From a virus: a DNA stretch of 34,844 nucleotides. The position numbers and the translations under genes are program-made. Of this stretch, positions 1 to 34,844 are shown piece by piece. The stretch lies in IMG/VR virus record IMGVR_UViG_3300035044_000024, positions 1-34,844 of that record; one strand, written 5' to 3'. The notes under the pieces are model-generated. The model had not been told where the DNA came from. It was given only the letters and a program-made list of their open reading frames with translations, and made no database searches. Within the stretch, counting starts at the first letter, position 1. Every line of letters begins with the position of its first letter.

Positions 1-2
1 AG

Positions 3-791
3 CATGTCAATCTCGGTTCCTGTACACTCGACAATCTACAAGAGGCTTTCGTTACAGGTATGTCCGAGTTGTGCGATCTCCATGGGAGGACAGGTGTTGG
101 AGAATCTGGAGAATACCTTACCCCAGAAGTTGACAGACAAGTGGGGCTTGGAGTGCTCGGTCTTGCAAACTTCCTCAGAAGATACAACATCACGTACGAG
201 AAATTCGGAGAGGCACTCCGCTTGGTAAACCTTGGCCACTCCGCAAGTGACGAAGCAGGCATCGCCGCTTGGGCGTTAAACAATGCGATCTTCGAGGCAG
301 CTCAGATTGCAAGAGAAAACAATATGGTAAGGGCGTTCGCTATTGCACCCACTGCCAGTTGCAGCTATCGCAGTAGAGACCTAGACGGCTTTACATGCAC
401 ACCCGAGATAGCACCACCAATAGCAAAGATGGTTGACAGAGACTCTGGCGAGTTCGGAGTAGAAAGAGTCAACTATGGAAACGTTGAGATTGCAAGTGAA
501 GTAGGATGGGACGCATATAAGCGTGTAGCAGACGAAATCATGACCATGCTCGATAGGACAGGATTGCTTCATGGCTACAGCTTCAACAGCTGGAGCGACA
601 TGATTAGATATGATGAAGCTTTTATAGAGGAGTGGCTACATAGTCCACAGACCTCTTTGTACTATTCATTACAAGTTATGGGTGATGTCCAAGATAAGTC
701 TGACGCTTATGCAGCACTTGGAGATACTGACATACAGGATTATTTGGATGGTATTCTTGATAACAAAATCGAATGTGACTGCCAACAATGA
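3..791 (+). CDS. Ribonucleotide reductase large (catalytic) subunit, C-terminal part, 5' truncated by window
   Basis: Reduces ribonucleotides to deoxyribonucleotides for phage DNA synthesis. The frame is open from base 3. The Asn-Leu-Gly-Ser stretch at 9-20 is the segment that follows the catalytic NxCxE loop in class I and II enzymes, so that loop lies just outside the window. The segment AIAPTASCSY matches the RNR phosphate-binding region. Near the C-terminus, SLYYS (Tyr-Tyr at 660-665) matches the class I radical-transfer dyad seen as TLYYQ in E. coli NrdA. The tail ends in Cys-Asp-Cys-Gln-Gln, a candidate redox pair with unusually close spacing. Some cyanopodovirus RNRs (P-SSP7) have been reassigned to class II; here the Tyr dyad and the adjacent beta-like gene favour class I, but class is not proven from this fragment. 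The stop overlaps the next start (ATGA). Confidence 0.9.
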   Translation, partial: HVNLGSCTLDNLQEAFVTGMSELCDLHGRTGVGESGEYLTPEVDRQVGLGVLGLANFLRRYNITYEKFGEALRLVNLGHSASDEAGIAAWALNNAIFEAAQIARENNMVRAFAIAPTASCSYRSRDLDGFTCTPEIAPPIAKMVDRDSGEFGVERVNYGNVEIASEVGWDAYKRVADEIMTMLDRTGLLHGYSFNSWSDMIRYDEAFIEEWLHSPQTSLYYSLQVMGDVQDKSDAYAALGDTDIQDYLDGILDNKIECDCQQ

Positions 792-1501
792 ACCCTTATA
801 CAAAATTATTAGAAAGAAAAAGAACATGGACTCCCGTAAAACCCACCAAAGGGGAGGTAAGATCTGGTGCTGAAGAAACCATCAAGCGTGCTCTCGCAAT
901 ACGTCATATGGAGCTACCAGTTGGAGAATTTATTTCACAAGGCTTGGACAAAGAAGTCCCGGAAGCAGCGAGGACACTTCTTGAGTCAAACGTTAAAGAT
1001 GAGATCAAGCATGATCTCGCTCTGGGTTTCATTGTTGAATCCCATGGGTCTGATCCGATTGCTGAAATGGAGGCGATAAGATTAAGAGATGCTTGGATAC
1101 AACATCCTGACCACACTATACTCAAAGCACTCGTTGCAGAGCGAGCTATATTCTTTGTTCTATTACCTATGTTTCGCTTTCTTGGTGATGCTGCTCTTAG
1201 AACAGTATCAGCTGATATTTCCAGAGATGAACAAATACACGTTGCGACTAATAGTCTCGTATGTCGTGAGCTGGGTCTTGTTCCTAGCAATTCTTTGGAT
1301 AAGCTTCGGAAAGCAACTATCGCATGGGTACTAAACCCCTTAAAAACTTCACCGGATAAATATTTAGACAAAACATTTTGGCTGGATGCGAGCGACCGGC
1401 TGATGTATGAAGGCAAAGCACCACAGTTTGCCGACACAAAAGCAGCTCGCATGCCAGCGTTCTTTGAACATGCAAATACAAACCTCCCCCAATACGCTTA
1501 A
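788..1501 (+). CDS. Compact ferritin-like diiron protein, probable RNR small (beta) subunit without radical tyrosine
   Basis: This 237-residue protein starts inside the stop codon of the RNR large-subunit gene, so the two are translationally coupled. The expected carboxylate/histidine metal set is visible: E42, E72-x2-H75, E118 and E148-x2-H151. The spacing E42-E72 (30) and E118-E148 (30) resembles class I beta subunits, but the middle segment is about 43 residues shorter than in E. coli NrdB. The residue seven after the first ExxH glutamate, where E. coli has radical Tyr122, is Leu79. Glu instead of Asp at the first ligand plus loss of Tyr recalls class Ic/Id beta subunits that use Mn-containing cofactors. 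The RNR role is inferred from the neighbour and ligand pattern. A different ferritin-like oxidase is possible. Confidence 0.75.
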   Translation: MNPYTKLLERKRTWTPVKPTKGEVRSGAEETIKRALAIRHMELPVGEFISQGLDKEVPEAARTLLESNVKDEIKHDLALGFIVESHGSDPIAEMEAIRLRDAWIQHPDHTILKALVAERAIFFVLLPMFRFLGDAALRTVSADISRDEQIHVATNSLVCRELGLVPSNSLDKLRKATIAWVLNPLKTSPDKYLDKTFWLDASDRLMYEGKAPQFADTKAARMPAFFEHANTNLPQYA

Positions 1502-1655
1502 CTTTCATTCAGAAAAACTTAAGACGTTAGTAGAGGATTTGGAATCCAAGTTCGCTTGGTATCCTGTCCACCCCAAGGAGGACTTAGCCTCCATTATGTA
1601 TCGCTCCGGACAATGGGAAGTGGTACAATATATTAAATCTATACTAGAAGAATAA
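1470..1655 (+). CDS. Small conserved phage protein upstream of gp7.3-like gene
   Basis: This is a 61-residue acidic protein from the ATG at 1470. An upstream in-frame ATG at 1407 would add 21 residues lying entirely within the previous gene, so the downstream start is preferred. The core pattern FAWYPVHPKEDLASIMYRSGQW followed by a hydrophobic helix resembles small proteins found just before the virion genes of T7-like phages that also contain 'hPvDP..' and 'IMYRaGQ..V...' segments. No enzymatic motif is visible. The function is unknown. Confidence 0.7.
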   Translation: MQIQTSPNTLNFHSEKLKTLVEDLESKFAWYPVHPKEDLASIMYRSGQWEVVQYIKSILEE

Positions 1656-1656
1656 C

Positions 1657-1926
1657 ATGTGTGTATTCGGAGGTGGCCGTAGGTCAACACCCCTACCCGG
1701 GCCACAACAAACATTTCAGCCTAAAGTTCAACAACAAAAACAAGAAGCTGTAAAACCAGAAAAGAAAGAACTTCTTGATCCAGATGATACTGCTGAAGTA
1801 CAGTATGGCTCAGGACAGAAGAAGAGCAGCCCCGGTGCTGGTAAGAAAACCGGAACAGATGCACTAAAGATCAACGTCAATACAGGCGGTGGCGGTGGTG
1901 CTGGTACAGGAGGACTAAATGTCTAA
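1657..1926 (+). CDS. T7 gp7.3-like virion/assembly protein
   Basis: This 89-residue, low-complexity protein sits immediately before the portal gene, exactly where T7 gene 7.3 lies. It starts MCVFGGG and has a Pro/Gln/Lys-rich middle. It ends in a glycine run finishing GGLNV, which parallels the T7 gp7.3 ending GGGINI. A 'DPDDTAEVQYG' segment is a conserved-looking core. T7 gp7.3 is a minor virion protein needed for adsorption and tail function. The assignment rests on position, size and C-terminal similarity, not on extended identity. It overlaps the portal start by 8 bases. Confidence 0.65.
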   Translation: MCVFGGGRRSTPLPGPQQTFQPKVQQQKQEAVKPEKKELLDPDDTAEVQYGSGQKKSSPGAGKKTGTDALKINVNTGGGGGAGTGGLNV

Positions 1927-3529
1927 AGCTAGAGAACGCTACAGTCAGTTAGAGTCAGGTAGAACACAGTTCCTTGACGTGGCTGTAGAAGCCTCTGAGC
2001 TTACCTTACCATACCTTGTAACTCGTGATGATAATTACAAAGGTAAAAGAACTTTACTACAGCCCTTCCAATCAGTCGGAGCTAAAGCTGTAGTTACGTT
2101 GTCAGCAAAGCTAATGTTAGCAATGCTACCACCACAGACAGCCTTCTTCAAACTACAGATCAGAGATGATAAGATAGGTGAAGAGATAGACCCGCAGACT
2201 AGAAGTGAGTTAGATCTATCATTCTCAAAGATAGAACGAAACATCATGGAGTACATAGCTGCATCAAGTGACAGAGTGGTTGTCCATCAAGCACTGAAGC
2301 ATTTGATAGTCTCAGGTAATGCTCTTATCTTCATGTCCAAAGATGGCTTGAAGCACTACCCTTTGAACAGGTTTGTAGTCAACAGAGATGGTAATGGTAA
2401 CGTCTTAGAGATAGTTACAAAAGAAATGATTGATAGAAAAGTACTTGGTCTTGAGCGTCAAGTACCGTCGAAGGAAGCAAACGGCGACTATAGCTCAGAT
2501 GAAGACGACGCAGAGGTATACACCTACGTACGATTGGATGAAGGTAGTGGACGCTGGCTATGGCATCAGGAAGTCGATGGACAAGTACTTCCCGGGTCAC
2601 GCAGTACAGCTCCCAAGAACGCTTCACCTTGGTTGGTGCTTCGATTTAACACTGTCGATGGTGAAGACTATGGACGAGGTAGAGTAGAGGAGTTTATTGG
2701 GGATCTAAGGAGTCTCAATGGATTGGCTCAAGCTCTAGTAGAAGGTGCTAGTGTAGCAAGTAAAGTTATCTTTCTTGTCTCACCATCAGCTACAACCAAA
2801 CCCGGAACACTAGCCAAGGCAGGCAATGGAGCTATCATACAAGGTAGGCCAGAGGACGTAGGAGTAGTGCAAGTAGGTAAGACGGCTGACTTTGCGACAG
2901 CTGCTAACTTGTCTACACAAATAGAAAAAAGAATACTAGAAGCTTTCTTGGTTATGAACGTCAGGCAGGCAGAGCGTGTTACAGCTGAAGAGGTACGCCT
3001 AACTCAGCTAGAACTAGAGCAATCCCTTGGAGGACTGTTCTCTCTACTGACGGTTGAGTTCCTGATACCATACTTGAACAGGATACTTCTAGTCATGCAA
3101 AGAGGAAATCAAATACCTAGACTACCAAAAGACTTGGTAAGACCAAAGATCGTAGCTGGAGTCAATGCTCTAGGTAGAGGTCAGGATCAACAGGCACTAA
3201 CACAGTTCATCGGAACTATAGCTCAGACTCTGGGGCCAGAAGCTCTACAGAGATTCATAGATCCTACCGAAGCTATCAAGAGATTAGCAGCTGCACAAGG
3301 TATTGATGTACTCAACTTAGTCAAGTCTCCAGAAACTATGGAGTCTGAGATGCAACAGCAGCAAGCTATGGCAACTCAGCAACAGCTACTAGGACAAGCT
3401 GGACAACTAGCAAGCTCACCTCTCATGGATCCAAGTAAGAACCCAGAGGGTGTACAACAGCTAGGAGAGAATCTAGGACTAGGAGCAGCAACAGAAAACT
3501 TTGGAGAAACAACATCACCACCAGAATAA
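1919..3529 (+). CDS. Portal (head-tail connector) protein, T7 gp8 family
   Basis: This 536-residue protein matches the T7 gp8 family length (536 in T7). It forms the dodecameric ring at the packaging vertex through which DNA enters and leaves. Seen in the sequence: an N-terminal helix followed by 'ASELTLPYL' as in T7-like portals, a central wing region ending in VVQVGKTADFATA, the helical stretch 'ERVTAEEVRLTQLELEQSLGGLFSLL' typical of portals (given here only to mark the stem helix), and a Gln-rich C-terminal tail (residues about 480-515). It lies between the gp7.3-like gene and the scaffold gene, as in T7, and its stop TAA abuts the scaffold ATG directly. Confidence 0.96.
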   Translation: MSKARERYSQLESGRTQFLDVAVEASELTLPYLVTRDDNYKGKRTLLQPFQSVGAKAVVTLSAKLMLAMLPPQTAFFKLQIRDDKIGEEIDPQTRSELDLSFSKIERNIMEYIAASSDRVVVHQALKHLIVSGNALIFMSKDGLKHYPLNRFVVNRDGNGNVLEIVTKEMIDRKVLGLERQVPSKEANGDYSSDEDDAEVYTYVRLDEGSGRWLWHQEVDGQVLPGSRSTAPKNASPWLVLRFNTVDGEDYGRGRVEEFIGDLRSLNGLAQALVEGASVASKVIFLVSPSATTKPGTLAKAGNGAIIQGRPEDVGVVQVGKTADFATAANLSTQIEKRILEAFLVMNVRQAERVTAEEVRLTQLELEQSLGGLFSLLTVEFLIPYLNRILLVMQRGNQIPRLPKDLVRPKIVAGVNALGRGQDQQALTQFIGTIAQTLGPEALQRFIDPTEAIKRLAAAQGIDVLNLVKSPETMESEMQQQQAMATQQQLLGQAGQLASSPLMDPSKNPEGVQQLGENLGLGAATENFGETTSPPE

Positions 3530-4330
3530 ATGGCAGAAACATTATCATACCAACCAGAAACAACCACTGAAACCATAGCTACAAGCTTAACACCAGAAGA
3601 GCAAGAGAATCTTGAGATTGGTGAAAAGCTGCAAGGAGATCAGGAAGCGTTACTGGCTGGTAAATATAAAGATGCAGCAGAGCTTGAGAAGGCTTACATA
3701 GAGTTGCAGAAAAAGTTAGGAGAAAACGGAGAGGAGGGAGAAGTACAACAAGAGTCAGCTGATGAGGAGCCGGAGGAGACTACGCTCTCTGACGGTGCTT
3801 CTTTAATTACATCAGCTAACGATGAGTTCTATGCCAATGACGGCAAGCTCTCAGAAGAGACTCTTGAGAAGTTCTCCTCTATGTCTAGCAAAGAGCTAGT
3901 CGAAGCATACTTAGAAGTACAAGGTACACCTGAGTTTCAAGCCCGGTCGTCAGACACGACTGATCTTTCAGATGCAGAAATCAACCAAGTTAAAAACTCA
4001 GTTGGTGGAGAGCAGGCTTATTCCAACATCATAGGTTGGGCACAAGATAATCTAGATGCACAAGCACAAGAAGCTTTCGATAGCATCGTAGCTACAGGAA
4101 GTGTGCAGGCTATCAACATAGCTGTTGCAGGCTTGAAGTCACAGTACGAAGCAGCTAATGGATTTGAAGGAAAAATGTACACAGGTAAACCACCAAAAAC
4201 AGGCGGCGATGTCTTCCGCAGTCAGCAAGAGTTAGTCAGAGCAATGAGTGATCCTCGTTATGACAATGACCCTGCTTACAGACAAGACATAATTGAAAAA
4301 CTAGATCGTTCAAACAACTTGGAGTTTTAA
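3530..4330 (+). CDS. Capsid assembly scaffold protein, T7 gp9-like
   Basis: This 266-residue, very acidic protein is mainly helical with coiled-coil-like N-terminal segments (EEQENLEIGEKL; AELEKAYIELQKKLGE). The C-terminal part carries 'GFEGKMYTGKPPKTGGDVFRSQQE', a pattern shared with T7-like scaffolds, followed by a short basic/amphipathic end that probably binds the capsid protein. T7 gp9 (about 307 residues) guides procapsid assembly and is then released. The position directly after the portal supports the call. Confidence 0.92.
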   Translation: MAETLSYQPETTTETIATSLTPEEQENLEIGEKLQGDQEALLAGKYKDAAELEKAYIELQKKLGENGEEGEVQQESADEEPEETTLSDGASLITSANDEFYANDGKLSEETLEKFSSMSSKELVEAYLEVQGTPEFQARSSDTTDLSDAEINQVKNSVGGEQAYSNIIGWAQDNLDAQAQEAFDSIVATGSVQAINIAVAGLKSQYEAANGFEGKMYTGKPPKTGGDVFRSQQELVRAMSDPRYDNDPAYRQDIIEKLDRSNNLEF

Positions 4331-4332
4331 CC

Positions 4333-4458
4333 ATGCCCGGACATTACGGAAAATCAATGCCAGCTAAAGGCAAAATGACACCAGCCATGAAGAAAAAGTT
4401 GGCTCTTGAAAAACTAAAAAAAGCTAACAAAAAGAAAGGAGTTAAATCCAGAAGATAA
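4333..4458 (+). CDS. Tiny basic protein (41 aa)
   Basis: The ORF starts two bases after the scaffold stop, begins MPGHYGKSMPAKGK and is rich in Lys (KKAN KKKG), ending KSRR. The TAA overlaps the ATG of the next gene by one base (TAATG), the same join used along this cassette. No known domain is recognised. A high positive charge and coupling to virion genes suggest a nucleic-acid- or capsid-associated role, but this is inference. Confidence 0.7.
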   Translation: MPGHYGKSMPAKGKMTPAMKKKLALEKLKKANKKKGVKSRR

Positions 4459-4688
4459 TGGCTAGAAAGATAAAGCCGGGAAAAGGTGGATCTCCCGGCC
4501 AGCCTTACCAAGCACCAAAAGAAGATCCCAAAAATCCATACGTGCCAGCTCCACGACTGGCAAAAGGTAAGAGTGTATTCTCTACTCCTTACCTTGATGA
4601 TCTAAGAAACATCAACAAGTTTAAACAAAATGCCGACAAGGTATTCAAGAGAAATAAAAAAGCATCAAATAATGTAAACGAAGCATGA
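4458..4688 (+). CDS. Small basic protein (76 aa)
   Basis: This is a Lys/Pro-rich protein beginning MARKIKPGKGG, with a 'PYVPAPRLAKGKSVFSTPYLDDL' core and a basic C-terminal half. It is unrecognised. Its start overlaps the preceding stop (TAATG) and its stop TGA overlaps the ATG of hli, so expression is likely coupled along the cassette. Confidence 0.75.
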   Translation: MARKIKPGKGGSPGQPYQAPKEDPKNPYVPAPRLAKGKSVFSTPYLDDLRNINKFKQNADKVFKRNKKASNNVNEA

Positions 4689-4819
4689 CACACCACAACC
4701 ACGAAAATCAGAAATGGCATCCAGCAGAGGAGCTTAACGGAAGACTAGCTATGATAGGCATAGTCGCAGCTCTACTCAACTACGCTTGGACAGGGCAAAT
4801 CATACCCGGTATTTGGTAA
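4685..4819 (+). CDS. hli: High-light-inducible protein (Hli/SCP, chlorophyll-binding one-helix protein)
   Basis: This 44-residue protein is shorter than usual ORF cut-offs. The signature is clear: a hydrophilic N-terminus with His/Asn, then the single transmembrane helix with ELNGRLAMIGIVAALLNYAW, followed by TGQIIPGIW. ExxGRxAMxG is the chlorophyll-binding Hli motif (Glu/Asn ligands and Arg ion pair), and TGQxxPG is the usual tail in cyanobacterial and cyanophage Hlips. In infected cells Hlips act at the thylakoid membrane to protect photosystem components and dissipate excess excitation. Placement between scaffold and capsid is in keeping with cyanopodoviruses, which carry host-derived photosynthesis genes near the structural block. 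No psbA is seen beside it. It is coupled on both sides (ATGA before, TAATG after). Confidence 0.93.
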   Translation: MTHHNHENQKWHPAEELNGRLAMIGIVAALLNYAWTGQIIPGIW

Positions 4820-4974
4820 TGCCTAAGCCAGCTGGTAAGAAGAAGTACTCTGCCGGTCAAATGAAGATCGCCAGAGTAGCACCACCCCGAGATAAAATCA
4901 CAGGAGCAGACTTCGCAAAACTAAGAAAAAATGGCAAGAAAAAAGGGAGTAAGCCTGTCTCTCGGAAGAGGTGA
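4819..4974 (+). CDS. Small basic protein (51 aa)
   Basis: The ATG at 4819 overlaps the hli stop (TAATG) and gives 51 residues beginning MPKPAGKKKYSAGQMKIARVAPP and ending KGSKPVSRKR. A longer in-frame start at 4786 would lie within hli and is not preferred. The 'AGKKKYSAGQMKIARVAPPRDKITGADFAKL' type of sequence is common among small cyanophage proteins. The function is unknown. The C-terminal 44 bases overlap the next ORF. Confidence 0.75.
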   Translation: MPKPAGKKKYSAGQMKIARVAPPRDKITGADFAKLRKNGKKKGSKPVSRKR

Positions 4975-5179
4975 GAAGAGCCGCAAAGGCGGCCTGACAG
5001 CTAAAGGTAGAGCCAAGTACAATCGTGCCACTGGCTCTAATCTCAAAGCTCCACAGCCCGGAGGAGGGGCTAGAAAGAGGTCATTTTGTGCTCGCATGTC
5101 TGGCATGAAAGGCCCGCTCAAAAAACCAAACGGCAAGCCCACAAGAAAGGCACTTGCCTTACGCAGATGGAAATGCTAA
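4931..5179 (+). CDS. Conserved cyanophage small basic protein (82 aa)
   Basis: The sequence MARKKGVSLSLGRGEKSRKGGLTAKG... and the tail FCARMSGMKGPLKKPNGKPTRKALALRRWKC are a pattern I recognise as a widespread domain-of-unknown-function family in cyanophages and other aquatic phages (I believe it corresponds to a DUF6321-type entry, number not verified). It has two Cys (FCAR and the terminal RWKC) and a net strongly positive charge. No catalytic role is known. It overlaps the previous gene by 44 bases and the next by one base. Confidence 0.85.
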   Translation: MARKKGVSLSLGRGEKSRKGGLTAKGRAKYNRATGSNLKAPQPGGGARKRSFCARMSGMKGPLKKPNGKPTRKALALRRWKC

Positions 5180-5382
5180 TGGCTAAAACATACGACGAAA
5201 AAGGAAGGATGACTCGCACTATTAGCGAGAGAAAAAGACTTGCACAGCTTGGCCCTGACTACGAAATAGAGAGGGATATACTAGAAGCTAGGCAGAACAA
5301 AAAAGCCAGAGAAGATGCCGGTAGAGATATGTTAATGGATGAGATCTTTAATCGAAAGAAAAAGAAAAAAGGTAAAGCATAA
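5179..5382 (+). CDS. Small basic protein (67 aa)
   Basis: The ATG at 5179 overlaps the preceding TAA (TAATG). An upstream in-frame ATG at 5086 would extend 31 codons inside the previous gene and is disfavoured. The protein is helical and charged (ISERKRLAQLGPDYEIERDILEARQNKKAREDAG) and ends in a Lys run KKKKKGKA. The function is unknown. It probably belongs to the same coupled cassette of small basic proteins. Confidence 0.75.
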   Translation: MAKTYDEKGRMTRTISERKRLAQLGPDYEIERDILEARQNKKAREDAGRDMLMDEIFNRKKKKKGKA

Positions 5383-5573
5383 TGGCAATCACTTATTCAG
5401 AAGACGGATCTAAAAAGGTTCGCAAAGGTAACAAGAAGGCTATCGCTCTCAACGATGGCCCAAGCACACCTATCAAGTACGATCCCGGCATGCGTAAATA
5501 CATGCCAAACTTAGGTGCTGGTAGAGTTAATGATGATAAAATTAGATCAAAAATTAAAATCCCAAGAGCATAA
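5382..5573 (+). CDS. Small basic protein (63 aa)
   Basis: The protein begins MAITYSEDGSKKVRKGNKK and ends KIRSKIKIPRA. It is joined by one-base TAATG overlaps on both sides. No family is recognised. The repeated use of MA- starts after TAATG in this cluster argues that it is a real translated gene rather than a chance frame. Confidence 0.7.
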   Translation: MAITYSEDGSKKVRKGNKKAIALNDGPSTPIKYDPGMRKYMPNLGAGRVNDDKIRSKIKIPRA

Positions 5574-5629
5574 TGGCACACAAGAAAGGATCAAAATGTG
5601 GCTGCAAGCATGGAGGTAAGAAACGCTGA
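5573..5629 (+). CDS. Micro-ORF, 18-aa Cys/Lys-rich peptide
   Basis: The frame reads MAHKKGSKCGCKHGGKKR then TGA. It starts in the TAATG overlap with the previous gene and its TGA overlaps the next ATG (TGATG), so it bridges two well-supported genes without leaving a gap. The Cys-Gly-Cys-Lys-His core could bind a metal. It is too short to recognise a family. The support is the join pattern and absence of any other use of these 57 bases. Confidence 0.55.
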   Translation: MAHKKGSKCGCKHGGKKR

Positions 5630-5793
5630 TGGGTAAGTTATGTCCACGTGGTAAAGCAGCTGCCAAAAGAAAATTCAAAGTATACCCTTCTGCATACGCT
5701 AACGCCTATGGTGTCAAAGTATGTAAGGGTCAAGTCAAAGCTGGTGGTAAGAAGAAGACTGCCCCCGGTTATAGCAAAGCAAAAAGAAGATGA
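5629..5793 (+). CDS. Conserved small basic phage protein, 'KLCPRGKAAAKRKFKVYPSAYANAY' type (54 aa)
   Basis: The 54-residue protein MGKLCPRGKAAAKRK... followed by FKVYPSAYANAYGVKVCKG is a strongly conserved sequence type seen in many marine phages, annotated only as a domain of unknown function. It contains two Cys and ends in GYSKAKRR. It is start-coupled by TGATG and stop-coupled by ATGA. It is missed by gene callers with a 60-residue cut-off. Confidence 0.85.
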   Translation: MGKLCPRGKAAAKRKFKVYPSAYANAYGVKVCKGQVKAGGKKKTAPGYSKAKRR

Positions 5794-6047
5794 GCTTACG
5801 TAGATGGTTCCAAGAGAAATGGGTTGACACCAAAACTGGTAAGCCCTGTGGCAGACAGAAAGGTGAGAAGCGTAAAGGCTACCCAGCTTGCAGACCATCT
5901 AGACGTGTGTCATCTAAAACACCAAAGACTACAGGTGAAATGTCTAAAGGCGAGAAGGCCAAGTTCAATAGAACAAAGACAAGTAGTAAGAGGATTAATT
6001 ATAATCACAAAAGACGGAAGAAACTGTCCGTCCGTTCATCCCGATAG
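5790..6047 (+). CDS. Conserved small basic phage protein, 'SLRRWFQEKWVD' type (85 aa)
   Basis: This 85-residue protein begins MSLRRWFQEKWVDTKTGKPCGRQKGEKRKGYPACRPSRRVS. The pattern W(F)xEKWVD...PCGR...YPxC.P is a recognised family of uncharacterised phage and bacterial small proteins. It has two Cys in a CGR...YPAC arrangement and very high Lys/Arg content. It is the last gene of the basic cassette, and a non-chained region with RNA-like structure follows it. The overlapping frame 5824-6057 looks like a shadow. Confidence 0.85.
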   Translation: MSLRRWFQEKWVDTKTGKPCGRQKGEKRKGYPACRPSRRVSSKTPKTTGEMSKGEKAKFNRTKTSSKRINYNHKRRKKLSVRSSR

Positions 6048-6060
6048 GGACGCATGACAC

Positions 6061-6082
6061 CCAAGCATGGAACGGGGCTTGG
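6061..6082 (+). other. Stem-loop before mini-ORF
   Basis: CCAAGC (6061-6066) pairs with GCTTGG (6077-6082) around a 10-base loop. It lies just upstream of the ribosome-binding site of the next mini-ORF and could influence its translation. It might be a processing or weak termination element. Only the pairing is seen; the role is unknown. Confidence 0.4.
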
Positions 6083-6098
6083 ATATATGGAGATTACC

Positions 6099-6152
6099 AT
6101 GACTGTAACATTCGTATATCGTGGCATCAAGTACACAAGAGTAATCGGTTAA
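6099..6152 (+). CDS. Mini-ORF, 17-aa peptide resembling the cyanobacterial YRGxxY (DUF4278-like) core
   Basis: GGAG at 6089-6092, spaced 6 bases from the ATG at 6099, gives the peptide MTVTFVYRGIKYTRVIG. This matches the core of a small cyanobacterial domain with the pattern 'LTYRGVxY' (DUF4278-like, by memory). An in-frame upstream ATG at 6054 would give 33 residues, but the ribosome-binding site points to 6099. The peptide is shorter than normal family members, so it may be a reduced copy, a remnant, or a regulatory leader before the capsid gene. Confidence 0.5.
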   Translation: MTVTFVYRGIKYTRVIG

Positions 6153-6232
6153 GGCCGTACAGGGAGGTTCAAGTCCTCCCATCTCTATTGGAGAGAGCCC
6201 AGTACGCTGGATACCTTGATCCGTCTAGACGG
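6146..6232 (+). ncRNA. Structured region with tRNA T-arm-like hairpin, upstream of capsid gene
   Basis: Four hairpins follow each other. They are CGG/CCG at 6146-6157 (loop TTAAGG), GGAGG-TTCAAGT-CCTCC at 6163-6179, TCTCT/AGAGA at 6182-6196, and CCAG-TACG-CTGG at 6199-6210. A perfect palindrome, CCGTCTAGACGG, follows at 6221-6232. The second is a textbook tRNA T-arm (5-bp stem, TTCAAGT loop), and the preceding GTAATCGGTTAAGGCC looks like a D-arm, but no anticodon arm lies between them. This may be a tRNA-derived relic or a structured leader/processing element for capsid mRNA. It is not a standard tRNA. Confidence 0.45.
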
Positions 6233-6303
6233 TGGGATAGACCACAAAAAAAGGCCAAAAAAATTTCAGATCTGAGAAACGTAAACCAATATCATTCTTA
6301 GAA

Positions 6304-7488
6304 ATGGCACAACAAAATAGCACACTGACCACTAATATAACAAGTCCCGGTCAGTCAAACTCAACTGGAGACAAGAGGGCACTATACCTTAAATTGTTTT
6401 CCGGAGAGATGTTCAAAGGCTTCCAAAGGAACACGATAGCACGTGACCTAATTATGAAGAGAACACTTACAAACGGTAAGTCACTTCAGTTCATCTTCAC
6501 AGGAAGAACAACAGCCGAGTATCATACACCCGGCAACAGCATACTAGGTAACTCTGATGGAGCACCTCCAGTAGCTGAAAAGACAGTGACTGTTGATGAT
6601 CTATTAATCTCCAGTGCATTTGTCTATGAACTTGACGAGACACTTGCTCACTACGATTTACGTGGTGAAATTTCTCGTAAGATCGGATACGCTCTTGCAG
6701 AGCAGTATGACAGAAAAGCTTTCAGAGCTATCACAAAGGCTGCAAGACAAGCTTCACCAATCACGAAGTCTAACTTCAAAGAGCCCGGTGGAACACAGAT
6801 TAGACTAACCAGAACAGGTGTTACCGATGGTACAGCTGCTTATGACTCTACATGTCTAATCAACGGATTCTACGACGCAGCCGCTGCGCTAGATGAGAAG
6901 GGAGTAGGTCAAGAAGGAAGAGTAGCTGTACTCAACCCAAGACAGTACTACGAACTTATCCAGAACGTAGAATCAAACGGTTTAATCAACCGTACAGAGA
7001 GAGGAGATGCGTTACAATCAGGTAACGGAATCATTGAAATAGCTGGAATCCAGATATTCAAGTCAATGAACATCCCATTCTTTGGCAGATTCGGTACTAA
7101 GTTTGGTACTGCATCTAACACAAACCCCGGTGTTACAGACCCCGGAGCAGGCGGTGACTTCGTAGAAGTTGCTATGGCTGATGAGACTGCTGGTTCATCT
7201 GCAACTAAGACTGTTAACTCTTATGGTAACGGTGGATCTGCATTTGAAAACAGCTGTGGACTTATCTTCCAAAAAGAAGCTGCTGCTTGTGTTGAGGCAA
7301 TCGGCCCACAAGTTCAGACAACAAGTGGAGACATCTCAGTGGTATACCAAGGTGATGTTATTCTTGGACGTCTAGCTATGGGTGTAGATGCACTTAACCC
7401 TGCTGCTGCTGTTGAGTTCGTAGCTGGTGTGGCAACAAGCCGCAACGCTGCTGGCGAAGCAACAACTGTTGGAAACGCTGCTTTCTAA
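6304..7488 (+). CDS. Major capsid protein, T7 gp10A family
   Basis: This 394-residue protein is close to T7 gp10A (345) with an extended C-terminal region. The N-terminal arm is followed by the highly conserved 'LYLKLFSGEMFKGFQ', 'NGKSLQFIFTGRTTAEYHTPG' and 'DDLLISSAFVYELDETLAHY' segments, then 'RGEISRKIGYALAEQYDRKAF' (HK97-fold E-loop and spine). It forms the icosahedral shell. No Shine-Dalgarno is evident immediately before the ATG, and the ~250 bases upstream are structured rather than gene-coupled. A strong terminator follows, as after T7 gene 10, suggesting a separate high-level transcript. Confidence 0.97.
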   Translation: MAQQNSTLTTNITSPGQSNSTGDKRALYLKLFSGEMFKGFQRNTIARDLIMKRTLTNGKSLQFIFTGRTTAEYHTPGNSILGNSDGAPPVAEKTVTVDDLLISSAFVYELDETLAHYDLRGEISRKIGYALAEQYDRKAFRAITKAARQASPITKSNFKEPGGTQIRLTRTGVTDGTAAYDSTCLINGFYDAAAALDEKGVGQEGRVAVLNPRQYYELIQNVESNGLINRTERGDALQSGNGIIEIAGIQIFKSMNIPFFGRFGTKFGTASNTNPGVTDPGAGGDFVEVAMADETAGSSATKTVNSYGNGGSAFENSCGLIFQKEAAACVEAIGPQVQTTSGDISVVYQGDVILGRLAMGVDALNPAAAVEFVAGVATSRNAAGEATTVGNAAF

Positions 7489-7502
7489 CTTACACATTAT
7501 AC

Positions 7503-7527
7503 GGAGGCTTCGGCCTCCTTTTTTTTT
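7503..7527 (+). terminator. Intrinsic terminator after capsid gene
   Basis: GGAGGC (7503-7508), a TTCG tetraloop (7509-7512) and GCCTCC (7513-7518) are followed by nine T (7519-7527). A 6-bp GC-rich stem with a UUCG loop and U-tract is a canonical rho-independent terminator. Its place after the capsid gene corresponds to T7 T-phi, which limits transcription into the tail genes. The next ATG is only 4 bases past the T-run. Confidence 0.93.
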
Positions 7528-7530
7528 CTT

Positions 7531-8142
7531 ATGGCTTCCACAACTATTGACATCGACACAGAACTGTCCGCAGTAAATAATATACTGGGGGCTATTGGAC
7601 AATCGCCAATAACAACACTTAATTTTGACAACCCAGAAATATCATTTATATTCAACCTACTCCGTGATGCTAACGTAGACACGCAGGCAGAGGGGTGGCA
7701 CTTTAACACAGAAAAACATGTAACATTTGCCAAAGATGCTAATGGCAGGATTGCTATTGGTAATGACATATTGTCTATGGATTTACATGACAACCAAGCT
7801 CGCCGTACATATAACCTCGTACGACGTAATGGATTTTTATATGACAAACAGGATCACACAGATGTATTTACAACTGACCTAGATCTTGATGTTGTCAGAC
7901 TTTATAACTTTGAAGATTTACCTATTGTCTTTAGAAGATACATAACATACAGAGCGTCTAGACAGGCAGCTACACAGCTTGTTGCTAACCCAAACCTAGT
8001 AAAATTATTACAGGGTCAGGAGTCTCTAGCCAGAGCATCTCTTATGGAGTATGAGTGCAATCAAGGCGATCATAGTATGTTTGGATTTGAAGATGATAGT
8101 GCATATCAAACCTATCAACCATGGAGAAACCTTAGAAGATAA
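7531..8142 (+). CDS. Tail tubular protein A, T7 gp11 family
   Basis: This 203-residue protein matches T7 gp11 (196). It has the typical opening 'TELSAVNNILGAIGQSPI', 'DANVDTQAEGWHFNTEK' and 'LYNFEDLPIVFRRYITYRASR' segments. It forms the 12-mer adaptor ring between portal and nozzle. It follows the capsid terminator and ends one base into the gp12 gene (TAATG). Confidence 0.96.
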   Translation: MASTTIDIDTELSAVNNILGAIGQSPITTLNFDNPEISFIFNLLRDANVDTQAEGWHFNTEKHVTFAKDANGRIAIGNDILSMDLHDNQARRTYNLVRRNGFLYDKQDHTDVFTTDLDLDVVRLYNFEDLPIVFRRYITYRASRQAATQLVANPNLVKLLQGQESLARASLMEYECNQGDHSMFGFEDDSAYQTYQPWRNLRR

Positions 8143-11039
8143 TGGCAGCAATAACACAAACCATCCCAAACTTTATTGGTGGCATATCAGAACAGCCAGA
8201 CCAACTAAAGTTTCCGGGTCAGGTAGAGGATGTCGTAAATGCGATACCAGATATAACACGTGGTCTATATAAAAGACCGGGTGCAAAAAGAATAAACTCT
8301 CAGCCTTTACCTAGCGTTGCTACAGGTGGTTCGTGGTTTCATTATCATAGAGATGAAGATGAAGGCTCATATGTTGGGCAAGTAGCACCTGATGGTACAC
8401 TTAGAGTATGGAAAGCTGACGGTGATAATGCTGGAGCTGCACAGACTATAGTATATGGTACAGGTGGAGAAACAGCAATCAAAGCTTATCTAGCTACCGG
8501 CAACTCAGAAAACATACAGTTTCTTACTATCAATGACACTACTTTCGTTTCAAGTCGTGATTCTAGCAATTCTAATACTCTTGTAGGTACTACAGGTACT
8601 ACTCAGGATAACCCAGATGCTCACTTTGCATTTATTGAAATAACTCGTACTGAAAATGGCAGACAGTATGGCTTAAATGTTTACAGTAATAATAGTACAA
8701 CTACTATAAATAGAGCTACACGTATCAAAATTACATCAGATACACTTGATGAAAGTGAGGGTACAGGTCAGTGTAGAGGCATTGGAATACAGACATTTGT
8801 TGTTGATGCTGCAAGTAGTTACACAGGTACGACTACAGTTGAAGTCAGAGACTCCAGTAACAACTTAGTTACCAGTGGTAAAAATAATATGGTATTTAAG
8901 CTTGACATACGTGGACAGCAAGGTAGTATAGGTGGTGAAGGTAACGAACCAGAAGACTTTGCATGTGCCTATGCAAGAAGTATTTTTCTACTTCATGGTG
9001 GAGAAGGCTGGGTAACTGGTGATAAATTTACAGTTACTATGGACTCTGCTAAGGGTCGTACTATAACAGGAACAGCCCAAGGTAATAGTGGTAGATCTAA
9101 CAAAGGTGAAGCATCTGCTACATACACTATAGAAGTTACCGACCACGAAGCTATTGCCGTAAAAGCAAACATCAAGGCTGTACGTCCAGCATGTACACCT
9201 TTTGATGCTGATACTGCTGTAAGTGCTGATACAGTTTTAGCTGGCATAGTAGCAGAATTAAACAGTACAGGTATCTCTGCAAGCATAATCGGTAATGGCA
9301 TCTACATGTCTAGTAGCTCTAGTTTTAACGTAGAGATTGTAGAAGATGACCTGATGCGAAGCATGGGTACATCAGTAAACGATGTTACATTACTACCAAA
9401 ACAGTGTAAAAATGGCTACATAGTCAAAATTGCAAATGCTAGAATATCAGAAGAAGACGACTACTACCTACGATTCGAGGGTCTAAACGATCAGGATGGT
9501 ACAGGTTCATGGACAGAATGTGCCAAGCCCGGTATACCTAAGACTCTGACAAACATGCCTTTGGTTATACAAAGAACAGCCCTGACTAATCCCGGTACAG
9601 TAAACGAGATAGCTACATTTACTATCAAACAGTTTACATACGCTGACAGAGCTGTAGGTGATGAAGAGACTAACCCTCTCCCGTCGTTTCATAATAAACG
9701 TATTAATAAAGTACTATTCTTCAGAAATAGGTTAGCCTTTTTAGCTGGAGAAAATGTAATATTATCACAAGCTGGTACACTTGGAGAACCTGACTTCTTT
9801 GCTCAAACTGCTTTGACAGTTAGTGCAAACGATCCTGTAGATATAGCATGTTCTTCTACCTTTCCATCAGAACTATTTGATGGTATAGATATAAATACAG
9901 GTCTAGTCGTATTCAGCTCAAACCAACAATTCTTGTTATCATCTGACGACACAGTTTTTAACCCTGATACTGCAAAGCTACGTAGTCTTGCAACTAATAA
10001 CTATAATATAAAAATACCTCCTATATCACTTGGTACAACTATAGCTTATGTGGATAACTCTGGTAAGTTCAGTCGCTTCAATGAAATGGCTAACATAGCT
10101 AGAGAAGCAGAACCAAATGTTGTAGAACAAAGTAGAGTTGTACCTACACTAATACCAAAACAAGTTGACTTACTTACTGTATCTAGAGAAAATGATATGG
10201 TTCTTATAGGTAAGACTGGCTCTGACGAGGTTATAGGATTTAGATATGTTAACGTAGGAGATAAGCGTCAGCAGTCATCATGGTTTAAATGGAAGTTCAA
10301 CAACCCATTACTGTATCACTTTGTTATAAATGATGAGTACTATTTTATAGATACTGATAATTTTTTACAAAGCGTAAGGTTAGTACAACAAGAATCAGAT
10401 CCTTTTATTTTACAAGATAATGTCGACTTCTTATTACATTTGGATAATCGTACTCTTCTTGACGGTGGTAGCTATGATTCAGTTAGCAACACCACAACCT
10501 TCAGTAATGTGGGTTGGCTAAGTCTAGTCACAAGTCCAAATTATACACTAGCTATTGTAGATAGCAACTCAAACTCCGTACGTGTAGGTAGATATGCAAA
10601 ACCTACTATCAACGGTACAACACTTACAGTACCGGGACAATGGACAGACACATATCACATAGGTTACATATATGACTATAGTATAAAGTTTCCTACACTC
10701 TTTGTAACTAAAACTCAAGGGCAAGGGGTAAGTGCTGATGTAAACTCATCTCTTGTTATACATAGAATCAAACTTCACTTCGGTAAGATAGGTCTTTATG
10801 AAACAACACTTGAACGAACTGGAAAAACTGACTACACAGAAGTATATGAATCAACAGAGCTTGACGAATACAAAGTCTCTGATGCACCATATCTCGAAGA
10901 GTTTATCAAAACTATCCCAGTCTACGAAAGAAATAAAAACGTAGATATTACACTTAAATCAACTCACCCTGCCCCAGCTACGCTACGAGCTATGTCTTGG
11001 GAAGGTGATTTCTCACCCAAATTTTACAGACGTGTCTAA
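8142..11039 (+). CDS. Tail tubular protein B (nozzle), T7 gp12 family
   Basis: This 965-residue protein is larger than T7 gp12 (794). It starts 'AAITQTIPNFIGGISEQPDQLKFPGQVEDVVNAIPD', the conserved nozzle N-terminus, and contains 'RPGAKRINSQP', 'NKRINKVLFFRNRLAFLAGENVILSQ' and 'FPSELFDGIDINTGLVVFSSNQQFLL'. It ends 'LRAMSWEGDFSPKFYRRV', like other gp12 proteins. It builds the hexameric nozzle. The extra length lies mainly in inserted beta-rich domains in the first 450 residues, which could contact fibres or host surface. Confidence 0.96.
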   Translation: MAAITQTIPNFIGGISEQPDQLKFPGQVEDVVNAIPDITRGLYKRPGAKRINSQPLPSVATGGSWFHYHRDEDEGSYVGQVAPDGTLRVWKADGDNAGAAQTIVYGTGGETAIKAYLATGNSENIQFLTINDTTFVSSRDSSNSNTLVGTTGTTQDNPDAHFAFIEITRTENGRQYGLNVYSNNSTTTINRATRIKITSDTLDESEGTGQCRGIGIQTFVVDAASSYTGTTTVEVRDSSNNLVTSGKNNMVFKLDIRGQQGSIGGEGNEPEDFACAYARSIFLLHGGEGWVTGDKFTVTMDSAKGRTITGTAQGNSGRSNKGEASATYTIEVTDHEAIAVKANIKAVRPACTPFDADTAVSADTVLAGIVAELNSTGISASIIGNGIYMSSSSSFNVEIVEDDLMRSMGTSVNDVTLLPKQCKNGYIVKIANARISEEDDYYLRFEGLNDQDGTGSWTECAKPGIPKTLTNMPLVIQRTALTNPGTVNEIATFTIKQFTYADRAVGDEETNPLPSFHNKRINKVLFFRNRLAFLAGENVILSQAGTLGEPDFFAQTALTVSANDPVDIACSSTFPSELFDGIDINTGLVVFSSNQQFLLSSDDTVFNPDTAKLRSLATNNYNIKIPPISLGTTIAYVDNSGKFSRFNEMANIAREAEPNVVEQSRVVPTLIPKQVDLLTVSRENDMVLIGKTGSDEVIGFRYVNVGDKRQQSSWFKWKFNNPLLYHFVINDEYYFIDTDNFLQSVRLVQQESDPFILQDNVDFLLHLDNRTLLDGGSYDSVSNTTTFSNVGWLSLVTSPNYTLAIVDSNSNSVRVGRYAKPTINGTTLTVPGQWTDTYHIGYIYDYSIKFPTLFVTKTQGQGVSADVNSSLVIHRIKLHFGKIGLYETTLERTGKTDYTEVYESTELDEYKVSDAPYLEEFIKTIPVYERNKNVDITLKSTHPAPATLRAMSWEGDFSPKFYRRV

Positions 11040-11484
11040 ATTAGACGAATATATACACCCAATCACAGAGGAGGCTGCCAGAGAGGTGGCCTCTAATCTA
11101 CGTCCAGATGACCGCAGAGAGGTCGAAGAAGGTCATGGGCTAGATGCTACGGAAGAGCTGCTACGAGCGGCTAGAACGGGCTTGTGCGTGTATTTCACAG
11201 TGCCTAACGGCAAGACTGCTGGCATGGCCGGAGTTGGGCCGACTGGAGAAGTCTGGATGCTATGCACTCCAGCTATACACGAATACCCAATTACGTTTGC
11301 AAGAGAAGCTAAACGCTGGCTTGAACAACGTAACGAAAAATTACTGTGGAATATCGTAGATTCTCGTAACACCGTACATCTAAAACTATTACAATTTTTA
11401 GGTTTCAAGTTCTTACGTAAGTTTGAACATGGGCCGAACAATATACAATTTATAGAATTTTGCCGTGTGTGCACCAGATCCTAA
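11032..11484 (+). CDS. Internal virion protein A / gp13-like, acetyltransferase (GNAT)-fold-like
   Basis: GTG starts are available at 11005 and 11032; the latter overlaps the gp12 stop by only 8 bases and gives MSKLDEYIHPITEEAAREVA, 150 residues. The body has a GNAT-like arrangement: 'LCVYFTVPNGKTAGMAGVGPTGEVWMLC' beta strands, a helix 'ITFAREAKRWLEQ', then 'NIVDSRNTVHLKLLQFLGFKF', as in phage gp13-type proteins. T7 gp13 is a minor protein needed for core assembly. The canonical acetyl-CoA P-loop (Q/RxxGxG/A) is not obvious, so enzymatic activity is doubtful. Confidence 0.8.
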   Translation: MSKLDEYIHPITEEAAREVASNLRPDDRREVEEGHGLDATEELLRAARTGLCVYFTVPNGKTAGMAGVGPTGEVWMLCTPAIHEYPITFAREAKRWLEQRNEKLLWNIVDSRNTVHLKLLQFLGFKFLRKFEHGPNNIQFIEFCRVCTRS

Positions 11485-12226
11485 CGCCGGAAGAAGAGAG
11501 GCCGCTAGACAAGAAAACAAAAAGCGGATACTAAAATACTACTCCGACGGCATCAAACAATGGAATAAAGAGGTTGACTTCAAGGATAATATAAACAACA
11601 TTCTTGGACTAGGACAATCTCGTTCTCAATCTGACTTTACTGCCTTCGCTCTAAGTGAGCAAGGTAAAGGTCTACTAGATAAACAACAAGCAGCACAGAA
11701 GTATTATGCTCAGGCAGCTGTAAATGAAGGTGGTAGATCAAGAGCTTTTGGAAGAAGACAGAAAGCAGACTTTTATAACAAGCTAGCTGAAGTTGACAGA
11801 AAGCAGTATGCTCTAGCAACTGTTGGAGAAGCAAAAGCTCAGACTAAAATATCAAGAGGTTTACAAGAGCAACTACGTAGTAATCGTACACAACTTGGAT
11901 TTGATCCACAGTTTGGGCCACCTACTATGTTACCTCCAAAAGACAGAGCTGGTCAGTTTATGAACAGTGTCAGCTTTGGTATGAGCGTTATCTCTCCATT
12001 TATTGGTAGTGACGTAAGAATAAAAGAAGATATCAAAAAGATAGGTACGTCTATTAGTGGCTATGATATTTACAAGTTTAGTTATATTAATGAAGATACA
12101 CAATACATAGGTGTTATGGCACAGGATGTTTTACTAAGAAAACCAGAAGCAGTATCAAAAAGAAGCGATGGTGCTTTTGCTGTAGATTACAGCCAGATTG
12201 ACGTTGAGTTTAGGGAGGTTGCTTGA
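11465..12226 (+). CDS. Internal virion protein B (gp14-like) with C-terminal peptidase S74 intramolecular chaperone
   Basis: This 253-residue protein is at the T7 gp14 position. Residues 1-110 are Ala/Gln-rich helices ('KQQAAQKYYAQAA', 'KADFYNKLAEVDRKQYA') like gp14 core proteins. From residue 182, 'SDVRIKEDIKKIGTSISGYDIYKFSY', 'YIGVMAQDV' and 'FAVDYSQIDVEF' form a complete S74 domain. Ser182 and Lys187 fit the Ser-Lys self-cleavage dyad of the SDxRxK motif. Such domains trimerise fibre or spike proteins and then cut themselves off. Finding one on an internal core protein is unusual. A GGGAGG sits near its 3' end as ribosome-binding site for the next gene. Confidence 0.88.
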   Translation: MCAPDPNAGRREAARQENKKRILKYYSDGIKQWNKEVDFKDNINNILGLGQSRSQSDFTAFALSEQGKGLLDKQQAAQKYYAQAAVNEGGRSRAFGRRQKADFYNKLAEVDRKQYALATVGEAKAQTKISRGLQEQLRSNRTQLGFDPQFGPPTMLPPKDRAGQFMNSVSFGMSVISPFIGSDVRIKEDIKKIGTSISGYDIYKFSYINEDTQYIGVMAQDVLLRKPEAVSKRSDGAFAVDYSQIDVEFREVA

Positions 12227-15021
12227 TGGAGTTTGAACAGTTTAGTTTCAACCATTCTGACAGCAACTTTGCAGAAGTCAGTTATGATGGTTCTAAAGTA
12301 GCAAACCAAGCTCTAGCAGAAACAGACAAGATATATGCAGCTGCATACGAAAGAGCCAAGCAAAACGCTCTTGCAGATGCGGAAACTAGATCTCGTAACT
12401 TTCAAAAGTTTGGTAAGCTTATAGGTCAAGGTGTCGAGTTTAAGAAAAAGCTAGATGCTTGGAATGATACTAAGTCGTTAAGAGAAGATCAGAGAGAGGG
12501 TACATATGAAGGTACAGATGGTAAGATCTATGATACCAACACTGGTCAACTTGTACCCGGTCAAGATGATAAGGTAACTAAAGAAAATGCAGAAGCTGAA
12601 AAAGAACTTAGTAAAGAAGTAAATCAAAATAAAGTTGAAGCTGAGAGTCTAGCTGCACAAGAAGTAGAAAAAAACAATGCAGCTCCAGACAGTAAAAATC
12701 AAGCCACTGAAACTTTAGATACTCTTACTATTAGAAATATACCTACATATGATGAAAACTCAGCTGCTACTGCTAAGAAAGCTGTAAACTGGACTAGCAA
12801 CTTTGTAGGTCAAAATCTTAACACCCCACTCAGTAATGCTGCGGTTCCGGGTGCTAACGGTAGAAGCTACAACCAACTTATGGCTGATGGTGACTCAGGT
12901 TTAGCTGACGAAGCTTTATTCTTTTGGGGTCGCAGTGGTTTGATGCAATCAGGTGCTATGAGCACTCTAAAAGGTAGACACAAGAACAAGATGCTTGATG
13001 ATCTACGTAAAAACATCAACGGTATCAGCACTAAAGGTCTAAATCGTAAGATAGAAGAAGAGCTAAAGTTAGGTGAAGTAAAAGAGATACTTAACTTATC
13101 TGACATGTTGGTCAACAATCCAGAAATGGCATCAGAGTATTTATTTGGTACTGATGATGACCCTAACTCTGGACTACTTACAAGGCTAGCACATGGGGCT
13201 CCGGGTGGTAAGAAAGATATGAACTTTGCATATGCTAAATTAGGCGACAGACTTGACAAAGCATTTGAACAAGGTTACATAGGCACTACAGAACTACAGC
13301 TAATTAGAGATACATACTTTACTCAAAGAGGCACAGCTGGTAAGGTCAAAACAAATCTAGCTGGTGTTAATACTCCGGGTGCTACTCTTCTAGATAACAA
13401 ACTTGGAGAACTCATTATGAGATCTCAAAAGAAAGACATTGAAAAAAGAGAGCTAGAAATTACTAACAAAGCTGAAACTGCTGTTAACTCAGCTATCGAA
13501 GCTTACAAAGATCTACCAGATGATGTTGTCTTGACTCGAGACATGGTTACAAAAGATTTACACAAAATAGCCAAAGATCTAGGACTACCTGTTACAGATC
13601 CGAAGCTAAAGAAACTTGCTGACTACTATGTTCCCGGTGACTACGATGATGAAGAAGAAGCTAGATTTCTACTGCTTGACGCAGCTGATGGTAAGATTGA
13701 CTCTGGTACTTTAGAAGCTAGACTTGCCGCTATAAAAGATGGTGATATTAGAAAGAGAGTTAAGCAAGAAGCAGAAGACTTAATTAATGGATTCAAGCCA
13801 AGCTCTGCATTAACATCTAAAGCTAATAAGATGTTTAATGCTTTAGTAAACGTAAAGAAAGATAAGTCTGGTAATGTTATTGTACAAGACCCAGATCAAG
13901 CTAGTATTGAAGATCTTGAAACTATAACTAATATGGGCATAGCGTATGAAGAGGAATATAGAATAGCATTTTTACAAACAAATAATGCTAACAAAGCTCA
14001 TCAGATAGCTATTGATAAAATCAAAGCTAATTATGCAGATCCTGACCAAAAGTCAGAAGTTAAGGCATTAGATGGTACAACAAAAAGCGTTGGCCCATAT
14101 GATGTTTACCCACCTCCCGGTCAGCCTGAGAATGACCCTACAAGATATTTACTACAAGACAAGCTTATTGATCGTCTAAACAAGGATGATGAAGACTATA
14201 GTAACACACTTGGTAGTGACAAGTATCTACCCGGTGAAGAGTCAGCTTTACCTCTAGGTGTTAGAGCTTTGAAAAAACAGAATGGACAGATACCTGAGTT
14301 CTATCTAAACTTATCTAGAAAGACTGGTATACATCCTTTAAAGTTAATGAAGCAAAGAGTAGAAGCACTTGGCCTTGACATAGAAACTATTGATCCTGAC
14401 AAGATTTATTTTGTTAAGTTTCCAGATGATGGTATGTCAGAGCGTGACCAACAGAGATTAAATAGATTTCCTACACCATCAAATCTTATACAGGTTATGA
14501 GCCAAGAAATATATGACGGTGATAACATGAATATATTTAAGGATCAGATGGCTGCAAAAGGTGCAGACCATAACACATTTAGAGATCGAACTGGTAGAAG
14601 CTACAGCGATTCGTTTAACATACAGACCAAATCTATGACAGAGGTTGGTGAGTTATTTACAAGTAAAGGTAACAGGTCTGGTATACTTACCGGAGCTGGC
14701 ATACAAATCGGTAAATATAAATGGAACAAGTCAACATTTAACAAAGCTCTTGAAAGATCAGGCTTACCAGCTGATGCACCATTCAATGCTAAAAATCAAG
14801 AGTTACTACTTAGAGCTCATCAAAACGAAATACTGTATGGTGACAACCAGTTAGGCAGTATGACCAGTTTTACAGGTGGTGCTACATACGAATCTATCGA
14901 ACCAGTCAACATAGATTTTGACGATACTGACTTTGATGGTCTAGGGTACGACTCATTCTCTATGCCAAACTCAATATCCAGAGGATTAATGAACACTTAT
15001 TATCTAACTGAAATAGACTAA
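12226..15021 (+). CDS. Internal virion core protein, T7 gp15-like (931 aa)
   Basis: The start is the ATG at 12226, overlapping the preceding TGA, with a strong GGGAGG 9 bases upstream; the in-frame TTG at 12223 is less likely. The protein is long, hydrophilic and mostly helical. It opens 'FEQFSFNHSDSNFAEVSYDGSKVANQALAETDKIY' and has a Lys/Asp/Glu-rich centre. It has no recognised catalytic domain. T7 gp15 (747 residues) forms the internal core ring and part of the ejected trans-periplasmic tube. The assignment is based on order, size and composition. Confidence 0.85.
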   Translation: MEFEQFSFNHSDSNFAEVSYDGSKVANQALAETDKIYAAAYERAKQNALADAETRSRNFQKFGKLIGQGVEFKKKLDAWNDTKSLREDQREGTYEGTDGKIYDTNTGQLVPGQDDKVTKENAEAEKELSKEVNQNKVEAESLAAQEVEKNNAAPDSKNQATETLDTLTIRNIPTYDENSAATAKKAVNWTSNFVGQNLNTPLSNAAVPGANGRSYNQLMADGDSGLADEALFFWGRSGLMQSGAMSTLKGRHKNKMLDDLRKNINGISTKGLNRKIEEELKLGEVKEILNLSDMLVNNPEMASEYLFGTDDDPNSGLLTRLAHGAPGGKKDMNFAYAKLGDRLDKAFEQGYIGTTELQLIRDTYFTQRGTAGKVKTNLAGVNTPGATLLDNKLGELIMRSQKKDIEKRELEITNKAETAVNSAIEAYKDLPDDVVLTRDMVTKDLHKIAKDLGLPVTDPKLKKLADYYVPGDYDDEEEARFLLLDAADGKIDSGTLEARLAAIKDGDIRKRVKQEAEDLINGFKPSSALTSKANKMFNALVNVKKDKSGNVIVQDPDQASIEDLETITNMGIAYEEEYRIAFLQTNNANKAHQIAIDKIKANYADPDQKSEVKALDGTTKSVGPYDVYPPPGQPENDPTRYLLQDKLIDRLNKDDEDYSNTLGSDKYLPGEESALPLGVRALKKQNGQIPEFYLNLSRKTGIHPLKLMKQRVEALGLDIETIDPDKIYFVKFPDDGMSERDQQRLNRFPTPSNLIQVMSQEIYDGDNMNIFKDQMAAKGADHNTFRDRTGRSYSDSFNIQTKSMTEVGELFTSKGNRSGILTGAGIQIGKYKWNKSTFNKALERSGLPADAPFNAKNQELLLRAHQNEILYGDNQLGSMTSFTGGATYESIEPVNIDFDDTDFDGLGYDSFSMPNSISRGLMNTYYLTEID

Positions 15022-18000
15022 TGCCTATATACGAAGAAGAAAACAAAGAAAAAGACTCGTTTGACCAAGCTAATGATGCTCTCAAAGGTAATGTCGAACA
15101 GGAAGAACGCATACAGGAACAGGCTATTGAAGAAGAAAGGGCTATCCAAAACGAAGCTGAAGAGTTAACAGATCCTCGTGGAGAAGGTAGCTGGGGTTTC
15201 AAGGCTGTAGCAAAAGAGTTACAGTCTGCCTTAACTGGTGGTGTTCAAGATACGGCTACGTCTGTAGCTACATTTGCTGAAAGAACAGCAGATGCTCTAT
15301 CTGGCGAAATGCAAGAAGAGCGTGAAGAAAAAGGGTACTACGAACCAGAGTGGGATCCATTTAAGTCTTACTCTAATCCTATTGTTACAAAGACATGGTG
15401 GGGTAAGATGTTAAGAGGCACAGTACACTTTGGTACTATGGCTGGTGCAACAGTACTAGCAGCAAAAGGTGCAGTCGCAGCTGGTGCTCCTCTAGGTATT
15501 GCAGCCGGTGCAAAAGCTTTACTAGGTGCTCCTAGTCTTGTACGTGCAGCTGGTATTGGTGCTATATCTGACCTAGTGTCAAAAGAATCTGATGCAGAAA
15601 ACGCATTAGGTATGATGCGAGATCACTATGGTTGGATTGATACACCTCTTAGCACAAAAGAAACTGACCATCCTATTATGATGAAGATGAAGAACATTGT
15701 AGAAGGTATGGGTATAGGTCTTCTCTTTGATGGAGCTGCTATGGCTCTTGGTAGAGGTAAGAAGTCAGTGCAAGACATGATAGAAAATAGAGCTAGAAGT
15801 GTTGATGAAGAGACACTAGCAAAAGGCTTACAGGAACTACGTGAAGGTGAATCTGGCTTTAGAGCTGCTAAAAACAAGCCTATGGCTGGTACACATCAGG
15901 GTGCAACTTTATCACAGGATGACCCATTTATTGTATGGGAAAACCAAAAGAAAATAAAAAATGACTGGGGTTCTGAAGAAGGAGCGGCTGGTAATGTTAT
16001 AACACCAGTACAAAGAGAGCGTGCTGCTAAAAACTCAGGTCTTAGTGAAGAGGTTGTTGATGAAGTATTACAAAAATTATATAGTAATAACAGATATAAC
16101 GAACTTATAGAAGAAGCTAAAACAAACAGACAGACACTTGTAGAAGCATTTGGTGATTCTATAGCTGCACATCAACGTATTACAGCTGGTAGAAATGCTG
16201 CTGATATGTCTCCAGAAGAGTATCTAGAAGAGATATTAAGAGCTACTGACACATACTCTATTACAGATATAGATGGTAATGTCATAGATAAAGTTGACAC
16301 AATAACAAGTAAGTATGTTGTTGTTACTGACATGGTTGTTGGTACACTTTTACAACAAGTACGTGACTTAGGTATTGCTGGTAGAGAACTAAAAGATTTT
16401 GTAAACCTAGCTGATACTGATGGCCCATTAGAAGCTATACGTGACACCATGTTTGTGGCACTAACAGAAGCTAAACGTGCTAGAATAATTAAATCACAGA
16501 ACTTTAGAGAACTAGGTGCAGGCAAACGTAGATATCTAGAAAAGACATTGTCACAAGAAATGGCTGACACACGTGAGTCAATACAGGCTATACTAGATAT
16601 ATCAGTCGAAACAGACCCAAATGGCGAAATGCTTATGGCATTGTTTGAAGCCTTTTCATCTATGAAGACTGTAAACAATCTAGATGACTTTGACCAGTGG
16701 GCTCGTAAAATGATACGAGGTGGTGAGATCGAAGGTAAACAACAGACAGGTGCTCTTGTCAGAGAACTACAAGGTGTAATGACACACAGTATACTATCTG
16801 GCCCTAAGACACCAGCTAGAGCTATCATCGGTACAGCCACACATACATTCTTACGTCCTATGGCTACAACTTTAGGTGCTGCATTGTCACTACCATTTAC
16901 CAAAGACGTGCGTGGTTTACGTGCAGGGCTAGCATCTATGAACGCTATGATGGAAGCTATACCAGAGTCATTTGAGTTATTTAAAACAAGACTAAACTCT
17001 TACTGGTCAGGCGAGATATCAACTGTTAAAACTAGATTCTCTGAGTATACAGCTGGAGATCAAAACTGGGAAGTATTACGTAGATGGGCAGAAAATAGTG
17101 GCCGTGCTACACCCGGCGACAAGGCTGCATTTCGTATGGCTAATATGGCACGTACATTGAATGATAAGAGTTTCTTAGGATACTCTACAAAAATCATGGC
17201 TGCTACTGACGATGCGTTTGCATACATACTAGGTAGAGCTAAGATGCGTGAGAAAGCATTACTATCTGCATTTGATGTAAGAGATGCTGGTAAGTTAACT
17301 TCATATACTGAGATTGATGCTCCTCTTGTAAGAGACTTTGAGGACTTTTTCTATCGTGATATATTTGATGCAAATGGTAATATAGTTGACGAAGCTACAA
17401 AGTTTGCACGTAAAGAAGTAACACTAACTCAAGACCTTAGTGGTTTTTCTAGAAACCTAAACGCAGTGTTTCAACAGAATCCTTGGGCTAGACCTTTCTT
17501 TTTATTTGCACGTACAGGTGTAAACGGTCTAAAACTTACAGCTAAATTTACACCCGGTTTTAACTTCTTAGTCAAAGAGTTTAATGATATAGCATTTGCA
17601 AAACCAACAGCAGAAACCTTTGCAGAGCTTGGGCCAAAGTTTGGTATTACTAATGCTAGAGAACTTGCTAACGCTAAGGCACTACAACGTGGTCGATTGG
17701 CGATGGGCTCTGCTCTAGTATTTATGGCTGCACAAAAATGGATGTCAGGAGAGCTGACAGGTAACGGCCCAATAGATAGACAAAAGCGTAATGTTTGGAT
17801 GGATGCAGGCTACAAACCTAGAACTATAAAAATAGGCGAGGTACAAGTAGGTTACGATTCGTTTGAACCGTTTAACCAAGTTATGTCTATGATAGCTGAT
17901 ATAGGTGACGCTAGTTTACTTATGGGTGAAGAGTGGACAAAAGATAACCTACTCAAGGTATCTCTACTACTAGCTCAAGGTGTAACAAGTAAATCTTATC

Positions 18001-18758
18001 TTGCTGGTTTACAATCGTTTGTAGACTTGTTTGGTGCAAAACCCGGACAGCCTGCAAGAATAGCAGCTAACTTGATGAATAACACCATACCTTTAGGTGG
18101 TCTACGTAACGAGCTTGGTAAACTATTTACACCATACATGAGAGAACTAAACTCAGGTTTGATTGACTCTCTTAGAAACAGAAACCTATACGCAGAAGGC
18201 TTACCCGGCGAGGACTTACCAATCAAGTATGATATACTTAATGGTCAGCCAGTCAAGCCGTACGACTTTATGACTAGAGCATTTAACATGTTTAGCCCTA
18301 TACAGTTTAACCTAAGCCAAAGTCCCGGTAGAACCCTACTGTTTAACAGTGGTTATGACATGAGATTGTCAGTTCTATACTCTCCAGAGGGTGACAACCT
18401 AACAGATGAGCCTAGACTTAGATCTGCATTTCAGAAAGCTATTGGAGATCAGAACCTAGAAGTTAGACTAAATAGACTTGCAGAAGATCCTAAGATACAA
18501 GAATCTATTGCAGAAATGAACAGACTAATTTCTACAGGACAAAGAACCGAGTATGAGGTTATGGACTTCTATCATAATAAACAGATAGATGCTATATTCC
18601 AAGCTGCTAGAAAATTAGCATGGCAGCAAGTTAGTGCAGAGCAACCAAAGGTAGCTGAGATAAAAGAAGAAGAGAGGGCAAAGAAAGCAAAGCGACTAAC
18701 CAAAACTAAACAAACATTCCAATCCGAAATTCAAGTCCTACAACGAATTTATAAATAA
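15021..18758 (+). CDS. Internal virion core protein, T7 gp16-like (1245 aa), no lytic transglycosylase domain seen
   Basis: The length is comparable with T7 gp16 (1318), the largest core protein, which is ejected first and spans the host envelope. The N-terminus (1-50) is a very acidic helical segment. Residues about 133-185 are Ala/Gly-rich and hydrophobic, a plausible membrane-inserting stretch, with another at about 227-245 ([16 protein letters not shown]). The T7 gp16 N-terminal SLT signature (catalytic Glu with a GAxGLMQ-type motif) is not found here or in the neighbouring gp15-like protein. The last 60 residues are basic and helical. The stop overlaps the fibre start (TAATG). Confidence 0.88.
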
Positions 18759-21379
18759 TGGCAACAACATTCGTAGAACACACTGGGGATGGAAATGCAA
18801 CTAAGCAGTTTTCTTTCCCTTCATATCAAGAATCTGATGTCAAAGTCCGTGTAGATGGTGTGCTTAAAACAACAAGTACACACTACAATATTACTAGCTA
18901 CACTACTACAGGTGGTGGTAATGTAGTTTTTACATCAGGCAATATACCACTTAGCGGAACTATCCGCATATATCGTGACACCAGTGTTGACGCAGCTAAG
19001 GCTGTTTTTACACCGGGGTCGTCTGTAAAAGCAGCTGACTTAAATAATAACATAACACAGCTTTTATACAGAGCACAAGAAGAGCAAGTGCCTAATCTCA
19101 TACAGTCGTATGATATAGAACCAAGTGCTATAGAAACAAGTAATATAAAAAATGATTCTGTAAACGCTGATAAAATAGCTGACGATGTTATAAACTCTGA
19201 ACACTATGTAGCTGGGTCGATAGATCATGAACACTTAGCTAACGACATTATAGACGGAGATAACATACAAGATGATGTAATTAACTCTGAACATTATGTT
19301 GCTGCTAGTATAGATCATGAGCATCTAGCCAATGACATTATAGATGGCGATAACATTCAAGATGACGTTATAAATTCTGAGCACTATGTAGATGGGTCTA
19401 TTGACCATGTGCATTTATCTAATGACTGCATAGATGCAGATAATATACAAGATAATGCTGTTGGATCTGAACATATACAAGCTGATGCTGTTACTGATTC
19501 TGAAATAGTAACAGGAACTTTAGATAACAGATACTACACAGAGACCGAACTAAACAATGGTCAATTAGATAATCAGTACTACACAGAAACAGAATTAGAC
19601 AATGGTCAATTAGACAATAGGTATTTTACAGAAACTGAACTGTCTAACGGTGCATTGGATGGTAGATACTACACAGAAACAGAAGCCGAAGATAGATTCC
19701 TTAGACAAGACTCTTCTGAAACTATAGCTAGTGGACAAACTTGGTCTAACTCTGACGCATTTGTAGCTACTACAGCTGCTATCAATGCACGTATCATTGA
19801 CCTTATAGATGAGGTTGGTGGTTTTACAGCTATTGCAAACCAAACTAGCTTTCCAACAACTAACCCACAAGGAGCTACAGGACAGGCAGCTATACTAAGT
19901 ATCGCAGCTACAACTGCTACTCTAACACCTAGCGGTACAACAGTTACTATACCAAACGGTGCTGGTACAGGAAACACTGTAACTATTACAGGTGTACCTA
20001 CAGCTATACCACAGAACTTTGGTTTCTTGGTAGAGTCAACATCTACATTACATACATACAGTTTTCATAGATTAGTACCTATAGCTACTCAAGTTAATAC
20101 TGTTGCACAAAACATAACTAATATTGTACAAGCTGGTGTAAACGTAGCTGATATAAATAACTTTGCTGATATATACATCATATCTTCTAGTGAACCTACA
20201 ACAAGAAACGATGGTTCATCTTTACAAGAAGGTGACTTATGGTTCGATAGTTCTAACGATAACTTACAAGTTTATACAGGTAGTGCGTTTTCTATTATCA
20301 CACCGTCTCAAGCAGTTCTTGATGACGTAGCTATTGTATCAGGTGCTATAACATACAGTGAAGATCTAGGTCTAATTACTAACGCTGTTTCTACAGGTAG
20401 CTCCAACGGGTCACTTGATATAGTTGCAGATGCGTTAGAAGATGAGATTACTTTTACTGTTACAGCTGCTACTGGTAAATTTATTATTGATGGTGTAGAT
20501 AAGCCTGCACTAACATTATACAAAGGCTGGACATATACATTCGACGTAAGTGACAACTCAAACGCAAACCATCCGCTCCGTTTCTCAAGTGGAGGTAGTG
20601 CTTATAATACTGGTGTTACTGTTACTGGCACTCAAGGACAAGCTGGTGCAAAAGTCCAACTTGTAGTACCTGAGTCACAACCAACAAGTTTCATATACTA
20701 CTGCACAAACCACAGTGGTATGGGTAATAGTATTACAGTTAAGGATGATCCTATTAAAACAGTATCTGACAATATAACTAATATTAATACTGTTGCTTCT
20801 GATTTAACTGAAGGCACATCTGAAATAGATACAGTTGCAAATAATATTACTAATGTAAATAATGTTGGAAATAATATATCTAATGTTAACAGCGTACATA
20901 GTAATGCGGCTAATATAAATAGTGCAGTATCTAACGCTAGCAATATAAACTCTGTAGCTGGTTCTATAGCTAATGTAAACACAGTTGCAAGTAATCTAAG
21001 TAATGTAAACAGCTTTGCTAATACATACCGTATAGCAAGTTCTGCACCTACTTCTAGTCTCGATCAAGGAGATCTATACTTTGATACAACATCTAACGAA
21101 CTTAGAGTATATAACGGTTCATCTTGGCAAGGTGGTGTTACAGCTACTGGTAACTTAGCTAGTCTAGGTGCTAACACATTTACTGGTAATCAAACAATAA
21201 ACGCAAACATTATTATATCAGGTACTGTAGATGGAAAAGATGTATCTACTTTAATAGCAAATCTTGTTGAAGATACTTCTCCACAACTAGGTGGAGCGTT
21301 AGATGGACAAAACAACAACATGTCAAACATAGGTACTATAGATGGTGCTAACTTACAACTCGACTTCGGAACAATTTAA
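18758..21379 (+). CDS. Tail fibre protein with T7 gp17 N-terminal domain, modular repeats and a cupredoxin-like domain
   Basis: This 873-residue protein opens with the T7 gp17 tail-attachment domain ('[21 protein letters not shown]', 'DVKVRVDG', 'LSGTIRIYRDTSVDAAKAVF', 'AADLNNNITQLLYRAQEEQ', residues 1-115). Three 30-residue repeats (DDVINSEHYVxxSIDHEHL) follow, then four 15-residue LDNRYYTETEL units. Two 'GDLxFDxxxNxLxVYxGSxW' modules (about 485-510 and 767-793) flank a cupredoxin-like domain (about 560-664: H605, C649, H652, M655) and NxxNVNxVx repeats. It is expected to form a trimeric fibre recognising the host surface. The C-terminus has no obvious adhesin tip, which may be supplied by the next protein. 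Confidence 0.93.
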   Translation: MATTFVEHTGDGNATKQFSFPSYQESDVKVRVDGVLKTTSTHYNITSYTTTGGGNVVFTSGNIPLSGTIRIYRDTSVDAAKAVFTPGSSVKAADLNNNITQLLYRAQEEQVPNLIQSYDIEPSAIETSNIKNDSVNADKIADDVINSEHYVAGSIDHEHLANDIIDGDNIQDDVINSEHYVAASIDHEHLANDIIDGDNIQDDVINSEHYVDGSIDHVHLSNDCIDADNIQDNAVGSEHIQADAVTDSEIVTGTLDNRYYTETELNNGQLDNQYYTETELDNGQLDNRYFTETELSNGALDGRYYTETEAEDRFLRQDSSETIASGQTWSNSDAFVATTAAINARIIDLIDEVGGFTAIANQTSFPTTNPQGATGQAAILSIAATTATLTPSGTTVTIPNGAGTGNTVTITGVPTAIPQNFGFLVESTSTLHTYSFHRLVPIATQVNTVAQNITNIVQAGVNVADINNFADIYIISSSEPTTRNDGSSLQEGDLWFDSSNDNLQVYTGSAFSIITPSQAVLDDVAIVSGAITYSEDLGLITNAVSTGSSNGSLDIVADALEDEITFTVTAATGKFIIDGVDKPALTLYKGWTYTFDVSDNSNANHPLRFSSGGSAYNTGVTVTGTQGQAGAKVQLVVPESQPTSFIYYCTNHSGMGNSITVKDDPIKTVSDNITNINTVASDLTEGTSEIDTVANNITNVNNVGNNISNVNSVHSNAANINSAVSNASNINSVAGSIANVNTVASNLSNVNSFANTYRIASSAPTSSLDQGDLYFDTTSNELRVYNGSSWQGGVTATGNLASLGANTFTGNQTINANIIISGTVDGKDVSTLIANLVEDTSPQLGGALDGQNNNMSNIGTIDGANLQLDFGTI
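19181..19450 (+). repeat. Three tandem 90-bp repeats in tail fibre gene
   Basis: Units at 19181-19270, 19271-19360 and 19361-19450 each encode a 30-residue module with SEHYV, SIDHEHL and NDxIDxDNIQ. Protein identity is high while third codon positions differ, so the repeats are maintained by protein selection rather than being fresh duplications. They probably form a regular fibre shaft. Confidence 0.9.
19520..19699 (+). repeat. Four tandem 45-bp repeats in tail fibre gene
   Basis: Units start at 19520, 19565, 19610 and 19655 and encode LDNRYYTETELNNGQ-like 15-mers; the last is divergent (LDGRYYTETEAED). YxTETEL repeats are a common shaft motif in phage fibres and are likely trimeric. Confidence 0.88.
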
Positions 21380-22986
21380 TGGCAAAATTATTAAAACTAA
21401 GACGTGGTACAACCACGCAACATGGTAGCTTTACTGGAGCCGAGGGTGAAGTTACAGTAGATACAGACAAGGAAACTCTTGTTGTACATGACGGCTCAAC
21501 TGCTGGAGGACATCCAGTAGCAGCAGAGGATATGGCAAACGTATCTGCTGCTAATATTAAAGGAAGATTAGGTACTACTTTAACTAACGCAGAAATTAAC
21601 GCATCTGCTGCAATAGCTGGAACTAAGATAGCTCCTGATTTTGGATCGCAAAATATAGCTACAACTGGTACTATATCTGGTGCATCATTAACTTTAAGTA
21701 ACAATAATTTAATTATTAATGGAACTCAACCACAAGTTAGTTTTGTTGATTCTGATGGAAACCCAGATTACTTAATAAAAACAAATGGTGGAGTCTTTGA
21801 TATTAGAGATAGCACTAGCGATGCAAGCAGACTTTCTGTTCAATCAGATGGACACGTTGACGTAGCTGGCAACTTAGACGTTGGTGCTGGTGTTGACGTA
21901 ACAGGAAACATCACAGTTTCAGGAACAGTAGACGGTGTAGACGTAGCAGCTTTAAATCTTACAGTAGCTACTTTATCATCAGTAAATGGTTCTTTGGCTA
22001 ACGGTGTAACTGCAACCACCCAATCTGCATCTGATAACTCTACAAAGGTTGCGACAACTGCATACACAGATACAGCAGTAGCTAACTTAGTAGACTCAGC
22101 TCCGGGTGCTCTTAATACTCTTAACGAGTTAGCAGCAGCTTTAGGTGATGATGCAAACTTCTCTACAACTGTAACTAACAGCATTGCTACAAAGTTACCT
22201 CTTGCTGGCGGTACAATGTCAGGTAATTTAACAATAGGTGGATCTAATGTTGTATTTGGTGATAGCTCAAGTGCTGGTACTAACTTAAACAGATTAAAAT
22301 TTGGTGCTAGTAATGATTTTAATATTTATCACGATAGTAGTGGAAACAACTTTGTACAGTCACTAAATAATCATGATATGATAGTAAGGGCTGGTACTGG
22401 TGACGCTTATCTTCAAGGTAGTGATATATTTTTAGGAACTACCTCTAAAAAATATCTTGATGCTCATGAAGATGGAGCCGTAGAGTTATATCACAACAAC
22501 CAAAAAAAGGCAGAGACAGTTTCGGGAGGATTTACAGTTACAGGTACTTGCACAGCTACAGCCTTTGCTGGTGACGGTTCTGCATTAACCGGTATCGTAT
22601 CGTTTGTTAGCGGTATGATAATTATGTACAACAGTACAAGTGCTCCTTCTGGTTGGTACTTATGTGACGGTAATAATGGTACACCAGATCTAAGAGATAG
22701 GTTTATTGTTGGTGCTGGTAACAGTTACTCGCAAAACGCTACAGGTGGTTCTAACACAGCAACCGATACAGTTAGCATTTCTGGTTCTGATACTGTTAGT
22801 ATTACTGTCTCAGGAAATTGTAGTCTTAGTGGATCAGGTGTTATCGGTTCTGGATTTAACTACGGTAGTAGTACAATTAGTTTCTCAGGTACAGGTACAG
22901 ATACAGTAAACATTTCTGGTTCAGATACTGTAAGTATTGATACTAGATCACCTTACTATGCACTTACATTCATCATGAAAGCTTAG
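21379..22986 (+). CDS. Second tail fibre/collar protein with C-terminal phage tail collar domain
   Basis: This 535-residue protein begins 'AKLLKLRRGTTTQHGSFTGAEGEVTVDTDKETLVVHDG', a fibre module common in cyanophages. Triple-helix-type segments ('GASLTLSNNNLIINGTQPQV', 'VTATTQSASDNSTKVATTAYTD') and an intermediate fibre region follow. From about residue 412, 'MIIMYNSTSAPSGWYLCDGNNGTPDLRDRFIVGAG' is a phage tail collar domain, then Ser/Gly/Thr-rich repeats with SGSDTVSI and the end 'PYYALTFIMKA'. Collar-domain tips mediate receptor binding. Its start overlaps the first fibre's stop (TAATG), so it may form the distal half of one fibre. Confidence 0.9.
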   Translation: MAKLLKLRRGTTTQHGSFTGAEGEVTVDTDKETLVVHDGSTAGGHPVAAEDMANVSAANIKGRLGTTLTNAEINASAAIAGTKIAPDFGSQNIATTGTISGASLTLSNNNLIINGTQPQVSFVDSDGNPDYLIKTNGGVFDIRDSTSDASRLSVQSDGHVDVAGNLDVGAGVDVTGNITVSGTVDGVDVAALNLTVATLSSVNGSLANGVTATTQSASDNSTKVATTAYTDTAVANLVDSAPGALNTLNELAAALGDDANFSTTVTNSIATKLPLAGGTMSGNLTIGGSNVVFGDSSSAGTNLNRLKFGASNDFNIYHDSSGNNFVQSLNNHDMIVRAGTGDAYLQGSDIFLGTTSKKYLDAHEDGAVELYHNNQKKAETVSGGFTVTGTCTATAFAGDGSALTGIVSFVSGMIIMYNSTSAPSGWYLCDGNNGTPDLRDRFIVGAGNSYSQNATGGSNTATDTVSISGSDTVSITVSGNCSLSGSGVIGSGFNYGSSTISFSGTGTDTVNISGSDTVSIDTRSPYYALTFIMKA

Positions 22987-23378
22987 TGGAACTACCCACC
23001 ATAGTTTTACCAGATGCAGTACGACTGCAAACCCCTTCTTTACCTCTCCCTACAGCAGATGTTCCCTCATATCAACCTTTGGTCGTACCTCCGCAAGATT
23101 TACGAAGACCCGAAGGTACAAAGGAGGTACAAACAGAAGAAAACCCACCCCCTAAAATACACTTTCCACCCTTACCTAGTATCACTTTACCATCGCAAGA
23201 AGTCCTAGTCGCTGCATCGGTTACTGCTGTAACTGCTGTAGCAGCTGCGACTGTTACACAACCTGTAATTAATGCGTTGAAGGATAGAATACAAAAGTTT
23301 TTACAAGGCAAGATAAACAAATGGAAACAAAACCGCCAGAAAAGAAAGGCATCCTCAGAAAAATCAAAGAGAATGTAG
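22986..23378 (+). CDS. Proline-rich single-membrane-segment protein (130 aa)
   Basis: The GTG at 22986 overlaps the fibre stop (TAGTG). The protein has a proline-rich N-terminal region (about 1-70) and one transmembrane segment around residues 75-97 (VLVAASVTAVTAVAAATVTQPVI). A strongly basic C-terminal tail follows (LKDRIQKFLQGKINKWKQNRQKRK). The topology resembles small cyanophage proteins placed after fibres. A role in lysis (pinholin or spanin-like) or envelope interaction is possible but not shown. It overlaps the next ORF by 58 bases. Confidence 0.75.
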   Translation: MELPTIVLPDAVRLQTPSLPLPTADVPSYQPLVVPPQDLRRPEGTKEVQTEENPPPKIHFPPLPSITLPSQEVLVAASVTAVTAVAAATVTQPVINALKDRIQKFLQGKINKWKQNRQKRKASSEKSKRM

Positions 23379-23605
23379 ATGACCATGACGAACAGATGCA
23401 AATACTAGGAGCCATGGTGCGTCTAGGCGTAGTTATCTGGTCTGGTTTTATCATTACACTAAACTACGTAGAGTTACCTATGGTCAAAAAGACTGGAGCA
23501 TCATCGGACATCACGTTCGTTGCTTCGATCTTTACGGGAGCCTTAGCCACATTTGGGCTGTCTACAGGTAACAAAAAGTCAAAAGAAGACAAACCAAAAC
23601 AATGA
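23321..23605 (+). CDS. Small membrane protein, holin-like candidate (94 aa)
   Basis: It has a charged N-terminus (METKPPEKKGILRKIKENVDDHDEQ) and two hydrophobic segments, roughly residues 28-48 (LGAMVRLGVVIWSGFIITLNY) and 65-83 (ITFVASIFTGALATFGLST), with a charged tail rich in Lys. Size and two-helix topology fit class II-like holins, and T7 places its holin (gp17.5) between the fibre and small terminase, the same interval. No endolysin is in this window. The assignment is inferred from position and topology. Confidence 0.7.
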   Translation: METKPPEKKGILRKIKENVDDHDEQMQILGAMVRLGVVIWSGFIITLNYVELPMVKKTGASSDITFVASIFTGALATFGLSTGNKKSKEDKPKQ

Positions 23606-23964
23606 AGAAACTAATTCTTCTCTTAGCCCTGTTATCACCCGCAGTAGCAAGAGCTAATACTGTCACACCCCAGTTTACTACAGGGTCTATGAACAGTACA
23701 ACTACAACAACTCAAACTATCGTAGAGACAGAGCAAGTGCAAGTCTACGGTGCAGCCGTAAACACTTGGGCTGGAACTAATATTACAGCAGCAGCGAGTG
23801 CTGGCATTGCTGGTGGTGATGCAGTATTTACAGTTACTGATAACACATTACCATGGAGCTTAGAAACAACAACAAGAGCAGCAGGCTTAGTAGAACAAAG
23901 AGATTATACAAGAAACTTTACAATAAACTCTACTACTACATCGCTCTCTGTCTTCTCTCAGTAA
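23602..23964 (+). CDS. Exported protein with N-terminal signal peptide (120 aa)
   Basis: MKKLILLLALLSPAVARANT is a classic Sec signal peptide with a probable cleavage after ARA. The mature part is Thr/Ser-rich and beta-like ('GSMNSTTTTTQTIVETEQVQVYGAAVNTWAGTNI'), a type I associate with small secreted or virion-associated proteins in cyanophages. It overlaps the previous gene by 4 bases (ATGA) and the next gene by 112 bases in another frame. Confidence 0.8.
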   Translation: MKKLILLLALLSPAVARANTVTPQFTTGSMNSTTTTTQTIVETEQVQVYGAAVNTWAGTNITAAASAGIAGGDAVFTVTDNTLPWSLETTTRAAGLVEQRDYTRNFTINSTTTSLSVFSQ

Positions 23965-24443
23965 CACCTGTATACGCTGAAGGAGATACAGTTAATAAAT
24001 CAAATCCTGTAGCAGCAGCTACGGGTAATGTGACGAACCAAGCCGTACAGTTTCAAAACAACGGTGCGTCGTCACGTCAGGTATATGGCCCAAACATACA
24101 ATGTAATGGGTCTACTATGACGTTTAGTCCTTTTTATATGGGCAACGATACAAGACCAGAAGCTGAAGAAAGCTACAACATCAATCAGAACTGGGGCTTT
24201 CAAGTTAACTTTATGGTTCCGCTAGATCGTGAGGGTCTACGGCAGTGTAGAGCTATGGCTAAACGTCAGGAAGAAAAGATGCGATTAGACTATGAGCTAG
24301 TACGTGCATTAAAATGTGCAGAGCTGATGCAACGAGGTTTTACCTATCATCCTAATTCAGAGATGAAAGTATTATGCCAAGACATTGTACCAATATCTGC
24401 CCTACAACCACCTAAAAAGAAAAAGAAATTTTGGCAACGATGA
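23853..24443 (+). CDS. Exported protein with signal peptide encoded inside the preceding gene (196 aa)
   Basis: A basic n-region (RLYKKLYNK) and hydrophobic stretch LYYYIALCLLSV end in VYA-EGD, a clear Sec signal with cleavage near residue 42. The mature domain has four conserved-looking Cys and a helix 'REGLRQCRAMAKRQEEKMRLDYELVRALKCAELMQRG', ending in Lys-rich KKKKKFWQR. The only ATG upstream of the signal is at 23853, which puts the whole n-region and most of the h-region within the 3' end of the previous gene. It might work with its secreted neighbour in the host envelope. The function is unknown. Confidence 0.78.
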   Translation: MELRNNNKSSRLSRTKRLYKKLYNKLYYYIALCLLSVTPVYAEGDTVNKSNPVAAATGNVTNQAVQFQNNGASSRQVYGPNIQCNGSTMTFSPFYMGNDTRPEAEESYNINQNWGFQVNFMVPLDREGLRQCRAMAKRQEEKMRLDYELVRALKCAELMQRGFTYHPNSEMKVLCQDIVPISALQPPKKKKKFWQR

Positions 24444-24577
24444 GCACACTAACAGATCAAAGAGCAGCTAGAGAAGCAGCTGCAAAAGCAAAACCAAAGA
24501 GAAAAACAAAAGCAAAGCGTGACGAGCATGGACGTTTTGTGAAAGATGAAGCAGACCTAGACACACCATCAATGTAA
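24440..24577 (+). CDS. Small basic/Ala-rich protein (45 aa)
   Basis: The frame reads MSTLTDQRAAREAAAKAKPKRKTK... then AKRDEHGRFVKDEADLDTPSM. It is coupled by ATGA to the previous gene and by TAATG to the next, so it fills the interval exactly. 'DEHGRFVKDE' resembles short nucleic-acid or assembly linkers in phage proteins. No function can be assigned. Confidence 0.7.
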   Translation: MSTLTDQRAAREAAAKAKPKRKTKAKRDEHGRFVKDEADLDTPSM

Positions 24578-24738
24578 TGATTGCACTAATTAAACCAATA
24601 CTGTTCAAGTTTTTGGGCAGCAAAGCTGTAAAAGAGCTTGTAGTAAAACTACTAGAAGCATACAGTAAGACTACTGACAACACAGTAGATGACAAGCTAA
24701 CAGCTCTTGTCAAGAAAAACTTATTACCAGAAGAATAA
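24577..24738 (+). CDS. Small amphipathic protein (53 aa)
   Basis: MIALIKPILFKFLGSKAVKE followed by LVVKLLEAYSKTTDNTVDDKLTALVKKNLLPEE: a hydrophobic/amphipathic N-terminal segment, then a helical charged tail. It is joined at both ends by TAATG. It could be membrane-associated and belong to the envelope/lysis group. It is shorter than usual cut-offs and not recognised. Confidence 0.72.
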   Translation: MIALIKPILFKFLGSKAVKELVVKLLEAYSKTTDNTVDDKLTALVKKNLLPEE

Positions 24739-25001
24739 TGGAGAATCCAAGGGTTATACCCAAGAAAGCAACCGAAGAGAGTTTTAACGAGCTACACTAC
24801 CTTGTTACAGAGGACTTTCTACGCAGAATAAAGAGTGGAGAAGCAACAGTACAAGATCTAAAAGCAGCTTGTGATTGGCTAAAAACCAATGACATTACAG
24901 GTGTCGCTTACGAGGGTAGTCCCTTGGACAAACTCAATAAGATCATACCAACTGTAGATCCATCTTTAGTAAAGAGAAAAGTCTATGGCAAAAACTTCTA
25001 A
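24738..25001 (+). CDS. terS: Small terminase subunit (DNA maturase A), T7 gp18-like
   Basis: The 87 residues match T7 gp18 (89). The pattern 'FNELHYLVTEDFLRRIKSGEATVQDLKAACDWLKTNDITG' is the helical DNA-binding/oligomerisation core typical of podovirus small terminases. It recognises the concatemer junction and recruits the large subunit for packaging. It lies upstream of terL but is separated from it by four extra genes. It overlaps the next gene by 17 bases. Confidence 0.88.
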   Translation: MENPRVIPKKATEESFNELHYLVTEDFLRRIKSGEATVQDLKAACDWLKTNDITGVAYEGSPLDKLNKIIPTVDPSLVKRKVYGKNF

Positions 25002-25236
25002 GTACTACAAGAAAAATCCAAAGGCTGCTGCAAAACGACGTAAACAGCAGCGTAAGTACAACAAAACTAAGAAAGGTCTAGAGATTAGAGTCAATGCAAA
25101 CAAACTTAATAGAAAACTTGGTACATATGGAAACCGTGACGGTCTGGATGCCGCCCATTATAAGGGTAGCAAAACCAAAGGCAGACTGCAAAAAGCATCT
25201 ATTAACAGAAGAAGTAGACTTAAAATTAAAAAATGA
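24985..25236 (+). CDS. Conserved small basic cyanophage protein (83 aa)
   Basis: MAKTSKYYKKNPKAAAKRRK followed by 'KYNKTKKGLEIRVNANKLNRKLGTYGNRDGLDAAHYKG' and an Arg/Lys-rich end matches a small protein family frequent in cyanophages. It is highly basic, with an N-rich middle and an 'AHYKG' segment, and likely binds nucleic acid. Its place between small terminase and HNH genes suggests a packaging or genome-end role, which is an inference. Confidence 0.82.
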   Translation: MAKTSKYYKKNPKAAAKRRKQQRKYNKTKKGLEIRVNANKLNRKLGTYGNRDGLDAAHYKGSKTKGRLQKASINRRSRLKIKK

Positions 25237-25559
25237 CCCCATTACTACCAACACCTGATTACTATTTACACAACTTAATAACCATGACGAGTTCAGAATC
25301 TAAAAGGCTCTGGAGAAGAGCTATTAAAGAGCACTTTAATTGTCAATGCGTTTATTGTGGAGGAACTTATGAATTACAACAACTCACCATCGACCATGTA
25401 CGCCCTAAATGTAAAGGGGGTAGGGATGAAACGGCGAATGTCGTACCGTCTTGTCGACGATGCAATCAGGAAAAAGGTAGTAGAGATTGGTTGGACTGGA
25501 TGAGGTCGACATTCGGCATAACAGATAGAGAACAAACCATTTTATCACATATAAGATGA
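25233..25559 (+). CDS. HNH endonuclease (108 aa)
   Basis: The motif set is complete: a Cys pair in CQCVYCGG, 'LTIDHVRPKCKGG' with the DH of the HNH core, then 'NVVPSCRRCNQEKGSRDW', giving a second zinc-binding Cys pair and Asn/His residues. An internal ATG at 25284 (MTSSESKRLWRR) is an alternative start. HNH proteins beside terminases often assist DNA cleavage during packaging; a free-standing homing enzyme is the alternative. It is coupled by overlaps on both sides, so it behaves as a resident gene rather than an insertion. Confidence 0.93.
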   Translation: MTPLLPTPDYYLHNLITMTSSESKRLWRRAIKEHFNCQCVYCGGTYELQQLTIDHVRPKCKGGRDETANVVPSCRRCNQEKGSRDWLDWMRSTFGITDREQTILSHIR

Positions 25560-27376
25560 ACGAAGAAGATAATCTCAGCGAAGAGGGTCTACCAGATCCT
25601 TACGAATCAGAGCTGAAGAAAGAAAAAGAAGCAGAAAACAAACGTATCGAAGATGCAAAAGATGACCTGACAGAGGGTAAGATACGTAGAAGTAGAAGAG
25701 GCAACGCTGGTAACATAGAAGAACCTGATGAAGATGGATTCTTTTCACAAGTTGTTAAGGTAGCTGGTAAAGGTTTACAGAGCTATGGTGCAGCTATGGA
25801 TAGAGTAGACCAAGCAGTGTTAGGCAAGTTTGGTGTCGGTGATAAAAATTTATATACTGCTAGAAAAGGTATTATAGAAGGATTATCAAAAAGACACGTA
25901 GCTTTAGGGTTGTTAGGAGAGTTTTTACTGCCAGATAGTGTTGATTTAGCTACAGCTGGGTTAGGTTACATACCAAAACGCTTTTTAAAAACACCAAAAC
26001 TGCTTAAAAAGTGGGCACAAATGACAAAAGCGTCTACAGCAGCAGAAGCTAGCGGTGATGCAGCAGTATTTGCTAGATTAGGTGGTCAACCAAGACTTGC
26101 AGCTAAGATTGATGCTACTGACTTACCAGATGCAGGCGAAACAGCGTCATTAACTAAATATTATCAGGATATGCTGCAAAAAGCTAAGAAAAGTCCTAAT
26201 CAAAGGTTAACAGACCTTAGAAAAACTACAGATCCTGTAAACATACCCAAAGAAATACGTAAACAGCCCCCAAGTAAGACTACTCCAGAAAAATATAGAG
26301 AAAGAATACTTGCTGGACAGCCAATTAGACCCGGTGAAGAACCCGGTGTATATAGTATTTTTGATATAGATTTAGCTAGTCGTGGCCCCGGTATAGAAAA
26401 GAAAGTTAAATACACACCTACAGTCAGAAAACATATTGAAAGAATAGACATACCTTTAGCAAAGCGTCTACAGGAACTATACGGTGGTACTGATGCACAG
26501 GTAAAAGCATTTGTTAAGATGCAAAACCTAAAGCATAAAGAAATAGTGCGTGTTGTAGCACGTCTAAATGATCTACAACGAAACCTTCAAAAGAGTGATA
26601 TAGGCGGCACAGCTGCTAAAAGATTAAAAGGTCTTGTACCGGGAACTCCTGAGTACAATAAAGTATCAGATCAAATAGTAGAAGAACTATTACAAGTAGA
26701 TAAAAGTGTTTTCTTTGACAAAGGGCATTTAATTAGTGCTAAGAATGTATTTAGACAAGGTGATTTAGGAGCTAACAGAGCTAGTAATATATATCCAGAA
26801 ATAGCTAAAAGTCTAGAAAAGAGATCAAGGCTTAGTGATGAAGTTATACAAACTATAGAAATGGGTAACAGAGCTCGTAAAGCTAGAATGGATATACCAC
26901 AAATAGTTCAACAAGCTATGGGCACATCGACTTCTATAGACGAAGAATGGCTTAAATTTATAGATCCTACTGTAGCTAAGTTTTTTGATGGTTCTAATAA
27001 ATCTGCACTACCTAAAAGATATAGAGATAAAGTCTTTGATGTCGTAAAAGACGAGTGGGATAAATTTGTTACTGTCGGCTATAATGACTTTGCAGAGTTT
27101 TTAGGTAACGAAAAGGCTTTAACTGTTGGTAAATGGAAGAAGCTAAAAAAAGCTGAACGTAATGCTATTCGTAAAGAATTTAACTTGCAAAAAAGACAAC
27201 AAATAATTGGCAGACAGCAGTTAGATATGTACCCTAGAAAGATACGAGAAATTTTAGATAACTATTTAGCTAGTGTAACTAAAGTTCAAAGCATGATTCC
27301 TGAGATACAGAATAAAATTGACAAAAACGAACTTGACCAATTAATTAAGATTATTAGAAACCAAGCAGATGATTAA
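25556..27376 (+). CDS. Large protein of unknown function with possible His-Me finger (DKGH) motif (606 aa)
   Basis: It is unrecognised overall. The N-terminal 60 residues are highly charged. A Gly/Ala-rich amphipathic stretch (about 62-140) resembles virion or membrane-interacting regions. Residues 386-415 read FFDKGHLISAKNVF...ASNIYPE. The pair D388-K-G-H391 and S410-N-I-Y-P-E415 is spaced like DRGH...SNxxPQ in EndoG/NucA-type nucleases. The C-terminal third is helical and basic. It lies between the HNH and large terminase genes. It could be a packaging-linked nuclease or an ejected virion protein. The nuclease idea is tentative. Confidence 0.65.
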   Translation: MNEEDNLSEEGLPDPYESELKKEKEAENKRIEDAKDDLTEGKIRRSRRGNAGNIEEPDEDGFFSQVVKVAGKGLQSYGAAMDRVDQAVLGKFGVGDKNLYTARKGIIEGLSKRHVALGLLGEFLLPDSVDLATAGLGYIPKRFLKTPKLLKKWAQMTKASTAAEASGDAAVFARLGGQPRLAAKIDATDLPDAGETASLTKYYQDMLQKAKKSPNQRLTDLRKTTDPVNIPKEIRKQPPSKTTPEKYRERILAGQPIRPGEEPGVYSIFDIDLASRGPGIEKKVKYTPTVRKHIERIDIPLAKRLQELYGGTDAQVKAFVKMQNLKHKEIVRVVARLNDLQRNLQKSDIGGTAAKRLKGLVPGTPEYNKVSDQIVEELLQVDKSVFFDKGHLISAKNVFRQGDLGANRASNIYPEIAKSLEKRSRLSDEVIQTIEMGNRARKARMDIPQIVQQAMGTSTSIDEEWLKFIDPTVAKFFDGSNKSALPKRYRDKVFDVVKDEWDKFVTVGYNDFAEFLGNEKALTVGKWKKLKKAERNAIRKEFNLQKRQQIIGRQQLDMYPRKIREILDNYLASVTKVQSMIPEIQNKIDKNELDQLIKIIRNQADD

Positions 27377-27599
27377 AAAAGCACTACAAAAACTAGGCAT
27401 AGGCGGTGGTAAAAAGAAAAAGAACAAAGGTGTAAGCCCAGCTGATGTACCTTTAGGCACTGGACTAATTAACCGTGAAAAGGTAAAGATACAGAAAAAG
27501 CGTATGGACGAACTAGATATGATGCTAAGAGAAGGCTTCATAACTAAACAAGAGTACGAAAGAGATAAGTTACGTATCATGGGTAGCAAGAAAAAGTAA
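27369..27599 (+). CDS. Small protein upstream of large terminase, 'short C-terminal domain'-like (76 aa)
   Basis: MIKKALQKLGIGGGKKKKNKG, then a linker, then 'MDELDMMLREGFITKQEYERDKLRIMGSKKK'. The end resembles the SHOCT-type pattern (L..L...GxIT..EYe..K..lL) found at the end of many bacterial and phage proteins. It overlaps the previous gene by 8 bases and stops 9 bases before terL. Its role is unknown, possibly in oligomerisation or assembly. Confidence 0.78.
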   Translation: MIKKALQKLGIGGGKKKKNKGVSPADVPLGTGLINREKVKIQKKRMDELDMMLREGFITKQEYERDKLRIMGSKKK

Positions 27600-27608
27600 A
27601 CCGAAAAA

Positions 27609-29345
27609 ATGGAAAATTCCCTAGTTTTACTACAGCAAGACTTCAAGCTCTTCCTACAGGCATTGTGGGCAGAGCTGGGCTTGCCTAGTCCTACGAGGGC
27701 ACAGTACGCTATTGCGGACTACCTACAGAACGGCCCGAAGCGTTTGCAAGTGCAGGCGTTTCGTGGTGTAGGTAAGTCGTGGATTACTGGTGCGTTCGTA
27801 TTATGGACACTATTTAACGACCCAGAAAGAAAGGTCATGATAATCTCTGCATCAAAAGAACGTGCAGACAACATGTCTATCTTTTTACAGAAACTCATCA
27901 TAGACACACCTTGGTTAAGCCACCTCCAACCTAAGTCGGACGACAGCAGATGGTCAAGGATAAGCTTTGATGTTAACTGTAGCCCACACCAAGCACCATC
28001 AGTCAAATCAGTTGGTATCACCGGACAGCTAACAGGATCTCGTGCAGACCTGATGATTCTTGATGACGTAGAAGTACCCGGTAATTCACTTACGGAGTTC
28101 ATGCGTGAAAAACTCTTACAACTCTGCACCGAAGCAGAATCAATCCTTACGCCGAAAAACGATAGCCGTATTATGTATCTCGGGACTCCTCAGACTACTT
28201 TTACTATTTATCGTCGCTTGGCAGAGCGGAACTATCGTCCCATGGTTTGGCCAGCAAGATACCCAAGAGCAGACAAACTCAACAAGTATGGAGAAGTTTT
28301 AGCACAGGATATACTTGAAGACATCGAACAGGGTGTCGAAGAATGGACACCTACAGATGATAGGTTTACAGATGAAGACCTAGTAGAAAGAGAAGCATCT
28401 ATGGGTCGTAGTAACTTTATGCTTCAGTTCCAATTAGACACAACACTATCAGATGCACAAAAGTTCCCCCTTAAAATGGCTGATCTCATTGTCACTAGCG
28501 TTAATCCTACTACTGCACCCGAAGATATCATATGGTGCTCAGATCCTAGTAAAGTCATACGAGATGCCCCAACAGTCGGCCTCCCGGGTGATTACTTTTA
28601 CTCTCCGATGCAACTCGTGGGAGAATGGAGCGACTATGATGAAACGATTTGCAGTGTTGACCCAAGCGGTCGTGGAACGGATGAAACGGCTGCCGCCTTC
28701 CTCTCTCAACGAAATGGACTTATCTATCTGCATGAAATGTCAGCCTACAGAGACGGGTACTCGGATAGTACCTTGCTCGACATCCTCAGACGATGCAGAA
28801 AGTATGGAGTCACAAGCTTGGTTATTGAAACAAACTTTGGAGATGGCATCGTAGGTGAACTATTTAAAAAACACCTAATAAACACAAGACAACACATAAA
28901 TATCGAAGAGGTACGTGCAAATGTTCGGAAAGAAGACAGAATTATCGACTCACTTGAGCCTGTTCTTAATCAGCATCGTCTTATTGTCGACCGTAATATC
29001 ATTGATTGGGATTATGCGTCCAACAAAGACAGTCCAGCTGAAGAAAGGCTCCTCTATATGCTATTTTATCAGATGAGTCGTATGTGTAGAGAAAAAAGGG
29101 CTGTAAAACACGACGATAGACTAGATTGTCTAGCTCAAGGCGTAAAATACTTTACAGATGCCCTATCTATCTCTGCACAAGACCAAATAGTGACTAGAAA
29201 ACGTGAAGAATGGGATAATATGCTTGCAGAGTTCTTAGATGACCCAGAAGCTAGTGCAAATCACATGGTTTTAGGCATGAATCTAGAGCAGCGTAACGAA
29301 GCTAGGGGTCTTGGTAACGACAACCATGGCTATAACTGGCGTTAG
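27609..29345 (+). CDS. terL: Large terminase (DNA maturase B), T7 gp19 family
   Basis: The 578 residues match T7 gp19 (586). The ATPase half has a Walker A-like FRGVGKSW (residues 51-58), 'MIISASKERADNMS', and Walker B LMILDD (148-153) followed by EVPGNS; 'LGTPQT' is motif III. The nuclease half has CSVDPSGRGTDET (D351), VIETNFGDG (E407) and KHDDRLDCLAQ (D502/D503), the RNase H-type acidic triad. It pumps DNA into the capsid and cuts concatemers. It is the last late gene, followed by paired hairpins. Confidence 0.97.
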   Translation: MENSLVLLQQDFKLFLQALWAELGLPSPTRAQYAIADYLQNGPKRLQVQAFRGVGKSWITGAFVLWTLFNDPERKVMIISASKERADNMSIFLQKLIIDTPWLSHLQPKSDDSRWSRISFDVNCSPHQAPSVKSVGITGQLTGSRADLMILDDVEVPGNSLTEFMREKLLQLCTEAESILTPKNDSRIMYLGTPQTTFTIYRRLAERNYRPMVWPARYPRADKLNKYGEVLAQDILEDIEQGVEEWTPTDDRFTDEDLVEREASMGRSNFMLQFQLDTTLSDAQKFPLKMADLIVTSVNPTTAPEDIIWCSDPSKVIRDAPTVGLPGDYFYSPMQLVGEWSDYDETICSVDPSGRGTDETAAAFLSQRNGLIYLHEMSAYRDGYSDSTLLDILRRCRKYGVTSLVIETNFGDGIVGELFKKHLINTRQHINIEEVRANVRKEDRIIDSLEPVLNQHRLIVDRNIIDWDYASNKDSPAEERLLYMLFYQMSRMCREKRAVKHDDRLDCLAQGVKYFTDALSISAQDQIVTRKREEWDNMLAEFLDDPEASANHMVLGMNLEQRNEARGLGNDNHGYNWR

Positions 29346-29362
29346 GTCGATCACGCACTTAT

Positions 29363-29395
29363 ACAGGGGAAGAGAAGGGTGGACTCCTCTCCTGT
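29363..29395 (+). terminator. Hairpin after large terminase, possible late terminator
   Basis: ACAGGGGA (29363-29370) pairs with TCTCCTGT (29388-29395), eight pairs including one G-U, around a 17-base loop. No U-tract follows, so if it terminates transcription it is not a canonical intrinsic terminator for the host enzyme. It may instead be an RNA-processing or end-formation signal. Confidence 0.45.
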
Positions 29396-29399
29396 ACCT

Positions 29400-29420
29400 A
29401 ATATCCTATGAGTGGATATT
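29400..29420 (+). other. Perfect 7-bp inverted repeat downstream of terL
   Basis: AATATCC (29400-29406) and GGATATT (29414-29420) flank the 7-base loop TATGAGT. It lies immediately after the preceding hairpin, and together they form a tandem hairpin pair between the last late gene and the genome-end region. Confidence 0.5.
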
Positions 29421-29448
29421 CCTTAATTACTTACACTAACTAACCAAC

Positions 29449-29604
29449 ATGAAGCTATTTGCAGCCCTAGAGAGGGCCTTGCTAGCTCGATGGAGGAAGA
29501 TAAAAGTCGCTCTGAAGATAAACAAGTGGCCACTATTAAGCCTCAAAGAGCAGCGATTACAATTAAAGAAGCAGTATCTGGAGTCTTTGTTCCGTAAAAA
29601 ATGA
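29449..29604 (+). CDS. Small basic protein (51 aa) after terL
   Basis: The ATG at 29449 gives MKLFAALERALLARWRKIKV then ALKINKWPLLSLKEQRLQLKKQYLESLFRKK, a basic amphipathic helical protein. There is no clear ribosome-binding site. Size and position are like the small gene T7 places after gene 19 (19.5), but sequence similarity cannot be judged. The frame is intact and its composition (Lys/Leu/Arg) is protein-like, so it is probably real. Confidence 0.6.
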   Translation: MKLFAALERALLARWRKIKVALKINKWPLLSLKEQRLQLKKQYLESLFRKK

Positions 29605-29637
29605 CAAAAATTTGTGAAGTCTATATACGACCTTGCA

Positions 29638-29653
29638 GGGGCGCAAGTTCCCC
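29638..29653 (+). other. GGGG/CCCC hairpin in junction region
   Basis: GGGG (29638-29641) and CCCC (29650-29653) flank CGCAAGTT. It stands out in an AT-rich stretch just before the first GGACG-type translation start. It could be an RNA 5'-end hairpin or a processing site of the early transcript. Confidence 0.35.
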
Positions 29654-29687
29654 CAGTGTCATAAAATGTTACACAACAAGGACGACT

Positions 29688-29765
29688 ATGACACGTGAGT
29701 CACGGCCTGAGACTTGTCAAGTGCGGCGATACCATTTTTCACAATCACAACAAGGACGTACATGA
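29688..29765 (+). CDS. Micro-ORF (25 aa) with GGACG-type ribosome-binding site
   Basis: AAGGACG at 29678-29684 precedes an ATG at 29688, reading MTRESRPETCQVRRYHFSQS then QQGRT. The stop TGA lies in the next ORF's start (ATGA). The leader repeats the form used at three other early starts (29762, 30423, 30817), which is the main support. The peptide is basic and of unknown function. Confidence 0.45.
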   Translation: MTRESRPETCQVRRYHFSQSQQGRT

Positions 29766-29932
29766 TACAACTGCGACTGTCAAGTGTATGTCAGCATGGC
29801 AGCATCTGTTGGCGTTCCAGTATCAAGACAGTATCAAGCCGTATCAGACTGAGACTCACACTCATGCGGGACTCAAATGAGATATATTGGATTGCTGAAA
29901 TCTCAACCCATTCTCAGTTTGGACTGCTATAA
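29762..29932 (+). CDS. Small ORF (56 aa) with GGACG-type ribosome-binding site
   Basis: AAGGACG at 29752-29758 precedes the ATG at 29762. The frame encodes MIQLRLSSVCQHGSICWRSS and continues to a TAA at 29930-29932, lying within the -10 element of the next promoter. The composition is Ser/Arg/Ile-rich and not clearly protein-like, and it overlaps part of the TGAGACT array. The ribosome-binding site favours translation, but conservation is needed. Frame 29695-29880 is the alternative reading. Confidence 0.4.
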   Translation: MIQLRLSSVCQHGSICWRSSIKTVSSRIRLRLTLMRDSNEIYWIAEISTHSQFGLL

Positions 29933-29933
29933 T
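29925..29933 (+). promoter_or_regulatory. Extended -10 promoter (TGCTATAAT)
   Basis: TGC-TATAAT is a perfect extended -10 element without a clear -35 box 17 bases upstream. Transcription would begin near 29940, giving a ~26-base leader with AAGGAG (29951-29956) in front of the 29966 gene. It fits recognition by the host sigma70-type polymerase early in infection. Confidence 0.7.
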
Positions 29934-29965
29934 AATGGTATAGATAAGAAAAGGAGATTCCAAAC

Positions 29966-30163
29966 ATGACAAACATTGAGACCTACGCTAAGACAGCCTT
30001 CGGTAAAACACTACACTATGTATTAGATCCACAATACAAAGCTGCTCTCACTAGACTCACTGGTAAGAAGACTATCAATGAGAATGATATTGCAGCACTT
30101 GAGACTCTCGGCCTTGCAGTCAATCTCAAGCCTGCGACTCAACTTGCACTCGCTGTAGGTTAG
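29966..30163 (+). CDS. Early protein of unknown function (65 aa)
   Basis: A strong AAGGAG at 29951-29956, 9 bases before the ATG, and the TGCTATAAT promoter just upstream mark this as an early gene. The sequence MTNIETYAKTAFGKTLHYVL is followed by 'DPQYKAALTRLTGKKTINENDIAALETLGL', a compact helical fold with a 'Y/KxALxRLTGKKxINxxDIxALExLG' look. No family is recognised. The position after the genome junction suggests a host take-over role, by analogy with T7 early genes. Confidence 0.8.
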   Translation: MTNIETYAKTAFGKTLHYVLDPQYKAALTRLTGKKTINENDIAALETLGLAVNLKPATQLALAVG

Positions 30164-30188
30164 TCTCATGAGATATATTTATATCAAG

Positions 30189-30266
30189 ATGCCCTCTACT
30201 TTCAATCGTAGACGTAAGTCTCAGTTTGTCAAGAGAATCAAATCGAGACCCGTGAAAGTGTCGTGA
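30189..30266 (+). CDS. Possible micro-ORF, 25-aa basic peptide
   Basis: MPSTFNRRRKSQFVKRIKSR then PVKVS; nine Arg/Lys of 25. No convincing ribosome-binding site is seen. It lies within the heptamer array and ends inside one copy (30264-30270). The composition resembles other basic mini-proteins of this phage, but this could be a chance frame. Confidence 0.3.
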   Translation: MPSTFNRRRKSQFVKRIKSRPVKVS

Positions 30267-30361
30267 GACTCACACATCTCACACTCATTCACAATCAGTC
30301 TCATGCGACGCATTTGTCTTATCTGAGATTCCACACATCTCAACACAGTCTCACGATAAGA

Positions 30362-30370
30362 TGCTATAAT
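30362..30370 (+). promoter_or_regulatory. Second extended -10 promoter (TGCTATAAT)
   Basis: This is identical to the element at 29925-29933 and is preceded by 'AAGA'. The predicted start near 30377 gives a ~46-base leader to the 30423 gene, with AAAGGA at 30411-30416. No TTGACA-like box lies at the normal distance. Two identical extended -10 boxes 437 bases apart imply separate early transcripts. Confidence 0.7.
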
Positions 30371-30422
30371 AGAGGTATGAGACAAAGTTATCCATTCATT
30401 CACTATCATCAAAGGACGCACT

Positions 30423-30740
30423 ATGCCACACACAGATACTAGACGAGACACTTCAAGGTCGCAGGGTACATACGACGTGTACATTGAGATCGACGTGGAC
30501 TGTGAGGAGCTACTAGATGCCTGTGGCCTTGAGTACACGGACGTAGTAGACGACGACAGCCAGAACGAGGTCGCACTACACTTGACCAAGGACGAGTTCT
30601 GTGACGTGTTCGAGACCTGTCAGCTTGCCAAGGCCAACGAGGTCGTGTTTGGTTCACGTCTGCTCAATCCAGAGCTAGGCGAGTACACCACTAAGGTCAC
30701 AGTTTATACACCACAAGGAGACAGAATATGCTTTTCATAA
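30423..30740 (+). CDS. Highly acidic early protein (105 aa), possible DNA-mimic-like
   Basis: It is preceded by AAAGGACG and a TGCTATAAT promoter. It has 23 Asp/Glu against 8 Lys/Arg, a net charge of about -15, concentrated in residues 18-64 (DVYIEIDVDCEEL; VVDDDSQNE). It has four Cys. T7's first early protein Ocr (117 residues, very acidic) blocks type I restriction by mimicking DNA. Size, charge and early position are similar, but no sequence relation is visible, so the comparison is only a hypothesis. It overlaps the next small ORF by 13 bases. Confidence 0.75.
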   Translation: MPHTDTRRDTSRSQGTYDVYIEIDVDCEELLDACGLEYTDVVDDDSQNEVALHLTKDEFCDVFETCQLAKANEVVFGSRLLNPELGEYTTKVTVYTPQGDRICFS

Positions 30741-30832
30741 CCATACTACTATCACTGCTCTTGTTCACACCACAGGAGTTCACTAACCTATACACCTATC
30801 AACAGAGGACGCAGCTATGCTACATCACCTAA
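30728..30832 (+). CDS. Small membrane peptide (34 aa)
   Basis: An AAGGAG lies about 10 bases before the ATG at 30728. The peptide MLFITILLSLLLFTPQEFTN followed by LYTYQQRTQLCYIT has one hydrophobic N-terminal segment. It ends 16 bases into the next gene, whose ribosome-binding site (GAGGACG) lies within it. It is likely a small inner-membrane protein of the early region. Confidence 0.55.
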   Translation: MLFITILLSLLLFTPQEFTNLYTYQQRTQLCYIT

Positions 30833-31101
30833 CCTTTGGCCGCAACATCAAGGACGGCACGGACTACGTATCAGACCTTGACTGGGAGATGTACTGCACG
30901 GAGGTGCTTGACTCACACTTTGATGGCTACATGGTCACAGACGCAAACGGATGTTGGAAGTCTGAACATGAGCTGACAAAGCAAGTCTCAATCGAGACAG
31001 ATGACAGACAAGCTATCGAGGACGTAGTACAGCTATACAAAGACCTATTCCAACAGGACGCAGTTGGACTATACATCACACCATCAATGGAGTTTATTTA
31101 A
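30817..31101 (+). CDS. Early protein of unknown function (94 aa)
   Basis: GAGGACG precedes the ATG at 30817. The sequence opens 'LHHLTFGRNIKDGTDYVSDLDW' and has 'LDSHFDGYMVTDANGCWKSEHE' and 'VSIETDDRQAIEDVVQLYKDLFQQDAVGLYIT', an alpha/beta layout like small phage proteins that begin with 'FGRN' and contain 'FDGYTVT'. I recognise the sequence type from other cyanophages but not a function. Confidence 0.75.
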   Translation: MLHHLTFGRNIKDGTDYVSDLDWEMYCTEVLDSHFDGYMVTDANGCWKSEHELTKQVSIETDDRQAIEDVVQLYKDLFQQDAVGLYITPSMEFI

Positions 31102-31102
31102 C

Positions 31103-31534
31103 ATGACCGATCACGCACCTATAGACCAGCCTATTCAGCAAATACTCAGCCAGTACAATCCGCTTGAGATCAAGGACATACTACTACATGGGTCTTGGCG
31201 TAAAGCTGTACACCACAAGGACTGGGCTGATGTACTAGCTTACTATCAAGAGCATGACTCATACATACACCACTACTTGCTTGACTCACCTGACGCATGG
31301 AACCATTACGGCATGATGCAGAAGGCATACACCATGACAGATCACACAGCACAGGATCAGAAGGACTACATCAAAGACGTATTCTATCTATACCTTGACG
31401 TGCTTGCATCTGACATTGGACACAAGTGGGACTTACATAGCAAGCCAAGAAAGGAGATCGAGGACGACGTACTAGCTATCGAGCTACAAATACGCAAGGA
31501 TCAGCTCGGTGTTATCGACGGAGGTAAGTCATAA
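31103..31534 (+). CDS. His-rich early protein of unknown function (143 aa)
   Basis: The ATG at 31103 immediately follows the previous stop, with GGAG about 10 bases upstream; an in-frame ATG at 31064 would overlap the previous gene and is less likely. The protein contains many His and Trp (GSWRKAVHHKDWADVLAYYQEHDSYIHHYLL) and acidic helices. No domain is recognised. It is coupled to the next gene by TAATG. Confidence 0.75.
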   Translation: MTDHAPIDQPIQQILSQYNPLEIKDILLHGSWRKAVHHKDWADVLAYYQEHDSYIHHYLLDSPDAWNHYGMMQKAYTMTDHTAQDQKDYIKDVFYLYLDVLASDIGHKWDLHSKPRKEIEDDVLAIELQIRKDQLGVIDGGKS

Positions 31535-31752
31535 TGTACTACGAGTTCCCAACATACATAGATGACAAGGGCATGATACCAGTGCTACTTGACCATGACT
31601 GGATGTGCTACACCAATGGCACATGGACGAACTGTCCTTATCCAATATACAAAGCGTTGTCCAAGCAGTTCAGACACAACGGCAACGCCAAGGAATTATC
31701 CAGATTTCCTAACAAAAGGTTGAAAAGAAATATATCCTCGACTATAATATAG
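31534..31752 (+). CDS. Small early protein (72 aa)
   Basis: MYYEFPTYIDDKGMIPVLLD, with 'HDWMCYTNGTWTNCPYPIYKALSKQFRHNG', has two nearby Cys and many aromatic residues. The 3' end encodes the basic tail KRLKRNISSTII, and those same bases carry the -35/-10 promoter for the next gene, so the end of this gene is constrained by, or a by-product of, the promoter. The function is unknown. Confidence 0.68.
   Translation: MYYEFPTYIDDKGMIPVLLDHDWMCYTNGTWTNCPYPIYKALSKQFRHNGNAKELSRFPNKRLKRNISSTII
31720..31748 (+). promoter_or_regulatory. Sigma70-type promoter TTGAAA-N17-TATAAT
   Basis: TTGAAA at 31720-31725 and TATAAT at 31743-31748 are separated by 17 bases, one mismatch from consensus. Transcription should start at about 31754-31756, on top of the ATG at 31755, so the next gene's mRNA would be leaderless or nearly so. 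Confidence 0.8.
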
Positions 31753-31754
31753 AT

Positions 31755-32636
31755 ATGAACATCTTTGTAACTAACGACTGCCCAGTACAGTCAGCCCGCA
31801 ACCTACCTGACAAGCACATAGTCAAGATGCCACTCGAGACTTGCCAAATGCTTGCTATCATTTACAGCGACTGGTACTATGGCGTTGGTAAGTTATACAA
31901 ACAAGATGGCACACCATACCGCACAGCTCACGGTGCATTTCGTTCACACCCTTGCACACAATGGGCTGCCGCCAACCAGTACAATCTTGCATGGCTCATC
32001 ATGCACGGACTTGCACTATGCAACGAGTACACTGCACGTTACGACAAGGTACACACTTGTCAGGACGTGATACATCAAGCCGTTCGCATCTACAATGCTT
32101 GCTTCGACGAGCCAGTATCAACTGCGTACTACAAGGTCGCATACTTCACACGTGCCATGCCAGAGTATCTCAAGTACGACGATACTATCACTACTATACA
32201 AGCCTACAAGGCTTACCTCAATACCAAGCCGTGGCTAGCTACCAACTATCTACGCATACCATCACGTAAACCATCATTCATTCAAACCACCATGACAACA
32301 ACACCAAACAAATCAGACCTACCTGTATATGACTTCTCTACTACACCAGAGCAGAGAGCTAACGAACAAGCAGCTATCGACAAAGCAATCAAGGATGCCG
32401 AAGCAGCCATGAAAGCACCAGCAGCCAAGAGACAGGATGCACCAGCTGTTGCAAAGATCAAAGCTAAGAAGCTAGTACCAACTAAGGCTAAAGGTTCTAA
32501 GTCAGGCAGAGTTGTAGGTATATCAGCAGATGAAAATATCTTCTTAAAGCAATTATTACTTGACATTGCTAACAATACTCAGTATAATAAAGATGAAGCT
32601 TACACTAAGCTAATGAACAGATACAACAAAAACTAA
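31755..32636 (+). CDS. Conserved cyanophage 'DKHxVKMxLExxQML' protein with C-terminal extension (293 aa)
   Basis: Residues 1-178 match a widespread phage family: 'MNIFVTNDCPVQSARNLPDKHIVKMPLETCQMLAIIY', 'YRTAHGAFRSHPCTQWAAANQYNLAWLIMHGLALCNEY', 'YKVAYFTRAMPEYLKYDD'. Pipelines sometimes give related proteins a DNA-glycosylase label; I cannot confirm it. From Met180 (32292) a separate Ala/Lys-rich region begins (MTTTPNKSDLPVYDF) with a charged linker and a helical end 'IFLKQLLLDIANNTQYNKDEAYTKLMNRYNKN'. This may be a fused second gene or an internal start. The promoter at 31720 places transcription start at the ATG. Confidence 0.85.
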   Translation: MNIFVTNDCPVQSARNLPDKHIVKMPLETCQMLAIIYSDWYYGVGKLYKQDGTPYRTAHGAFRSHPCTQWAAANQYNLAWLIMHGLALCNEYTARYDKVHTCQDVIHQAVRIYNACFDEPVSTAYYKVAYFTRAMPEYLKYDDTITTIQAYKAYLNTKPWLATNYLRIPSRKPSFIQTTMTTTPNKSDLPVYDFSTTPEQRANEQAAIDKAIKDAEAAMKAPAAKRQDAPAVAKIKAKKLVPTKAKGSKSGRVVGISADENIFLKQLLLDIANNTQYNKDEAYTKLMNRYNKN

Positions 32637-32648
32637 TCGGAGATAACT

Positions 32649-33134
32649 ATGCCAAACCATTGCCACAACAGGGTCACGTTCTACGCTAGCCCTGAGCATA
32701 ACGATCAGATTGCTAAGATCAAGCAGATGTTCTTAGATGAGAATATCTTTGGTCAGATCATACCAGAACCAGATTGGCTCAACACACCACTCATGTCTAG
32801 CGATATGCCCAAGTACGATTGGGATAAACCACTGGGCAAGGTTGGCGAGTTACCAATGGACGTTCAAGGAGACTACGGCATATCACGTAGATTCCAGTCA
32901 ACAGGTAAGGCTGACGACAGGTGGTATGACTGGCGTGTACAGAACTGGGATACCAAGTGGGACGCATACGACGTAGTAGTCACAGATGATGACCCAGATT
33001 GTACAGAGATTGAGTTCAATACAGCATGGTCGCCACCCGAAGCCATATGTTCTGCACTCAGAGATCAATATCCTGACGTGGACATCTCGTGGTTCTACGA
33101 CGAGCCCGGCTGTGAGATAGCGGGGTACTTGTAA
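32649..33134 (+). CDS. Api92-like/DUF1281 ferredoxin-fold family protein (161 aa)
   Basis: The start MPNHCHNRVTFYA and the central 'WYDWRVQNWDTKWDAYDV', 'IEFNTAWSPPEAICSAL' and 'VDISWFYDEPGCEIAGYL' are the hallmark segments of the Api92-like (YubB/DUF1281) family found on phages and plasmids. The fold is ferredoxin-like; the function is not established. GGAGATAA lies just before the ATG. Its TAA overlaps the next ATG. Confidence 0.87.
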   Translation: MPNHCHNRVTFYASPEHNDQIAKIKQMFLDENIFGQIIPEPDWLNTPLMSSDMPKYDWDKPLGKVGELPMDVQGDYGISRRFQSTGKADDRWYDWRVQNWDTKWDAYDVVVTDDDPDCTEIEFNTAWSPPEAICSALRDQYPDVDISWFYDEPGCEIAGYL

Positions 33135-33319
33135 TGACTAGAGTTATCAAGCCACTGTATATGCTCATCAAGGTTGACGTTGATGCTGACATTGTACACA
33201 ACCAAGCCAAGGCACACACCTACGCTATGAATCACTGTGATAAGCTCGAGTATGAGCTGGTCGATTATCATTACCCTACAAAGTACAGTGAACGAGAGCA
33301 CCCATTCATCAAACTATGA
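33134..33319 (+). CDS. Small early protein (61 aa)
   Basis: MTRVIKPLYMLIKVDVDADI and 'AKAHTYAMNHCDKLEYELVDYHYPTKYSEREHPFIKL'. It starts in a TAATG overlap and stops in an ATGA overlap, so both ends are coupled. A mixed alpha/beta pattern suggests a folded small protein. It is not recognised. Confidence 0.7.
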   Translation: MTRVIKPLYMLIKVDVDADIVHNQAKAHTYAMNHCDKLEYELVDYHYPTKYSEREHPFIKL

Positions 33320-33486
33320 AGAAATACATCAAACTATTGACAGTCATCACCAATTTGTTTATAATAGCTGGTGTAACAAGACATTGGATACGATATGACA
33401 ACACCGAATTGGCAGCACCACAGCCGCAAGCAGCCCAAGTACAAGAGCAAGCCCCGAATGGTGCAAGCTGCCCGAAAGCGTACTAA
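33316..33486 (+). CDS. Small protein with N-terminal membrane/signal segment (56 aa)
   Basis: ATG at 33316 overlaps the previous TGA. The frame reads MKKYIKLLTVITNLFIIAGV, a signal-anchor-like segment, then a Pro/Gln/Ala-rich tail ending GASCPKAY. A perfect consensus promoter lies within its coding sequence, and its last 92 bases overlap another ORF (33395-33529) in a different frame. Either this gene and the promoter coexist, or it is largely a by-product of the promoter. Confidence 0.55.
   Translation: MKKYIKLLTVITNLFIIAGVTRHWIRYDNTELAAPQPQAAQVQEQAPNGASCPKAY
33337..33365 (+). promoter_or_regulatory. Perfect consensus sigma70 promoter TTGACA-N17-TATAAT
   Basis: TTGACA at 33337-33342 and TATAAT at 33360-33365 with a 17-base spacer: no mismatch to the bacterial housekeeping consensus. 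The predicted start is about 33372. It would transcribe the ORFs at 33395, 33526, 33692 and 33984 and the RNA polymerase gene, making it the best candidate for the host-driven early promoter of phage RNA polymerase. Confidence 0.85.
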
Positions 33487-33529
33487 AATGCTCATCAAAA
33501 AGCTCACATCACAATCAACAAGGTCATGA
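33395..33529 (+). CDS. Small basic protein (44 aa) in alternate frame
   Basis: MTTPNWQHHSRKQPKYKSKP then RMVQAARKRTKMLIKKLTSQSTRS; it is strongly basic. It begins ~23 bases after the predicted transcription start of the consensus promoter, and its TGA overlaps the next gene's ATG (ATGA). The composition matches the other basic mini-proteins of this phage, so I consider it more protein-like than the overlapping 3' part of the 33316 ORF. Confidence 0.55.
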   Translation: MTTPNWQHHSRKQPKYKSKPRMVQAARKRTKMLIKKLTSQSTRS

Positions 33530-33744
33530 CCGATCACTACTACTATTACGAAGCTATCATGGGCACGGGTAAGAAGATCCACCTGTTTGCTCGTGACGAC
33601 ATAGAAGCTGCATACAGGGCTACACACATAGCCAAGTGGCACTGGAAAACCACCTTGACTGACATCTACCTAGATAAACACCATCATTACAATGAAGAAA
33701 GAATTTCCAAACAACTACAACATGATAAAGAACTGCCCAGCTGA
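33526..33744 (+). CDS. Small early protein (72 aa)
   Basis: MTDHYYYYEAIMGTGKKIHL, 'FARDDIEAAYRATHIAKWHWKTTLTDIYL' and a His/Gln/Lys tail. The 'GKKIHLFARDDIEAAYRATHIA' segment looks like a small alpha/beta unit that converts or senses, common as an anonymous ORF in phage early regions. It overlaps the next gene by 53 bases. Its function is unknown. Confidence 0.65.
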   Translation: MTDHYYYYEAIMGTGKKIHLFARDDIEAAYRATHIAKWHWKTTLTDIYLDKHHHYNEERISKQLQHDKELPS

Positions 33745-34021
33745 GTGGTTCGAGCCTATCGAGTTTGTTACTTTCATGCACTGGAAGATAGACGGCTGGG
33801 AGATGCCAACAGAGTATCACTGTATGATTCGTGCACGTAACCACAGAACCAACAAGGTCACAGAACACGTGTACAAGTCAGGTGCAGCTGCAAAGAAGAA
33901 GGTCAAAGAGTTGATCGCTGGTGCTGAGACAGAGTTTACTGTATGCACACACAACGATATACAACACTTGATACCACTTAAATATGTTACAGACAATGAC
34001 AAAGAGAACTATTCCGTCTGA
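33692..34021 (+). CDS. Early protein of unknown function (109 aa)
   Basis: MKKEFPNNYNMIKNCPAEWF, 'EPIEFVTFMHWKIDGWEMPTEYHCMIRARNHRTNKVTEHVYKSGAAAKKKVKEL' and 'EFTVCTHNDIQHL'. The middle part 'PxxxxCMIRAxNxxTxKVxEHVYKSxxAAxxxV' reads as a folded, conserved-type phage early protein. The internal ATG at 33722 (MIKNCPAEW) would remove most of the overlap with the previous ORF and is an alternative start. Confidence 0.72.
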   Translation: MKKEFPNNYNMIKNCPAEWFEPIEFVTFMHWKIDGWEMPTEYHCMIRARNHRTNKVTEHVYKSGAAAKKKVKELIAGAETEFTVCTHNDIQHLIPLKYVTDNDKENYSV

Positions 34022-34214
34022 TGACGTTTATACTTATTATAAACAGGCATTAGATATGTTACACAAAGACCATCCACATTACGAGGAGGTCAGACAACAC
34101 TTACTAGCACAGATACAAGATGAACTCGCAGACTCATATAACGGAAGACCAGATCACGGAACAGGTCAACTTAGAAAGATCACAGATCAAGCAGGGTCTA
34201 AAAAGACTGCGTGA
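33984..34214 (+). CDS. Small early protein overlapping RNA polymerase start (76 aa)
   Basis: In-frame starts are at 33984 and 33996 (MTKRTIPSDDVYTYYKQALD). The body 'ALDMLHKDHPHYEEVRQHLLAQIQDELADSYNG' is a helical acidic segment. The last 95 bases overlap the RNA polymerase gene in another frame, an unusually long overlap for this phage, so the C-terminal tail (RPDHGTGQLRKITDQAGSKKTA) may be under dual constraint, or the polymerase start may be later. Confidence 0.65.
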   Translation: MLQTMTKRTIPSDDVYTYYKQALDMLHKDHPHYEEVRQHLLAQIQDELADSYNGRPDHGTGQLRKITDQAGSKKTA

Positions 34215-34844
34215 CCAAACGTATAAGCTAGAAGCACAACAGTACTCTTCTGCAACAGTATATGGTATCGCTTCGATTGATGCGTTACTACCACGTGTAG
34301 TTCAACGTATCGAAGACACTAACAAGAAAATACATCAAGGCAAGTATGGAGCTGCCTTCAAGGATATACACGAATACCTAGCTAGTATCGAGGCACTGGC
34401 TGCCGCAGCTATCGCTTGTAAAGTTACATTCGATAACGTCTTTGGTTACAAGGACAACTGCAACACAGCTACCAACGTATGTAGTTCCATTGGCAAAGCT
34501 ATCGAGGATGAGTGTCAGATGCGACACTACGAGCATGCCGCCCCTGCTTTACTCAAGACTCTCAAGGACAACTACTGGCACAAAGCCTGTGGCACACAAC
34601 AGAAGCTAGTTGTCATCAGGACGCTGATGAACCGCTACAAGATTGAACAGTGGAGACCTTGGGGTACAAGTATACGTACCAAACTTGGTGGCTGGTTACT
34701 TGATTGCATTATGGCAGCAAGTGGCTGGTTCTACAAGCAACGCATACGCACAGGTCGTAAGACTCAAGTGTTTATTGCACCGACCGCAGAGTTCATGGAC
34801 ATCAAAGATGAAGTCATGGCAAATGCAGAATTATTCAGCCCTTT
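34120..34844 (+). CDS. T7-type single-subunit RNA polymerase, N-terminal part, 3' truncated by window
   Basis: ATG at 34120 opens a frame running off the window (about 241 residues): MNSQTHITEDQITEQVNLER... It continues with the N-terminal promoter-binding domain of T7-like polymerases, e.g. 'SSIGKAIEDECQM' matching T7 'SAIGRAIEDEARF', 'TLMNRYKIEQWRPWGTSIRTKLGGWLLDCIM' and 'TGRKTQVFIAPTAEFMDIKDEVMANAELF'. The catalytic palm lies beyond the edge. The enzyme transcribes middle and late phage genes. Being downstream of a perfect host promoter fits early expression. Confidence 0.95.
   Translation, partial: MNSQTHITEDQITEQVNLERSQIKQGLKRLRDQTYKLEAQQYSSATVYGIASIDALLPRVVQRIEDTNKKIHQGKYGAAFKDIHEYLASIEALAAAAIACKVTFDNVFGYKDNCNTATNVCSSIGKAIEDECQMRHYEHAAPALLKTLKDNYWHKACGTQQKLVVIRTLMNRYKIEQWRPWGTSIRTKLGGWLLDCIMAASGWFYKQRIRTGRKTQVFIAPTAEFMDIKDEVMANAELFSP

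Follow-up and report, generated by a model that had tools for sequence, protein, structure and literature searches.

Absence of CCWGG, GGWCC and further restriction-type sites from a probable marine cyanopodovirus fragment

Why should a stretch of phage DNA contain neither CCWGG nor GGWCC? The window, i.e., the whole stretch that was analysed (34,844 nt, positions 1..34844, with no strand assigned), has a GC content of 41.3%. It is probably a fragment of a T7-like, picocyanobacterial cyanopodovirus from the ocean, and its own host is most likely Prochlorococcus. The features discussed here are all on the plus strand. The nearest counterparts of the ribonucleotide reductase beta-like ORF (788..1501) are in the cyanopodovirus records S-RIP2, KBS-P-1A and S-SBP1; the major capsid protein (6304..7488) was assigned from gene order against P-SSP7, and the terminase large subunit (TerL, 27609..29345) was the basis of the relatives search and the tree. 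Only the start of a T7-like RNA polymerase gene is present (34120..34842; phrog_414, E 1.4e-35), open at the contig end, and part of the phage genome lies outside the window. No tRNA was found in the window.

The total absence of both sites that the initial annotation had claimed was borne out by counting, which gave 0 for each of CCAGG, CCTGG, GGACC and GGTCC. Their C/G-centred relatives are indeed abundant, with 47 CCSGG (34 CCCGG and 13 CCGGG) and 18 GGSCC (11 GGCCC and 7 GGGCC) versus 9.9 and 12.9 expected. The enrichment of CCSGG fits selection by a CCWGG enzyme because such an enzyme would not cut CCSGG. No null model came near zero: the second-order Markov model predicted 40.4 CCWGG and 29.0 GGWCC and the maximal-order model 34.9 and 22.9, respectively. 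Codon shuffling (9,708 codons of 26 chosen ORFs, 1,000 shuffles) gave 43.2 CCWGG (sd 4.3, minimum 29) and 21.4 GGWCC (sd 3.4, minimum 12), and a shuffle preserving the following base gave 34.3 (minimum 23) and 18.6 (minimum 9). The codon choice is forced, as had been noticed: Pro-Gly is written with CCC or CCG in 35/35 cases, whereas CCA or CCT make up 292/376 of all Pro codons, and Gly-Pro uses GGC or GGG in 14/14 cases, whereas GGT or GGA make up 554/705 of all Gly codons. The depletion lies below composition- and codon-preserving nulls and is confined to the enzyme's site, with the look-alikes CCSGG and GGSCC spared, as in Type II site avoidance.

The counts were repeated in relatives, using 80 TerL loci as an unselected tally. 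CCWGG is missing from 32 of them (0 vs 268 expected; CCSGG 207/85, observed/expected), while the remaining 48 are near normal (CCWGG 553/633, CCSGG 84/152). On the TerL tree the zero rows fall into at least three lineages, with the Prochlorococcus isolate P-GSP1 in one of them, and the zero label needs 5 changes, compared with 27 when labels are shuffled. Two of these five changes fall on L030, a row with 1 site, and on L027, a row with 14. L027 was rejected as a true reversal: its 14 CCWGG sites all lie on the left side of a junction at about 3.7-4.1 kb, and it is a mosaic or else a chimera of the assembly. For pooled counts, phage groups A to E were picked after zero CCWGG had been seen, so that both their 0 in 376,505 bases and the rank of CCWGG among the motifs compared in them are partly by construction; L004, L008, L009, L011 and L013 were swapped for their longer contigs, and L020, L049, L072 and L079 (0 sites each) were excluded together with L030 and L027. 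Comparison group N was made up of 16 of the 48 CCWGG-bearing loci.

Among isolates, CCWGG (observed/expected) stood at 0/50 in P-GSP1, 0/30 in P-SSP3 and 1/35 in P-SSP2. P-SSP7 and 9515-10a have CCWGG at about half of expectation (35 sites in P-SSP7) and lack CCSGG instead (1/9.7 and 0/6.1, respectively), the expectations for single Prochlorococcus phages being small (4 to 12). The pelagiphage HTVC011P failed as a negative control, with CCWGG at 0/30.2 and GGWCC at 0/18.5.

The initial annotation was right about the two sites and incomplete beyond them, as 14 further restriction-type patterns are at zero in the window: CTGCAG, GGYRCC, ATGCAT, ACTAGT, TGATCA, ATCGAT, TTCGAA, GAATTC, CCTAGG, AGGCCT, RGCGCY, CGCG, ACCTGC and GAATGC, some of them with few expected sites (e.g., GAATTC 4.1, TTCGAA 4.9). 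GCGC occurs twice. RGCGCY is at 0-1 in six of the seven Prochlorococcus-type podovirus records read, the exception being 9515-10a (3/5.5), and it is low even where GCGC is normal, as in P-SSP7 (RGCGCY 0/12.0 vs GCGC 38/41.3). GGNCC overall is low in part only, and GCSGC avoidance was seen only in P-GSP1 (0/14) and perhaps in group D (2/7).

It is highly probable that the sites were cleared from the phage genome by purifying selection, exerted by numerous host type II systems that are individually rare in the population. A phage lineage would repeatedly meet host cells carrying type II restriction-modification systems of differing specificity; unmodified phage DNA with a target would be cut on entry, and target-free genomes would be favoured. 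With phage populations of very large size, every copy of a target could be removed, and protein constraint would channel the changes into silent substitutions, CCW-GGN to CCS-GGN and GGW-CCN to GGS-CCN. The selection by two type II systems proposed in the initial annotation is well supported as regards host type II selection, but two systems are too few, as many unrelated sites are gone. The sites of two other host nucleases, Alw26I (GTCTC) and MmeI (TCCRAC), are not avoided, which counts against this explanation. GGTCTC, a site assigned to the Pfam family of Alw26I, falls short of expectation in group A (10/33) and group B (7/26), as it does in the single phages 9515-10a (0/7) and P-SSP7 (5/13), for which the expected numbers are small.

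Candidate host enzymes were sought in the genus of MIT 9201 (265-266 genomes). C5 methyltransferases are present in 69/266 genomes; 60 stretches, less than all of the methyltransferase matches, were fetched, and the grouping covers the 54 ORFs that passed a motif filter. The Pfam scan of neighbour proteins took 30 queries from 422 host ORFs, including two that repeated or overlapped a family already covered, so further host enzymes were surely missed. At locus L258, a nuclease of the MvaI/BcnI family (PF15515, E 5.7e-44) adjoins a C5 methyltransferase. MvaI recognizes CCWGG and BcnI CCSGG, and both belong to PF15515. The best PDB match of the L258 nuclease is R.MvaI (E 3.9e-8, residues 161-273), and the catalytic PD...EIK motif is retained, as in an MvaI-type system; it is a predicted CCWGG cutter, judging from sequence. 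M.MvaI is an N4 enzyme, unlike the C5 methyltransferase next to the L258 nuclease. The rarity of CCWGG-class nucleases in the genomes searched counts against the explanation: the MvaI/BcnI family has matches in 3/265 genomes, and in two of these BcnI is the nearest relative, with weak E-values. The best match of L276 and L277 is R.BcnI, and their activity is doubtful because the PD...EIK residues are missing in the alignment. In a second search the family had 0/24 genomes, at least five of which were already in the genus set, and the controls gave no match either. Matches to EcoRII-C occurred in 2/265 genomes and were marginal, scoring 29.0 and 25.8 bits against a cut-off of 25, and the EcoRII-like ORF of L257 had no PDB match. 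HaeII, with the predicted site RGCGCY, was matched in L218 (E 1.4e-141).

The search for EcoRII- and AvaII-like host genes that had been suggested thus gave candidates by homology for the CCWGG class (MvaI-like, with EcoRII-like marginal) and none for an AvaII-type GGWCC enzyme. RE_SinI (SinI/AvaII-like) was found in 0/265 genomes, a result that is uninformative since the controls were without match too, and the GGNCC-type TdeIII family in 4/265, two of them above the cut-off. No PstI-family nuclease for CTGCAG was found in the 265 genomes, and NCBIfam gave no match for nine of ten host proteins. The candidate enzymes may be those that restrict these phages. CCWGG is not avoided in sampled host DNA (0.78-1.14, nine genomes), therefore its absence from the phage was not copied from host composition. 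A hint of CCWGG self-avoidance in carrier genomes (20/50 near restriction loci) was gone in larger samples (G251 79/77, G025 81/103, G241 110/99 and G202 55/63), a point against the explanation.

The absence could instead be a long-standing feature of marine T7-like phages, left by past or non-cyanobacterial hosts rather than by present Prochlorococcus systems. The lack of both sites in HTVC011P is in line with this, as is MED4 being a laboratory host of P-GSP1 and also of P-SSP7 with its 35 CCWGG. However, normal-count relatives on the same tree separate the zero lineages, therefore the trait arose or was kept several times, and Prochlorococcus has enzymes of the predicted specificities CCWGG and RGCGCY. 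We regard this reading as unlikely.

A phage nuclease cutting these sites in host DNA, with the phage lacking them to spare itself, is considerably less probable. The window does contain an HNH endonuclease ORF (25233..25559, plus strand), and another nuclease might be encoded in the missing part of the genome. To account for more than a dozen unrelated motifs, however, as many nucleases would be required, and HNH is annotated in the avoiders P-GSP1, P-SSP2 and P-SSP3 as well as in the CCWGG-bearing P-SSP7, S-RIP2, 9515-10a and SS120-1. Because its counterparts occur in phages with and without CCWGG, the HNH ORF does not explain the absence. Moreover, P-GSP1 and P-SSP7, which differ in W/S choice, share the laboratory host MED4. 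Among the window ORFs scanned, a subset of all, nuclease families beyond the HNH ORF had no match.

Selection by host systems is also favoured by the way in which the sites were lost. We aligned CCWGG sites of a non-avoiding relative with the window where the residues are identical (106 pairs at 33 distinct window positions in 16 ORFs, the major capsid protein among them). The window kept CCWGG in 0/106 pairs, whereas four control motifs were kept in 27/98 to 58/104 pairs. Only the centre had changed in 83/106 pairs, always from W to S, and S now stands at the centre in 14 of the 33 window positions; C-to-T at position 2 and G-to-A at position 4 each account for 5/106. Site loss was mainly through synonymous W-to-S change and not through deamination, i.e., selected synonymous replacement as in Type II site avoidance. 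These numbers disfavour the enzyme that mutates the sites, offered as an alternative in the initial annotation. They also make it very improbable that a host Dcm-like enzyme methylates the second C and deamination to T then erodes the sites; the C5 methyltransferases of the host genomes would suit such erosion, but mutation pressure is expected to spare some sites, and the pooled groups, chosen for zero counts, have none. Clearance by codon bias, dinucleotide bias or composition alone has a negligible probability despite the phage's preference for AT-rich codons, being rejected by the shuffle tests, in which CCWGG and GGWCC never fell below 23 and 9, by the aligned sites, by the surplus of CCSGG and by the normal counts of near relatives.

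T7 has few EcoRII/Dcm (CCWGG) sites and keeps two. The window resembles it as a T7-like phage poor in CCWGG and differs in that it and 32/80 relatives have none. Restriction-site avoidance itself is already known and is here carried to an extreme. In dsDNA phages, orthodox Type II sites are eliminated and Type IIG sites are spared (Rusinov 2018, PMC6286503). Likewise, orthodox Type II sites are gone here and the Type IIG site TCCRAC is spared; unlike in that study, many sites are gone together in one genome and clade, with a lineage-specific choice of W or S. Its main text nowhere uses the words Prochlorococcus, Synechococcus or cyanophage. What is new is the extent of avoidance, the W/S contrast and the presence of candidate enzymes in hosts regarded as almost free of restriction. 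A typical Prochlorococcus genome is reported to have 0 to 1 restriction systems, with none at all in many genomes (PMC8262939), yet its podoviruses look strongly selected by many enzymes.

Tentatively, with the balance slightly against it, these observations may be joined as follows. The Prochlorococcus population would hold a large, changing type II set, some of it exchanged at a position on the chromosome that is flanked by aroQ- and SIMPL-like genes; the genomes of podoviruses would record that set, each lineage zeroing the sites of its hosts, and lineages would toggle between CCWGG and CCSGG avoidance as MvaI and BcnI relatives swap in hosts. If so, the list of missing motifs predicts enzymes yet to be found for GGWCC, CTGCAG, ATGCAT, GAATTC, ACCTGC and GAATGC. 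Such a list would offer an inexpensive and testable way of predicting host enzymes, perhaps also host range, for uncultured marine phages. An abrupt shift in site content, as in L027, can also flag recombination.

A direct count found no CCAGG, CCTGG, GGACC or GGTCC in the window, as the initial annotation had claimed, and gave 47 CCSGG and 18 GGSCC sites (W = A or T, S = C or G). In 1,000 codon shuffles of 9,708 codons, the mean was 43.2 for CCWGG (minimum 29) and 21.4 for GGWCC (minimum 12), and a shuffle preserving the next base gave 34.3 and 18.6, respectively. The forced codon choice was also confirmed: Pro-Gly pairs use CCC or CCG at 35 of 35 positions and Gly-Pro pairs use GGC or GGG at 14 of 14. 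The absence of the two sites is thus real and strong. As a description of its full extent the earlier claim was too narrow, since 14 further patterns are at zero: CTGCAG, GGYRCC, ATGCAT, ACTAGT, TGATCA, ATCGAT, TTCGAA, GAATTC, CCTAGG, AGGCCT, RGCGCY, CGCG, ACCTGC and GAATGC. GCGC occurs twice (21.7 expected). Depleted non-palindromic hexamers comprise ACCTGC and GAATGC (none; the BspMI and BsmI sites) together with CCTGAA and GCAGGA (one each). Palindromes as such are not disfavoured, since others in the window's clade stand near normal (observed/expected ratios: AGCT 1.07, GANTC 1.18, TCGA 0.88), with GATC mildly reduced at 0.72.

How the sites were lost was read from codon alignments in which 16 ORFs of the window were set against 23 relatives that do not avoid the sites, counting only places with identical residues. 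The window keeps none of 106 CCWGG pairs (33 distinct window positions); 83 changed at the centre alone, from W to S every time, and 14 of the 33 positions are now S-centred. C-to-T change at position 2, the mark of deamination, accounts for five of the 106. Likewise, none of 52 GGWCC pairs (17 positions) was kept, 41 of them (8 positions) having changed at the centre alone. The control motifs CAWGG (58/104), GCWGC (55/139), CCWGA (27/98) and CCWCA (30/97) were kept more often, as were the S-centred CCSGG (6/8) and GGSCC (2/8). Selection thus acted on the precise recognition sequence.

The relatives analysed were the best 80 of at least 598 TerL matches in IMG/VR. Among these 80, 32 contain no CCWGG against 268 expected, and the remaining 48 are near normal (553 against 633). 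On an 87-row TerL tree, five changes are required for the zero label, at least four of them forced by well supported branches, compared with 27 for shuffled labels. The rows without CCWGG represent at least three lineages: a large group including the window (12 rows and a further 15, which may share one origin), a clade of four contigs (L031, L040, L048 and L054) and the clade to which isolate P-GSP1 belongs. Five pooled phage groups, chosen for their zero counts, have none in 376,505 bases (about 421 expected). The window's clade (1 against 73 expected) and its sister group B (0 against 66) are the only groups in which GGWCC is zeroed. Contigs L027 and L030 account for two of the five changes. 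L027:1-5877 carries its 14 CCWGG sites only left of 3,700, with CCSGG confined to the part beyond 4.1 kb, inside TerL; as its right part is also 92% identical to the zero-site contig L020, L027 is a mosaic or chimera, and its site content marks the recombination or chimera junction.

Isolates with known hosts were compared over 30 kb each for NATL1A-7, P-SSP2, P-SSP3, 9515-10a, SS120-1 and S-TIP37, and over 40 kb for P-HM2 (counts are observed/expected). CCWGG is avoided in P-GSP1 (0/50.0), P-SSP3 (0/30.0) and P-SSP2 (1/34.8), which are rich in CCSGG (36/11.9, 27/7.7 and 25/11.2, respectively). P-SSP7 and 9515-10a have about half of the expected CCWGG (35/60.0 and 22/41.3) and avoid CCSGG (1/9.7 and 0/6.1). 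CCSGG is low in NATL1A-7 (2/9.8), normal in SS120-1 (6/6.7) and absent from the myovirus P-HM2 (0/4.4; CCWGG 23/53.6). For the Synechococcus phages S-RIP2, S-SBP1 and S-TIP37, CCWGG is close to its expected count or higher, and the ratio for CCSGG is 0.54–0.77. The P-GSP1 record names MED4 as host, as does the abstract of PMC3350473 for P-SSP7, and the P-SSP2 record names Synechococcus WH8017; therefore, the recorded laboratory host does not set the avoidance pattern. P-GSP1 (L083:1-44945) also lacks GGCC (0/34.6) and GCSGC (0/14), so its avoidance set differs from that of the window. Nor does avoidance alone point to a cyanobacterial host, because the pelagiphage HTVC011P, a SAR11 podovirus (L289:1-39000), has no CCWGG, GGWCC, CTGCAG or GAATTC; ACCTGC is in surplus there (46/18.3).

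The window, which spans its entire 34,844-base record, follows the gene order of cyanopodovirus P-SSP7. It carries the end of a ribonucleotide reductase together with that enzyme's beta subunit, genes for head and tail, a large terminase subunit and the beginning of a T7-like RNA polymerase. For bases 1-25,000, the near DNA matches from the phage collection comprise seven records of the cyanopodoviruses P-GSP1, S-RIP2, KBS-P-1A and S-SBP1. Between the scaffold and capsid genes (4331-6303), where relatives carry psbA, there is no ORF of at least 150 aa and thus no intact psbA, so that we infer the window's own host. Of the host genomes drawn, those of Prochlorococcus best match the psbA genes of group B and C records, although group C psbA was itself used to draw this set and biases it. 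The phage record L086 likewise has no psbA annotated between these genes. An HNH endonuclease ORF of the window has counterparts in avoiders and non-avoiders alike. The 94-aa ORF at 30817-31101 matches DUF3574 and phrog_2226, and its score against the S-adenosylmethionine lyase family (27.1 bits) lies just below the 28-bit cut-off; it is possibly a SAM-degrading anti-restriction protein.

Mechanistically the case is not new, as avoidance of type II sites by phages is established (Rusinov 2018, PMC6286503); the main text of that paper does not contain the terms cyanophage, Prochlorococcus or Synechococcus. Among the open-access papers listed, no title or abstract opening describes CCWGG or GGWCC avoidance in cyanophages. 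According to passages of PMC8262939, many Prochlorococcus genomes are without restriction systems and typically 0 to 1 is carried. The breadth of the avoidance, the lineage-specific choice between W and S, and candidate enzymes in hosts held nearly restriction-free make the case more than routine.

C5 methyltransferases occur in 69 of 266 genomes from the genus of Prochlorococcus MIT 9201, and 54 methyltransferase ORFs in 60 fetched stretches formed 18 groups. Their Pfam neighbours include HaeII, TdeIII-type (GGNCC), NgoFVII, Alw26I, MmeI, marginal BglI and an MvaI/BcnI nuclease; the recognition sequences given are those of the named enzymes. Of the host systems proposed initially, the EcoRII-like one has candidates: one methyltransferase family adjoins an MvaI-like nuclease in genome G251 (L258) and an EcoRII-like nuclease in G202 (L257). 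The host genomes searched yielded no enzyme for either GGWCC or CTGCAG. Nucleases of the CCWGG class are rare (MvaI/BcnI in 3 and EcoRII-C in 2 of 265 genomes), and the sampled stretches of carrier genomes show no CCWGG avoidance. When 299 palindromic patterns are ranked over the pool of avoiders, CCWGG comes fifth lowest (1/487, partly by construction), the HaeII site eighth (3/101) and CCSGG 298th. GGNCC is partly low, and P-GSP1 and perhaps group D avoid GCSGC; the phages do not avoid the sites of Alw26I (GTCTC) and MmeI, and GGTCTC is low in groups A (10/33) and B (7/26).

Two BcnI-like proteins (L276:1468-2187 and L260:1-5282 in G241; L277 in G248) lack the PD...EIK residues when three sequences are aligned and may be non-cutting. 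The BcnI-like protein adjoins an ORF that by eye is helicase-like and, in G241, also lies next to a C5 methyltransferase and an ORF resembling an ATPase by eye; the locus is perhaps a multi-gene defence system rather than a plain type II pair. HATPase_c_3 proteins directly adjoin C5 methyltransferases in two Prochlorococcus stretches (L220:5207-6634 and L264:2399-4006). Adjacent pairs of C5 methyltransferases, which could belong to an asymmetric-site system, are present in L239, L240, L241 and L243. In L239, L256, L257 and L258, differing restriction systems lie between genes that look, from their motifs, aroQ-like and SIMPL-like; both markers occur in 4 and at least one in 19 of the 60 stretches, and this spot is a possible exchange site for restriction systems.
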